Origin: Asparagopsis taxiformis
Lineage: Eukaryota; Rhodophyta; Florideophyceae; Bonnemaisoniales; Bonnemaisoniaceae
Direction of reading: 5' to 3'
DNA: 64,000 nucleotides
Assembly (NCBI GenBank): GCA_030407315.1
Contig: JALQPE010002716.1
Coordinates: 1 to 64,000, forward strand
The notes under the pieces are model-generated. The model was not told the origin of the DNA. It was given only the letters and a program-made list of their open reading frames with translations, and did no database searches. The position numbers and the translations under genes were made by a program. This document shows, piece after piece, positions 1 through 64,000 of the stretch. Every line of letters begins with the position of its first letter. Position 1 is the stretch's first letter.

Positions 1-300
1 CAATACTAGGACCCGACATCCAGTATACAATATATCAGCGAAAACCGGGAGGGAAGACAATTACAGCGGATGGTAATTCAGGGCCCATATCGGACCGTAT
101 TTTATTCTCTCATTTAGGAAACTGCTCGTATACAATACGTCTCTCTAGAATAGGGAATACATATCTGGTCAGAATAGGAAATAAATACCCGGTTAGAATA
201 GGAAATACGTACCATCCCAGAATAGGTTACGTATCCAGCCAGGATAAAATACGTATCCAGCCAGAATACGAAAAGTATCCAGCCAGAATACCTCAGCATA
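1..300. repeat. Left subterminal zone: end of 43-bp array and AGAATAGG repeats
   Basis: Positions 1-23 are the last unit of the 43-bp array seen complete at 35,980-36,411. From about 146 to 295 there are imperfect units of about 24-27 bp, each with AGAATAGG, AGAATAC or a close variant followed by an A/T-rich stretch. The same block recurs at 36,536-36,645 with fewer or altered units. Such subterminal repeats are commonly transposase-binding sites in CACTA/Plavaka-type elements; that role is inferred here. Confidence 0.7.
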
Positions 301-479
301 TCGTCGATCACCCATCTCCCTCACTATCGCGTTCTCCCTACCATCCGAACGCCATGCACACCATCCGCACATACTGCAGAGAACCCTCACGACCTAGATT
401 ACAAAAAATACGCTCCTTCCCAATACCATCCCGCTTTCCTCGACACCCCCCAGCCCATTAAATCATCAAGACATCAAAC

Positions 480-1680
480 ACGAACATGGTCAGCAAAATC
501 TTACACCACTTGAAACCCACTCTCACTTCTATCGTATGCCCCAAAATATACACATACCAGAAACACCTCACAGCTTCATTCCCCATCTTCCTACATCCCT
601 TCTTCACTCTCCTTCAGTCCTGCCGTTCCTGCTTCACCACTCCTGCATCACATACACAACATCAGAATCAACCACAACAGTCAGACTCAAAGCAACGCTA
701 CCACGACAGATATCCTAGAAACTCCCTTACTTACCTCTCCGAGAGGATGACTGAATCATCCATCCTACACAAAAATACAAACCATGATCCAAAAACCTTG
801 CAATGAATAATCAAAGTCAGCAGTCCATATCTTCGCAAAACAAGTCTTGGTGCTCTCAGTAAAACTTACCTTCTGTCATCAACATTTCCTGCATCATCTA
901 CACAACATCGAATCAACCACAACAGTCAGACTCAAAACCAAACTTTCCATCACAGCATACTTTCAAACTCGCACACTTACCTTCGCTCCACACAATACAC
1001 ACCATGACTCAATAGCTTCCAATGAAAAATATCGCATCAACGGAAATAGTCAGACTCAAAACCAACCTTCCCTCGCTGCTTACTTTCAAAACTCGCACAC
1101 TTACTTTACCCGTTCCATCCTGCACACAATAAAAACCATAAATCACGTAATCGTGTAGCCAAGAAAGTAGTCAGCATTCCGCATCTTCGCACAACCGGTC
1201 TGGGCGCCCAATGTGACTTACCTTCCGTCATCACTATTCCTCCATCACCTACGCAACATCGGATTCAATCGCAACAGTCAGATTGAAAACCAACGTTTCC
1301 CTCGCTACATACCCTGAGAACTCGCAAATGTACCTCTCATCCATCCTACACACAATACAAACCATGATCCAAAAACCTTGCAATTAACAATAATCATAGT
1401 CAGCAGTCCATATCTTCGCAAAGCACATCTTGGCACTCAATGAAACTTACCTTCCGTCATCAACATTCCTGCATCATCTACACAACATCGGAATCAACCA
1501 CAACAGTCAGACTCAAAATCAACCTTCCCTCACAGCATACTTTCAAAACTTCACGTACCTCTCTTCCATCCTCCGCTCAATACACACCATCAGTCAACAG
1601 GCTTCCCATGAAAAATATCGCATCAACGGAAATAGTCAGACTCAAAACCCACGCTTCCCTCAACGCATACCCTCGAGGGT
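480..1680 (+). repeat. Subterminal repeats with AGTCAGACTCAAAA motif (E1-L)
   Basis: Six diverged copies of AGTCAGACTCAAAA (or a near variant) lie near 674, 920, 1045, 1275, 1504 and 1632, inside imperfect units that also share ACACAACATCGGAATCAACC and CTTTCAAAACT. The + strand is strikingly poor in G. The same block is at about 36,840-38,040 in E1-R. Short frames in this block are by-products of the composition. No gene is visible. A role as transposase-binding subterminal repeats is inferred. Confidence 0.75.
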
Positions 1681-1696
1681 AGAGGATGGAACGAAG

Positions 1697-1733
1697 GTAC
1701 GTGCGCGAATCTTGACAAGATTCGCGCACGTAC
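1697..1733. repeat. 37-bp palindrome upstream of transposase gene (E1-L)
   Basis: Arms GTACGTGCGCGAATCTTG and its complement meet at a single central base. The E1-R copy (38,057-38,094) is a perfect 38-bp palindrome with TGATCA at its centre, so this copy has lost one T. It separates the G-poor subterminal repeats from the transposase promoter region. It could form a hairpin or be a dimeric protein-binding site. Confidence 0.85.
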
Positions 1734-2330
1734 AAAGCAAAGTCGGTCAAAGAAGATCAGTCGGTGATGAGGGGGAGTGGGAGCCTGCGGCGTCGACCGG
1801 ACAGCTTTCTGCGTCCGCTTAAGTCTTGCTGTGCATACTCGAAATCATCGCCGGCAGTGAGATTGAGTATGGCCCAAGCCATGGTCTCTGATTCCCCGAA
1901 CAAAGAGATCCGGATCGAGAACAACGAATATAAAACATATAATCATATATATGAGAATCCATTTGCTTTCCTTACATGATCTGTGGCATATCCGCTGTAA
2001 AGCACATTCAGATTCCACGAAGTTTGGAAATAAAAAAGTTTATTATTACAAATGAATTAATTGAAAATTCATCTCCCAGGGCAGTCGTTCGTCCTTCCAT
2101 GCACACGTTGCCAGCACGCAATGTGATGTAACAGTTGGAAATGATTGAACTCTCGGTTAAATTCCACCGTTGGGATGTCAGCTGGAGTGAGCACAAAACT
2201 ACTACCCAAAAAACTACGAACACGTTACATTCCAAGTCTCGAAAGCACCACAAAAATAAAATTGGTCGCATCTGGACGCCACAGTCTCCCTGTTCAGCTC
2301 GCAATCCTCCTTTTGCGTCAAAACTCGACA

Positions 2331-5300
2331 TGGAATGCAAGTATGAAGGGTGCTTCTACTACTGCGTAGATGCTTATGCGCTCGCGCTGCATGAGCGAAC
2401 GTGTCGCTACCGTTTTCCACCCCTCTCCCCAACATTTCAACAACGCTCGTGTCCCTGCCGTCACCCATGAGCCTGCTCGAAACGGCCGACCATGATTCCC
2501 CGCAACCCAGCTCCCAGACCCAGAATCTGGTCGTGCTTCCTCCAGCGACTCACCCTGTGACGCTTCGACTGCCACCAACCTCAACCCCCTCCCGCGCAGA
2601 CCTCCTCGTGCAATCCTCGCCGCCAGTCTCACAAACCTCGAGTACAAGGCCGGCGCTGGCCGCGTGAGCGAAGTCATCACCATCCTACAAGACCCCGCAT
2701 TCTCCTAGAAAAGTTCACAGCAGCGCGTTCGCACCGTAGAAGAATGTCGCCACGTTTTACGCTTCCATGGTCGAAAACACATTTCCGCACCGAAGGTTAC
2801 AAGAGCCACATCATTCCAGACAAAACTGGTAAGTACTCGCACAGCTGTACCTCCGCGACCCAGTCGACATGCTCCGCAGGCAGTTAGCACTGGCTAACGA
2901 CCAAAATACTCTCTTCCACCCCTCCCCACAGACCGCCCAGACGGCACCGCAATATTTTCTCATCCCCTACAACAGAATTCGCGAAAACGCTGCACCAGGT
3001 TACTAGACAGCGCGTGCAGCTCTCGGAAGATCCACAGGTCGTATGGGCAGAGGGAAAATGATCGCTTCCTCCTTTGCCGGCCTCCTCCAAGTGTACTCCG
3101 ACAGAGCAGCACAAGCTCAAGAGCTCCGCAATCGTCGCATACCCCATACACGTCACACTGCTCAACTTCTCCGCCCCCCTCCGTCGCCACTGCATCCGTA
3201 CCGGCCTCACCATCGTCGGGTATCTTCCGTACATTGTTAACCCTTCGTCCAACGCCTTGTTCGGTGATGAAATGCGACAACCTCTAGTTCTGCTAGTCGC
3301 GCTCGCAAAATTGATATTCTTCATAAAGCACTCGAAAAAGTGTTTTCGTCCCTATCCACCGCGTTCTCTCCGGGTTCCCCTGCACAGACTCCACTGCAAC
3401 TGCCCGCCAATGCTTTCCATCCTAGCCAATTATTGCTGCGACTTTCCAGAGGCAAAGAGCTCTCATCACTCGCACACCACTCAGCACTACCACCACACAT
3501 CCCTGCCACCGCTGCTACATCCCGCCACTCAACTTGAATCCAGCGCGCCACACCAGCCCCGCTCCCTCGATGATACACGCTCTGCACGCCAAGAGAGCGC
3601 TCAGAGCATACAACTGCTCCGCTCGAAGCTCTCTCCCTCCTCGAACAACACTCTGTCTCGAATCGACCGCTTTTTACCACCAACAGTCCCCTAGACCCCT
3701 ACAACATTTTCTCCTTCGAGCCTCTGCACAATCTCCACCTCGGCATCTCAAAGCTCATCAAACAGTGCATTGTCCACCGCCTCAGCTCCCCAGACACCAC
3801 CACCACTGCCTCCCATTCCGGGACACCCGCACCTTCAAGAAGGTGAAAAAATCCATCCCTCGCCGGCTCAAACAGCATTCTGTCCGCTATCGAACGCGAC
3901 TACTACATCAACGGTCTTCATGTCGACTTCTCAAGGGTGAGAAGGGCACCAATTTGAACGGCCTCTTCACGGAGGACGGCATACGCGGCATGCTCGCAGC
4001 CAAAGACTATCACCATGTCGACATGGTGTTCCCTTTCATCGCAGCATTCATTGACACATGCTGTGACGAAGTAGATACAGCCCCCCTCACTCCATCTGCA
4101 CGCAATACTCTGACCTCGTCGCATGGGTCATGAAACGCGGTCGCATCAAGCACTGGACTGCCGCCGAACTAGAAAGCCTCCAGAAACTCCATTTCCTATT
4201 TCAAACAATCAATGCTCTCCACCCTCGGCCCATTCCACACCACAGGTCTCTCAAAACTTTCAAGTTCCATCTTCTAGACCATCTTCCCGGTGACTTGCAG
4301 AGATATGGCGCCCTGGAACACATTGATGCAGGCCCCTACGAACACTCGCATCTCTGTTCAAACAGAGTTATAGGAAAACTCTCGAAGGCGCTCCACAGCC
4401 ATGGAAGAGACTATCGCCACATGGAATTCTCTTGCCACTCCAACTGGTCATACCCCATCGAACACATGGGAAACGCACGCATGATATCGCCCACAGACGG
4501 TGCAGTACTCGTTCGCGACGGATTCACCGTTGCACTGCACGACTTTGCCTCCCTGCTGCCCGATGCAACCTCCTCGTTGCAGATATCGACGGACAGCCCG
4601 ATCCTGCCACTCTTTTGCCGCTGCACAACTCCTCGTTCCCGTCTGGCACCATAACGCTATTCCAGCAACTCGGTGACACAGCTGCAAAGCGTTCCTCACC
4701 CTCGCTAGACTGCGCGCCACGGCAGAAGGCCCTCCAATACATGACATGGACATTTCCGTCACCGTGGTAAAGTCCGCCTACGTCATGGGAGGGTACGTCC
4801 CAGATGCCGACGACTTTGACCCGCACAGTGGCATGCTTCGCCCCACAAACGTGTCGAGGCACAAGCAGCAGCGCGTCTTTGCAACTTCATCGTTCGGCCC
4901 CGCAAAGAGATCGCAGTACTCCTTTGTCGTCATCTCCGGAACTGCCGATGACTACAGAACCATATGGGTAGGCGCGTCCTGGCACTGGTACGCCTGCAGT
5001 CTCAAAACCTGTTTCAACCTGTAGAACTCGCTTTCGTTCAGTATATGACCTGCTTTGCCCCAAAAACCGCTGTGGAAAAATCACTTGGGTGCATTTGTTT
5101 AAAGTGGTCCACATGGGACCCGGACAACGGATCCGTTGACAGCAATGACACTGCATCCCACAGTGCAGGTGGTCCTTGGTTTGACCTCATCCTGCATCTA
5201 CTATATATCTGGCACCGTGCACATCGTACGAAGTAACTTTCCAGTCAAGCCATTTACGAAACAAATGCACTGGTCGGACCACCGTTTCTATCTCAACCGC

Positions 5301-5353
5301 TTCTACACCCCAACACTGATTACCAATTCACAGATGATAATGAAGAAGAATAA
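2331..5353 (+). pseudogene. Plavaka-like DDE transposase, frameshifted copy (E1-L)
   Basis: This is the same gene as 38,691-41,730, broken by many 1-2 bp indels, so no single frame is longer than about 200 codons. Recognisable pieces include the N-terminal zinc-finger-like segment (CKYEGCFYYC...HERTC), the AYPIHVTLLNF-type segment, the HNLHLGISKLIK segment and the C-terminal KFHLLDHLPGDLQRYGALEH block. At about 3,825 this copy keeps the reading frame (GACACCCGCACC) where E1-R has one extra base. The two copies together therefore support one continuous ancestral frame. Almost all differences between copies are single-base indels, which could be true decay or assembly error. The stop codon is at 5,351-5,353, 77 bp from the convergent coiled-coil gene. 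Confidence 0.8.
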
Positions 5354-5430
5354 ATCTAAATCGCAGCACTCTATTGATAATGTACTACATGATAAACCTT
5401 CTAGTCAACGTCACATTTACTGCACTAATT

Positions 5431-7708
5431 TCAACCATCCTCCATTACGCCAAAACCGTTATCAGCAGTGGCTGCATGGCGCCGCTCCATGCCCCCATAC
5501 TGTGGGGCATTGATTTCGACATTCAGGTTTGCAGTCAGGTGTCCAGCAATATGGGTCAACGACGAAAAGTTCTGCGCCAATTAGTCCTTGCGCAATCACA
5601 CAATCCATTACAGCACCGAGGTTTGACGTAATATGCGATTGAATCCAATCCTCGGACACTAGAACAAGTGATGAGCAGCGGTTTTACATCATCAACGACA
5701 TGAACAATTCCAGACCCTCTCCGCTTTGCCACACTTCAACAGCCTCTCTCGTCACAGTACGGCTTGCAAACACATGCCGTGACTGTGCACTAGTCGCTGT
5801 TCGCTCTCGACAACGTCCGTTTCTTCCCTTGCTTGCGAGCCTTGGAGACAAGACATGCAGTACACCACCATACCAACTAATTGCTGAAAAGCTACCCCCA
5901 CATATGACTGTACCGCCTTGTAAACTCTTCTGCCGTGCACCTCCTTTCCCCTTCGGTTCATCCAAACACCCACAGTAGTCACTAGCCAAGCATCAGGCGC
6001 GCCAGCGTTAGTATGCTCGTCTCTATGTCCATTACTGTTCTGGTCGTATCGAATAACCCTGAAGATGTCCAGCACATTCACAGCTACTCGGTTGTTAAAC
6101 CATGCATCACCATTCACTTCCATTTCGAAGCTGTCAGGAACCAAGCCTTTGCTGTATCGCAGCTCTGAGAACGGTGCCGTTCGCCACCCCCCATATCCAA
6201 ATCACCTTACTTTCCCGTTTCAAAAGCTTCTCAGGACGCTTCGCGCTTTTGTTCCTCTCGCTCGTCCATCTCAGCTCGCGTCGTCAGCATCGTGCATCTA
6301 GACATTAATTTCGTGTACCCCAGCGAACCGAACAATCTGTCCCTCGCATTACGCTTCCGTGCACTCATCACGTCGGACAGTTTCTGCGTCACCTTCACTT
6401 TCAATTCCTTGCTCCCCGCCACAGCCTCTTGACAGCACACACGCTGCTCCTCATCGGAAAACACATCACACCACGGACTTTGACGCAGTACGTGTCGCAC
6501 CAAGTCATTCAGCAGATCACTCTCGTCCCTGTACGAAGGTGTATACCACTGCAGATTCTTGATGATATAGCCCGGAGGGGTAGCAATATATCCTACACCG
6601 TTTTCGCTCCAAAGTGCCCCTTCTACCGGCTCTACCTCGATGGTACGTCCAGTCCAACGTCTCTGCGTTTGTTCCGCTATAGGGTCCAGCTCCATAGTCT
6701 CGTTCTTGCACCACTTTGTCAGGTTTTCCTCAACCGCCCTAAGAACTCCAAGGTATTTCACAGGAATGGCTTTCTGTATTTTCGACTTACCGCCACCGTG
6801 ATCACTGATTCTACCTGTTCTCGCAATTGCAGTAAGGCTGGCATTTTCCGCCTGCAGAGTCTTCACCTTAGCCTCCAACGCAACAATCTCCGTGGTGAGC
6901 GCCTTGTTTGCTATGTCCTGGCTAAACACTTTTTTTTCCAGCTCCGCGATCTTCTTCTTCTGCGCATTGATGCGACTCGCCATTAAATCGATGGATTCCG
7001 GCGGATGCAACCTCTCTGCCCTCACCGTCCCCCCATCTCCCACGCTATCGGGAATATGATGTCCTCCATCGCCAATAGCCTGACGTCGCGGGGGCGTTAC
7101 GCGCATATTTGGCACCAATGACACTCTGTTGTGACGAGGCCCGCACTCCGGCTGCTCTCTCCCCTCAGTACCACCTGACCGCCGATGATAGTTGGCATCC
7201 TGTGAACGTTGCTCAGAAACAACATCCCTTGCCGCTATCCTCGGGTCCCTGACTGCATTACCTGCTGGGGCTGATGTACTCGGCATAGTTGGCGCAGTGG
7301 GGGTCACAGCCTCCAGTGTGTCGGAAGCCCCCGGCTGGGACTCCGTCTGCAGCACCTCCGCATCTGCCAACCCGGGAGGAACTACCTTTGCCATAGCACT
7401 CTGCCGCAATTCCAACATGTTTTGAGCCACTATCATGTCATCATCATGATGTTCACTGTCCCTGCGAGCACGCTTGCCTCGGTCAAGCCCCATCTCTCTC
7501 CGCGCCGTTCCTCCTTCCTCACTTTCTCGCTGCGGATCCCCAGTTCTGCGCCGGTCCGTCTTGCGACTACCGGACCGCGGTCAATGCTGCCGGTAGGCCC
7601 AGACCGCTTCTTCGCACGGGATTGTCGGGCACTCGATACAGCAGCTGCTGACCGGGTTTTCTGGAGGCCCGGAGGCTTTGGAGCTTTCTTCGCAATACGC
7701 GGCGGCAT
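5431..7708 (-). pseudogene. Coiled-coil accessory protein of E1, frameshifted copy
   Basis: The likely start is the ATG at 7,708 (MPPRIAKKAPKPPGLQK), which is missing from E1-R. The frame breaks at about 7,583 (one base fewer than E1-R). It then stays open for 420 codons (7,493-6,231) and breaks several more times before the stop at 5,431. Visible parts: a basic, disordered N terminus; a heptad-rich coiled coil from ASRINAQKKKIAELEKKV to about AKVKTLQAENASLTAI; and a conserved-looking C-terminal half with aromatic and helical segments (for example KLSDVMSARKRNARDRLFG). I do not recognise the family. It converges on the transposase gene, as accessory second genes often do in large transposons, so a role as a transposition or DNA-binding partner is inferred only from position. 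Ancestral length is about 755 codons. Confidence 0.65.
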
Positions 7709-7864
7709 AATGAAGCTTTCCCGGAAGCGATGGAACGATTGAGTTGCACGAGATACAAAAAAGATTGCTGTATAGTGTCGGTAACCACAACGGTCTGCGA
7801 TGAACGTTCAGGTCAGGTCAAGTACCGGATAATACGCCAACAGCCCAGATTGTATACGGTAGGC

Positions 7865-8500
7865 AGTCATCAACAGTATTTAATGAGGTACAATTACAGC
7901 TGTCGAGCTAGGCCGCGAGCACCCCTATGTCCGGAAGACGTCCTGATTTGAATTAAAATTTGGGCTATTCTCAAAAACATGCACATGTGAACATGTTTTT
8001 GAGATGGGGGTGTGCCGTACGGCACAATCGACCGCCCAAATCGATGTTTTTTGCAATATTTTTTTGTGCCCGAAATTTTAGAATTTCTGGGCTGGCCAGC
8101 AATGCAATCGAGCTGGACATCCACCGGACGTCCATTTCAGGTTGGTCGTGAGAGAGCGGGGCGGGACCATGATGGAACAAGGACCAAGACCTGTCCCTGG
8201 CGTATTGAGCCTGAAATTGACCCTTCGTCAGACGCCATTTAGCCTTACAGTTGGTGCTTACAGAAGCCAGTGATGACCCCGCTCGGGGCGGCGGTCGGTT
8301 CCTGGGGCCGTTGTGGCCAAATTAGACACCCTGATTTGAATTAAAATTTGGGCTATTCTCAAAAACATGCACATGTGAACATGTTTTTGAAATGGGGGTG
8401 TGCCGTACGGCACAATCGGCCGCCCAAATCAAGGTTTTTTACAATATTTTTGCTGCCCGAAATTCTACAATTTCTGGGCTGGCCAGTAATGCATTAGCTA
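7865..8500 (-). repeat. Palindrome-bearing repeat units of E1, reverse orientation
   Basis: One full unit of about 390 bp (about 7,945-8,335) and one partial unit (about 8,335-8,500), in reverse orientation relative to the arrays at 13.5-14.6 and 19.2-21.1 kb. Each carries the perfect 14-bp palindrome GTGCCGTACGGCAC (8,012-8,025 and 8,400-8,413). Next to it is an imperfect palindrome built on AAAAACATG...CATGTTTTT, and the full unit also has GGACATCC...GGACGTCC. A boundary block (AGGGGTGCTCGC...GACAGCTGTAATT on the minus strand, about 7,870-7,945) recurs in the opposite orientation at about 14,615-14,675. The array lies upstream of the coiled-coil gene start. Confidence 0.85.
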
Positions 8501-8960
8501 TGTGCTCTAAACCGATTCTAACAAGCAGAAAGAATCCTCTCCTTCATGACGATGCTCTCGAATTGAGTGCAATGCAACGGACTCCCTCCAGGAGAACGAC
8601 AAAGCATCGTCTTTTGCAAGACATTTTCGTACGAAAAATAATCGAAACACATATTTGACTTTAACCTAACAGCTATCGCGAGCACCGTACTCAGCTAAAT
8701 TTCCTCTGTAATTTCCTTCCTCCAACCAATCAATAGCCGCTTGGTCACAGGCTTAAAAGCCTTCCACTATTTGTCCTATCCATCGAAGAGGGTTCGATCC
8801 AGGCCTTGATGGGTGTGGAACCCGAGAACTTGAAAATGGAACATATTGCGACAGAGATGAGATGTCATTCTCTTTCGTTTACTTTTTTCTAACAAGATTC
8901 TAAACGTCTACGCAGCGGAACGAACCCAATGTCGTCCGTCCGTTTTCAGCCCGGTGAGAT
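8500..8960. other. Non-coding stretch, nothing recognised
   Basis: No credible frame or RNA motif. A GGGTTCGATCC match near 8,785 resembles a tRNA B box, but no A box or cloverleaf arms can be placed around it. Confidence 0.5.
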
Positions 8961-8964
8961 GTTT

Positions 8965-9300
8965 TTGCCATTAACGGAGGTGGAGGCGGCTATGGAGGAA
9001 GCCTGCGGTTCGGGTATTCTTTCCATTAACGGAGGTGGAGGTGGCGGCTTTGGAGGAAGCCTGGAGAACATGTGAGATGTCAGTACCCATGGATCACAAG
9101 AAAAACATGTAGAGGTCCAGTTTGGATATTGTTGCCATTAACGGAGGCGGAGGAGGCGGCTACGGTGGAAGCCTGGAGAGCATGTGAGATGTCAGTACCC
9201 ATGGATCACATGAAGAACATGTTGAGGTGCGGTTCGGATATTCTTTCCATTAACGGAGGCGGAGGAGGCGGCTACGGTGGAAGCCTGGAGAAGAATAGAA
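8965..9300 (+). repeat. Imperfect GGA-rich tandem repeat
   Basis: Four copies of CATTAACGGAGGNGGAGG-type sequence start near 8,969, 9,025, 9,134 and 9,247. The last three have a spacing of about 110 bp and share GGAAGCCTGGAGA and CAGTACCCATGGATCACA. In one frame the core reads INGGGGGGYGGSLE, but the frame is not kept between copies, so I treat it as a DNA repeat and not as a glycine-rich protein. Confidence 0.65.
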
Positions 9301-9589
9301 TAGTCCTATACCCATGGATCACAAGTAGACGTAGTTGGGCTCCTTTTCGAAGCCCATTCGTCTCTTGAATAAATTTAGCACCCAAATCATATACGATTGC
9401 CGAGTTGACACCCCGTATGTCTCGTTGGTAGAAATAGCAGGGGTTCCACCACTCAGCTGGCGGGAAGTAGTTACTGATTATATGAGATATGGCTTAGCTC
9501 CCGCCAAAACCGATAGCTCTGGGCTCAGGTTCTCCAAATGTGGTTATACGAATGTGTTCTGACAATGGTAGAAGACGAATATCTGCATC

Positions 9590-9790
9590 CTGCTTTGAAT
9601 TAAAATTTGGGCTATTCTCAAAAACATGCACATGTGAACATGTTTTTGAGATGGGGGTGTGCCGTACGGCACAATCGACCGCCGAAATCGATGTTTTTTG
9701 CAATATTTTTTCTGCCCGAAATTGTAGAATTTCTGGGCTGGCCAGCAATGCATCTGAGTCGGACATCCCCACGTCCAGTGGCCGTCCGGA
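9590..9790 (-). repeat. Palindrome-bearing repeat upstream of gene A, reverse orientation
   Basis: A partial unit of the E1 repeat family with GTGCCGTACGGCAC at 9,659-9,672. It faces the forward unit at 13,530-13,735, so gene A is bracketed by inverted copies. It ends about 310 bp before the gene A start codon, which suits a promoter-proximal binding site. Confidence 0.85.
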
Positions 9791-10103
9791 TGTCGCTCAC
9801 CTGGTAAGCGTGAGGCACCTGTGTCAACCTATGTGACTGGCGGCCTTGCAGTACAACACTCAAAGGCAGGGAATCACAATCTTTTTAAAATTTTTTCTCT
9901 ACCACGTATCCGTCACAACTTATTACCTACACCGGTTACGGGTTTCAAGACCTTTCCAGTGCTGTGTACCCGTATACTCTGTTCCGTTCGATATCAACCA
10001 GTGTTCCTCACGAAAGAGTGCAAACGTCACGAGATACGTCGTCAAATTTGACTGTCTCGCCGAGCGGTCGCCATCCTGTACCGAATTTTCCACTCATTCC
10101 ATT

Positions 10104-13100
10104 ATGACGAATAAGCGCAGGCGCAACAGCAATCCGATCGTTGACGACGCAACCGTGCCAATTCTGCGCGAACCCGCTAGCCCTTGGGAGGATTCTAGTG
10201 ACATGGGTACACGTCGAAACGTAGGTCGCGCCGCCCGCGAAACTACTCTCGCTGGCAAAGACTTCCTCCGCCTCTTGCTGGATTTATTCGCCCACTCAAG
10301 TTTCGCAGACTTGACGGACAAGCCGGGAGGTTTCACATACGCGGACCTTGGCGCTTGGGTTGCGCAGGGCACGGAAGAACAATTTGTGGCGCTGCAAGGT
10401 CGACTCAGCATGTCCTTCAGCGGTCGTTCGAAGAATGCTGGAGTCGAGGCGGATGTTGCCGAAATCGTCATGGCAGAGATGAACGTTGAGCGAGCCAAGC
10501 AGATTGTTCGTCTGGCATTACCCATTGCCGAGTTTTCAAGACAGGATGAGCGTATCGGGCAATGGGTTGAGCACTGCATCCTTTCTGGGATCGTGCCGCA
10601 GACCTTCCTTATTGGATGTAACATGCTTCCTTCGCCACTACAGGCGCCGCAGCGCGGGGAACCAAGCGCCTTCGTTCTTGCTCCACCGGAAACGTTCGAG
10701 GTATTGATGTATTTCCAAGCGTTGTCTATCATCCGAAATCACAACAAGAACCTGCCGCGTCGCCGAATAGGAGATGCGGCCGAAGAGGGGAACGAAGCCG
10801 CACGCGTCCCAGCCCATCGGAAAAGCACTAATCGAGCTTGTTACGTGGTTCAAGTTTTATACCATGCTTGGACCGATGTGGCCTACGCCGCAAAGTTTTC
10901 CAGCTTCGAAGAGTTGATGGCGCCGTACATCATTTTCGACAGCAGTGAGCATTGGTTTGACGTGCTCGATGAAGGTCTATTCGCACCGATGGAGCAGAAG
11001 CTAGATCTCTACCACAACAAAGCTCCCCTATCTCATCCTGATGGATATGGTGGAAAAGTAGAGACAAGAACCAGTGCGCAGCACAGTGCATTTAGGGACC
11101 TTGTGAGGAAGTTCTTCGACCGGTTGCAGTTTCTTATCGTCAACCCGGACCTGTACACCTGGCCGGAGTCCGACCGCTGGGGGGCACTGGAAATATACTT
11201 CTCAAGCGGAAATCCGGACAAGCTGCCAGCGTATTTTGACACCCTCGACGAAGACGTTATGGCTGTCCTCCGCCCGGCACCACAAGCCGCGGACGCAGAA
11301 AAGGTCCCCAAGCCGGTTGATGACACTCCCACTCGTCGCAACACAGGAGGGAGAGGTTTGGTTCCGTCGACAAGACACACAACCAGGCTTCAACTTGGAC
11401 CTGGGAGGACCAGTCTTACTGCCCAAGGGCCGTCTCCCCCGTCACCGTCACCCCATGCGACAGAAGAGCAGGAAAGTGAAGGGCAGGCTCTCGCAAAGGA
11501 CTTTCTTTCGAAAATGAGTCAGTATTGCCGGGTGTACGACGTCCCTTTCGAAGATTTGGTCAGTGCCGACGAGAGCCGAGAACACGTGCCCATCACGGGC
11601 AACGTTCAGCTCATTCTGACTGATCCGCCCTACAATGTTCGTCGTAAGAGGAACGATTCCAACTCTTCGTACGACAGGCTAACTGCAGAAGATATGCAGG
11701 CTAGCATCGAAGTGTTTGACGAGCTGTTGCGCCCCGGTGGCCACGGCATCGTGTTCTGCTCGGTTTTGCAGTTCTACGAATGGTTCCATTACTTGGAAAC
11801 GTACAAAGGACCGCAGTCAGAAGGCCCAACCGATACTGCTGCCAGTGATGACGGGTCGGATGAAGAAGAGGTTACGTCCATGAATTCGGACTCCGAAGCA
11901 TCGCAGCACAGTGGCGAAGAAAGTGCGGATGAGGAGGAGGACGAGGAGGAGGAGGACGTCGTTCGGAATTCAGTTTTCTTCGTTGACGAGGTACCTCTGT
12001 TGTTTGTCCGACTACCTGGGCACCTCTATCAAATGCCGGGGCGGAAGAGGTACCAACGCATGAACATGGCAGAGGTCGCTATCCACTTCTGGAAGCGAGG
12101 TGTTCCGTTCAAGACCGGAAGCGAGATGGTGGCCTATAGGAACCACGGATACATGGACGGCACGTACCCGGCGTGGTGCAACGTCACCATCAATATGCCC
12201 GCCATCGATTCGAATGAGATGGTGTGGCGAACAAGGAGCACAACCGGTGCTACGGTCAGAGTTCGTGCAGAGCAGAAGAGCGTCGCTCTCATGATGGAGT
12301 TGATCAGCCAGCATTCACAGCCTGGTGATATTGTTGTCGATCCATTCTCTGGCACTTTCGCGACGGGAAAAGCAGCTATGAGCTTGCCTGAGCACCGTGT
12401 TTTCGTCGGCAGTGACATGGACAAATTGTGTGTGGTACGATCGCTTCCAAAGCTGTGTGCAGTCATGTCACGTGTAATTCTTTCAAACAACACTGACATG
12501 AGGGTCACGACAGAAGCGAAACAGAGTGCTGAGAAGTTCTTGGCGTCCCCCTCTGTCACGATGCGTACGCAGAGGGAACGCAGGATCATCGAACCCCCAC
12601 CTGGCCTTCCCCTGTACCAGAGGTTCCCGAAATATATTCGGCAGTACCTCTGGCAGCTGTGCCCAGAGTCGATTGCGTCGCGCGAGCACATGGAGAAACC
12701 GGTACATTATTGGCCACCTTCCCTGCGCCGCTGGTTGCAAACTGAAAACCCTCGCGTGATGCGGGCACACGATTGTGTTGCGAAAAAATTGAGCGTTCGA
12801 CCATCGCTGATTAAGCATCCAAATGCAGGAAGAGGGCTCTTCGCTGAACAGACATTTAATGTTGGTGACGAAGTATGTGCATACTACGGAACTGTTGTGT
12901 ACTCTGATATGAGCAAGGAGTCGATGAGGTTCGCGTACGGAGAGGGTCACATGGCGATAACGAAGGAAACATTCTTGATGTATGCTATCAAGCTGTATGC
13001 AACAGCGGAGGACGACGAAAACATCGAGCATCCAATTTGGATTGTTCCGGCTCCGTTCTGTTCGGCGCAGTTCATCAACGACCCGCGGTATTTGCGAGGT

Positions 13101-13301
13101 GAGGACACTCCGGCGGAAGACACCAGGCGGATGGCCAACGTCGAGTTTGTCGAGAACTACAGCAGCGGTTCGACGGGGAAGAAGCTCAAGGCGAAGGACC
13201 TAGAAAATCCGAAGATCATTGTAGTACGTGCAATCCGCGATATCCGTCCGGGGCAGGAGCTCTACGTTCATTATGGGACAGCGTTTAGAGCATGGAATTA
13301 G
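10104..13301 (+). CDS. Gene A: beta-class DNA amino-methyltransferase fused to a SET domain
   Basis: About 1,065 aa from the chosen ATG (MTNKRRRNSN). The frame is open upstream to 9,846, but the next start-like codon there is TTG and that stretch looks like leader sequence. N-terminal ~400 residues: helical region of unknown function, shared with gene C (PYIIFDS versus PYMVFDS). Methyltransferase core: LILTDPPYN with D at about residue 507 (motif IV), an acidic Asp/Glu/Ser insert (about residues 580-630), RAEQKSVALM, then VVDPFSGT at about residue 746 (motif I). The order IV, target region, I is that of the beta class (CcrM-like). This class makes N6-methyladenine or N4-methylcytosine; which one cannot be told here. 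C-terminal SET domain from about residue 895: GRGLFAEQ, FINDPR, ANVEF, ELYVHYG, the pattern of protein-lysine methyltransferases. Flanked by inverted palindrome repeats. AATAAA lies 32 bp after the stop. Confidence 0.88.
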   Translation: MTNKRRRNSNPIVDDATVPILREPASPWEDSSDMGTRRNVGRAARETTLAGKDFLRLLLDLFAHSSFADLTDKPGGFTYADLGAWVAQGTEEQFVALQGRLSMSFSGRSKNAGVEADVAEIVMAEMNVERAKQIVRLALPIAEFSRQDERIGQWVEHCILSGIVPQTFLIGCNMLPSPLQAPQRGEPSAFVLAPPETFEVLMYFQALSIIRNHNKNLPRRRIGDAAEEGNEAARVPAHRKSTNRACYVVQVLYHAWTDVAYAAKFSSFEELMAPYIIFDSSEHWFDVLDEGLFAPMEQKLDLYHNKAPLSHPDGYGGKVETRTSAQHSAFRDLVRKFFDRLQFLIVNPDLYTWPESDRWGALEIYFSSGNPDKLPAYFDTLDEDVMAVLRPAPQAADAEKVPKPVDDTPTRRNTGGRGLVPSTRHTTRLQLGPGRTSLTAQGPSPPSPSPHATEEQESEGQALAKDFLSKMSQYCRVYDVPFEDLVSADESREHVPITGNVQLILTDPPYNVRRKRNDSNSSYDRLTAEDMQASIEVFDELLRPGGHGIVFCSVLQFYEWFHYLETYKGPQSEGPTDTAASDDGSDEEEVTSMNSDSEASQHSGEESADEEEDEEEEDVVRNSVFFVDEVPLLFVRLPGHLYQMPGRKRYQRMNMAEVAIHFWKRGVPFKTGSEMVAYRNHGYMDGTYPAWCNVTINMPAIDSNEMVWRTRSTTGATVRVRAEQKSVALMMELISQHSQPGDIVVDPFSGTFATGKAAMSLPEHRVFVGSDMDKLCVVRSLPKLCAVMSRVILSNNTDMRVTTEAKQSAEKFLASPSVTMRTQRERRIIEPPPGLPLYQRFPKYIRQYLWQLCPESIASREHMEKPVHYWPPSLRRWLQTENPRVMRAHDCVAKKLSVRPSLIKHPNAGRGLFAEQTFNVGDEVCAYYGTVVYSDMSKESMRFAYGEGHMAITKETFLMYAIKLYATAEDDENIEHPIWIVPAPFCSAQFINDPRYLRGEDTPAEDTRRMANVEFVENYSSGSTGKKLKAKDLENPKIIVVRAIRDIRPGQELYVHYGTAFRAWN

Positions 13302-13332
13302 GGTCACGAAAGATGTTTTCATTTCGACTACA

Positions 13333-13338
13333 AATAAA
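13333..13338 (+). promoter_or_regulatory. Candidate poly(A) signal of gene A
   Basis: AATAAA 32 bp after the gene A stop codon and about 200 bp before the next palindrome repeat. Confidence 0.4.
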
Positions 13339-13529
13339 GCTACGTTCCAGAGTTGAAGTATATCATATAATGCAGAATGTCCAGCCACCATTAGTCCAGG
13401 GTGAAACCTATTCGGCAGTACTCGCCTGTCAAAAACCAATCGTTCACACTCTAGGTGCACTTCGTCCGAGCAGTGAACCTGACTGCTTGGTTGCTGTTAT
13501 GCGTGCAGATGCAAAATACAAGACCAAGT

Positions 13530-14700
13530 TGAAATGGACGCCCGGTGGATGTCCAGCTCAGTTGCATTGCTGTCCAGCCCAGAAATTCTACAATTCAGGG
13601 CAGAAAAAATATTGCAAAAAACATCGATTTCAGCGGGTCGATTGTGCCGTACGGCACACCCCCATCTCAAAAACATGTTCACATGTGCATGTTTTTGAGA
13701 ATAGCCCAAATTTTAATTCAAATCAGGGTGTCTAATTTGGCCACAACGGCCCCAGGAACCGACCGCCGCCCCGAGTGGGGTTGTCACTGGCTTCTGTAAG
13801 CACTAACTGTAAGGCTAAATGGCGTCTGACAAAGGGTCAATTTCAGGCTCAATACGCCAGGGACAGGTCTTGGTCCTTGTTCCATCATGGTCCCACCCCA
13901 CTCTCTCACGACCAACCTGAAATGCACGTCCGGTGGATGTCCAGCTCGATTGCACTGCTGGCCAGCCCGGAAATTCTAAAATTTCGGGCACAAAAAAATT
14001 GTAAAAAATCAACGATTTCAGCGGGTCGTTTGTGCCGTACGGCACACCCCCATTTCAAAAACATGTTCACATGTGCATGTTTTTGAGAATAGCCCAAATT
14101 TTAATTCAAATCAGGGTGTCTAATTTGGCCACAACGGCCCCAGGAACCGGCCGCCGCCCCGAGCGGGGTCATCACTGGCTTCTGTAAGCACTAACTGTGA
14201 GGCTAAATGGCGCCGGAAGATGGGTCGATTGCAGGCTTCAAGCCTAACTTATGCTAGGGAGAAATCTTCTTCCGTGTTTTACTCCCTCAACAGAAACACT
14301 ACTCACCCATCACGTTACTCATATTCCGTGCACTTTATATTAGTAGTGAACCCGCCTGCTTAGTTGCTGCAATGCGTGGATGTAGGCAGCACACGACCAA
14401 CCTGAAATGGACGTCCGGTGGATGTCCATCTCAGATGCACTGCTGGCCAGCCCAGAAATTCTAAAATTTCGGGCACAAAAAATCTTGCAAAAATCAACGA
14501 TTTGGGCGGGTCGATTGTGCCGTACGGCACACCCCCATCTCAAAAACATGTTCACATGTGCATGTTTTTGAGAATAGCCCAAATTTTAACTCAAATCAGG
14601 GTGTTCCCCGGATAAAGGGGTGCTCGCAGCCGCCCCAAAAGCCGCCTAGCTTGACAGCTGTAATTTTAACACATTACACATCAAGGACACTGCCTGCTTC
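13530..14700 (+). repeat. Palindrome-bearing repeat array between genes A and B
   Basis: Forward orientation: a partial unit (13,530-13,735), a unit of about 383 bp (13,736-14,118) and a longer type of about 487 bp (14,119-14,605). Each has GTGCCGTACGGCAC (13,644-13,657; 14,032-14,045; 14,517-14,530), the AAAAACATG/CATGTTTTT imperfect palindrome and GGACGTCCGGTGGATGTCC or a close variant. The boundary block AGGGGTGCTCGC...GACAGCTGTAATT follows at 14,615-14,675, as in the reverse array at 7,870-7,945. The array lies directly upstream of gene B. Confidence 0.87.
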
Positions 14701-14948
14701 ACGCCACCTCGTCAGGTTTCGAGAGCCCGACTCGGGCCCGTTCTGAACGGACACTCACATCTCGATTGCCTGTCTTGCATTCCAGCGGTCACGATAGGTG
14801 TGTACCTAACAAAATTTCGGTTGTATTGTGTTATTATTTCCAGCGATTGGCGTTCACGACCATTCTTCAACTTAACGTGAAACATACCATCCACATCACT
14901 CGAATACGTCAACGTCAACCATCTCTTTTCCTTTCCAACTCAACAACC

Positions 14949-17900
14949 ATGGCGGATACGCATTTCAGCAGTTTGTTTTCAACGGTTTGCGGCGATCAAG
15001 TGAGCGCGTCAGCGGAGTCGCGCGGACTCAAGCGCGGCGTCGATGTCGACTTGTTTGCGGACGTGGACGGTGCGGCTGTGCATATTGGGACGGCTTCGGT
15101 GAGCACTGCTGGTGGCGATGTTGGCCTTCCGCGCACGCTGCACAACCACAAGCTGCCGGAAACCGACGAGGCGGACTACTAGTCCAATATCGTATATCGT
15201 CGTGCGCAACATTGCGACTAAGGACAAGTTCAAGGACCTCCCGTTCCCGTACATGTTTGATGGCGCCGAGGGACCGCCGGAGACGATGGGTGGAGCATAC
15301 GCCGCGGCGTTTTACCCTTGGGATACTCGGATGATGCGCCCCGCTGCGGAGGATGGCTCTAGCGACATTCGTACCCCTGCTGCAGCGTCAAACTTCAACG
15401 CAGCGACGAACCAGGCCAGCTCGGGACGGATGCCCAGTACCGGTCCAGCAGGCGAAATCACTGGTTCGGGGGGTACGAAGCATCCAGCACGCTCCGTCCC
15501 GGTTTCGGGAGGCACGAAGCGCCCTGCTCGCTCTGCCAGAGCCTCCAGTGGAGGCACGAAGCACCCTGCTCGCTCCAACGTCACCGAAGCTACTACGCAG
15601 GACGTAACCGAGGTGGACGACGAACCGGAGGTGGCGGAAAGCATTCGTGAGCAGCAGGGGACGCAAATTATGGTGCCCAAGTTTGTGACGTCGGATTACG
15701 TCGGAGAAGGAGCGACTGTGTTGGTGAGGCAGCTAGTGGAACCGGCCGTGACCCTTCGCGATGTCAAAGAAGACCACGTGGAGGACCTGCGCAACAATAT
15801 GTTGGCGGTGGGGTATGTGAGCTCTTCGCGTATCACTGTGACGGTGCTGAGGTCGCAGAACACGCATTTGTCCGCCGACACGCGTCTGTTCCAGAATGGC
15901 AAATTCCATGCCAATGCGAACGTGACCGTGATCGACGGACTGCATCGTCTCAATGCTATGCATAGCATTGCGGATGACTTCACGCGCCTCACCCGTATGC
16001 ACAGAACCAAGCTGCCACAGGAGGCAAACCGCTTGCGCTGGGTTACTCAGCCTCTGGATGTGTACTACCTTCGCCGCAAGGACGACAGTGATCTCCAGCC
16101 TCATGAGATCATCCACAAGAGTGCAGAGTCGAACCATACGACTGGGACGCAACTGACGGAGCGCTCCCTGGTTCGAATCTTGTCGTCCATCCAGCAGTTC
16201 ATCCGTACGATTGCTGTTGCAAACAACGTGGAAAACGCTGGCGACTTGCGTGAGTCTGATGTCATCCGAACATTGTTCGAGGCGCAGTTCATGGGGATGA
16301 TGAATTCGACGAACACGGCTCGGCGGTGGACGCGTTTGGCTATAGCAACGCTGAAGCATCCTGTTCTCGACGACGTGTTGCGTGAGCTGAACAATTCCGA
16401 GCGCCGCAACGAGATTGGGATAACGCACCTGGACCACAAGATAGTGCGCGAGTTGCTGGAAGAAAACTTTGTCTTCGTCTTGCGTGGTCTTTCGGAGTAC
16501 TTGAACCCTGCTCATGGCGGACGTCCGGATGGACGCTTTGACGTGAACGACTTTTATACATACGTCCGTCGCGTGACTGCAATAGCAAATTCTCTGTACG
16601 CTGCGTTTGGGCGCCCAAAGAGTATTATGCGCAAGTCATTTCTGAGCACAGAGATGGCAATTGGGTCGGTTAAGCAGCCGAAGGAGTTGCAATGGCATCT
16701 CACCAATGCCATTGCAATGTATAGAGGGGACGACCGGAGCAGTGAGGTTCGAATGCGACGGAGAACCACGCGTTTACAGGATTTGGAAACGAACTTGAAA
16801 GAGTTTTTCAATCCGACATTGAAGAAGAAGACTAAGGCTCGACGCAAACGCCGCCCTTCTGCTGCCAATGTGAGACTCACTCACAAGAAGCAGCGGAATG
16901 TCGAACATGAGCCTGCTTCGCATGGCATCCGCCGCCGTTCACAGCGACTTCGCTCGACGGGGAGCACACGCCTCGAGGAAGAAGAGCCGGTTGTGGTACA
17001 ACAATCCGCCGGGGAAGAAGAGCAGGCCGTTGTTGATAAACCCACCGATCAACAACAAGCCACTGCTTCCGGTGATGAGGTTGACGAAGACTCCGCCCGT
17101 TCCCCCGATTCTGCCGTTGAGATTGTCCCCCAAGATAACCAACGTGCTGGTGCGACTCCCTCCAACCAAGAATCTGTCCATACCGCTTCGGACGAGGAAG
17201 ACAAACAGGGTGCAGACGAGGGCCAAGTCGAAAGCAAGGGGGTCCGCGAAGTGACAATTACATTCACTGTTCCGGAAGGAGTGGAAGTCGATGAAGACGG
17301 TTACATCGTTCGTGACTCTCCTTCTGAAGACGACCTCCTCTTCGACGACCGTATGCCGTCTCTTCCTGACGATTTCGAAGACCGAGCCGAAGGGCATCAT
17401 CTGGCGCAGCGTCCCGCGGATGTCATCGCATCGGTGAGGGTTGGCTGTCTGCCCCCGATTGAGCTCAGGTTGTTATTGGAGAGTGTGGAAATCGATGAGG
17501 AGGGCAGAGAGGTGAGGTATTTGAAGCAAGTGGCGATGGACCCTGTGTTTGAGGGGCTGCATATTCCGGAAGAACATCGGGCTCGTGTGCTATTCGAAAT
17601 CGATCACGTCTATCCGATGTTCTTCGCAGCGTGGAAGATGGCTGCCAAGGCGATGTGTGAGCCTACATCGACGTTTCTACCCTCGAGGCTGGACTTTGCC
17701 CAGGTTGCGCGAATGTCTACAAGCTGGAAGGATTCGTATGAGGCCGGCACTGGTATGGCGTACTTCCACAATTGCCGAACGGAAATCAACGAGCGAGGGT
17801 ATACGGTGATGCACAATTTCGCGGATGTAAGCTACCTCGATGCGTCGGACAAGTTCCCCTTTGACTTGGGTCTCATGGAAGAAATTCCTAACCAGGAATT

Positions 17901-18897
17901 GTTTCGGTACTTCTTGGGAACATGGGAGGGGGAGCAGGTGCACAAGGACCCTGGGAACCGGCAGCTGTGGAGTCCCATTGTCAATACAGGGGACGATGAA
18001 ACAGATGAGAAGAACCGGAATGAGGGGAGGGCTCGCTTCACGTCTACACGCCAGTGCCTGGTTGACTATGCAGAGAACGACGAGACGCATATCGACCGGT
18101 TCAAGTTTGTGACGCGGCGAGCCCTACTGGATGTGTGGTTGGGAATCCTTGTCCGGCTGATAGGGCTGGAGGAGTGCGGTTTACCGGGAGAAAAACTTGT
18201 CATGCCGGCATCTGGGGGACGGTTTTTGATAACGGGAAAGGGGTGTCCTCGGCAGGTCCCACACAATGATTTCCCTGTTCCTCCTCGCGACCGCAAAGAT
18301 CAACTTCCGGGTTACTTTGTTATTGCCAACGGAGATGACCCATTCCCTATCTGGGTGTGTCCAGGGTCCCACAAGTACGTCTTTTCCAAAGCGCTGGAAT
18401 TAGATATGTACGCCAAGACGATGAAGCTGAAGAAGGTAATCGTTCCGCCACGTTCAGTCTTCATCGGTCACGGCCATGTACAACATGCCGGGGCAGGGCA
18501 TGTCGACAGAGTTGTGTCACACACGACAACGAGGTATCACACGTATTTCAGGAATGCGTCGTATCCGATTCCCGACAATGTTTCGTTTGGTTTCATCAGG
18601 CGGTTGGGATTCGAAGAAGAAGTCATCGCCAATGCTCCGCGCCGGTCTGCAAGGCAAAGTCAACCGGCACCTGTCAATGTTCGCCACAAGACAGTTGTTC
18701 CCATCCCGGTCAAGAAAGATGGTAGGCCGAAGACAGGGCAGCTCCGAATGATGCGGATGAAGACGACAGAACCTCGCAAGGATGTAATGCACACACCGAG
18801 TGTGGCCCCGGTAGTGCCTCTTCTGCCGGGACAACCTGGATATCTAGTTCACTATCATAGTGAGGACGAAGAGGAAGAACAGTTTTCCGACGGCTAG
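14949..18897 (+). CDS. Gene B: ParB-like domain fused to 2-oxoglutarate/Fe(II) dioxygenase
   Basis: The start chosen is the ATG in AACAACCATGG. That frame reads 77 codons and stops at 15,180; the main frame (open from 15,112 to 18,897) is shifted by one. Either one extra base lies near 15,175, or a small intron is present. GTGAGC at 15,099 to AG at 15,222 (124 nt) would join the frames at codon boundaries. ParB/sulfiredoxin-like region about 15,735-16,130, with VIDGLHRLNA (His at 15,943). Then helices, a basic and acidic disordered linker with nuclear-localisation-like clusters (about 16,800-17,340), and a C-terminal dioxygenase: HND (His 18,262, Asp 18,268), PGSH, PPRSVFIGHGHVQH (distal His 18,484) and a downstream Arg. 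ParB folds bind DNA; these dioxygenases hydroxylate or demethylate. Role inferred: oxidation of DNA, RNA or chromatin at ParB-bound sites. Related in layout to genes D and E but strongly diverged. Confidence 0.82.
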
Positions 18898-19164
18898 ATA
18901 TCTTAACAACAACTACTTTAGCAAACAATTATCGAGAATATAATCATCTCCTTTATCACTTTCAATCTATGAACCTACTATAATGCACTTCCGTTCCATG
19001 CTTTCAAACTAGATTGTCCATTCCCTAGTGGGTTGGAGCATGATTCCAGGACGATTCCCTCACATCTCTAGACTCGATGGTCTATGCTAGAAATAGCAGA
19101 ACAATTGGGTTTATACGTGCTTCATCGCCAACTTGCTTCTGGTAATGGCTGGACGTGCACGATA

Positions 19165-21092
19165 CACGATCACCTGAAATGGACGTCCGGTGGATGTCCA
19201 ACTCAGATGCATTCCTGGCCGGCCCAGAAATTCTACAATTTCGGGCACAAAAAAATATTGCAAAAAACATCGATTTGGGCGGTCGATTGTGCCGTACGGC
19301 ACACCCCCATCTCAAAAACATGTTCACATGTGCATGTTTTTGAGAATAGCCCAAATTTTAATTCAAATCAGGGTGTCTAATTTGGCCACAACGGCCCCAG
19401 GCACCGGAACCGCCGCCCCGAGCGGGGTCATCACTGGCTTCTGTAAGCACTAACTGTAAGGCTAAATGGCGCCTAACGATGGGTCGATTCCAGGCTTCAA
19501 GCCTAAGTTATGCTAGGGTGACATCGTTTCCCCTGTTCCATCATGGTCCTGCCTTACTCCTCCACGACAAACACTACTCACCCATCACGTTACTCGTATT
19601 CCGTGCACTTTGTATGAGTAGTGAACTCGCCTGCTTAGTTGCTGCAATGCGTGGATGTAGGCAGCACACGACCAACCTGAAATGGACGTCCGGTGGATGT
19701 CCATCTCAGATGCACTGCTGGCCAGCCCAGAAATTCTACAATTTCGGGCACAAAAAATCTTGCAAAAATCAACGATTTGGGCGGGTCGATTGTGCCGTAC
19801 GGCACACCCCCATCTCAAAAACATGTTCACATGTGCATGTTTTTGAGAATAGCCCAAATTTTAATTCAAATCAGGGTGTCTAATTTGGCCACAACGGCCC
19901 CAGGCACCGGCCACCGGCCCCGATCGGGGCTATCACTGGCTTCTGTAAGCACCAACTGTAAGGCTAAATGGCGTCTGACGAAGGGTCAATTTCAGGCTCA
20001 ATACGCCAGGGACAGGTCTTGGTCCTTGTTCCATCATGGTCCCGCCCCGCTCTCTCACGACCAACCTGAAATGGACGTCCGGTGGATGTCCAGCTCGATT
20101 GCATTGCTGGCCAGCCCAGAAATTCTAAAATTTCGGGCACAGAAAAATATTGCAAAAAACATCGATTTGGGCGGTCGATTGTGCCGTACGGCACACCCCC
20201 ATCTCAAAAACATGTTCACATGTGCATGTTTTTGAGAATAGCCCAAATTTTAATTCAAATCAGGGTGTCTAATTTGGCCACAACGGCCCCAGGAACCGAC
20301 CGCCGCCCCGAGCGGGGTCATCACTGGCTTCTGTAAGCACTAACTGTGAGGCTAAATGGCGCCGAAAGATGGGTCGATTCCAGGCTTCAAGCCTAAGTTA
20401 TGCTAGGTACGCATCTTCTTCCGTGTTTCATAATGGTCCCGCCTTACTCCCTCAACACAAACACTACTCACCTATCACGTTACTCATATTCCGTGTACTT
20501 TGTATTAGTAGTGAACCCGCTGGCTTAGTTTCTGCAATGCGTGGATGTAGGCAGCACACGACCAACCTGAAATGGACGTCCGGTGGATGTCCAGCTCAGA
20601 TGCACTGCTGGCCAGCCCAGAAATTCTAAAATTTCGGGCACAAAAAATCTTGCAAAAATCAACGATTTGGGCGGTCGATTGTGCCGTACGGCACACCCCC
20701 ATCTCAAAAACATGTTCACATGTGCATGTTTTTGAGAATAGCCCAAATTTTAATTCAAATCAGGGTGTCTAATTTGGCCACAACGGCCCCAGGAACCGAC
20801 CGCCGGCCCCGATCGGGGGCTATCACTGGCGTCTGTAAGCACCAACTGTAAGCCGGAGCCGGCTGCCGCCCCGATCGGGGCTATCACTGGCTTCTATTAG
20901 CACCAACTGTAAGCCAAAATCGCGTCTCACGAAGGGTCGATTTCAGGCTCAACACGTCAGGGAAAGGTCTTGGTCCTTGTTTCATCATGGTCCCGCCCCA
21001 CCCTCTCGCGACCAACCTGAAATGGACGTCCGGTGGATGTCCAGCTCGATTGCATTGCTGGCCAGCCCAGAAATTCTAAAATTTCCGAAAAA
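19165..21092 (+). repeat. Palindrome-bearing repeat array downstream of gene B
   Basis: A partial unit (19,165-19,378), then alternating long and short units of about 502, 392 and 500 bp (starting about 19,379, 19,881 and 20,273), then a truncated unit with a short internal duplication (20,773-21,092). GTGCCGTACGGCAC is at 19,289, 19,792, 20,181 and 20,681. This brings the total in E1-L to ten copies. Frames within the array are repeat by-products. The alternation of two unit types implies duplication of a two-unit block of about 890 bp. Confidence 0.87.
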
Positions 21093-21289
21093 TCAATTTG
21101 GTGGCCCAGCATCTCCTGTGCCGAAAATTCCCGCACTCAGTTCTGATATACGTCTAGACGTGTTTCCCACTTGTACGCATCAGGGAAGGCGTCACGGAAG
21201 GTTGACACTACGCTACTTGTGTACCGCGTCGTCTGAAATAGCGAGTAGTGTTTGTTGTATAGTTGTGGAGTATGCGTCTAGTGGTTTGT

Positions 21290-22430
21290 AAAGCTTGCAG
21301 AACGGGATAGGGATGTGGGTGGCCCTATTTTATGAATACATGAGTACCAATATTCAGGGTTGACAAAGCGGAAAGGCATAGGCTCATACATGTTTGAGAT
21401 TGCATAGTAGAGAAAATATTTTCATCGAAATTTACATGGAGCTGATGGAGGTTTTAAGGATGAGGTATGAGAGGAAGAAAATTCTTCTGTGGTATGAGGA
21501 TGTGTTCTGTGGGGGGATGGAATCTTGGGATGGTACAGGGGGAGGTGGAAATGTACGGAGTGCGGGTTTAGAATGGATTGTGATTCGGAGAGGAGTGCCG
21601 ACAAGCATATTATGGGGATTGGGGAGACGCTGCGGGGTGTTGGGGTAGTGAGGGCGGAGGAGGTGTTTAGGTGGGACCGTAGGAGGGTGCGGTTGAAGGC
21701 GCCGAGAGGAGGGGTTTTTAGGAAAGTGAGGAGAAAGAAGGGGAGGGGGTGGCGTCTGTTCTGGCTGTGGTGAGTGGGGATGTGATGGAGAAGAAGGGGG
21801 TTATTGTATTTGGGGAGGGAGGGGAGTGGGAGGAAGGGTGCGAAGTGGGGGGTTGATATGTGTTTCAGAGCGGGGAGGTTTCTGGGGATACGGCGGGGGA
21901 GCCACCCCGCAGTGCGGGAGCGTGGGCCGGTGGTGGTGGTGTATACGGTATCGAAGATGCGGATGGCGTGGGGGCATGGAGCAGCTGAGGGAGGGAGGGG
22001 TGGAGCAGGTCGGGTACGGGATGGGGAGTGAGAGGTTTTGGAAGAGTAAGCTGCAGGGGAAGTTTGTGTAGAGGGCGAAGGAGAGGGGTTGAGGGTAGAG
22101 GAGAGAGGGTACTGAAGAACAATACGTTTCAAAGGTGATGGGGGAGAGCATGGTCGAGGAGATAGGGGGTGTTTTGCCCTATTCTGAGGTAGTATGAGGA
22201 CTGGTTATACGAAATCTGTACGGTAGAGCAGAAAAGTAGGTATGGAATGGAGGTGTGCACCGTGGAAGCGGGGATAGGTATCTGAAAATGCGTGCTAGAG
22301 TGGTATTGGGGGTGTTTGAGGTACAGTACGGGGGAGGTGAGCACCAACAGGAAGGGGGTGTGAGCGAGAGGATGAAAAAATTAAAGACGAAATTGGAGTC
22401 GACCGACAAGGAAAAATAGAGTGGTCGCCG
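21290..22430. repeat. Right subterminal zone of E1-L, G-rich on + strand
   Basis: The + strand is very rich in G and poor in C, a mirror image of the C-rich, G-poor left subterminal zone at 300-1,680. Its reverse complement has the same look, including AGAATAGGG at about 22,178 on the minus strand. Frames on the minus strand (for example 236 codons ending at 21,422) are Pro/Ser/His-rich low complexity and probably not genes. A short + strand segment reads KCTECGFRMDCDSERSADKH near 21,550, a possible zinc-finger remnant; low confidence. Confidence 0.5.
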
Positions 22431-22732
22431 TGATGGATGCGGACATCCATGTCGAGCACGGCGGCAGAAATTTCTGGGGTCGAAATTTTTGAATTTCTGA
22501 ACCGGCGCCCGTCCTAGGTGGACATAGACATGGCGGAAGTCCATCCCGAGGGGGACATCCGTGGTACTAGAAACAATGAATGTCGCCCTAGTAATACTAG
22601 ACGTACTAGACCGCATGGACGTCCGGTTCTAGGCGGACATCCAAAAATACTGGAGAACATGGACGTCCGCCTAGTAATACTAGGTGTACTAGAGGTTGTG
22701 GACGTCCGCGTCCATTTCCGAGAACACAGACG
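22430..22732 (-). repeat. Right terminal repeats and terminal inverted repeat of E1-L
   Basis: GGACGTCC or GGACATCC and TCTAGTAC/GTACTAGA motifs recur through this stretch. The last 33 bases (22,700-22,732), read on the minus strand, begin CGTCTGTGTTCTCGGAAATG and match the start of E1-R at 35,850-35,882 with two mismatches. The retroelement frame begins at the next base. Confidence 0.75.
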
Positions 22733-25320
22733 AAAGCCGACGTCCCTGTTAAACACTCTTTTGAGCTGGAAGACGACACCCCTGTCTACCACCAACCTCG
22801 TCGGTTGTCGCCGAAACACAACGAGGTAGTACGATCCGAAATCGATCGCATGCTTGAAGCGGGAATCATCACCCCGGCCTCATCAGCATGGTCCTTCCCG
22901 GTGGTCATTGCTACGAAGAAGGACGGGAAACCTCGTTTCTGCGTCAACTACCGCATCCTGAATCGGAAGATCAAACCCGATCGTTGGCCCTTACCCAGGA
23001 TCGAAGAGATTTTCGATGAATTGGGAGGAAATTCCCTCTTCACCACTCTCGATCTCTTCTCTGGGTATTGGCAGATTCGAATGGATACCGCTTGCAAGGA
23101 GATGACGACTTTCGTCACCCGTTACGGTACCTACAAGTTCGAAGTTATGCCGTTTGGACTAATGAATGCCCCGTCCACCTTCCAGAGGATGATAGATGAG
23201 ATGGTCAAGGATCTTCCGCTCGTCCGAGCGTATCTCGACGACGTTGTGGTATTCTCTAAAACATGGAAGAACACGTCTCCCACCTTCGTATCCTTTTCGA
23301 GACTTTAAGTCAGAGGGGTTTGAAGCTGAAGATCGTCAAATGCTTCTTCGCTCAACCTAAAGTCGAGTTGCTTGGTCACATCGTTAGCCACGATGGGGTG
23401 TCAGTAGACCCCGCCAAGATTTCTGCCATTAGAGACGTAGCTCCGCCGCAAACCGCTTCCGAGCTCCGCAGCTTCCTCGGTTTGGCGGGCTACTATCGCC
23501 GGTTCATCAAGGGGTTTGCTGACATCTCGGCTTCTCTATTCCCATATACCTCTTCTGGACGTTCCTTCGAATGGACAGAGGAGATGAATCAGGCCTTCTG
23601 GACGCTGAAGGAAAAACTAACTTCGGCTCCCGTCCTTTCCTTCCCTGACTTCGATACTACCTTCGTCGTCGAGACAGATGCCTCCTCCGTATCCGTCGGA
23701 GCTGTCCTAGCGCAGAAGAAGGAAGACGGGCGTATTCATCCTATTCAATTCGCGAGTAGGACGATGAATGCGGCCGAACGAAAATATTCGGCATGCGAAC
23801 GACAGGCCCTAGCAGTTATCTTCGCACTGAAGAAATTCCGACTCTACCTTCTGTCCACCCAGCCCTTCAAGCTGATGACGGATCACCAAGCTTTGCAATA
23901 CGCATTCCAGAAGAAGGATATACACGGGCGACTTGCCCGTTGGCTCGACTTCCTCGCGGAATACGACTTCGTCATATCGTTCAGGCCGGGAAAACAGAAC
24001 TCCGCTGCAGACTTTCTGTCCCGTCTAGAACAAACCCATACCGCTCCGGGGTCAGGAGAAGATGAGGGCGACTTCGCACTGCTTGCCATTCCAGAAGCCC
24101 TCCGCATAGAACCTGACCTAGTCGCAGTGTTCCAATACTTACGGGGTGGAGCTGAGCCCGAAGTAGAGGGTCTCGCTCGACAAAAGGTTCGACGGAGTTC
24201 CAAGGATTTCTTAGTCTGGGAAGACCAGCTCTTTCGCCGCACCGCGTTGGGACCCAAGGTAGTCGCACCGATTCCGCTCCGAATCAAGATCCTGCAAATG
24301 TTCCACGACAACATCGGTCATTGGGACGCTGCCTCGACCCGCCAGTTTATCGTGGAACGTTACTGGTGGCCGCGTATGGGCAAGGACATTCACGACTACG
24401 TTCGGAGTTGTGAGGGGTGTCAGAAGAATAAACCGGTACCCCGCTATCGGACTACCCTGAGTCAGCCGTTGACAGGCCTTTTCCACACGTTTTCCATCGA
24501 CTTTGCGGGGCCGCTCCCGCGCACGGCCAAAGGTAACCGATTCCTTCTCATCGCCGTCGAACACCTCACTGGCTGGCCTATCGCCAGGGCCACCGCAGCT
24601 AGTACCGCGGATGTCGTACTCAATTTCGTGAAGGATGAGATCATCTACTCGTTCGGTCCCCCAACTACCATTGTATCCGACAATGCGGGGTGTTTCACAG
24701 CTGCGACACTCGCGAGTTTCATGAAGAGCAACGGGATCGATTGGAAGACCGTGCTTGAGTACTCCCCCATGTCTAACGGGCGAGCCGAGCGGATGGTAGG
24801 GACCATCAAGAGGTCCTTAGCCAAAGTCAAAGGAAGGGACTCCGTCGAATGGGACACGCTTCTTCCGCACGTTCTCTACGGTTATCGCCGTCGTTGCATG
24901 ACAGGCGGAACCTCCCCCTTCGAACTGATGTACGGAGTAGTCCCGAGGGTAGTCGCCCACGACCCGTCACTGCTTCTGGACCGTCCAATGGACCCTCAAT
25001 CCCGACTGTTTGAGATGTTAGCTCTCCAGTCGCAACGAGCGAGCAGGGTAGAAATGCATCTACGCAATACCCAAGCTCGAGCTCATCTACCTGAACGTCG
25101 GTTCGAGGTAGGCGACGAGGTCCTTGTGGCGAAAGGGAAAGCTTTCGGAACGACGAAGTTGTCGTTGTTCGAAACCAAGTGGTACGGACCGTTTAAGGTC
25201 ATCCAATCTAGCCACCCCCGATACCTACTCGCCTCCGACCAAGCGAAGGTATCACGCCGCCCCATCCATGCGAGACGTCTACTTCTCTTCCGTAGGCGTC
25301 CACTACATCTACTGCATTAA
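22733..25320 (+). pseudogene. pol: Ty3/gypsy pol fragment: reverse transcriptase, RNase H, integrase
   Basis: The frame is readable from the E1-L boundary (AAA GCC GAC, then VKHSFELEDDTPVYHQPRRL). Reverse transcriptase: RFCVNYRILNRK, LDLFSGYWQIRMD, MPFGLMNAPSTFQRM and the YLDD catalytic motif near 23,231. RNase H: VVETDASSVSVGAVLAQ...LMTDHQAL. Integrase: His-Cys zinc segment (HDNIGHWD...CEGCQ), then SIDFAGP, VSDNAG and GRAERM, with 35 residues between the last Asp and Glu (DD35E). One base is missing near 23,266 (ACATGGAAGAAC reads as TWKN where TWEEH is expected), which splits the frame. Gag and protease are absent because the fragment starts at the transposon end. No chromodomain is visible at the C terminus. 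No long terminal repeats found. Confidence 0.9.
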
Positions 25321-25486
25321 GTTTCCATTAGGGAAACCCTTCGTTTGCACACTCCCTTTTATGCATAATCCCTTTTTAATCATTCAACCCTTGTCTACGC
25401 ATTCATTTCAATTCTAGATCTCTCTACCCATTACTAGCTAGTCTACTCAATACGATTCATTTCCTTCTCTATCAAATCGTTCTGTG

Positions 25487-26947
25487 CTAAGACAACCCCT
25501 CACCGTCTATCTTCGCTTTGCGAACCTTCTCGCGCTTCCTCATGCGCTGTCGCTTAGCGCGCTTCTCCTCTGGATTCGAACCCTCCCGTTGGACGCGTCG
25601 AAGATCGTTGAAGGAGGAGAAATCCGACGACTTACTGGTGCTACAACATAAGAAGAATGCCCGAGGCTCTAGACTCATCACAAAGGCTTCAGAGGAGTCG
25701 TAGATGAGACCAGGCCAGGTACGAGAGTCGATACATATGGCGTGTTTCAGGCCATCTCGACTCCAAACCTGCACCACGTATACGTCCGGCTCCCTCGAAA
25801 GTTTCTCCCGTAACCACGCCCATTGCCTAGAGCGCGAATCTGGGGCTCCTAGGTCGAAATGGGGGATCGCCACCCGGGGCAGAGTCACTGTTGAAGGAGC
25901 ACGATCATCGATGGCCTTCGAGACAGAACCAAAGTCCACGACACTAGTACAATAACTTCGAACAAGGCGTTCTTCTTCGTCCCGAGCCAGCTCCCGACGG
26001 AAAAACCTATCGGCCGTGTTAAAATCGCACACGAGAGCGATCCCATTGGCGGCCGCGGCACGCAGGCAGTTGTTGGTGAAGTCCTGCACAGGTACCACCA
26101 CGCGGTTCCGAGGAGTCCCCACGAAGAATGAGGGGGCTTCGAGGGAGGGCACCCGAGCCATGGCGACATTGACTCGTTTCTTCTTCCCAGGTTTCTTGTA
26201 ACACCAAGCGTCGATGCTGGCTATTAAACTCACCCGCGAGGGTTGACCATTCCCTCTGGTCACAGGAGAGGGGTTATCCTGCTCCTGGAGTGCCGCGTCG
26301 CGCTCCGCCGGTTCGGAGACCTGACGGAAAACCATGGTATACAGATCGATTCGATGGCCGGTTCGCTCCCCTTCGGCGGAGGCATAGAAGCAGCCTTCCA
26401 GTTCGCCGTTCTCACCTCCCTTCGACAACCAGATCTTCTCGATGATCCAATCGGTGTCGTCGGGGCATTCGGCGTACTTCTCGGTGTCACCGTGGGATTC
26501 GGTGAGACCGAGACGACAAGCCATCTCCGCGGTAAGGATGGAGATGGTCGGATCGGAGGCGAATTCGACGATCTGAGGCCCGAAGAGGAACTCTAGTTCC
26601 CTGGCCGTCACTTGGCACGGATCGCGACGATTTCGGCCAAAGTCGACGACGAAACGACCACGGTGGTCGGAGGAGCGGCGGATGTTCTGGACGTCTTCAC
26701 GTCCGAACCAACGGAAGAGGTTCTGACGAATTCCCCGATGGGATTTGTCGTCGAAGTTAACCTCGTTGGCCCGCACGGGGACGGCTTCCCCGGGGCGATA
26801 GCGTACCTCCTGGCCGCCCTCGCGACGGTAGGTGCCAGGAGCCGCGGGAGGGTCTCGTCTGGGAATCCGCGCCGCCCGAGCAGCTAGCTCCTGCCGAGGG
26901 GCAGTCCCCCCAGTCGACTTCTTTGCGGTCTGTTTCGTCTTGGCCAT
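25487..26947 (-). CDS. Histone H3 tail-like protein with putative papain-like protease domain
   Basis: 486 aa, intact. Residues 1-14 are MAKTKQTAKKSTGG, against MARTKQTARKSTGG of histone H3. The match continues as TAPRQELAARAAR and then RYRPG (residues 49-53), as at the start of the H3 core. In H3 numbering K4, K9, S10, T11, R17 and R26 are kept; R2 and R8 are Lys; K14, K18, K23 and K27 are Thr, Gln, Arg and Ile. The histone fold itself is not recognisable. The C-terminal half has NNCLRAAAANGIAL (Cys294), KHAICID (His402) and LIYDSSE (Asp417), a spacing that suits a papain-like Cys-His-Asp triad, plus a basic Lys/Arg tail. It converges on the gypsy pol gene with 166 bp between stops. It may be an antisense gene of that retroelement or a captured gene. 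Function inferred only: chromatin mimicry or decoy, with proteolysis. Confidence 0.8.
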   Translation of the reverse strand: MAKTKQTAKKSTGGTAPRQELAARAARIPRRDPPAAPGTYRREGGQEVRYRPGEAVPVRANEVNFDDKSHRGIRQNLFRWFGREDVQNIRRSSDHRGRFVVDFGRNRRDPCQVTARELEFLFGPQIVEFASDPTISILTAEMACRLGLTESHGDTEKYAECPDDTDWIIEKIWLSKGGENGELEGCFYASAEGERTGHRIDLYTMVFRQVSEPAERDAALQEQDNPSPVTRGNGQPSRVSLIASIDAWCYKKPGKKKRVNVAMARVPSLEAPSFFVGTPRNRVVVPVQDFTNNCLRAAAANGIALVCDFNTADRFFRRELARDEEERLVRSYCTSVVDFGSVSKAIDDRAPSTVTLPRVAIPHFDLGAPDSRSRQWAWLREKLSREPDVYVVQVWSRDGLKHAICIDSRTWPGLIYDSSEAFVMSLEPRAFFLCCSTSKSSDFSSFNDLRRVQREGSNPEEKRAKRQRMRKREKVRKAKIDGEGLS

Positions 26948-27208
26948 CTCAATGGATCACCTACCAGGTACCGAAAGGCCCACGTAAGCAAGATCTCAAC
27001 AAATCGATGACCGCGACTACGCAGGGTGCTCGGAGAGACGACCGAAGGGAAGGCGGGAAGTGGGATGGCAGCAAACAGACGTTTACTGTAAGTTATCGCA
27101 CTACAGTAAGCTACCAACTACTGTAAAGTACTTACAGTGCTTACAGTAAGGAAGGGGTCAGCGGTGGAAGAGGGTCTGGAGTCCAGACCCACGCGAAAGT
27201 ACTGCCGG

Positions 27209-27216
27209 CTTTTATA
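27209..27216 (-). promoter_or_regulatory. TATA box of the H3 tail-like gene
   Basis: On the minus strand the sequence reads GCTCGGTATAAAAGCCGG, about 265 nt before the ATG at 26,947. Between them are repeated CTTACAGT/ACTGTAAG motifs (27,085-27,150). Confidence 0.5.
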
Positions 27217-27299
27217 CCGAGCGCGGCCCAGAACCTGCGAAATTAGACCTCCTCGGTGCCTCGGTCTGGCCGGGGGGTCATGTGGAAATGACTTTTACA

Positions 27300-28140
27300 A
27301 GAAAAATTCTACAGGTAATTTCTACCAGAATTTTAATTTAGGGTTAGGTGGACGTCTGGAAGTTTCCAGCCGTCCAACCGTAGGAAGCTAAATACAGCTC
27401 CCAGCGGTCGGAATAACCTAGAGGGGGATAAGCTAGACTTAGTAAAATCAATCTATCTACGTTTCTACAACCTACATCGTTTTCTCTCCCCGTCACGTGG
27501 CCACGTACAACATAATCCACCAAAATTCGTAATCCACGAAAAATCGTAATGAATGCCATTTTCGAATTGGCCACGTGTACTACATTTCATTTCACTTCAT
27601 AATACTACAGAAATTCAATCAAGTGGTTTTGAGGGGTGCTGCCCTGACAAAATGAACAGCTCATTATTCCAATTGATTGAAAGTAGCTTTCAGACATTTA
27701 CCAGCGGTTTGAGGTCTGGACTGTTCCTACAGAACTCCGGCAGCAGTAAGAGGTAAAATTCAAATAATATATAGGTAGTAGTTGGTAGTATATATATAGG
27801 TAGTAGGTAGTACACCACAACCGCCTAGATCTGTCGAACTGGGCTTCTAGATAGCTCCGACGCGGAAAAGTAGAAAAGTATAGCTCGGGGGGGCAAACCA
27901 GCACGTCGTCATTACTCTCTAGTATTTGTCTTATTTTATGTATAGTCGTTTAGTGCACACGGAAGTTCTTCACACCTCATACCGGTATAGACATTGTCGT
28001 TGGAGTCGTCAAGTACTATTACATAGAGTAAAGGGATTTGTAGTACTGTTAGGGTCAGTGCTGATACTCACATCATTACTGTCAGTAAATTACTTCTTTA
28101 ATATTAACGCCAATTTTAGTATTTTTTGAATTTTTCAGTG
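27300..28140. other. A/T-rich stretch without recognised gene
   Basis: Short frames only. TAGTAGTTGGTAGTATATATA-type simple sequence near 27,775-27,815. No long terminal repeat could be matched to the gypsy fragment. Confidence 0.5.
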
Positions 28141-28200
28141 ATAAACATTAATATTAACATTAATATTAACGTCAATGTTAACGTTAATATTAGTAAAAAT
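28141..28200. repeat. Microsatellite-like ATTAAT/AACATT repeat
   Basis: Runs of TAATATTAACAT and variants (TAACGTCAATGTTAACGTTA), a short imperfect tandem repeat. Confidence 0.7.
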
Positions 28201-28369
28201 GCATTACAATGTTAATATCCATGTCAATTGTGTGTTTCACTATTCATCTATTTCGATAGTCGTGCTAAGCAATATTGAGGGTACCATGTGGGTGTCTGTG
28301 CATATTTCAGCAGACTTACTGTTTTTTATAACATCAAATGGATCCATAAACCTCTCATGTCAGGCGCTC

Positions 28370-28790
28370 GACCGGCTTCAAAACAGCGTACTCGGACAGC
28401 GACTTTGCATCCTGCCACAATATCCCGCACCCGTCGTACGGCAATCCAAACAACAACGCTTTGTTGCCCCCAGCACTTGGGCAGCCGAATATGTGGCTGC
28501 CTACCATGCTTCCCAACACATCAACTACATACGGAACCTAATCCACGATATACAACATCCAGAACACAAGCCGACAATACTCCATATGGACAACTCAGGG
28601 GCGATCACAACGGCTAAAACCCAACACCTGACACCAAAATCAAAACACATTGATATCAAATATCATTTTTTAAAAGAATAAGTATTGCACAAACACATTG
28701 ACATCAAACATGTACCCACGCACACGAATGCAGCTGACATACTAAAGCGCTCGAGTCCGCACAATTTTAGCAAAAAACTGTCTCTACTCC
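28370..28790 (+). pseudogene. Ty1/copia RNase H fragment
   Basis: Typical copia C-terminal pol signature spread over shifted frames: YSDSDFAS (about 28,386), then SKQQRFVAPSTWAAEYVAA, LHMDNSGAI, KSKHIDIKYHF, an in-frame stop at 28,679-28,681, and KHVPTHTNAADIL after it. Only the RNase H end is present. The upstream reverse transcriptase and both long terminal repeats are missing, so this is a dead fragment. Confidence 0.85.
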
Positions 28791-28799
28791 GGCTCTCAC

Positions 28800-31700
28800 T
28801 GCTCGGGCTGCGCGGCGACTGTCGGATGATCACCCCTTCTCCGCGTCGCGACCAACAACCGTCTGCATCATCGGATGATCATACTCTTCCACCATAGCAT
28901 TACAGTAACGTATGCAACACTATTTCATCCAACGCTGCCGAGCCGGCAACAATAGTAAAAAGGTGCAATGACTGGCGAAGCATCATCAACACCAGCAGCA
29001 CACCAATTGTACCAACAGTGATAACCCCATCATTTCGTCGATTACATACGCAACCTCGTCGATGGTGCTGTGTTGTCATCAGATCATCATTCGCCACTGT
29101 CTGTCCGTTTCAGTGGGATCGTTTCCACCGCTGTCTACACCATTAACCCCAGTTGTCACCAGCATGGATGGTCCCTATTGAATCCGACAACTAGAGCTAG
29201 CATATTCTCCAGTCTCCTGATCCCGGGAATGTGTACCCCTTACAACTCACCAATTGCAACATCATGTCAAAGTCGACATCCGTGATGTGCTCATGACATC
29301 CTTCTGTTGTGATCATGTGGAGCCCTCTCACTGTTCGTACACACAACCTGAATCTGCATGCATACACTGGAGTGTACTAGGCTGCAATGCAAATGAAATC
29401 TTGATGCCGCTCAAACCTTAACATGGTTTTCATTTCTGTGATGGTCTGAACGGTCTGATTGAAGACTACGGCAACCGCGAAAGCTGTAAACCTTGGGTGT
29501 AGAGCGATACATGCAGTCCATGAACTCACAGTATTTGATAGCTAGTAGGCGCAAAACTTCGGTACCTATAATCCAATATAGGTACAGCCAATGGAAACAG
29601 AATCAGTAGCCTATATTCCGATTAGGACGAACGAGATTAAAACTAACTGCTGGTCTTCACTGGAACAGATGTGTGGCTCTCGAGGTGATAGATGAAATCT
29701 GTACCGTCACGTACGGGTGTTCATCGAGGCACAACTGCAGTGAACAAAAGCATGTTCTCGGTCCCTTCGGTACAAACAATAGATGGTCTAGCTACTCTGA
29801 GCTCCGTGATTTCGTAGTCCCCTGATGCTCTCAGCTTCGCTGCCATATCGCAATCTCCCGTGAGACACCCCTATACCCCCTACAATTTTCCAAGTCGACA
29901 CGATGAGATCCACCCAGTTCTGATTTTGTACCCCTAAGCTGAGCGGGGAGACATCGCCCTGCAGCAAGACAGCACTTCAATAAGCTGGCAGCGAATCCAA
30001 TTCTCAGGCGTCGTTCCCGAACAATCTCTTCGAATACCTGTTCTAGTTTTCCACTGAACAAACTGACACCGCCATTTCCCCCAGCCTGGTTCCTGTAGAA
30101 AACTCCATCTAGCTGGAAAGCAGAGCTCTGGAGCACAACATACAATTCGGTCAACATGAACATATTCAACTCCAATGCTCTGGGCCCCACGCGCAGAAAG
30201 CAATATAAAGCAAATTATTGGCGTATTAACCCTAGTATCCAAGCGATGACTCTGCAAAGTTCCCGGGAGCTGCGACTAGGTACCTGAGACAGAGTCAAAC
30301 TATTAAATTTTTGGCCAGGCCTTTCAGCTCGACCGCCATGGGTAATATGGAGAACCCGTTTTCGGTTTTTACATTGACAAAGCGTCAGTGAAACATTATA
30401 CCTGGATATTCATTTCTCATCGCGCGCATTTGGTAATGCAGCTAAGCTTTTCACATCATCACAACCTACCTACCTGGCAACGGATTCGATCACGTACAAA
30501 GCCCCAAGCCAAAGCACAATAATTGTATTCACCAGGTAACTCGTGCTCAACCCGACCCCTGGCCTCTACGTCCTTTCCGTTATCCCACTCTCCATGTGTC
30601 CAGCATACTTACCTTTTTTACTTTCCCATCCTCTTTCGCCTGAGTAAATTGTACCCAGAGCGGCAGCCATTCTTGCGGTATTATTACTCAGCCAGTATCA
30701 ACGCCCCTAGATCCCGATACATCGCGTCTTAATTAGTGCCTACATCCGCTACCATGCGTCGGCTCTTCCATCCATAGCGGCCCTAGAGCCTACAGTGTCT
30801 CCATACAGTGATGTACCCTACAAAGCAGTCTTCATTGGGACAATATTACCCAAAGGGAGATGTATCCCCGATCCCCAGAGCCCCCACGGTCAACCCCTAG
30901 GCCTCAGTGCCTTGCCTGATGTTCTCCTACTCTACCCTACAATCCTGTCCCTGGTCGGACTTGACAACATGGGCTGGATCCCTCCCAGAGCGTACAAGAG
31001 TTTGTGTACCCTGAGGTAGCCTTCTTCACGGAAATATTACCCAACCAGCAGAGATTACCAAGTCCCTACAGGCCATATACCAGGCCCCCAAGTCCCGTCC
31101 AGTTGCCTGCCGCTATGCTATTCGTCCCACTACCCTGAGCCTGCTCTGTGCTGCTCAGTTTTCCTGCTTTCAGTTATTGACTGCTCTCCAAATTTCAACC
31201 CTGAAGCAGTGTTTCTACGGCAACACTGCCCTCCCATCGACAACTCCCAGGTCTACAATTCCTCTGAGATATTTTGAGTGGATATGTTCCTTGATGCTCT
31301 GCTTTCCTACTTTAGTACAGTTTTCAACAGTGCAGACCATCACTACTGTTTCATGCTCTAAAAAACGTGCAATGAGCACTGCCTTCAAGGCACATACCTA
31401 CATGCCGATATAGTGTCAGCGATGGCAGTTCTGTTATCCCCTGAAAGTCTAATCTGAATAATCACACTGTGTTCCGCATATTAAAACGCAGTTCTTCTTT
31501 AGACGCACCAGCAGAAAGTCTGCCCTACTCCCGTGAACGAATACACTTCCGTCCCTTATATGATATTGTTCTGGTGTACTGCAACCTTTATGTGTGGGTT
31601 TGGGCTCTCGCCCCGCCCCTGTGCCTGTTTGTGCGGACAACATTTGTTATACTTTTCCCATTTTCAAACAAGAACGGGCTGCCTAGACGAGATGATGGTC

Positions 31701-31880
31701 GAGGTGCCAGTTCAATCCCTGTTCAGTGGTTCTTGAACCAGTGTTCTTGTGAATGCGATCACCATTAGTAGAAGCATTATTGCCTGGTTATAAGTTGTTC
31801 AGACGGCATCCTATGTCAGCATAACTGCAGGGGTCCTCGCTCTGTGAATATATATACTCTGCCCCAACAGTACCAGCACC
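28800..31880. other. Non-coding, degenerate region
   Basis: No frame beyond about 120 codons with recognisable content. A minus-strand frame at 29,831-30,190 has no motif I know. Composition is balanced and no tandem repeat stands out. Confidence 0.5.
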
Positions 31881-31889
31881 GAAATAGAA

Positions 31890-32110
31890 AGAATAGCTCA
31901 TCTGGGTAATTATTCCTTCAAGAATGAGAGGGCCCCGGTTCGAGTCTCGCCAAAATTTGAAAATTTATTTTTATATAATTGAGGAGGTGGTTGTGGGACT
32001 GATCATCCCATGCTGCCTCCGCACCGTCCTAATGCTTGAAGCGCTTCCGGGAGCAGTGGGTTGGTTTCTACCACTATAAAAATTGATTTGGGGGGCTTTG
32101 GGACAGTAAA
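31890..32110 (+). repeat. Candidate tRNA-derived SINE
   Basis: TAGCTCATCTGGG at 31,894-31,906 resembles an RNA polymerase III A box, and GGTTCGAGTCT at 31,937-31,947 a B box, at tRNA-like spacing. The T stem and anticodon stem pair poorly, so it is not a working tRNA. A/T-rich and G-rich sequence follows. The 3' end is not defined. Confidence 0.45.
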
Positions 32111-33290
32111 TCCTGGAGGCTGCCTATATCTAGCTGAAGGTGACTCATAGCAACCCTTCCATGGTTACGTGATTTCGTTGTGTTGTGTGCTCGTCCTGTC
32201 CGAAACGTCCTCTCCCGGAAGAGATGCTGGTGGCCGCGGTCTCGTGGGAGAGAGATCGCAGGGGTGGATCTTTTTTAGATCTATTTGCAGAGATATTGTT
32301 TAGATCAGAGGTCGAGTATGAGTCCCTTACAGAAAAGAGGTCGGAGTAGAGGTACATTGTTCTGTACACAACGCACATGCATGAACTGTGGATGAGGTGT
32401 TGACATGGCATGCGTGTGCTCGGAACATTGGCTGTGTACATCGCGCAGTTGTCTATGGTTCATGTACTACGTTGCACACGTGCTTCAGAGTGGGCGCCTG
32501 GATATGTGTGCCAGCCTGTAGGCTACAGCTAATCCGCGACATGTACTACCGTGGCTGCAGTACCACACGTGTACTCGGAGCATTGTGCTGTGACTGCAAC
32601 AGTACACGTGTAGCAGTGGCACTGGAGAGCTAGCGGGAGCATGTACACGTTGTGCAGAGGTGGCGACTTGAAGCACCAATGAGAGGGCGCTGGACGGTAA
32701 GTCCGACGTCGGAATTCTGGTTGGGGTTGTCGGACTTACAGCCGAACGGCGTAATATTTCTCATACCACGGCGCGGAGCTCGCTGATGGACCGGGCCAGA
32801 CGCTGCAGCCAATGGGACCCGTGGCAAATCTGGCCCGGTGGGAACTGTAGCTGTGGTGAATGGACTTGAAAACGTCGAGGAATATAATAAGGATAAATAG
32901 TAGAACTTGGTAGCCACCAACGATATGGCAGGTAGGAGCTGAAGAAGATTTGATAAAAATCGAAACGTTCTCCGCTACCTCACCGCCAAAGGTACTAGCC
33001 AATATCAGGTCCACCACAAGAAAGGTTGACCAAAATATCCTATTACCCCAGTGGTCTTCAGGAAACCCCGAAGACAACGCTGGAGACCCCTAGGATTCGA
33101 AACACGATCCCCCGAACCATCTGCCGCACAGCACCCCAAAAACATTTGCCCTCATGCCCTTATATACCAGCACCGTCGATGGGAGCAACCATTTAGTGAA
33201 ACCGTCCGGATACCCAGAAACGCCGTTTCAAGACCTTTCTACAGCACCCGAGATATCTGGAATGCAATGATGCAGTCCACTAGGAGGGCA
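32110..33290. other. Degenerate region, possible second SINE head on minus strand
   Basis: Minus-strand sequence near 33,085-33,125 reads GCGGCAGATGGTTCGG...GTTTCGAATCC, a possible A box/B box pair. Weak; no other feature seen. Confidence 0.3.
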
Positions 33291-33630
33291 TGAAGGTTCC
33301 AGAACAGTAAAAATAGTGTTTCAGAACAGTATTTCTAGTGTTCTTCAGAAGAAACAGTAACAACATCGTCTCAGGACAGTGTGTAGTGCGCCATGAACAG
33401 TGAATGCACTGTTCTTCCTCCAAATACACTGATTTGAGAGCGGTATATATTGTTCTGGAGATTTGAATGTACTGATCTACGAAAGAACAGTAAATAGTGT
33501 CCTGAGAAACGGTGAAAATAGTATTCATTGAACATAGAACGGTAAATGTGGTAACCGAGATGGTGAACTACTCACATACGGAACAGTGTAAACCGTTCCA
33601 AAGATTTAAATCAGTGTTGTTCCGGGTCAA
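33290..33630. repeat. GAACAGT/ACTGTTC interspersed motif zone
   Basis: GAACAGTA, AACAGTG, ACTGTTC and CGGTAAA variants recur in both orientations over about 340 bp. This resembles the CAGTA-rich left end of E2 (44,031-45,250) in style, and may be the end of another DNA transposon. Confidence 0.45.
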
Positions 33631-35630
33631 TGCTACTACGAATTGATCGGTCTAAACCGAACTCAGTCTAAAGCACGAACTGAAATTTCTGGATGAAGCT
33701 CTGGTCACTGGTGTGGCAACCAGAGGAGAGCAGTCGAAGAGATAGTTGATGCGATTGTAGAGGCGAAGAAGCGGATGGACAGCGAAGGAGGAACTGGGCT
33801 TAGCCGTGCGAAGGTGGAAGATATGGGGTAAAGACAATACAGGAGGTAAAGTAGTGCTGAAGATTTGAGTATCACACGGCCAAGAACAAACAAGACCCCT
33901 TTTAATCGATCTCAGTTTCTTTTACTACCGGGACACAGCGGCATGGAGGGATACTCATTGAAGATGTGGCGCTTCGCCAGTGAGACTGTACCAAAGTTAG
34001 ATGCGATGATGCAGAAGAGGTTAATCTGGAAACGGTGAGCTGAAATGCCACAAAGATTAAGTCGGCCTACAACCGACTCGCCACTTGGGACAACAATTTG
34101 CGCGAGGAGCATGCTGAACTGCAGAACAAAAATCCTGGTACCGCTTCCAATACCCGTAACCTCCCAGATGACGTTTCCAACACTCATGAAACGGACAACG
34201 CCGCTCTCCAGAAGGAACGTGACCAAATTCAAGCCCAGCTTCAGCGTTAACGCGCAGACCGCTATGATTTGCATTCGCGCAGCCTTCAGAGAGACAAAAG
34301 ATGGTAGGAAAAGATAGCATGCATCGAGGAAGCTTGGTAGCATCCGCACGCACTCCGACGCGGTACTGGTCTCGCGCTGGGCGCAAGTATATTTTCGGCA
34401 TGTGGAACAAACAATAGTTGAGAAACAGGAGGTTGTTGTGAGGATGAGACTGCTACACGAAATGTATGCGCTGTCTGCATGTGCCAGTTGATAATTGTGA
34501 ACTCATCAACGAAATGTTGGATGATGGAAGTTCGCACGGCGATTCAGTGCGGCGTGCACACTCACCGCAAGCTGCGACATGACTCGCGTGCGATCGATGC
34601 AGTTGCCGATATGTGATCCGCGGCGTTGTGGCGATGGACGACACTGCGATACTAGCGCAGTATCGTCTATCGCTAGTAGTCGTCATCTGCAAGAAGGTTG
34701 TGGGTGGTCGTGGTAGTGGGTGCCCGCTTCCTGCATGTACGCAGGAAGAGAGCGTGCGTGTGTGCACATTGGAATAGTTTTCCGAGCCGTCGCGTGGATT
34801 GCATACCAACTTTTTGTACGCGATAACTTCGCCGAGGCGAAATGTTTGGAACATTTGTTCTGGCAAGGAGTGCATCTCAGTGCGCGCACCGGTTGCGTCA
34901 CATGATCGAATGTGACGGTTGTGGCCGCTGAGTGTTGATGTCATTGTGCCGCTGCAGTGCGACATGTGCGATTGTGCGGTGTATTACACGCTGTACTGTC
35001 TATGACATCAACTCACTGTTATGTTGTACCGAAGGTCGTGCGGCCGATGACCACACGTGGAGCCAGGACACAGTATACTACTCGTGTTATGGTCAGCGGT
35101 AGTGAAACCAGTGACAGCAATGGCTCACTGATGAACTGGCTGCAGAGATCGCACTACGGCCACCAGAAAATATGGGAGAAATTTTGATTTAGGGCTTCTC
35201 CCTGCGCTGGCAGCCAAACCATCGACATGACCGTTTTACAGCACGACATAACAGCGGTCAGTGGTTATGCGACTGATGTGTTGCTGAACTACTGACAGAA
35301 TGACATAAGGTGGTCACTAGTCATGCGACCGATGATTAGGAAGATGTAGGGGGCGAAACGAGTGGCAGGTAGGGTGAGGTGGAGCTGAAGTCGTGTCTAG
35401 TTGGCCTTATAAATCACTGTATAGGAAAAGCCTTATTTGTGATGCAGTATTGTAGTGGTTCCACGACGGATAGGTGAGGATCACGATTTTTAGGCGTTGA
35501 TAATTGCTGAGAGGCACAGAGGTTCATAGTTTTGCACCGGTCTCCAGTGATCCTGAAGGCAGCGAAACGCCGATCCTGGATCGCTACGACAAACCTTGCC
35601 TGGTAGTATCACACTGTTCCAAGGTGCATT
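33630..35630. other. No recognised gene
   Basis: Only short frames in all six phases. No RNA motif or tandem repeat recognised. Confidence 0.5.
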
Positions 35631-35849
35631 ATGCAGCGATCCAATATACGACGCAGAGTCACCAACCGAAACCAAGAGCCATTGGGCAAGAAACTGAAAA
35701 GGCCAAGCAGCGGCAGACGTTCAAGTGGTCCTCGTAGAGATGATAATGGTGACATTGAATCGTCTCCAGTAATACAAATGAGGGAACCAGATACAGTCCA
35801 AGCAGAAGAGAACCCGTCTCAAGAAGAAGCTACAGCGGAGCCTTCCGTA
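35631..35849 (+). pseudogene. Truncated basic/acidic ORF, possible retroelement gag start
   Basis: Begins MQRSNIRRRVTNRNQEP, then a basic segment and an acidic one (QAEENPSQEEATAEP). It is cut by the E1-R terminus after about 73 codons; the frame runs on through terminal repeats only by chance. Composition recalls the disordered start of gypsy Gag proteins, but no domain supports this. Confidence 0.35.
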
Positions 35850-35979
35850 CGTCTGTGTTTTCGGAAGTGGACGCGGACGTCCAGTCTCTCTAGTACGGGT
35901 CCTAGTCGGCCCCGAGATTTACTAGAACAAATGAACGTCCGCGTCCAAAAAAAAATAAAAATTTTTTGGATGCGGACGT

Positions 35980-36411
35980 CCACTTTCTCTAGTACATATG
36001 GCGGAATACTAGGGCCCGACATCCACTTTCTCTAGTACATATGGCGGAATACTAGGACCCGACATCCACTTTCTCTAGTACGTTTGGCGGAATACTAGGA
36101 CCCGACATCCACTTTCTCTAGTACATATGGCGGAATACTAGGACCCGACATCCACTTTCTCTAGTACATATGGCGGAATACTAGGACCCGACATCCACTT
36201 TCTCTAGTACATATGGCGGAATACTAGGACCCGACATCCACTTTCTCTAGTACGTTTGGCGGAATACTAGGACCCGACATCCACTTTCTCTAGTACATAT
36301 GGCGGAATACTAGGACCCGACATCCACTTTCTCTAGTACATATGGCGGAATACTAGGACCCGACATCCACTTTCTCTAGTACATATGGCGGAATACTAGG
36401 ACCCGACATCC
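35980..36411 (+). repeat. 43-bp tandem array, about 10 units
   Basis: Unit starts CCACTTTCTCTAGTACATAT and ends CTAGGACCCGACAT. About ten units, nearly identical, with variants TACGTTTGG for TACATATGG. Preceded at 35,850-35,980 by diverged pieces with GGACGTCC and CTCTAGTAC. The same CTCTAGTAC and GGACRTCC words occur at the right end of E1-L. Confidence 0.92.
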
Positions 36412-36839
36412 AGTATACAATATATCAGCGAAAACCGGGAGGGAAGAAATTACAGCGGATGGTAAATTCAGGGCCCATATCGGACCGTATTTTATTCTCT
36501 CATTTAGGAAACTGCTCGTATACAATACGTCTCTCTAGAATAGGGAATACATATCTGGTCAGAATAGGAAATAAATACCCGGTTAGAATAGGAAATAAAT
36601 ACCCGGTTAGAATAGGAAATACGTATCCAGCCAGAATACAAAATACCTGTCAGCATATCGTCGATCACCCATCTCCCTCACTATCGCGTTCTCCCTACCA
36701 TCCGAACGCCATGCACCACCATCCGCACATACTGCAAGAACCCTCACGACCTAGATTACAAAAAATACGCTCCTTCCCAATACCATCCCCGCTTTCCTCG
36801 ACACCACCCCAGCCCATTAAATCATCAAGACATCAAACA

Positions 36840-38040
36840 CGAACATGGTCAGCAAAATCTTACACCACTTGAAACGCACTCTCACTTCTATCGTATGCCC
36901 CAAAATATACACATACCAGAAACACCTCACAGCTTCATTCCCCATCTTCCTACATCCCTTCTTCACTCTCCTTCAGTCCTGCCGTTCCTGCTTCACCACT
37001 CCTGCATCACATACACAACATCAGAATCAACCACAACAGTCAGACTCAAAAGCAACGCTTACCACGACAGATATCCTAGAAACTCCCTTACTTACCTCTC
37101 CGAGAGGATGACTGAATCATCCATCCTACACAAAATACAAACCATGATCCAAAAACCTTGCAATGAATAATCAAAGTCAGCAGTCCATATCTTCGCAAAA
37201 CAAGTCTTGGTGCTCAGTAAAACTTACCTTCTGTCATCAACATTCCTGCATCATCTACACAACATCGGAATCAACCACAACAGTCAGACTCAAAACCAAC
37301 CTTCCATCACAGCATACTTTCAAAACTCGCACACTTACCTTCGCTCCACACAATACACACCATGACTCAATAGGCTTCCAATGAAAAATATCGCATCAAC
37401 GGAAATAGTCAGACTCAAAACCAACCTTCCCTCGCTGCTTACTTTCAAAACTCGCACACTTACTTTACCTGTTCCATCCTGCACACAATAAAAACCATAA
37501 ATCACGTAATCGTGTAGCCAAGAAAAGTAGTCAGCATTCCGCATCTTCGCACAACCGGTCTGGGCGCCCAATGTGACTTACCTTCCGTCATCACTATTCC
37601 TCCATCACCTACGCAACATCGGATTCAATCGCAACAGTCAGATTGAAAACCAACGTTTCCCTCGCTACATACCCTGAGAACTCGCAAATGTACCTCTCAT
37701 CCATCCTACACACAATACAAACCATGATCCAAAAACCTTGCAATTAACAATAATCATAGTCAGCAGTCCATATCTTCGCAAAGCACATCTTGGCACTCAA
37801 TGAAACTTACCTTCCGTCATCAACATTCCTGCATCATCTACACAACATCGGAATCAACCACAACAGTCAGACTCAAAATCAACCTTCCCTCACAGCATAC
37901 TTTCAAAACTTCACGTACCTCTCTTCCATCCTCCGCTCAATACACACCATCAGTCAACAGGCTTCCCATGAAAAATATCGCATCAACGGAAATAGTCAGA
38001 CTCAAAACCCACGCTTCCCTCAACGCATACCCTCGAGGGT
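36840..38040 (+). repeat. Subterminal AGTCAGACTCAAAA repeats (E1-R)
   Basis: Six copies near 37,037, 37,280, 37,405, 37,635, 37,864 and 37,992, matching the E1-L block one to one. G-poor + strand, no gene. Confidence 0.75.
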
Positions 38041-38056
38041 AGAGGATGGAACGAAG

Positions 38057-38094
38057 GTACGTGCGCGAATCTTGATCAAGATTCGCGCACGTAC
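38057..38094. repeat. Perfect 38-bp palindrome upstream of transposase gene (E1-R)
   Basis: Arms GTACGTGCGCGAATCTTGA and exact complement, centred on TGATCA. Same place in E1-L at 1,697-1,733 with one base lost. Confidence 0.92.
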
Positions 38095-38690
38095 AAAGCA
38101 AAGTCGGTCAAAGAAGATCAGTCGGTGATGAGGGCGGAGTGGAGCCTGCGGCGTCGACCGGACAGCTTTCTGCGTCCGCTTAAGTCTTGCTGTGCATACT
38201 CGAAATCATCGCCGGCAGTGAGATTGAGTATGGCCCAAGCCATGGTCTCTGATTCCCCGAACAAAGAGATCCGGATCGAGAACAACGAATATAAACATAT
38301 AATCATATATATGAGAATCCATTTGCTTTCCTTACATGATCTGTGGCATATCCGCTGTAAAGCACATTCAGATTCCACGAAGTTTGGAAATAAAAAAGTT
38401 TATTATTACAAATGAATTAATTGAAAATTCATCTCCCAGGGCAGTCGTTCGTCCTTCCATGCACACGTTGCCAGCACGCAATGTGATGTAACAGTTGGAA
38501 ATGATTGAACTCTCGGTTAAATTCCACCGTTGGGATGTCAGCTGGAGTGAGCACAAAACTACTACCCAAAAAACTACGAACACGTTACATTCCAAGTCTC
38601 GAAAGCACCACAAAAATAAAATTGGTCGCATCTGGACGGCACAGTCTCCCTGTTCAGCTCGCAATCCTCCCTTTTGCGTCAAAACTCGAC

Positions 38691-41600
38691 ATGGAATGCA
38701 AGTATGAAGGGTGCTTCTACTACTGCGTAGATGCTTATGCGCTCGCGCTGCATGAGCGAACGTGTCGCTACCGTTTCAACCCCTCTCCCCAACATTTCAA
38801 CAACGCTCGTGTCCCTGCCGTCACCCATGAGCCTGCTCGAAACGGCGACCATGATTCCCCGCAACCCAGCTCCCCAGACCCAGAATCTGGTCGTGCTTCC
38901 TCCAGCGACTCACCCTGTGACGCTTCACTGCCACCAACCTCAACCCCCTCCCGCGCAGACCTCCTCGTGCAATCCCTCGCCGCCAGTCTCACAACCCTCG
39001 AGTACAAGGCCGGCGCTGGCCGCGTGAGCGAAGTCATCACCATCCTACAAGACCCCGCATTCTCCCTAGAAAAGTTCAACAGCGCCGTTCGCACCGTAGA
39101 AGAATGTCGCCACGTTACCGCTTCCATGGTCGAAACACATTTCCGCACCGAAGGTTACAAGAGCCACATCATTCCAGACAAAACTGGTAAGTACTCGGCA
39201 CAGCTGTACCTCCGCGACCCAGTCGACATGCTCCGCAGGCAGTTAGCACTGGCTAACGACCAAAATACTCTCTTCCACCCCTCCCCACAGACCGCCCCAG
39301 ACGGCACCGCAATATTTTCTCATCCCCTACACACAGAATTCGCGAAAACGCTGCACCAGGTTACTAGACAGCGCGTGCAGCTCTCGGAAGATCCACAGGT
39401 CGTATGGGCAGAGGAAAATGATCCCACCGCTTCCTCCTTTGCCGGCCTCCTCCAAGTGTACTCCGACAAGAGCAGCACAAGCCTCAAGAGCTCCGCAATC
39501 GTCGCATACCCCATACACGTCACACTGCTCAACTTCTCCGCCCCCCTCCGTCGCCACTGCATCCGTACCGGCCTCACCATCGTCGGGTATCTTCCGTACA
39601 TTGTTAACCCTTCGTCCAACGCCTTGTTCGGTGATGAAATGCCGACAACCTCTAGTTCTGCTAGTCGCGCTCGCAAAATTGATATTCTTCATAAAGCACT
39701 CGAAAAAGTGTTTTCGTCCCTATCCACCGCGTTCTCTTCCGGGTTCCCCTGCACAGACTCCACTGCAACTGCCCGCCAATGCTTTCCCATCCTAGCCAAT
39801 TATTGCTGCGACTTTCCAGAGGCCAAAGAGCTGTCATGCACTCGCAACAGCACTACCACCACACATCCCTGCCACCGCTGCTACATCCCCGCCACTCAAC
39901 TTGAATCCACCGCGCCACACCAGCCCCGCTCCCTCGATGATACACGCTCTGCACGCCAAGAGAGCGCTCAGGAGCATACAACTGCTCCGCTCGAAGCTCT
40001 CTCCCTCCTCGAACAACACTCTGTCCTCGAATCGACCGCTCTTTTACCCACCAACAGTCCCCTAGACCCCTACAACATTTTCTCCTTCGAGCCTCTGCAC
40101 AATCTCCACCTCGGCATCTCAAAGCTCATCAAACAGTGCATTGTCCACCGCCTCAGCTCCCCAGACCTCACCCACCACTGCCTCCCATTCCGGGACACCT
40201 CGCACCTTCAAGAAGGTGAAAAAATCCATCCTCGCCGGCTCAAACAGCATTCTGTCCGCTATCGAACGCGACTACTACATCACCGGTCTTCATGTCGACT
40301 TCTCCAAGGGTGAGAAGGGCACCAATTTGAACGGCCTCTTCACGGAGGACGGCATACGCGGCATGCTCGCAGCCAAAGACTATCACCATGTCGACATGGT
40401 GTTCCCTTTCATCGCAGCATTCATTGACACATGCTGTGACGAAGTAGATACAGCCCCCCTCACTTCCATCTGCACGCAATACTCTGACCTCGTCGCATGG
40501 GTCATGAAACGCGGTCGCATCAAGCACTGGACTGCCGCCGAACTAGAAAGCCTCCAGAACTCCATTTCCTATTTCAAACAATCAATGCTCTCCACCCTCG
40601 GCCCATTCCACACCACAGGTCTCAAAACTTTCAAGTTCCATCTTCTAGACCATCTTCCCGGTGACTTGCAGAGATATGGCGCCCTGGAACACATTGATGC
40701 AGGCCCCTACGAACACTCGCATCTTCTGTTCAAACAGAGTTATAGGAAAACCTCTCGAAGGCGCTCCACAGCCATGGAAGAGACTATTCGCCACATGGAA
40801 TTCTCCTTGGCCACTCCAACTGGTCATACCCCATCGAACACATTGGGAAACGCACGCATGATATCGCCCACAGACGGTGCAGTACTCGTTCGCGACGGAT
40901 TCACCGTTGCACTGCACGACTTTGCCTCCCTGCTGCCCGATGCAACCCTCCTCGTTGCAGATATCGACGGACAGCCCGATCCTGCCACTCTTTTGCCGCT
41001 GCACAACTCCTCGTTCCCGTCTGGCACCATAACGCTATTCCAGCAACTCGGTGACACAGCTGCACAAGCGTTCCTCACCCTCGCTAGACTGCGCGCCACG
41101 GCAGAAGGCCCTCCAATACATGACATGGACATTTCCGTCACCGTGGTAAAGTCCGCCTACGTCATGGGAGGGTACGTCCCAGATGCCGACGACTTTGACC
41201 CGCACAGTGGCATGCTTCGCCCCACAAACGTGTCGAGGCACAAGCAGCAGCGCGTCTTTGCAACTTCATCGTTCGGCCCCGCAAAGAGATCGCAGTACTC
41301 CTTTGTCGTCATCTCCGGAACTGCCGATGACTACAGAACCATATGGGTAGGGCGCGTCCTGGCACTGGTACGCCTGCAGTCTCCAAACCTGTTTCAACCT
41401 GTAGAACTCGCTTTCGTTCAGTATATGACCTGCTTTGCCCCAAAAACCGCTGTGGAAAAATCACTTGGGTGCATTTGTTTAAAGTGGTCCACATGGGACC
41501 CGGACAACGGATCCGTTGACAGCAATGACACTGCATCCCACAGTGCAGGTGGTCCTTGGTTTGACCTCATTCCTGCATCTACTATATCTGGCACCGTGCA

Positions 41601-41730
41601 CATCGTACGAAGTAACTTTCCAGTCAAGCCATTTACGAAACAAATGCACTGGTCGGACCACCGTTTCTATCTCAACCGCTTCTACACCAACACTGATTAC
41701 CAATTCACAGATGATAATGAAGAAGAATAA
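38691..41730 (+). pseudogene. Plavaka-like DDE transposase (E1-R), one frameshift
   Basis: About 1,013 codons. The ATG at 38,691 (GACATGGAATGC) is preferred because the E1-L copy loses the upstream frame and because a zinc-finger-like segment (CKYEGCFYYC...HERTC) starts right there. At about 39,465 VYSDKSS, then AYPIHVTLLNF and RTGLTIVGYLP, follow the Plavaka pattern in which DK(T/S)... carries the first catalytic Asp. EPLHNLHLGISKLIK and KFHLLDHLPGDLQRYGALEHIDAG...SHLLFKQSYR follow. One extra base near 40,194 shifts the frame; E1-L lacks it. Plavaka enzymes are cut-and-paste DNA transposases related to CACTA Tnp2. The gene is probably functional, or very recently so, if the extra base is an assembly error. 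Confidence 0.82.
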
Positions 41731-41807
41731 ATCTAAATCGCAGCACTCTATTGATAATGTACTACATGATAAACCTTCTAGTCAACGTCACATTTACTGC
41801 ACTAATT

Positions 41808-44030
41808 TCAACCATCCTCCATTACGCCAAAACCGTTATCAGCAGTGGCTGCATGGCGCCGCTCCATGCCCCCATACTGTGGGGCATTGATTTCGACATT
41901 CAGGTTTGCAGTCAGGTGTCCAGCATATGGGTCAACGACGAAAAGTTCTGCGCCAATTAGTCCTTGCGCAATCACACAATCCATTACAGCACCGAGGTTT
42001 GACGTAATATGCGATTGAATCCAATCCTCGGACACTAGAACAAGTGATGAGCAGCGGTTTACATCATCAACGACATGAACAATTCCAGACCCCTCTCCGC
42101 TTTGCCACACTTCAACAGCCTCTCTCGTCACAGTACGGCTTGCAAACACATGCCGTGACTGTGCACTAGTCCGCTGTTCGCTCTCGACAACGTCCGTTTC
42201 TTCCCTTGCTTGCGAGCCTTGGAGACAAGACATGCAGTACACCACCATACCAACTAATTGCTGAAAAGCTACCCCCACATATTGACTGTACCGCCTTGTA
42301 AACTCCTTCTGCCGTGCACCTCCTTTCCCCTTCGGTTCATCCAAACACTCCACAGTAGTCACTAGCCAAGCATCCAGGCGCGCCAGCGTTAGTATGCTCG
42401 TCTCTATGTCCATTACTTGTTCTGGTCGTATCGAATAACCCCTGAAGATGTCCAGCACATTCACAGCTACTCGGTTGTTAAACCATGCATCACCATTCAC
42501 TTCCATTTCGAAGCTGTCAGGAACCAAGCCTTTGCTGTATCGCAGCTCTGAGAACGGTGCCGTTCGCCACCTCCCCATATCCAAATCACCGTTACTTTCC
42601 CGTTTCAAAAGCTTCTCAGACGCTTCGCGCTTTTGTTCCTCTCGCTCGTCCATCTCAGCTCGCGTCGTCAGCATCGTGCATCTAGACATTAATTTCGTGT
42701 ACCCCAGCGAACCGAACAATCTGTCCCTCGCATTACGCTTCCGTGCACTCATCACGTCGGACAGTTTCTGCGTCACCTTCACTTTCAATTCCTTGCTCCC
42801 CGCCACAGCCTCTTGACAGCACACACGCTGCTCCTCATCGGAAAACACATCACACCACGGACTTTGACGCAGTACGTGTCGCACCAAGTCATTCAGCAGA
42901 TCACTCTCGTCCCTGTACGAAGGTGTATACCACTGCAGATTCTTGATGATATAGCCCGGAGGGGTAGCAATATATCCTACACCGTTTTCGCTCCAAAGTG
43001 CCCCTTCTACCGGCTCTACCTCGATGGTACGTCCAGTCCAACGTCTCTGCGTTTGTTCCGCTATAGGGTCCAGCTCCATAGTCTCGTTCTTGCACCACTT
43101 TGTCAGGTTTTCCTCAACCGCCCTAAGAACTCCAAGGTATTTCACAGGAATGGCTTTCTGTATTTTCGACTTACCGCCACCGTGATCACTGATTCTACCT
43201 GTTCTCGCAATTGCAGTAAGGCTGGCATTTTCCGCCTGCAGAGTCTTCACCTTAGCCTCCAACGCAACAATCTCCGTGGTGAGCGCCTTGTTTGCTATGT
43301 CCTGGCTAAACACTTTTTTTTCCAGCTCCGCGATCTTCTTCTTCTGCGCATTGATGCGACTCGCCATTAAATCGATGGATTCCGGCGGATGCAACCTCTC
43401 TGCCCTCACCGTCCCCCCATCTCCCACGCTATCGGGAATATGATGTCCTCCATCGCCAATAGCCTGACGTCGCGGGGGCGTTACGCGCATATTTGGCACC
43501 AATGACAGTCTGTTGTGACGAGGCCCGCACTCCGGCTGCTCTCTCCCCTCAGTACCACCTGACCGCCGATGATAGTTGGCATCCTGTGAACGTTGCTCAG
43601 AAACAACATCCCTTGCCGCTATCCTCGGGTCCTGACTGCATTACCTGCTGGGGCTGATGTACTCGGCATAGTTGGCGCAGTGGGGGTCACAGCCTCCAGT
43701 GTCTCGGGAACCCCCGGCTGGGACTCCGTCTGCAGCACCTCCGCATCTGCCAACCCGGGAGGAACTACCTTTGCCATAGCACTCTGCCGCAATTCCAACA
43801 TGTTTTGAGCCACTATCATGTCATCATCATGATGTTCACTGTCCCTGCGAGCACGCTTGCCTCGGTCAAGCCCCATCTCTCTCCGCGCCGTTCCTCCTTC
43901 CTCACTTTCTCGCTGCGGATCCCCAGTTCTGCGCCGGTCCGTCTTGCGACTACCGGACCGCGGTTCAATGCTGCCGGTAGGCCCAGACCGCTTCTTCGCA
44001 CGGGATTGTCGGGCACTCGATACAGCAGCT
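41808..44030 (-). pseudogene. Coiled-coil accessory protein of E1 (E1-R), N terminus cut by E2
   Basis: Open from 43,502 to the stop at 41,808 (564 codons). It is broken once near 43,630 (one C fewer than E1-L), and its first ~24 codons are removed at the E2 junction (44,030). Coiled coil SRINAQKKKIAELEKKVFSQ at about 43,340-43,240. The C-terminal half, unreadable in E1-L, is clear here: WFNNRVAVNVLDIFRG, ARLDAWLVTTVECLDE and VDPYAGHLTANLNVEIN. Family not recognised. Stop codons of this gene and the transposase gene are 77 bp apart, convergent. Confidence 0.7.
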
Positions 44031-45250
44031 CACTACTGTGTCTGAAATCGGGCCTGGGGCAGTACTGTACGGCAGTAAAATTTACTGCCTGAGGCAGTAA
44101 AATTTAGTACTGTAAAAATATAAATTAATGCCCTACTTGCCGGCAGTACAGTGCACTGCCCGGAGGCAGTGGCCATGTGCTGCCGACGGCAGTAGAAAGT
44201 ACTGCCTGGATGTATGAGGTGAGGCAGTGGTGGGAGGCAGTGATAGTTGCTGGATTTAGATTGTCTTTCTGGCAGTGATTTGTGCTACATTGGCCTGTAA
44301 AATAAAGTAGTATATTGTGCTGACTTGGGCAGCACGGGGAGGGAGTAAAATATGCTGTCCAGGAATATGGCCCACGGCAGTACTATTTGGTGGCGTGGGA
44401 TGCACCGTGTGGCAGTAGAAGCTAGTGTTTCCGGCAGCGTTCTGTGCTGGCTGCGGGCCCGAATGACGGCAGCACATTTTGCTATATTTAGGTAGTGCCC
44501 CGATGTACTGTATGATACTGCCTGCAGGTCATGGCAGAGGCAGAGAAATGTACTGTATTCTATTATTGGACAAAGCAGTAATTTCTGCTGCTGTGTGGTG
44601 CTGCTTTTTTTTGTACTTACAGGTAGTGACAAGTCTATGTTCTGGCAGTAGAGTAATGCAGTGGAATATGATGACAGCAGACATGCTTCGAGGCTGTGTA
44701 TTCTACTGCCTGTGGAAGCGAGTGGGGACAGTAAATTATGATGTCTGACGAAATGTGTGAAAGCAATGAAATGAGGTGCTGATAGTCTCTGGGAAAAGCT
44801 GCCTGATAGTACTGCTTTATGATACGAAAAGTGCTACCGTACCGTGCTACTTGCCGTGGTGGAAAGTGCTGCCGTGCTCTACTACTTGCGTATGTGTAAA
44901 TCACTGCCACGCTGTACTGCTCCAGGATATGTGAATTGCTGCCCCACAGCACTACAAAAAGTAGTAGATTTTGATGTATTATAGAGCTGTCCAGATCAGC
45001 GTAAAGTACTGTCTGATAGTGTTGTACTCGACAGGGGCATAGGACAGTACCAGTTACTGCCTGTGGCAGTGCAGTGTACTACCTGGAAGTGCTACCTGTG
45101 GCAGTACATTTCACTACCTGGAACTAGTGCTTGAGACAGTACAATTTACTGCCGGGAAGTCTATACTGAACCAGTAAATTGTAGTGCCTGGCGGTACTGA
45201 CTCGGACAGAACGGGAAAGTAGTAGAATATGATGCCTAGGGTAATACTTT
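44031..45250. repeat. CAGTA/TACTG-rich subterminal zone of E2
   Basis: GGCAGTA, CAGTA, TACTGCC and GTGCTGCC-type words recur in both orientations throughout, often in pairs such as GGCAGTAAAATTTACTGCC (44,072-44,090). There is no fixed period. No credible gene. This fits the subterminal motif clusters of CACTA/hAT-like transposons. Confidence 0.6.
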
Positions 45251-46640
45251 CTAGTGCCTACAATTGATGTTCAGGACGATAGAATGAGGTGGAAATGCCA
45301 TTCCAGCCGCATGTTCAGGCATCTGGCTACGAAATGTCGGGCAGAATGGAGTATCTCTCTCGGTGGTCTTCATAGAAGTGTGTAGGGATAACCAAGTGTG
45401 ATCTAAAAGGATGTCAGAATTTTTATGTAGCAAGGACAACGATGCCTGAAGGAATGTTTCAGTTCTATCATTAGACTAGACTACTCATTAAATCGAACTA
45501 TCGTATCTAAAATCTTACTATCTCTACAACCAGGACTATTGTGCAAGCAAATCGAGTTCCTCGCTGTTTCAAAACTACATGTGATGTTCAGACAGGAGGG
45601 AAATAAACACCATTACAGATGATTTGCAACAGGTTAGCAATCGGATATAGAAAAGTATTGTAAAGGATGAGAAGAACATGAGTATGAATGGAATGAACAA
45701 ACTTACCATCATTGAACTATTTTTGCGTGCAAAGGTATTGGTTGTAGGTTGGAATGACGAAAGCTTGCAAGCTTTCGTCATTCCAACCTATAACCAATAC
45801 CTATGCCAGAATCATTTGCAATCAATAGACTAGAATAGGATCAGCGAAGAACGATATTTATGGTTAGTGCACTATCTTTCATGGAAAGCATGTGGAAAGA
45901 AATGAGAGAGGGGAAAGATACCTACTCGACAACGTACCAGCCTTACCTGTCATCTTCATGATAACCGGATGATGAAATGGTCCTATACGTCGCGCATCAA
46001 CAGCCTTAAATAGACAGCTCATCCACTCATAATGACCTCGTCGTAACTGGAAGGCAGATGATTTGGCAGACGATGATGTGGCAGATGATTTGGCAGCGGA
46101 TGATCTGTCAAATTTTCTGGACGTGATAAATTAGCAGAAATAGAAATCATGCCCCTACGCAATGTCAAACCAACCTAAAAGTCTTGGTATTGATGTTTAG
46201 CTGCATACTGAAGGAGAAACATCGAATAAATGCTGTAAATTAGAGTAGTAGACAATCCGAAAGAGAATTGCAACCGTGTTCTCATCTATATATAGTTTAT
46301 TACCATAACAAGATTACTATTGAGGCCTATTATACCATGTACTGAAGCTAAATTGTAAATGATTCGTGTATTTCATTCAGAAAAGGAAGCAGGAATCGTT
46401 GGAGGCATTAAAGATCGCTGAAGAACCCAACATGGGAAATCAAGTCACCTGTTCCTTGAGTTAGGTAGGACACTATTCAGTGTGAAGTTTTCGATAAGAT
46501 GTAACGGTAAGAAAATATAGGTACTATAAACTATTACAGTGGCCTGGTTAAAAAGAGACGGATACCATCTCATTAGTTGCCTACTAGTTGACATTAATCT
46601 ACAATTTGTGCAAAGTTCTCTCGAATCCAAAGAGAAGAGA
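45250..46640. other. E2 leader region, no gene recognised apart from one long palindrome
   Basis: A/T-rich. Contains the 68-bp palindrome listed separately and GATGATTTGGCAGA-type short repeats near 46,050-46,100. Probably the promoter side of the E2 transposase gene. Confidence 0.5.
45734..45801. repeat. 68-bp palindrome with one mismatch
   Basis: Arms begin GGTATTGG and meet at AAGCTTGCAAGCTT with no spacer. The only unpaired position is 45,744/45,791. Could extrude as a long hairpin; may be a fold-back end or a dimer site. Confidence 0.93.
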
Positions 46641-49600
46641 TGAAACGAACAGCTGTTCGGAAGAAAGGTACACCTCGAAGAACCCGGAGAAGGTTTGAAT
46701 CATTGCCAATCCCATACGAAAGTGGGACAAGGCACGAAAATGGGGAAACCCCGCTAGTTTCGAACGAAACATTCGAGGTTCACGCCGATATACCGGACGA
46801 AAACGTCGGAAAAGCATCTGCTGAAGACGAGAATATTTCTAGTGGCAATGGAGAAGAGCACATTGCATTTTTTGAGGCTGGAAAAGTTACGAGAGAAGAA
46901 GAAACTATAGGCTCTGAGGAAAGCTCGGCCGAGAGCTGTGATGACCACGACGGAGAAGAGGCAGCGGAAGATGACCGCAGACTTGTGGATAAACTGCTGA
47001 CCTGGCCAGTATTCTCTGCAATAATATTGCTTAGTGGAACGCTACGGATGAAACGCAAGGACTATGAAGGTATGCGTGAGATGTCTAATTTCAAGCGGGA
47101 CATTTCGGATCAAGCACCTAGCGACTCGTACATGAGGAAAGTCATTTTACCGTTCATTCTGAAAACATGTTTCCCACAAAGCATGGATACAACGTGTGAA
47201 ATAGATGTAACAAAAAGCGGCTCTAGGCTTGGAAAGATGTCTCCAGGACTGTCTAGTAGCCGTAGAGCTCATTGTACTACATCGGTACGAGTCGTGCTAC
47301 CGAGCACATGGGCGGAAAGGGATATACAGACCGGACCCATTCTGGACTGCATAAAGTCTAGTAAAAGGGATAGTAGTGATGAAAGAGAAGATGAAGCATA
47401 TCAAATTGCTTCAGAAAGTATTGAAAACTCTTTCATTGTCAAATGCCGTTCAGCTGTTCTGAATGACCCATTCCATCGCATTTCGGTAAGTGCATCAGAT
47501 CATGACGGTCACAAGATGCACAGAAAGGTATACGCCCGACATGGAGACGAGTTGAGGATCATATGTATGCCGACGACAAATCAAGAGGCCCTGGTGGCTA
47601 AGCTGGGAGGAGCCAGAACGAAACAGGGAAAGAACATCGAAACTGGAAAGAATTCTAGGAGCAGAAGAAGTTTTACAGCAAGGAGTGACTGGAGAATTGA
47701 AGCTATCATCATTGCAAGTTATCTTGCAACCGGAGAAGAACAACAAGAATCAAATATGGAAGATGTGATAGACCCGCAAATCGATGCAATGGAAGAAACT
47801 GAGAAAAGAAATGCGAGGCGTGTCGTCTCCACCACAACGCTCGACGGAGAACATTGCAACAATGATATTCGGGCAGGTGACGCTATCACTCTGTTTCGGC
47901 CAAAAAGTAAGTCTGATGGGAGCACATTTGAAGAGTTACTACTCGTGAACAGACATCTGAAAAAGGGACGCTCTGAACATGCGACTTTTCTCATTTGCTC
48001 CACAAGGGGAGCAACTGGGCAGCTACATCGCGAACAAATTCGGGTGAAAGACGTCCAGCTCATAGGAGCTCCAGACAAGAGGTCTAGATGGCACCCCGGC
48101 TCTAAACGTATGGATGCCTGCAGTGAGGGGAATCTTTCAGATGGCAGGAAATATATCGTATACCGATTTCTGCTATATGCTGATGACTTCCAGCCGTTCA
48201 CAAGCCGGAAAGGAAGTTTTGGTGGCTGCTATATGCTTCCATTAGGCATACAGCCAAGCAAGAGAGAAAGCTTCCACGCAGTCCGCGTTCTTGGATTCGT
48301 TCCCCCGGGAGTTTCAACAAATGTTGTAATTGAGAGAGTTGTACCCGACATTGTGAAGGGAAGTACAGACGGTTTTCCAGCGAAAGATGCAAATGGAGAA
48401 GATGTGGTCATATTCCTGGATCCTGTTGGATTTATCGGAGATTACCCAGCTGTTTCGCATACTCTGGATGTCCGTGGTCACACCAGTAATACACCATGCC
48501 ATAGCTGCATTTTCGAAAAGCAAGATATGAGCAGCAGTGGAGGTTCACGAAATGCATACACAGCATTGCTAAACAGTCAGATGAGTACGCATGCCCGAGG
48601 AATGCACCGAAACAAGCTTGTGAGGGAAGTCGCATCGCAAGATCAGCTCAAAGTTCTTGGACTAAGCCTAGATCCGATTGAGAATAAGGCACTCCATAAT
48701 TTGAGTGAATCCCTTAATCGTGTGCGGAGAGGAGTTCCTACAAACGAAGAAGGAGTTCCAGTTGTTCCTTGTCAATTCGATCCATATCGCTCTGCTGTAG
48801 TTGCCCCAGACCATCTGCTCTCCGGACTGGCTCAAGATGTGATGAATGCCACAATCACCGCAGCAACACCTGTACTTCGAAATGTTGCGGAAACAGTTCT
48901 ACTGAATACCCTCCGAATGTTCTGTTTGAGTAGTCAGAGTCAGGTATTCGGGCAGAACTACCTATTATCGATGAACATGAGCGATATATTCGCTGTTCTC
49001 GTTGTAGCTCCCCAAGCATTTTATTCGGCATTTCGTATCGTCATCGGGAACTCTTGGGACGGGTATGAAAAACTTGAACGTATTCTTCGTTTGCTGAAAA
49101 AGTTTCAAATGGTTGTTGCCAGCATTCGATTCATCCCAACATGGTGGATAGATGGACTTGAGTCAACCAGGAGGTTCGAGGCCGAGAATGGCGGACGTCA
49201 TGACCACATTCTAGCTCTTGTTTCAGACTATATGAAAGAACTGCATGAGGTATGCAAGAAGGATCCTATTGCAATGAAACATCTGGACAAACCGAACATG
49301 CATCGGTTGATAGAATTTTGCGTACATACATTACCAGCTTTTGGAGCTGCGAAACATGTGGAAGAGCTTTTATTCGAGAGAATGCACCAGCCTCTTAAAA
49401 GAGGGGTTCGAAACTCGAACCATAAGAATGAACATCTGTCATCAATGGAGCTCATCATGGCCGATGACTGGCTCGCACGAATAGCCATCACGCTGGGTGC
49501 GGTAGGTCACAATACAAAACAATGGACGTCTGCCGATTGCAGACGCGTGTATTTTGCACTAGGAAAAGGAATTTCGGAGAGTCCACATGCGACAGAAGAG

Positions 49601-50341
49601 GCAGCAAAAAGATGCTTCTTAAGTCCTGTATTCCATCTCATATCAGAGAGGAGCAGTACTATGGTGAGCACCCACTGTCCAATCACGCGGTGGCGAGGGG
49701 AATCTGTTGAAGACGCGAAAAATGTTCCGGCAGAAGAAACCGTCATGATGGCAAGGATACGTAAAGCTTCTGAAACTTTTCTCAGAACCAGACAGGTAAA
49801 CGGGTCTCAACATGGTGAACGACTATGGTGGCTCACTGCTGCACAAAGAGTGCGCACTAGTCATGAGGGATCTGAGAGCGAATCGAGGTTAGGGCGTGCT
49901 GAACCTGGAAGCATCATTCAAGCAGTGTGCAAAGATGGATGGTATGATGCTGGTATAGTAGTACCCGCCCATAGCAGGACGAGCATGGAGGAATTCACAT
50001 GTTCCAGACGTGTCCTTTTCGTCACATTGTCCTTTTTTATTGTGGTAGGGCAAGGAGAGGAGAAGAAGGCAAAGAAATGGAAGCAGAAAACTCCATATGC
50101 TGTCTGCATTCCCTTGACATGCACTGGAGACGGTATGTACCGGAAAGGTGGGAATGATACTATAGTTCACGTTGAAATGAACGACGGGGTCCGAGAAGTT
50201 TTGCACGTACATAACTGCGAGTCAGGAGTTTGTTCATACGATAGACAAAGTGGCATTGTAGAGCACAATAGTGATATTCTTTCTGGTGGTGAAGTGAGCG
50301 TCTTAACTAGAGAAGATGGATACCCACCACGTTCAGCATAG
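46640..50341 (+). CDS. E2 transposase, Tnp2/Plavaka-related DDE type
   Basis: 1,233 aa, intact, single exon, ATG at 46,640. N-terminal 100 residues are basic then acidic. A central region includes DAITLFRPKSKSDG...RGATGQLH, possibly a small beta domain. The core shows LLYADDFQPF followed by GSFGGCYMLPLGIQPSKRESF. Then come VVIFLDPVGFIGDYPAVSH and LDVRGHTSNTPCHSCIF, the D...P.R...GD.PA...GH...C..C layout of Tnp2/Plavaka-like transposases. Next is APDHLLSGLAQDVMNAT and, late, AKHVEELLFERMHQPLKRG, the likely region of the last acidic residue. Candidate catalytic acids are thus Asp in ADDF, Asp in GDYPA and Glu in FERMH; this assignment is inference. No frameshift, unlike E1. It sits first in E2, with CAGTA-rich sequence before it and array 1 after it. 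Confidence 0.72.
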   Translation: MKRTAVRKKGTPRRTRRRFESLPIPYESGTRHENGETPLVSNETFEVHADIPDENVGKASAEDENISSGNGEEHIAFFEAGKVTREEETIGSEESSAESCDDHDGEEAAEDDRRLVDKLLTWPVFSAIILLSGTLRMKRKDYEGMREMSNFKRDISDQAPSDSYMRKVILPFILKTCFPQSMDTTCEIDVTKSGSRLGKMSPGLSSSRRAHCTTSVRVVLPSTWAERDIQTGPILDCIKSSKRDSSDEREDEAYQIASESIENSFIVKCRSAVLNDPFHRISVSASDHDGHKMHRKVYARHGDELRIICMPTTNQEALVAKLGGARTKQGKNIETGKNSRSRRSFTARSDWRIEAIIIASYLATGEEQQESNMEDVIDPQIDAMEETEKRNARRVVSTTTLDGEHCNNDIRAGDAITLFRPKSKSDGSTFEELLLVNRHLKKGRSEHATFLICSTRGATGQLHREQIRVKDVQLIGAPDKRSRWHPGSKRMDACSEGNLSDGRKYIVYRFLLYADDFQPFTSRKGSFGGCYMLPLGIQPSKRESFHAVRVLGFVPPGVSTNVVIERVVPDIVKGSTDGFPAKDANGEDVVIFLDPVGFIGDYPAVSHTLDVRGHTSNTPCHSCIFEKQDMSSSGGSRNAYTALLNSQMSTHARGMHRNKLVREVASQDQLKVLGLSLDPIENKALHNLSESLNRVRRGVPTNEEGVPVVPCQFDPYRSAVVAPDHLLSGLAQDVMNATITAATPVLRNVAETVLLNTLRMFCLSSQSQVFGQNYLLSMNMSDIFAVLVVAPQAFYSAFRIVIGNSWDGYEKLERILRLLKKFQMVVASIRFIPTWWIDGLESTRRFEAENGGRHDHILALVSDYMKELHEVCKKDPIAMKHLDKPNMHRLIEFCVHTLPAFGAAKHVEELLFERMHQPLKRGVRNSNHKNEHLSSMELIMADDWLARIAITLGAVGHNTKQWTSADCRRVYFALGKGISESPHATEEAAKRCFLSPVFHLISERSSTMVSTHCPITRWRGESVEDAKNVPAEETVMMARIRKASETFLRTRQVNGSQHGERLWWLTAAQRVRTSHEGSESESRLGRAEPGSIIQAVCKDGWYDAGIVVPAHSRTSMEEFTCSRRVLFVTLSFFIVVGQGEEKKAKKWKQKTPYAVCIPLTCTGDGMYRKGGNDTIVHVEMNDGVREVLHVHNCESGVCSYDRQSGIVEHNSDILSGGEVSVLTREDGYPPRSA

Positions 50342-50602
50342 AGTGTTCCAGCACAGTGTTTAATACATCAGTAAACTTTCGTAATTCATTTAGCAGCAGT
50401 CCTGATCAAGTCTTCCAACAAATGCTATACAAAATTTGTACATGTCGTTTGAAGAATAGTGTGGGATTTTGTTCCATGCGCACAAATAAAGTGTGTTTTG
50501 CGAAGAGCGTACGCACTTACGTACGTATGATGCCATTGGTACTAGAGATGGAGCCGCGAGTTGCAGGACTCCTAGTTCCACAAAGTTGAGTTCGCATAAT
50601 CC

Positions 50603-51627
50603 AATGGAGAGCTGGCACCTGGCCAATGAAGTGGAAAATAATACCCGGTATAATTTTCTGGCTCCAGTGACAAGTGGAGTATTGTGACTGATGGCTGTCT
50701 GCTGGCCAATGGGGAGCCGGCACCTGGCCAATGCAGTGGAAAATAATACCCGGTATAATTTTCTGGCTCCAGTGACAAGTGGAGTATTGTGACTGATTGC
50801 TGTCTGCTGCCAATGGGGAGCCGGCACCTGGCCAATGCAGTGGAAAATAATACCCGGTATAGTTTTCTGGCTCCAGTGACAAGTGGAGTATTGTGACTGA
50901 TTGCTGTCTGCTGCCAATGGGGAGCCGGCACCTGGCCAATGCAGTGGAAAATAATACCCGGTATAGTTTTCTGGCTCCAGTGACAAGTGGAGTATTGTGA
51001 CTGATTGCTGTCTGCTGCCAATGGGGAGCCGGCACCTGGCCAATGCAGTGGAAAATAATACCCGGTATAGTTTTCTGGCTCCAGTGACAAGTGGAGTATT
51101 GTGACTGATGGCTGTCTGCTGCCAATGGGGAGCCGGCACCTGGCCAATGCAGTGGAAAATAATACCCGGTATAGTTTTCTGGCTCCAGTGACAAGTGGAG
51201 TATTGTGACTGATTGCTGTCTGCTGCCAATGGGGAGCCGGCACCTGGCCAATGCAGTGGAAAATAATACCCGGTATAGTTTTCTGGCTCCAGTGACAAGT
51301 GGAGTATTGTGACTGATGGCTGTCTGCTGGCCAATGGGGAGCCGGCACCTGGCCAATGCAGTGGAAAATAATACCCGGTATAGTTTTCTGGCTCCAGTGA
51401 CAAGTGGAGTATTGTGACTGATTGCTGTCTGCTGCCAATGGGGAGCCGGCACCTGGCCAATGCAGTGGAAAATAATACCCGGTATAGTTTTCTGGCTCCA
51501 GTGACAAGTGGAGTATTGTGACTGATTGCTGTCTGCTGCCAATGGGGAGCCGGCACCTGGCCAATGCAGTGGAAAATAATACCCGGTATAGTTTTCTGGC
51601 TCCAGTGACAAGTGGAGTACTATGATT
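50603..51627. repeat. Palindromic array 1 of E2: ten 104-105 bp units
   Basis: The word CACCTGGCCAATG starts each unit at 50,616, 50,721, 50,825, 50,929, 51,033, 51,137, 51,241, 51,346, 51,450 and 51,554. Each unit contains AAAATAATACCCGGTATAG (TATAA in the first two) and two CCAAT words. It lies between the transposase gene and gene D, ending about 255 bp before the gene D start. Long minus-strand frames here are by-products of repeats that lack stops. Confidence 0.95.
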
Positions 51628-51881
51628 CATGGCAATGGGATGGTTTTGGGAACGAAGGAATTGTGTGTGGGAAGTCCTTCGTCGAGGAATGACAGATGGC
51701 CGAATACAATTGGAGCGCGTGGAAGGTGAATCAATAACTGATATTTCACGTTTAAACGTGTAGGGAGATCGTTTCCCGCCAAATACCACCTTGAAAGAGG
51801 AATATCTCTTGATCGTGTAGTCGGAGAGAAAAGGTGTCTTTGTCATCCTGAACGGCTTCTCTACGCGTCCAAATCTTTGCA

Positions 51882-54800
51882 ATGGCCGGAAGCGACACTG
51901 AGCGCGCTGCGGAACCAAAGGATACCGTCGAAAGCGTTGCAGAGAGACTTGCAACGACGGTAGGCGGTGATAAAACACCCTCCGGAGGTTCTGGTGATGG
52001 AGGGACTCCGTCTGCAGCGGGAAGGGAGACGGCAGATAGCCAGACACCCATTCAGGGAGCAGACGCTGCCATGATAGAGGCAGCAAAAACCCTTGGTGAT
52101 ATATCACCATCTGGGAAAAACACTCTACGCTTTCCATCTACTCCTGGGACGGTGAAATCGAAAAACAGGGAGAGGTCTAACGTCCGTGAAGGCGAGGGGA
52201 GTCCTGCTGGCATGGAAGCATCAGAAGAGTCTGTGATGGGGATTGACATCAACATTGTCGAATGCAGGACTGAACCTAAAATGATCAATCCGCTAGATGT
52301 TGCCAAACCGGAATCAACTTCTCGTCTTGTGCAGGAGGCCAGAGTGCGCGATCTGGTCAGCAAAATATCTACCGAGGGGTTTCTGGAAACTGGCACCCGA
52401 ATGACCATCTGTGAAACAATGGGGTCAGACGGACGGAAGAAACTGCAGTGCATTGATGGAGGTCATCGTATCAGCGCTTTGCAGTCGATTGTGGAAAACA
52501 AACCGACAGTTGCTGATCGATGGAGACTGAGGAGCATTAGCGTTGACTTCATCCGACCACCTGGAACCCGTGAAATGTTTCATCCTCTTGAAGTGATGCG
52601 AATATCGCAGAAGCTGAACGAAAAGACTCATGACGTGATAGAAGTTTCTATTGCTGACCACGTCTGTACGGTCATGAAGTTCATGATGATGAAGGGCTTG
52701 ATGAAGGCGAAGGTAAATGTGTGCACAAAAGTTGTAGTCGAGAACAAGGTCATTCCAGGTTGTCAGGAAGGAATCATGATGAAGTACGTTTCGATTGCGC
52801 AGGGCTTCGGAGACGTAAATAACCCGGCGTTCGAACATTGGTCAGCTATCCCAAGTCGATTTGCAACTGAAACTAGTCCGCCAGACTCGAAGAATATGCA
52901 GGGATGCACTGTGGACGTCCTATTCGCTTCTGCGTTTCGAAAAGCTTCGGTGGACACCAAACTTGTCATTCTAGAGCTCACTGCAATGTGGACGATGTGG
53001 AAACGTAGGAAAGGAGATGGTGGTATAAGTCTAAAGACATGCGCGCAAAAGTGGTGCTACAGCATGTGTGAAATATATGACATACTTGAGAAAGCTGTAC
53101 GGAAAGAAAACTCCTGGCATTCCTCACCTCATCCATGTTTCAGGAAGTTACATGAAGTACCGGAGCCAGGTGGACGAACACGAAAAACCATACGATATCG
53201 CATTTTGACTGTCCTCAAAGATTTCTATCCTTCCGACGCACCAACTGGGAGAGGTATACGTGCAGCATTGACGCGGTCTATGATGAAAGAAATCCGTTAT
53301 GTGGTTTTCAACGGCCCAATTCTATCGGATGACTCTCTCGACCATTCCGTCGCGCCTGAAATAGGTGTGCAGGAAAGGCGGACTAGGCGAAAATCCTTGG
53401 AAGGGAATACTGCACCTCAACCACGACAACAATCCGCATCGTATGGTGATACTTCAAATGCTGCCATTGATCGCTCGGACGTGGTACAGAGTCCAAATGT
53501 ACTTACCCAACAGCAGACACAGGGCAGTCTGGAAATATCGGATCGTGTTAACGCTGAGGTCGGTGCTGCAACACAGGTTGGTGAAGAGGCGACAGGGAAA
53601 GCGGCAGATTCCGAAAGCGCAAAGCAGGTTACAACGGACCGCGCAGTGCCTACTGCGCCTACCGAGAACAATTCTTCGAAACCTGGAGATTGTGAAGTTG
53701 GGGATGTGTTGCAGAAGAACGTAGGAACTCCAGAGCTTGAACCAGCTGGTGCAAATCGAGGAAGAAATGACCACGGTGATGAAAATGACCTGCAACAATC
53801 ACCTAGCCCAGTGGCAGCCGGAAGTGCCACGCTCAGACCAGAGCAGGGTGGAAAGTCGCCGGCGAATATGTCAGTTGGTCATCCAAGAACTGGTCGAGAT
53901 GGTGAAGGAGGTCCTGAATCTAGGAAGAGCGATGGGTCTGGAACGAAAGATGTCCGCGAAGAATGTCCCGAACATTCTTCTGGAAGGACAACGGAGGACC
54001 CGATGAAAGGTGTACGAAATCAGGGTGATGGCACTGGAGACGCTATGTTATCTACAGCGGATGTCGGCCTACCTGTTTTACCTGAGCTGGAGGACACGGA
54101 AACACCTGTTACCAGTTCTACGCCTAGGAAGTTGATGACAGCCAAGCACAGCAGTGGTTTCGTGCCCTTAAAGGCAAAGCCGAGGAATACGGAGACGCCG
54201 CCAATGATTCTACGATCCAAACGGAAATTGGTGGATGTCACCCCTCAAGAGGTTATTGACCTGGTGGGAGAGGATACCAGCAGGCCGCGGCAGAAGAAGA
54301 AGCAAAAGATGCGTGAAGACGCAAATTTGCAATCCGGCAAAGACGCTGCAGTCCACGCGGTTCAAGGAGGTCAGTATTCGGACAGGCAACAAAATGATGT
54401 CCCTGACAAAGATGTGGAGGAAGGTATAGAAGCGAAACTGCCTGTTATCATTCATCCCGACAGTCGAATGAAATACTATGTGAATGGGAAACTGGTCGAT
54501 ACGCTTCGAGCCGAGGTCGCTGAAGCAGCAGCGAGTGCCTATTCGGCACAAAATGTTTCCGCTGAGTTTCTCTCGAGGGCTTATTTCCGAGAGAAACGAA
54601 ATGAAATAGACTTGGTTGGGTTTACAATTCTGGACGGAATATTCAAGTCTTCTACTACTGCAGATGCGATCCACGAACTGCTCCTTCATTTTTCTGCGTT
54701 GTTTGAGGAACGTCTCGAGGATGCCAAGAAGAACTCTGAATCCGGTGACACCCGCAGAGATCCGGACTGGACACCGTGGTGCATGGCTATGATGGATGGG

Positions 54801-55406
54801 AAAAACTCTGATGAAGAAGGTGAGAAGGGCAGAGGAATCTTTATAACAAAGCGGAAGAGCTTATGTGATGACCTCGAGGATAACAATAATAATCTCTATC
54901 GGAAGAAGATGATTGTTGAGCTCGGTCTAGGTATTTGTGCGGAATGTTTGGAATTGAGGACTAGTGGGAAGGACCCGATGGCCTTCCCCAGCACTGGAAC
55001 TACTTTAGTGCTGACTGGAGAGCGGACTAAACCTCGTGCTGGACATACAGACTATGAAGTGGGAATCGATGAAGTTAACAGTCCCCCTTCTCCGCCATCC
55101 TACTTCATGATGTCAAGCGGCGCAGATGGATTCGGCCTCGTGCTTGCACCCTACAGTCATGTCTGTTTATCCCATCCCAACAGAGAGTTATACAGAGTTC
55201 CAATGAAGAGGTGTGAAGTACCACCATATTCTGTTCTTGTCTGCCGAGGGGATGTTTATCACCACGAGGAAGGATTTGAGAGCAATAAGGGTCTTCAATA
55301 CAAGTTCCCGATCCGATCTCACATATTCCTCAAAACTGAGCAGCATCAAAGTGAAGAAGGAGAATATGTCGTTGGACATTGGGAGGGCAATTCGAAATTG
55401 AAGTGA
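51882..55406 (+). CDS. Gene D: ParB-like domain fused to 2-oxoglutarate/Fe(II) dioxygenase
   Basis: 1,174 aa, intact, ATG in GCAATGGCC. ParB-like domain about residues 140-330: CIDGGHRISAL (Gly193-Gly194-His195-Arg196), then IRPPGTREMFHPLEVMRIS and THDVIEVSIADHVCTV, both shared with gene E. A long disordered linker (about 490-840) ends in basic clusters and QEVIDLVGEDT, a possible SUMO-interacting motif. C-terminal dioxygenase about 860-1,174: HTD (His1055, Asp1057), YFMMSSGADGFGLVL, PPYSVLVCRGDVYHHEEGF (distal His1127) and PIRSH (Arg1145), the usual HxD...H...R set. The pairing suggests a site-directed oxygenase on DNA or chromatin; substrate unknown. Array 1 lies immediately upstream and array 2 downstream. 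AATAAA at 55,463 is a likely poly(A) signal. Confidence 0.86.
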   Translation: MAGSDTERAAEPKDTVESVAERLATTVGGDKTPSGGSGDGGTPSAAGRETADSQTPIQGADAAMIEAAKTLGDISPSGKNTLRFPSTPGTVKSKNRERSNVREGEGSPAGMEASEESVMGIDINIVECRTEPKMINPLDVAKPESTSRLVQEARVRDLVSKISTEGFLETGTRMTICETMGSDGRKKLQCIDGGHRISALQSIVENKPTVADRWRLRSISVDFIRPPGTREMFHPLEVMRISQKLNEKTHDVIEVSIADHVCTVMKFMMMKGLMKAKVNVCTKVVVENKVIPGCQEGIMMKYVSIAQGFGDVNNPAFEHWSAIPSRFATETSPPDSKNMQGCTVDVLFASAFRKASVDTKLVILELTAMWTMWKRRKGDGGISLKTCAQKWCYSMCEIYDILEKAVRKENSWHSSPHPCFRKLHEVPEPGGRTRKTIRYRILTVLKDFYPSDAPTGRGIRAALTRSMMKEIRYVVFNGPILSDDSLDHSVAPEIGVQERRTRRKSLEGNTAPQPRQQSASYGDTSNAAIDRSDVVQSPNVLTQQQTQGSLEISDRVNAEVGAATQVGEEATGKAADSESAKQVTTDRAVPTAPTENNSSKPGDCEVGDVLQKNVGTPELEPAGANRGRNDHGDENDLQQSPSPVAAGSATLRPEQGGKSPANMSVGHPRTGRDGEGGPESRKSDGSGTKDVREECPEHSSGRTTEDPMKGVRNQGDGTGDAMLSTADVGLPVLPELEDTETPVTSSTPRKLMTAKHSSGFVPLKAKPRNTETPPMILRSKRKLVDVTPQEVIDLVGEDTSRPRQKKKQKMREDANLQSGKDAAVHAVQGGQYSDRQQNDVPDKDVEEGIEAKLPVIIHPDSRMKYYVNGKLVDTLRAEVAEAAASAYSAQNVSAEFLSRAYFREKRNEIDLVGFTILDGIFKSSTTADAIHELLLHFSALFEERLEDAKKNSESGDTRRDPDWTPWCMAMMDGKNSDEEGEKGRGIFITKRKSLCDDLEDNNNNLYRKKMIVELGLGICAECLELRTSGKDPMAFPSTGTTLVLTGERTKPRAGHTDYEVGIDEVNSPPSPPSYFMMSSGADGFGLVLAPYSHVCLSHPNRELYRVPMKRCEVPPYSVLVCRGDVYHHEEGFESNKGLQYKFPIRSHIFLKTEQHQSEEGEYVVGHWEGNSKLK

Positions 55407-55462
55407 TGAAGGGCATCTGTCCAGCCGTGTTGAAGCCTTAGTTGGGTATGAATCCGTAGAGT

Positions 55463-55468
55463 AATAAA
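55463..55468 (+). promoter_or_regulatory. Candidate poly(A) signal of gene D
   Basis: AATAAA 57 bp after the gene D stop codon. Confidence 0.45.
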
Positions 55469-55724
55469 CACAATTCCAATAGAACATGATAAAAGAGATA
55501 CTGCATGGATTCTTTATATAGTCAGATCAACTTCACAAATGTAACAAACACCACATGCAGAAAGCTATTCTCCACAGAAAGCTCTAGCTACAAGAGCTGC
55601 AAATTCTAAACCTCTTCATTAGATGCGAGAAACGATAGCAGATAGTAAAACCTGGTATTATAATACATCGTTTACTATCCCCGGTAAAATTTTCAGTTCC
55701 TGAGAACAGGAGTCTGGCCGGGTA

Positions 55725-56450
55725 TAAAGTTGGGTGGGTGTAGACCAAGTGCACCAACCCCATTGCCTGGGGGTACTCCGGATAACCTCAGCCAATGGCG
55801 TTGGTGCACCTGGCTTTTGGGAGGCCAAAATAATACCCGGTATTATTTTGGGTCGGTATAGACCAAGTGCACTAACCCCATTGGCCGGTGGTAGCCGGAT
55901 ACCCTCGGCCAATGGCGTTGGTGCACCTGGCGTTTGGGAGGCCAAAATAATACCCGGTATTATTTTGGGTCGGTATAGACCAAGTGCACCAACCCCATTG
56001 GCCGAGGTTGTCCAAACTACCACCGGCCAATGGCGTTGGTGCACCTGGCTTTTGGGAGGCCAAAATAATACCCGGTATTATTTTGGGTCGATATAGACCA
56101 AGTGCACCAACCCCATTGGCCGGTGGTAGCCGGATACCCTCGGCCAATGGCGTTGGTGCACCTGGCGTTTGGGAGGCCAAAATAATACCCGGTATTATTT
56201 TGGGTCGGTATAGACCAAGTGCACCAACCCCATTGGCCGGTGGTAGCCGGATACCCTCGGCCAATGGCGTTGGTGCACCTGGCGTTTGGGAGGCCAAAAT
56301 AATACCCGGTATTATTTTGGGTCGGTATAGACCAAGTGCACCAACCCCATTGGCCGAGGTTGTCCAAACTACCACCGGCCAATGGCGTTGGTGCACCTGG
56401 CGTTTGGGAGGCCAAAATAATACCGGGTATTATTCCTAGTTTCTCAAGCC
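55725..56450. repeat. Palindromic array 2 of E2: six 117-118 bp units
   Basis: GAGGCCAAAATAATACCCGG recurs at 55,821, 55,938, 56,056, 56,173, 56,290 and 56,408. Around each centre the flanks pair over about 46 nt per arm (CCAATGGCGTTGGTGCACCT against the complement of a GTGCACCAACCCCATTGG flank). Each unit is therefore a palindrome of about 93 bp. Units alternate between variants (AGCCGGATACC or GTTGTCCAAAC spacers). It lies between genes D and E, about 450 bp before the gene E start. Frames on both strands come from the mostly 117-bp (39 x 3) period. Confidence 0.95.
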
Positions 56451-56901
56451 AGGTGCAGTGCACTCATTGGCCGAAGCCCACTTATTCGTGGTTCATGTTG
56501 AATACAGATGCATTTGGTATGTACGCATCAGCTCCACGAGTTGGTGCAAAATGCTGGGAAGTATGTGACTTCAGCATTATGTAGTTATTACTTGAGTGGT
56601 TTTGGGGTAATCACCATGACCAACTCGTACCTGTTTAGCCACTTTGAGTGTGAACTCGTCGTATAGCGATTGTATTTGGCCGCAGAAATTAACTGAATTT
56701 CGAGTATTACTCTTGATCTGAGTCAAGTGGTCTAGAAATAAACAAAAAATTGAAATCAGAGTTGAAACGGATTGTTCACGTTTGATCCTTTATCAGACTG
56801 CAGTAGCGAAATAAATCTATCTTAATCGTCTCTGTATCGTCGTTATCGGGGTCGTACACTCAATCAAGCTTCTCTCCATTCCTGCTTTCCATCATCCTTC
56901 A

Positions 56902-59871
56902 ATGGCTCCTCGCACTCGCTCCAAACCCTCTGCCCCCGCCCCTGCTCGCGCTTCGACTCGCGGTCGGGCCTCCGCTCGCTCTCGCGCCCCTTCTCGCTCT
57001 CGCGCCCCTTCTCGCTCTCGCGCCCCTTCTCGCAGCCCTGGTCACGATAACTCTGTCACCGCCGAGGTTCAGTTGTCAGACTGTCCCAAAGCTGACCACA
57101 GGCTGTCTCCCTTGGATTTGCACAGACCCCCCCTATTCTCTCGTCATATTAGGGAAGGGAGAGTGCTTGAGCTGAAGGAGAAGTTCCTGAGGGAAGGATT
57201 CACCTCCTCAATCTCCCGAATCCTTGCCTGCAAAATGCTCCTTCCCAGTGAAGGCAGCACAACCCCCACCCTTCAAACGTTCTACATCGATGGTGGCCAT
57301 CGCGTTGCGGCTCTCCAGAAGTGCATTCGTGAAGACCCGGAAGGGCAACATCCGTATGCTGCGTCATTCAGGAACATCGATGTGGCTTTGATCAGGCGCC
57401 CAGGGACAGAAGAAGTTTCCGATGAGTACTTCACACCTTTTGAAGTACTCGGGCTGTCCATTCAAGCAAACACACTCACGCATGATGTTGCCCTTGTTTC
57501 TTTGGCAGACCGAGTGTGTTCTGTGGTCCAACTGCTCACGACCAAGGACATGTTGGGTGAACCGAATCGGAAGTGCATTCAGGTCATCATGGACAGCCAG
57601 TTGTCGATATCGAAACTGGGCTACCAAGCCATCAACAAGCACGTGACTGCTGCGAAAGGCTTCCGGACTGTGAACAACAAAGCGCTTGAGTTCTGGAGTT
57701 CCGTACCGAGCATGTTCACCAAGGAAATTCTCGCTGCGGAACAGGAAAGGGCCGTTAAAGAAGGCCGTGACATCAACGACGATGTCTTCAAGCAGTCCGT
57801 AGACATGTATGGCTGCAACATGGATCTCGTTTTCATGGCAGACTTCCGTCGCGGCTCGGAGTATCAGCAAAGGTTCATCTTGCTCATAACAGCTCTCTGG
57901 ACACGCATGCGAGATCTGCGTCAGTTGAGTAGGACGACAAGAGGATTTGGTAATCCTTTCGTTCGTGTTTTGATTGAAGTGTTCAAGATGTCCGAGCCGG
58001 TTGCTGCTCACAAAATGATGGAGCCTCCGCTCGACCATTTCTACTCCGAGCTCAAGAACACTGGGTCAGGAAAGGAGACTGTTATTGCGAACAGTATCGC
58101 GGAGACCCTCCTGCACTTCAATACCGACGATAACAGCGGTACGAAGCATGCTCTCGTCTCCGACGAAATGTATGAGCAGCTTCGCTTTTCCACGGGCGTT
58201 GTGGACATGGAAGAAGACCAAAGGGTCATTGTTCACAATGAACAGCCATCTGAAGATGCGCCGAAGCCATCTACGCCCCAATCAGATGAGCCTTCTACCC
58301 CTTCTACCCGTTCTGGTCCTACTCCTCCTGCCCCTTCTACCCCTCCTGCTCCTTCTACCCCTCCTGCTCCTCGTGCTCATTCTACCCCTTCTACTCCTTC
58401 TACCCCTTCTACCCCTTCTACCCCTTCTACCCCTTCTACTCCTGCTCCTACTACCCCTCCTCCTCCTGCCACTTCCGTTCCCGCCCCTTCCACCCCTCCT
58501 GCTACCCCTCCTCCTGCCGCTTCCGTTCCCGCCCCTTCCACCCCTCCTGCTACCCCTCCTGCTCCTGCCACTTCCGTTCCTGCAGTTGAGCAGGCTCAAG
58601 GAACCCCTGATGCCACTGTGGCAGGTTCTGAGAAGCAATTGGGATCTGTTCTCCTCCGTCTCCCTCTCAATGCACCACCGCTTGCGGTGAATGAGCCAGT
58701 CGAGACACTTCGCAGGTCGAAACGGCAGAGAACGGAGAGTCTACGGGTTGGCGGCGACAGTCAGGCAGAGTCGGAGGTAGAAGAAGAGTCCGAAGAGCCC
58801 CTTCCGAAGCGCGGAAGACTGGAAGCTAACCGTACGGTGAAACGTTCAACCGAGGAGATTCCATTGTTCAGCGATGAGCAGGAAAATCCCCTCCCCGACA
58901 GGGTAGTCGATGAACGGATTATGGATATTCTCCCGAACACCATACCGTCAGACTCTAGGGTCAAGTACTATATCGACAGCAAGCTGTACGAAACAATCCG
59001 ACAGGAGATTTTGAGTGCAGCTGCTGCCGATATGAATTGTATAGCGTGCAGTGGTCCAGCTTGCTGTGCAGAGAAGTTCTTTGCAACAGCTAGGTCAACT
59101 CTCAATCTCTTGGGTGCCCATGTACTCAGTGGTATCTTCCGTTCTTCGACTGTGGGCAACGCAGCACATGAACTGTTCACGTTCTACGCCCAGAAGTTCA
59201 AACCTGTTCATTCTTCTGCTGAAGACAGTTCCAATGATCCCTGGCATCAGATTCGAAACAAGGGTGAGGTAACAGCAGAGCAACAGGCCTCTCGTTTGGG
59301 AAGGTTCTCTATCTCAAGGAAGAAGATTTGCGACGATCTCGAGCAGATGGATGAACATCAATTCAAGAACAAGATGATTCTCGAGGTCGGCAAAGCAATC
59401 TGTGCCGAGCTAATGTACTTGGGCCTAGGAATCCATGAGCCTGTGGCCTTTCCTAAAACCGGTTTACGTCTTTTGCTGACCTCTGATGGTGCTCCAGATC
59501 AAGACTTGCACACAGACCTACCGGTGGTCATCAATGATTCCGATTTCCCACCTGGAAGATCGTACTTTCTGATGGCAAGCGCGGCTGATGGGTTCTGGCT
59601 TCGTGGAGCGTATTTCAGCCACGTCTGTTTGACGCGTGCAGACGCTGAGAAGTACAAGACGCCTGTTATGGACATCTACGTGCCACCGTATTCTCTCTTC
59701 ATCGGTCGTGGTGACTTCTACCATGGAGGCAAGGGATTCAGTAGTTCAGCGGAAAATCGCCTAACATATGGTCTTCCGGTTCGTTCTCATCTCTACCTTT
59801 TAAGTGACGAAGAAGAATTGGCGGATGCTATCGAAACAGTCAACTACTGGGATGCACCTAGTGCGCGATAA
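56902..59871 (+). CDS. Gene E: ParB-like domain fused to 2-oxoglutarate/Fe(II) dioxygenase
   Basis: 989 aa, intact, ATG in TTCAATGGC. An Ala/Ser/Arg repeat N terminus (SRAPSRSRAPSRS, residues 23-50) precedes the ParB-like domain with FYIDGGHRVAAL (His133-Arg134). IRRPGTEEVSDEYFTPFEVLGLS and THDVALVSLADRVCSV follow. A Pro/Ser/Thr repeat linker (58,290-58,590) and basic clusters (LRRSKRQR) lead to the dioxygenase: HTD (His870, Asp872), YFLMASAADGFWL, PPYSLFIGRGDFYHGGKGF (His941) and PVRSH (Arg961). Collinear with gene D along both domains, so D and E are tandem duplicates that diverged mainly in the N terminus and linker. Same inferred role; two copies may target different sites or act as a pair. 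Array 2 lies upstream and array 3 downstream. Confidence 0.86.
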   Translation: MAPRTRSKPSAPAPARASTRGRASARSRAPSRSRAPSRSRAPSRSPGHDNSVTAEVQLSDCPKADHRLSPLDLHRPPLFSRHIREGRVLELKEKFLREGFTSSISRILACKMLLPSEGSTTPTLQTFYIDGGHRVAALQKCIREDPEGQHPYAASFRNIDVALIRRPGTEEVSDEYFTPFEVLGLSIQANTLTHDVALVSLADRVCSVVQLLTTKDMLGEPNRKCIQVIMDSQLSISKLGYQAINKHVTAAKGFRTVNNKALEFWSSVPSMFTKEILAAEQERAVKEGRDINDDVFKQSVDMYGCNMDLVFMADFRRGSEYQQRFILLITALWTRMRDLRQLSRTTRGFGNPFVRVLIEVFKMSEPVAAHKMMEPPLDHFYSELKNTGSGKETVIANSIAETLLHFNTDDNSGTKHALVSDEMYEQLRFSTGVVDMEEDQRVIVHNEQPSEDAPKPSTPQSDEPSTPSTRSGPTPPAPSTPPAPSTPPAPRAHSTPSTPSTPSTPSTPSTPSTPAPTTPPPPATSVPAPSTPPATPPPAASVPAPSTPPATPPAPATSVPAVEQAQGTPDATVAGSEKQLGSVLLRLPLNAPPLAVNEPVETLRRSKRQRTESLRVGGDSQAESEVEEESEEPLPKRGRLEANRTVKRSTEEIPLFSDEQENPLPDRVVDERIMDILPNTIPSDSRVKYYIDSKLYETIRQEILSAAAADMNCIACSGPACCAEKFFATARSTLNLLGAHVLSGIFRSSTVGNAAHELFTFYAQKFKPVHSSAEDSSNDPWHQIRNKGEVTAEQQASRLGRFSISRKKICDDLEQMDEHQFKNKMILEVGKAICAELMYLGLGIHEPVAFPKTGLRLLLTSDGAPDQDLHTDLPVVINDSDFPPGRSYFLMASAADGFWLRGAYFSHVCLTRADAEKYKTPVMDIYVPPYSLFIGRGDFYHGGKGFSSSAENRLTYGLPVRSHLYLLSDEEELADAIETVNYWDAPSAR

Positions 59872-60195
59872 TCTGCAAGAATACTGCTTTGCCTCTCCCT
59901 CTACAGGCAGCATCTGCCAATCCTAAGCTAGCTTCGGTAGTATACTTCCTTTACCACAACTAAATCTACTCCTATTCACGACTTTGAAAATATTAGCACG
60001 GTCAGTCTACTGCACTATTAGAGTTCCTCTACCTCTCACCCCGCATAGCTTCTACACCCTACATCGTACAGACTGATCTCTTTTCCTTTCCTACATGCAT
60101 GGCACAGTTTTGCAAGACTGCCACAATTCCACATCACTCGAGTAACCAAGGTCTTGAATTGTTCTTCTTAGTATACTAACTGTAGTTGAGATGCA

Positions 60196-61220
60196 AACCT
60201 GGCAGCCAATGGCAGAGCTGCACTTGGGCTGGCCACACCCAAAATAATACCCGGTATTATTTTGGCATGGCAAAGCCCAGGTGCAGCAATTCCATTGGCT
60301 GCCGCTGCGTTCATGACAGCCAATAGCAGAGCTGCACTTGGGCTGGCCACACCCAAAATAATACCCGGTATTATTTTGGCATGGCAAAGCCCAGGTGCAG
60401 CAATTCCATTGGCTGCCGCTGCGTTCATGACAGCCAATAGCAGAGCTGCACTTGGGCTGGCCACACCCAAAATAATACCCGGTATTATTTTGGCATGGCA
60501 AAGCCCAGGTGCAGCAATTCCATTGGCTGCCGCTGCGTTCATGACAGCCAATAGCAGAGCTGCACTTGGGCTGGCCACACCCAAAATAATACCCGGTATT
60601 ATTTTGGCATGGCAAAGCCCAGGTGCAGCAATTCCATTGGCTGCCGCTGCGTTCATGACAGCCAATAGCAGAGCTGCACTTGGGCTGGCCACACCCAAAA
60701 TAATACCCGGTATTATTTTGGCATGGCAAAGCCCAGGTGCAGCAATTCCATTGGCTGCCGCTGCGTTCATGACAGCCAATAGCAGAGCTGCACTTGGGCT
60801 GGCCACACCCAAAATAATACCCGGTATTATTTTGGCATGGCAAAGCCCAGGTGCAGCAATTCCATTGGCTGCCGCTGTGTTCATGACAGCCAATAGCAGA
60901 GCTGCACTTGGGCTGGCCACACCCAAAATAATACCCGGTATTATTTTGGCATGGCAAAGCCCAGGTGCAGCAATTCCATTGGCTGCCGCTGCGTTCATGA
61001 CAGCCAATGGCAGAGCTGCACTTGGGCTGGCCACACCCAAAATAATACCCGGTATTATTTTGGCATGGCAAAGCCCAGGTGCAGCAATTCCATTGGCTGC
61101 CGCTGCGTTCATGACAGCCAATGGCAGAGCTGCACTTGGGCTGGCCACACCCGAAATAATACCCGGTATTATTTTGGTATGGCAAAGCCCAGGTGCAGCA
61201 CTATCATTGGGCGTGGGCTG
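60196..61220. repeat. Palindromic array 3 of E2: nine 114-bp units
   Basis: GGCCACACCCAAAATAATAC recurs every 114 bp from 60,231 to 61,143 (last unit with CCGAAATAATAC). Each unit is an imperfect palindrome of about 101 bp. Arms of 50 nt run from GCAGCCAATGG through GCTGCAC and TGGGCT to CCAAAATAATACC, with roughly 40 of 50 positions paired. Units differ by single bases only (CAATAG/CAATGG, GCGTTC/GTGTTC). It lies between the convergent genes E and C, so it is downstream of both. Frames of more than 300 codons on both strands are due to the 38 x 3 period. Confidence 0.96.
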
Positions 61221-61359
61221 ACTGGCACCGCTCAGCAAATGAAAGTCTGTTATTATCGCTCAGGTAGATTGTAGTACTACAACGTTGTACGAGTTCAGAT
61301 GCAAGACTTTTTATTGCTGATGGTACTCTTGATATCTGTAATTGGACGCGTATACTGTC

Positions 61360-64000
61360 CTACTTCTCTGCAGTCCAGTAGCGCGATCCATAGTCAACGA
61401 ATATCTCTTCCCCAGCTCGAACATCTACTACAACCTGCGCTAGGATGAGATCAGGTTTTGCTACTGCATACTTGAAGTCGCAAGTAGGATTGACGTCTTT
61501 GTGAACTCGGAACTCTGCATTTTTTCTGCGTTGCACATTTGCAACTCTCTCCATTCCGTCAATGGTCCTACTGTCGTTGAGGTAGCTGCAGACATTGTAT
61601 TCCGCTGGTACAAGATATATCTTGTCGACCGGTGCTTCTTCTCCGATGACACTGGTCTCCATCTCCATGTTGAAGTTTTGGAATCTTTCACCAGTACAAC
61701 CGAACCCGTCCGGTCCGTACAAGCGACTGCGTTGCGGTTCATTCTCCCCAATCTTCCCGTATAAAATTGTCCCATTATACCATCCAACAACAGAGCCCCT
61801 CTCTAAATCTTCTGCGGCAAAAACCCCCAATCCTCCCTCTCGAACTGTCGATGCAGCAACAATAACGTTGTGAAAGGAGGCATCTACTGCAAGCATCATC
61901 TCAGGGTCAACGGAGAAAACCTTGCCTAAATCTTCTACGCCCCATTCATTCATTGGGACTTCGGCAAGTCTTCGGAGCATGCTTTGATCCCGCGCAACAG
62001 AGGAGACAAATCGCAACATATGCAGTGGTAGTGAAGATACCGACGGGAATCCATCAGGCGCATCACTTCGATGTCGAAGTCTTTCACTTCCTACATTGCT
62101 CCTTATCGAGTAATTCCATTCTTTGTTAGCGAGAATACTCGATATGTCATTTTTGGTTGCCTCCCCAAAAACTCCATCTCGACCTTGCCTAACAAAGCAA
62201 TCCAGCAACAACGGCTGAGCTGATCCATGGCATGTGGCGTCTTTTTCACATCCAATAAACTTGCGATACAGACCATCTCTCATTGTCATGCAAGCTATTG
62301 CAGTAGAATACGTTCCGGAGAATAGATCTACCACAATGTCTCCTGGCTTTGAAAACCTTGAAATAAGCTCTCGAAGTATGGACAGAGGCTTCTGCTCCGC
62401 ACGTAGCCTTTTGTCTTCGAAGTTCAATGACTCACCAGGTCCGAGCTTTGGGCAGTTGTCGATTGCGTTCACGTACCCTGGATGTCGTGAAAGGTCACGG
62501 TTATGCAAAGAATAATCAACCATTTCAAACGCGGCAGCTCCCATCCCACGTTTGAAACTGTGCACAACAAACTCGTGAATGTTGTGTAATGAACACGATT
62601 TGTTCATTGGGTTTTGGATGAATACGTAGGGACGACGGCTTAGAATGAGAGGAACATCGTCTGTACGCATGGATTGTTCCCCGCTTTCTGCATTTTGAAG
62701 AGCTTCTCCCCACCCAACCAACTGTTTGATACTGGAAAATATCAGGGCATGTCCTCCAGGGCGCAGCATTCGAGAAATGTCCTTTCCAGTACGAAACATT
62801 TGTGCGCTATTGATGTCATCATAGTCTGAATTGGTCTTGCCTTTCTCCCTCCGCGTGTTGAAGGGTGGATCGGTGAGCACAAGTTGTGCTTGTCCATCAA
62901 TAGTATTCCCTGAAAGCATGCCAATGGAATCAGTGTTAACCCGGTGCACTAACCTCGAGGCTGTACAGTTGTAAGCCACGCAAAATCTCTTCATGACCTT
63001 TTTCAATTGCACAATATGATCCGGTACCCCCTCTTCCTCACCCACTGCCTCCGCTGACGGTGTATCCTCCGCAACATCTTGCATAACCGTGTCCACTGCG
63101 GACGAAGCCCTCCCATCCATGCTGGATGTATACTGGGATCCAGAGTCATTGGTAGGTTTCCTTCCACCTGTACCTAAACGGCGAGTGCTGTGCTGCATTG
63201 ATTCATTCGACTCAAGACGATCTCTTTCTCGAGAAAGAGATCTGGATGCTGCGTTGCGCTGTTCAGTCTCGTAGAGAATTTTCAAGTCGCAGACATCAAC
63301 TGGCTTCACACGCATTTCACGGTTCCAGTTCTTCCATACCTTGAGTCTTTCGTGACCATCCAATGCGATGGATTGTTCTATTCTTGCTTCGATGAAGGCG
63401 TTCAATCCGAACCGGTCAGGCTGATGGAAAAATTTAGTGCGCAGCCCTTCCATCTGGTTCGTACTTGATCCGAATACATCAATGCCTATCATACAGTCAT
63501 ACACAGACACTAGTACGGCTTCTGTCAAAGACCTCAACCTTGCATCAACAGAGATATCCAAAGTGCCTGGATAACCTGCATTCTCGCGGAGTTTCACTAC
63601 CGGGGACGGAAGCAGAAGATCTGAGTAGTGGTCAGGATGTGCCCACCCGTCAGTACGATTAGCAAGACAGATGAATTGGAATTTCTCAGAGTCGAAAACC
63701 ATGTATGGGCGACACATCATGTAGGCGCTTTCGAAGCCCAGAATCATCGCTGTTGTATCCCAGGCAGACATGACCCTTTCCAAAACGACACCCACAGACT
63801 CTCCGTTTGCTCTTGTGCGCTGGAAAGGGGCGAATGTAGAAGTCTCTGTATCCCTCCCAGTTCTACGACGCTTCCTACCCCGGCGAATGGGTGCATTTCT
63901 GCGTCTAGTGAGGGCAATGTGCACAAATGAAATCATAAACATCAGCCTTCCAAATACTTTGTCTTCTTCTGTTAATGTTCTACCCTGTGCACTTCTTCCA
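61360..64000 (-). CDS. Gene C: beta-class DNA amino-methyltransferase fused to SET domain (5' end outside window)
   Basis: The ATG at 63,942 is not a convincing start. The frame stays open to the window edge, and alignment with gene A (PYMVFDS near 63,700 against PYIIFDS at about residue 270 of gene A) shows that some 200 or more N-terminal residues are missing. Visible: a shared N-terminal helical domain; a Ser/Arg-rich linker; LVLTDPPFN (Asp at 62,871-62,869); RPGGHALIF; RAEQKPLSILREL; then VVDLFSGTYST (motif I, Leu where gene A has Pro). The SET domain has GGLGVFAAEDL, SYLNDSR, NAEFRV and EEIFVDYG and ends at 61,360. Same order of motifs as gene A. Predicted to methylate adenine N6 or cytosine N4 in DNA and possibly lysine in a histone; neither shown. 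Convergent with gene E across array 3. Confidence 0.86.
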   Translation of the reverse strand, partial: GRSAQGRTLTEEDKVFGRLMFMISFVHIALTRRRNAPIRRGRKRRRTGRDTETSTFAPFQRTRANGESVGVVLERVMSAWDTTAMILGFESAYMMCRPYMVFDSEKFQFICLANRTDGWAHPDHYSDLLLPSPVVKLRENAGYPGTLDISVDARLRSLTEAVLVSVYDCMIGIDVFGSSTNQMEGLRTKFFHQPDRFGLNAFIEARIEQSIALDGHERLKVWKNWNREMRVKPVDVCDLKILYETEQRNAASRSLSRERDRLESNESMQHSTRRLGTGGRKPTNDSGSQYTSSMDGRASSAVDTVMQDVAEDTPSAEAVGEEEGVPDHIVQLKKVMKRFCVAYNCTASRLVHRVNTDSIGMLSGNTIDGQAQLVLTDPPFNTRREKGKTNSDYDDINSAQMFRTGKDISRMLRPGGHALIFSSIKQLVGWGEALQNAESGEQSMRTDDVPLILSRRPYVFIQNPMNKSCSLHNIHEFVVHSFKRGMGAAAFEMVDYSLHNRDLSRHPGYVNAIDNCPKLGPGESLNFEDKRLRAEQKPLSILRELISRFSKPGDIVVDLFSGTYSTAIACMTMRDGLYRKFIGCEKDATCHGSAQPLLLDCFVRQGRDGVFGEATKNDISSILANKEWNYSIRSNVGSERLRHRSDAPDGFPSVSSLPLHMLRFVSSVARDQSMLRRLAEVPMNEWGVEDLGKVFSVDPEMMLAVDASFHNVIVAASTVREGGLGVFAAEDLERGSVVGWYNGTILYGKIGENEPQRSRLYGPDGFGCTGERFQNFNMEMETSVIGEEAPVDKIYLVPAEYNVCSYLNDSRTIDGMERVANVQRRKNAEFRVHKDVNPTCDFKYAVAKPDLILAQVVVDVRAGEEIFVDYGSRYWTAEK

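What the first reader, a model, noticed from the sequence alone, without database searches (positions are those of the whole stretch)
1..64000. Two divergent giant transposons carry the same kit: transposase, DNA methyltransferase-SET, ParB-dioxygenase and private palindrome arrays
Seen: E1-L (1-22,732) and E2 (44,031-64,000) share no close repeat sequence, and their cargo genes are strongly diverged. Yet each contains a DDE transposase gene, a beta-class methyltransferase-SET gene and one (B) or two (D, E) ParB-dioxygenase genes. In both, families of palindromic repeats sit beside these genes. Independent upkeep of the same set argues for a working system. Known parallels: fungal KDZ transposons are associated with TET/JBP dioxygenase genes; Arabidopsis VANDAL elements encode VANC proteins that bind short motifs in the element and remove its methylation; bdelloid rotifers use a bacterial-type N4-cytosine methyltransferase fused to a chromodomain. 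Inference: a transposon-encoded write/erase system that marks or unmarks its own copies.
Basis: partly seen in the sequence, partly recalled or inferred. Interest (0 to 1): 0.96.

Follow-up and report, generated by a model that had tools for sequence, protein, structure and literature searches.

The report
Giant transposons with private methylation kits

Summary
E2 is a complete 25.8-kb CACTA-ended element (44,031-69,816, GCT duplications) inserted into an E1 copy. E1 is a Plavaka element with a 34-bp terminal repeat of its own. A third family, E3 (CACTA end, at least 16.9 kb), repeats E2's gene order at 29-46% protein identity. Each family encodes a beta-class DNA methyltransferase fused to SET, plus DGxHR (ParB-type) proteins ending in an HxD...H...R domain. 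Spacing is fixed across contigs: E1 14 of 16 and 11 of 11, E2 29 of 30, E3 12 of 12 testable pairs. Family-private palindromes lie between the genes: 6301, 2333 and 8988+4817 exact sites genome-wide, reversed controls 0. New: the E2 and E3 writers also carry the erasers' ParB-like domain, one putative shared address reader; E1's writer does not. Weak points: no library, PDB or structure result supports the dioxygenase call (motif only); E2's transposase rests on a weak match, a motif and its ends; no binding, methylation or expression data; species unnamed. Reading: a selfish, family-addressed write/erase epigenetic system that would work like VANDAL/VANC or En/Spm TnpA with unrelated, partly prokaryote-type machinery.

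The parts
1..22732 (.). E1-L: E1-family giant element, left end cut by the contig start; right terminus at 22,732 (reads inward CGTCTGTGTTCTCGGAAATGGACGCGGACGTCCA)
   Evidence: terminus shared with 35850 and with two other loci (C1833, C2532).
2145..5350 (+). Plavaka-type transposase of E1-L (small indels relative to E1-R)
   Evidence: tblastn of the E1-R transposase; 98% DNA identity to E1-R; indels.
5434..7580 (-). C: coiled-coil accessory protein of E1 (function unknown; a TnpA-like role is only a guess)
7936..9770 (.). E1 palindrome array 1 (sites at 8011, 8399, 9658)
10104..13301 (+). E1 writer: beta-class N6_N4 DNA methyltransferase (TDPPYN, then DPFSGT) fused to SET; no DGxHR motif
   Evidence: Pfam; identical protein in 43 of 43 scored copies; motifs.
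13455..14604 (.). E1 palindrome array 2 (13643, 14031, 14516), inverted relative to array 1
15118..18897 (+). B, E1 putative eraser: DGLHR ParB-like domain plus C-terminal HND...H...R dioxygenase-like domain (1403-aa ORF in 35 of 37 scored copies)
19165..21085 (.). E1 palindrome array 3 (19288, 19791, 20180, 20680)
35850..44030 (.). E1-R, left part: terminus 35,850, 43-nt tandem array 35975-36412, transposase, C; interrupted by E2; resumes beyond the window at 69,817
38505..41730 (+). Plavaka transposase of E1-R (two overlapping frames 38505-40313 and 40066-41730)
   Evidence: PF18759 E 4.6e-25 in the first frame; same family as the 1036-aa ORFs.
41808..43640 (-). C ORF of E1-R
44031..64000 (.). 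E2: CACTA-ended element, window part (whole element 44,031-69,816; termini CACTAC...GTAGTG; 3-bp GCT duplications)
46598..50341 (+). E2 transposase-like ORF (PCHxC motif; no Pfam hit)
50601..51619 (.). E2 palindrome array 1, 104-nt units x 9.8
51852..55406 (+). D: DGGHR ParB-like domain plus HTD...H...R domain
55730..56434 (.). E2 palindrome array 2, 117-nt units x 6
56815..59871 (+). E: DGGHR ParB-like domain plus HTD...H...R domain, Pro-rich repeats between
60203..61200 (.). E2 palindrome array 3, 114-nt units x 8.8
61360..64000 (-). E2 writer, window part (gene continues to 64,884): ParB-like (DGAHR) plus N6_N4 DNA methyltransferase (TDPPFN) plus SET, 1174 aa; the ParB-like part lies beyond the window

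Best explanation
Each family is a DNA transposon whose own genes likely form a family-addressed epigenetic switch: ParB-like domains would recognise the element's private palindromes and bring there a predicted DNA-plus-histone methyltransferase (writer) and predicted 2-oxoglutarate dioxygenases (erasers). Shown: mobile units with defined ends (both ends for E2; each end seen in some copy for E1; right end only for E3), fixed gene order and spacing, near-identical copies, palindromes private to each family and placed between genes, and one homologous DGxHR domain in the E2 and E3 writers and the erasers. Inferred: the DGxHR domain reads the palindrome (as ParB reads parS); the DPPY/F methyltransferase makes N6-methyladenine; SET methylates a histone; the HxD...H...R domain oxidises a methyl mark. 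Committed mechanism: the erasers keep the family's copies out of silent chromatin while the writer re-imposes or limits a family mark, so every new copy is recognised by its operators in trans and the element escapes silencing without derepressing the rest of the genome. How E1's writer, which lacks the DGxHR motif, would be addressed is open.
For: Kit in three families, E2 and E3 with the same order MT(-), a(+), c(-) after (+)-strand dioxygenase-type genes at 29-46% identity. Linkage (midpoint distances): E1 MT 8.1-8.4 kb downstream of Plavaka on the same strand in 14 of 16 testable cases, B 13.4-13.8 kb in 5 of 5, B after MT in 11 of 11; E2 E-MT convergent within 3.3-7.2 kb in 29 of 30; E3 D-MT convergent at 4.2-5.2 kb in 12 of 12. 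Palindromes: 6301, 2333, 8988 and 4817 exact sites, reversed controls 0; in the stretches in hand each occurs only in its own family (E1 19, E2 17, E3 10 and 5 exact sites; 0 across families and 0 in SET-less-writer stretches). E1: columns -69 to +22 around the site are at least 0.89 conserved in 19 copies, while flanks drop. E2: 18 of 21 core columns identical among four arrays of otherwise different units. E2 and E3 share TACCSGGTA. ParB: PHROG ParB-like partition family E 3.3e-6 (E2 writer) and 0.0023 (E3 writer); hhalign erasers to SET-less writers E 2e-6 (probability 78%), to E2/E3 writers 4e-4 (14%), controls 0.2 or worse. dN/dS 0.15-0.17 for E1 MT, 0.04-0.06 for part of the transposase in two of three pairs.
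Against: No Pfam, NCBIfam, PHROG or PDB match to any oxygenase for the C-terminal domain; structure models failed (pLDDT 38 and 35). Eraser N-termini have no ParB hit of their own in PHROGs; Pfam ParB_N was not hit by any of the window's proteins or their close relatives scanned. The prokaryotic-type ParB profile matches only the E2/E3 writers (E 0.003, probability 4%), not the erasers (0.4) or SET-less writers (0.8). E1's writer has no DGxHR. SET-less writers (C609, C197) lie in fetched stretches with no eraser and no repeated palindrome, so a writer can travel without the rest. dN/dS of B is 0.43, of the E3 writer 0.48, of C 0.41 and 0.70, on few changes; the C1833 writer copy has one in-frame stop. 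The palindrome itself is invariant by construction, since copies were found by exact match, and that comparison was ungapped, so indels lower the flank values. No methylation or binding data.
Confidence: 0.5

Rival explanations
1. The palindromes are binding sites of the transposition machinery (the transposase or the C/a/c accessory proteins, like TnpA at subterminal repeats of En/Spm), and the methyltransferase and dioxygenase act genome-wide without an address.
For: E1, E2 and E3 all carry accessory ORFs of unknown function (C; E2 and E3 a and c), which diverge between E2 and E3 about as much as the writers do (33-40% against 43%), so co-divergence does not choose between them. The E1 writer has no DGxHR. 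TnpA is known to activate Spm with demethylation (passage in PMC10398659).
Against: The arrays are internal, between genes, and not confined to the ends. The stretches with SET-less writers have no repeated palindromes although one of them also holds further ORFs.
Confidence: 0.25
2. Cargo without a joint function: chromatin genes were captured, stay intact because copies are young, and the palindromic arrays are recombinogenic repeats homogenised by gene conversion.
For: Copies are near identical; the writer cassette occurs in two orientations between inverted arrays; one E3 copy fuses transposase and dioxygenase ends; a SET-less writer lies in a 17-kb stretch without eraser.
Against: Same gene set and order kept at 29-46% protein identity; conservation in the arrays is concentrated in dyad blocks; dN/dS below 1 where defined.
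Confidence: 0.15
3. Inter-element warfare or self/non-self marking: the writer protects the family's own sites, the erasers strip rival families' marks, as in a modification and anti-modification contest.
For: Mutually inserted families with different palindromes in one genome (E2 inside E1; E3 inside an E1 methyltransferase gene on C348); DGQHR/DGQQR proteins serve prokaryotic DNA-modification conflict systems (passages in PMC4619093 and PMC10853773).
Against: No nuclease or toxin family was recognised in the E1 and E2 ORFs scanned (E3 was not scanned as a whole); no evidence of cross-family action.
Confidence: 0.1

Closest known systems
VANDAL/VANC sequence-specific anti-silencing (Arabidopsis MuDR-type transposons)
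   Same: A transposon-encoded protein acts in trans on its own family through short motifs multiplied in noncoding tandem repeats; motif and protein diverge together between families (passages of PMC5735166 and PMC10398659).
   Different: In the passages seen VANC is a DNA-binding anti-silencing protein, with a 9-base motif arrayed in one orientation and no writer. Here other superfamilies (Plavaka/CACTA), palindromes, ParB-like domains, a DNA methyltransferase-SET and dioxygenase-like proteins.
Fungal TET/JBP-carrying transposons (KDZ, Plavaka, EnSpm, Helitron and others; Kojima 2025)
   Same: DNA transposons, Plavaka and EnSpm included, carrying a dioxygenase proposed to escape methylation silencing (abstract and passages of PMC12730594).
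   Different: The dioxygenase-like domain here hits no TET/JBP model; ParB has 0 occurrences in that paper; no methyltransferase-SET partner or private palindromes in the passages seen.
HarbingerS/MuDR elements with SET genes; retrotransposons with cytosine methyltransferases
   Same: Transposons carrying a histone or DNA methyltransferase (Kojima's introduction; de Mendoza 2018 seen only in a reference list).
   Different: Here one polypeptide joins an N6_N4-type DNA methyltransferase to SET, with a putative eraser partner.
Amoebidium 'Plavaka giant repeats'
   Same: Giant (up to 50 kb) Plavaka-flanked clusters of intron-poor genes in a protist (passages of PMC11244446).
   Different: Many of the genes there encode tyrosine recombinases; no methyltransferase-SET, ParB or palindrome arrays in the passages seen.
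Bdelloid N4CMT
   Same: Bacterial-type N6_N4 methyltransferase at work in a eukaryote and coupled to histone marks (passages of PMC8885841).
   Different: Host gene that silences transposons, fused to a chromodomain; not transposon-borne.
Prokaryotic-type ParB_N plus N6_N4 methyltransferase fusions; DndB/GmrS DGQHR/DGQQR proteins
   Same: Same domain pairing (P0014, P0026, P0043, source organisms not named); same DGxxR signature, placed in the ParB/Srx fold.
   Different: No SET or dioxygenase domain in the three fusions; not seen on eukaryotic transposons.

Membership tests
CACTA/EnSpm transposon (E2, E3) | 5'-CACTA...TAGTG-3' termini and 3-bp target duplication | tested here: met
   E2: CACTAC...GTAGTG, GCT on both sides. 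E3: CACTACGG right end shared by C436 and C348 in different flanks; left end not fetched.
CACTA/EnSpm transposon (E2) | EnSpm/CMC-type transposase | tested here: inconclusive
   No Pfam hit; PCHxC region aligns weakly to E1 Plavaka, E 0.008, probability 5%.
Plavaka transposon (E1) | Plavaka transposase domain PF18759 | tested here: met
   89 bits over a cut-off of 26.3, E 4.6e-25.
Plavaka transposon (E1) | TGT..ACA or CATCA..TGATG ends with 2-3-bp TSD (fungal PlavakaA/B in PMC12730594) | tested here: not met
   Four ends read CGTCTGTG...; TSD not testable, no copy with both ends in hand. So a Plavaka-type transposase, not a PlavakaA/B element.
Beta-class N6_N4 DNA methyltransferase | PF01555 over cut-off; DPPY/F motif IV before motif I | tested here: met
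   56.8 and 52.9 bits against 26.7; motif order in E1, E2 and E3.
Beta-class N6_N4 DNA methyltransferase | Methylates DNA (6mA or 4mC) | not testable with these tools
   No modification data.
SET histone methyltransferase | PF00856 over cut-off | tested here: met
   29.5 (E1) and 25.9 (E2) bits against 22.4; E3 by colinear alignment to E2.
ParB/Srx superfamily | Significant profile match | tested here: met
   E2 and E3 writers: PHROG ParB-like E 3.3e-6 and 0.0023; Pfam ParB_N not hit. Erasers only through writer profiles; their own scans failed.
ParB/Srx superfamily | NTP binding and sequence-specific palindrome binding | not testable with these tools
   Motif DGxHR only.
2-oxoglutarate/Fe(II) dioxygenase | HxD...H...R in a double-stranded beta-helix | tested here: inconclusive
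   H, D, H and R invariant in 5 of 5 sequences (B has HND, the rest HTD); no library or PDB match to an oxygenase; fold models unusable.
TET/JBP | Profile match to a TET/JBP family | tested here: not met
   No TET/JBP hit at E up to 10 for full-length B, D and E (D had only a chance Cys_knot row).
VANC-type anti-silencing system | Trans-acting loss of methylation at motif-bearing copies | not testable with these tools
   Anatomy alike; function untested.

The most novel reading that the evidence does not exclude
Probability: 0.35. Interest if true: 0.96.

Novelty: new variant of a known kind. Interest (0 to 1): 0.85.

Why it matters
Transposon-encoded anti-silencing is known from few proteins (VANC, TnpA, proposed for fungal TET/JBP). 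Here both a predicted writer and predicted erasers sit on the same element, share one prokaryotic-type address domain in E2 and E3, and lie beside private palindromes that occur thousands of times. If binding is shown, the palindromes and ParB-like domains would be ready-made orthogonal parts for locus-addressed epigenome editing, and the families would be a natural experiment on how address and reader co-evolve. It also makes testable whether beta-class DNA methyltransferases put adenine or N4-cytosine marks into eukaryotic chromatin together with histone marks.

Tried and rejected
Led nowhere: homologues of E1 B and of the E2 E dioxygenase domain in 5.8 billion proteins (none at E<=0.001); AlphaFold models of both domains (pLDDT 38 and 35; no fold search was run on them); PDB profile searches (none, or unrelated chance rows); naming the species (18S search gave no usable answer, and was not repeated; the genome carries no name). 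Literature: nine searches answered, listings only except the papers cited; none listed a transposon with methyltransferase-SET and ParB-dioxygenase; the library lacks most subscription papers and holds no preprints.

Considered and rejected: single-copy host genes (fixed linkage in many contigs); promoter repeats only (arrays also lie between convergent 3' ends, e.g. 60203-61200 and 67101-67275); E1-L as an odd rearrangement (its arrangement is the common one, 14 of 16; the opposite writer orientation occurs in C444, C206, C178, C1833, C2532 and E1-R).

Limits of the counts: genome searches score only part of the first-look candidates (PF01555 150 of 2605; Plavaka 123 of 1208; B 37 of 4686; E1 MT 43 of 4133; E 46 of 16473; E2 MT 52 of 3575; E3 D 37 of 7338), and first-look candidates are not gene counts; linkage could be tested only on contigs where both genes were listed. 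In one search, 107 of the 150 rows were used (E1-type, about-64-bit and lower-scoring or partial rows dropped); this left out C2735, whose listed methyltransferase is of another family about 16 kb away. In one search, C476 (opposite strand, -7.7 kb) and a second E copy on C1778 (45.8 kb away) do not fit. One search used only palindromes with full 150-bp flanks; one search used 26 of the 27 units (the last unit of the 117-nt array left out). The DGxHR motif is in 9 of the 11 closest public relatives; P0006 and P0007, about 500 aa, lack it.

Full report
What the window is. The window is bases 1-64,000 of a 90,465-base contig of an unnamed 141.5-Mb genome. The genome looks eukaryotic: Ty3/gypsy ORFs, a copia-like ORF (by eye), SET domains, a histone-H3-tail ORF. 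No species name could be obtained.

Element E2. Extending the contig shows that E2 is a complete element of 25,786 bp, 44,031-69,816. It starts CACTAC, ends GTAGTG, and is flanked on both sides by GCT, which is the CACTA/EnSpm pattern. It lies inside an older E1 copy (E1-R: 35,850-44,030 and 69,817 to about 79,502), which had already lost the stretch between C and the middle of its methyltransferase gene. Gene order: transposase-like (+) 46,598-50,341; D (+) 51,852-55,406; E (+) 56,815-59,871; methyltransferase gene (-) 61,360-64,884; accessory a (+) 65,490-66,989; accessory c (-) 67,595-69,124. The transposase call rests on the CACTA ends, a PCHxC motif and a weak profile match to the E1 transposase (hhalign E 0.008, probability 5%; controls 0.04 and 0.21).

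Element E1. Four ends share CGTCTGTGTTYTCGGAARTGGACGCGGACGTCCA (window 35,850 and 22,732, C1833, C2532). The transposase is Plavaka (E 4.6e-25) and is the abundant 1036-aa family. Order in E1-L: Tn(+), C(-), array, MT-SET(+), array, B(+), array. From listed positions alone (midpoints), MT lies 8.07-8.43 kb downstream of Plavaka on the same strand in 14 of 16 testable cases, B 13.4-13.8 kb downstream in 5 of 5, and B follows MT by 4.8-5.7 kb in 11 of 11. In C444, C206, C178, C1833, C2532 and E1-R the writer cassette is flipped; its two flanking arrays are inverted repeats of each other (373 nt, 96%), so inversion by recombination between them is the likely cause.

A third family, E3. The commonest score class among the 150 scored methyltransferase rows (65.6 bits, ORFs up to 1186 aa) was opened on C436, with a near relative on C348. 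C436 holds a ParB-dioxygenase-type ORF (1253 aa, +), a ParB-like/methyltransferase/SET ORF (1186 aa, -) and E2-like accessory ORFs in E2's order. Its right end, CACTACGG, is the same in C436 and C348 in different flanks, on C348 within an E1 methyltransferase gene; the left end was not fetched, so E3 is at least 16.9 kb. E2-E3 identity: methyltransferase 43%, dioxygenase type 29-41%, transposase part 46%, a 33%, c 40%. An ORF upstream joins a transposase N-half to a dioxygenase C-end, as an internal deletion would leave. E1's methyltransferase-SET is 23-24% identical to those of E2 and E3, colinear over about 880 residues, which suggests that the fusion is ancestral to all three.

Linkage of the kit. 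E2: E and methyltransferase convergent, 3.3-7.2 kb apart, in 29 of 30 testable cases; the thirtieth is a second E copy 46 kb from the listed gene. E3: 12 of 12 convergent at 4.2-5.2 kb. Copies are near identical (E1 MT 43 of 43, E2 MT 52 of 52 scored copies at 100% rounded). The cargo is therefore part of recently spread mobile units and not single-copy host genes. The scored rows are the best candidates, so identity is biased upward.

Palindromes. E1: TGTGCCGTACGGCACA, 10 perfect copies in E1-L and no other site in the window within 3 mismatches; 6301 exact genomic sites, 0 for the reversed control. Around 19 sites with full flanks, columns -69 to +22 are each at least 0.89 conserved, while columns further out mostly fall to about 0.4-0.8 (ungapped comparison; the 16-bp site itself is invariant by selection); the block holds a second dyad, CTCAAAAACATG-N10-CATGTTTTTGAG. 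E2: AATAATACCSGGTATTATT, 2333 sites, control 0; all 27 near-matches in the 84-kb stretch fall inside E2. Four arrays with different unit lengths (104, 117, 114, 91 nt) share 18 of 21 core columns but only 6 of 84 flank columns (null mean 1.4, 14 of 5000 shuffles reach 6; 26 of 27 units used); CCAATG and CACYTGG half-sites recur beside the core (by eye). E3: TCATCGTWACGATGA (8988 sites; arms up to 32) interleaved with TTTTACCSGGTAAAA (4817 sites), controls 0. In the stretches in hand no palindrome occurs outside its own family, and none in the two SET-less-writer stretches. E2 and E3 share TACCSGGTA; E1 does not. Arrays lie at gene starts and also between convergent 3' ends, so they are not simply promoters.

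Domains. Writers: PF01555 and PF00856 over cut-off in E1 and E2; motif order DPPY/F before the SGT motif marks the beta class. That DPPY points to adenine is recalled, not tested. The N-termini of the E2 and E3 writers hit PHROG ParB-like partition families (E 3.3e-6 and 0.0023). ParB_N plus N6_N4 methyltransferase fusions of prokaryotic type exist (P0014, P0026, P0043). Relatives without SET (C609, C197, L003) and 9 of the 11 closest public relatives (P0001-P0011, 36-65% identical) carry the same DGxHR signature. Erasers B, D, E and E3-D carry DGxHR too; their profile matches the writer profiles (hhalign E 2e-6, probability 78%, to SET-less writers; 4e-4, 14%, to E2/E3 writers; control segments 0.2 or worse), but not the prokaryotic-type ParB profile (0.4). 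These are E-values of single pair comparisons. The E1 writer has none. DGQQR/DGQHR proteins are placed in the ParB/Srx fold in PMC4619093 (passages). The C-terminal domain keeps H-x-D, H and R in 5 of 5 sequences together with an SH and a PP pattern, typical of 2-oxoglutarate oxygenases (recalled); no library, PDB or model result supports it.

Selection. dN/dS: E1 MT 0.17 and 0.15 (one in-frame stop in the C1833 copy), transposase part 0.04 and 0.06 (0.61 on three changes in a third pair), B 0.43, C 0.41 and 0.70 in two pairs and undefined in a third, E3 MT 0.48; all on few changes. This agrees with active writers and transposase in E1; it is weak for the erasers.

How it most likely works. 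Shown are unit structure, spread, private palindromes and shared domain. Inferred: ParB-like domains load at the palindromes; the writer sets an adenine mark and a histone mark; the dioxygenases remove a mark; the element thereby controls its own chromatin in trans. The nearest functional parallels are VANC (private motif arrays, co-divergence; passages of PMC5735166, PMC10398659) and TnpA (passage of PMC10398659). Rivals: palindromes serving the transposition proteins (0.25), cargo without joint function (0.15), inter-element conflict (0.1).

Novelty. Transposon-borne dioxygenases, SET genes and DNA methyltransferases are each known (PMC12730594 abstract and passages; de Mendoza 2018 seen only as a reference). 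A writer and an eraser with a common ParB-like module and private palindromic operators were not in the listings of the nine literature searches answered. A new variant of transposon self-regulation, with a clear route to 'categorically new' if binding and chemistry are shown.

Noticed in passing
window 25487-26956 (-): 489-aa ORF whose N-terminal 54 residues from the first Met match histone H3 1-46 (MAKTKQTAKKSTGG...; PDB H3 chains, best E 5e-7), continuing into an unrelated stretch without Pfam hit: a histone-H3-tail mimic beside a Ty3/gypsy element.
   Followed up: partly
window 7936-14604; C444, C206, C178, L042-L043, L045-L046: The E1 writer cassette occurs in both orientations between inverted palindrome arrays: an invertible segment, perhaps an expression switch, perhaps only recombination.
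   Followed up: partly
L051-L052 (C609), L049 (C197), L003: SET-less writers: DGxHR plus N6_N4 methyltransferase (C609 and C197 with a C-terminal Cys-rich tail, by eye), no eraser in the C609 and C197 stretches; on C609 beside a 730-aa ORF that may be a transposase. Public relatives P0001-P0011 at 36-65% identity.
   Followed up: partly
L040:8094-9998 (contig 82,094-83,998), minus strand: Another SET-less writer fragment, 45% identical to the C609 one, on the same contig.
   Followed up: no
L044:1270-7526: Beside an E1 copy on C2532: an E2-type transposase (36% to E2) and an eraser-type C-terminus (26-36%), probably a further family.
   Followed up: no
L047:1-2733; L048:9088-9684: L047: ORF joining the N-half of an E2-like transposase to a dioxygenase C-end, an internal-deletion derivative or chimeric protein. 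L048: a further eraser-type fragment.
   Followed up: no
window 22610-25320 (+): Ty3/gypsy-type RT-RNaseH-integrase ORFs abutting the right end of E1-L; described only.
   Followed up: no
window 38057-38094 and 45745-45790: Long perfect palindromes (38 and 46 bp) in E1-R upstream of the transposase and in the left part of E2, different from the array palindromes.
   Followed up: no
window 58291-58580: Pro/Thr/Ser-rich short tandem repeats inside gene E; the ORF length varies between genomic copies.
   Followed up: no
window 2145-7580: Transposase and C of E1-L carry many 1-2-nt indels relative to E1-R, while the methyltransferase ORF is intact: decay or assembly errors near the contig end.
   Followed up: no
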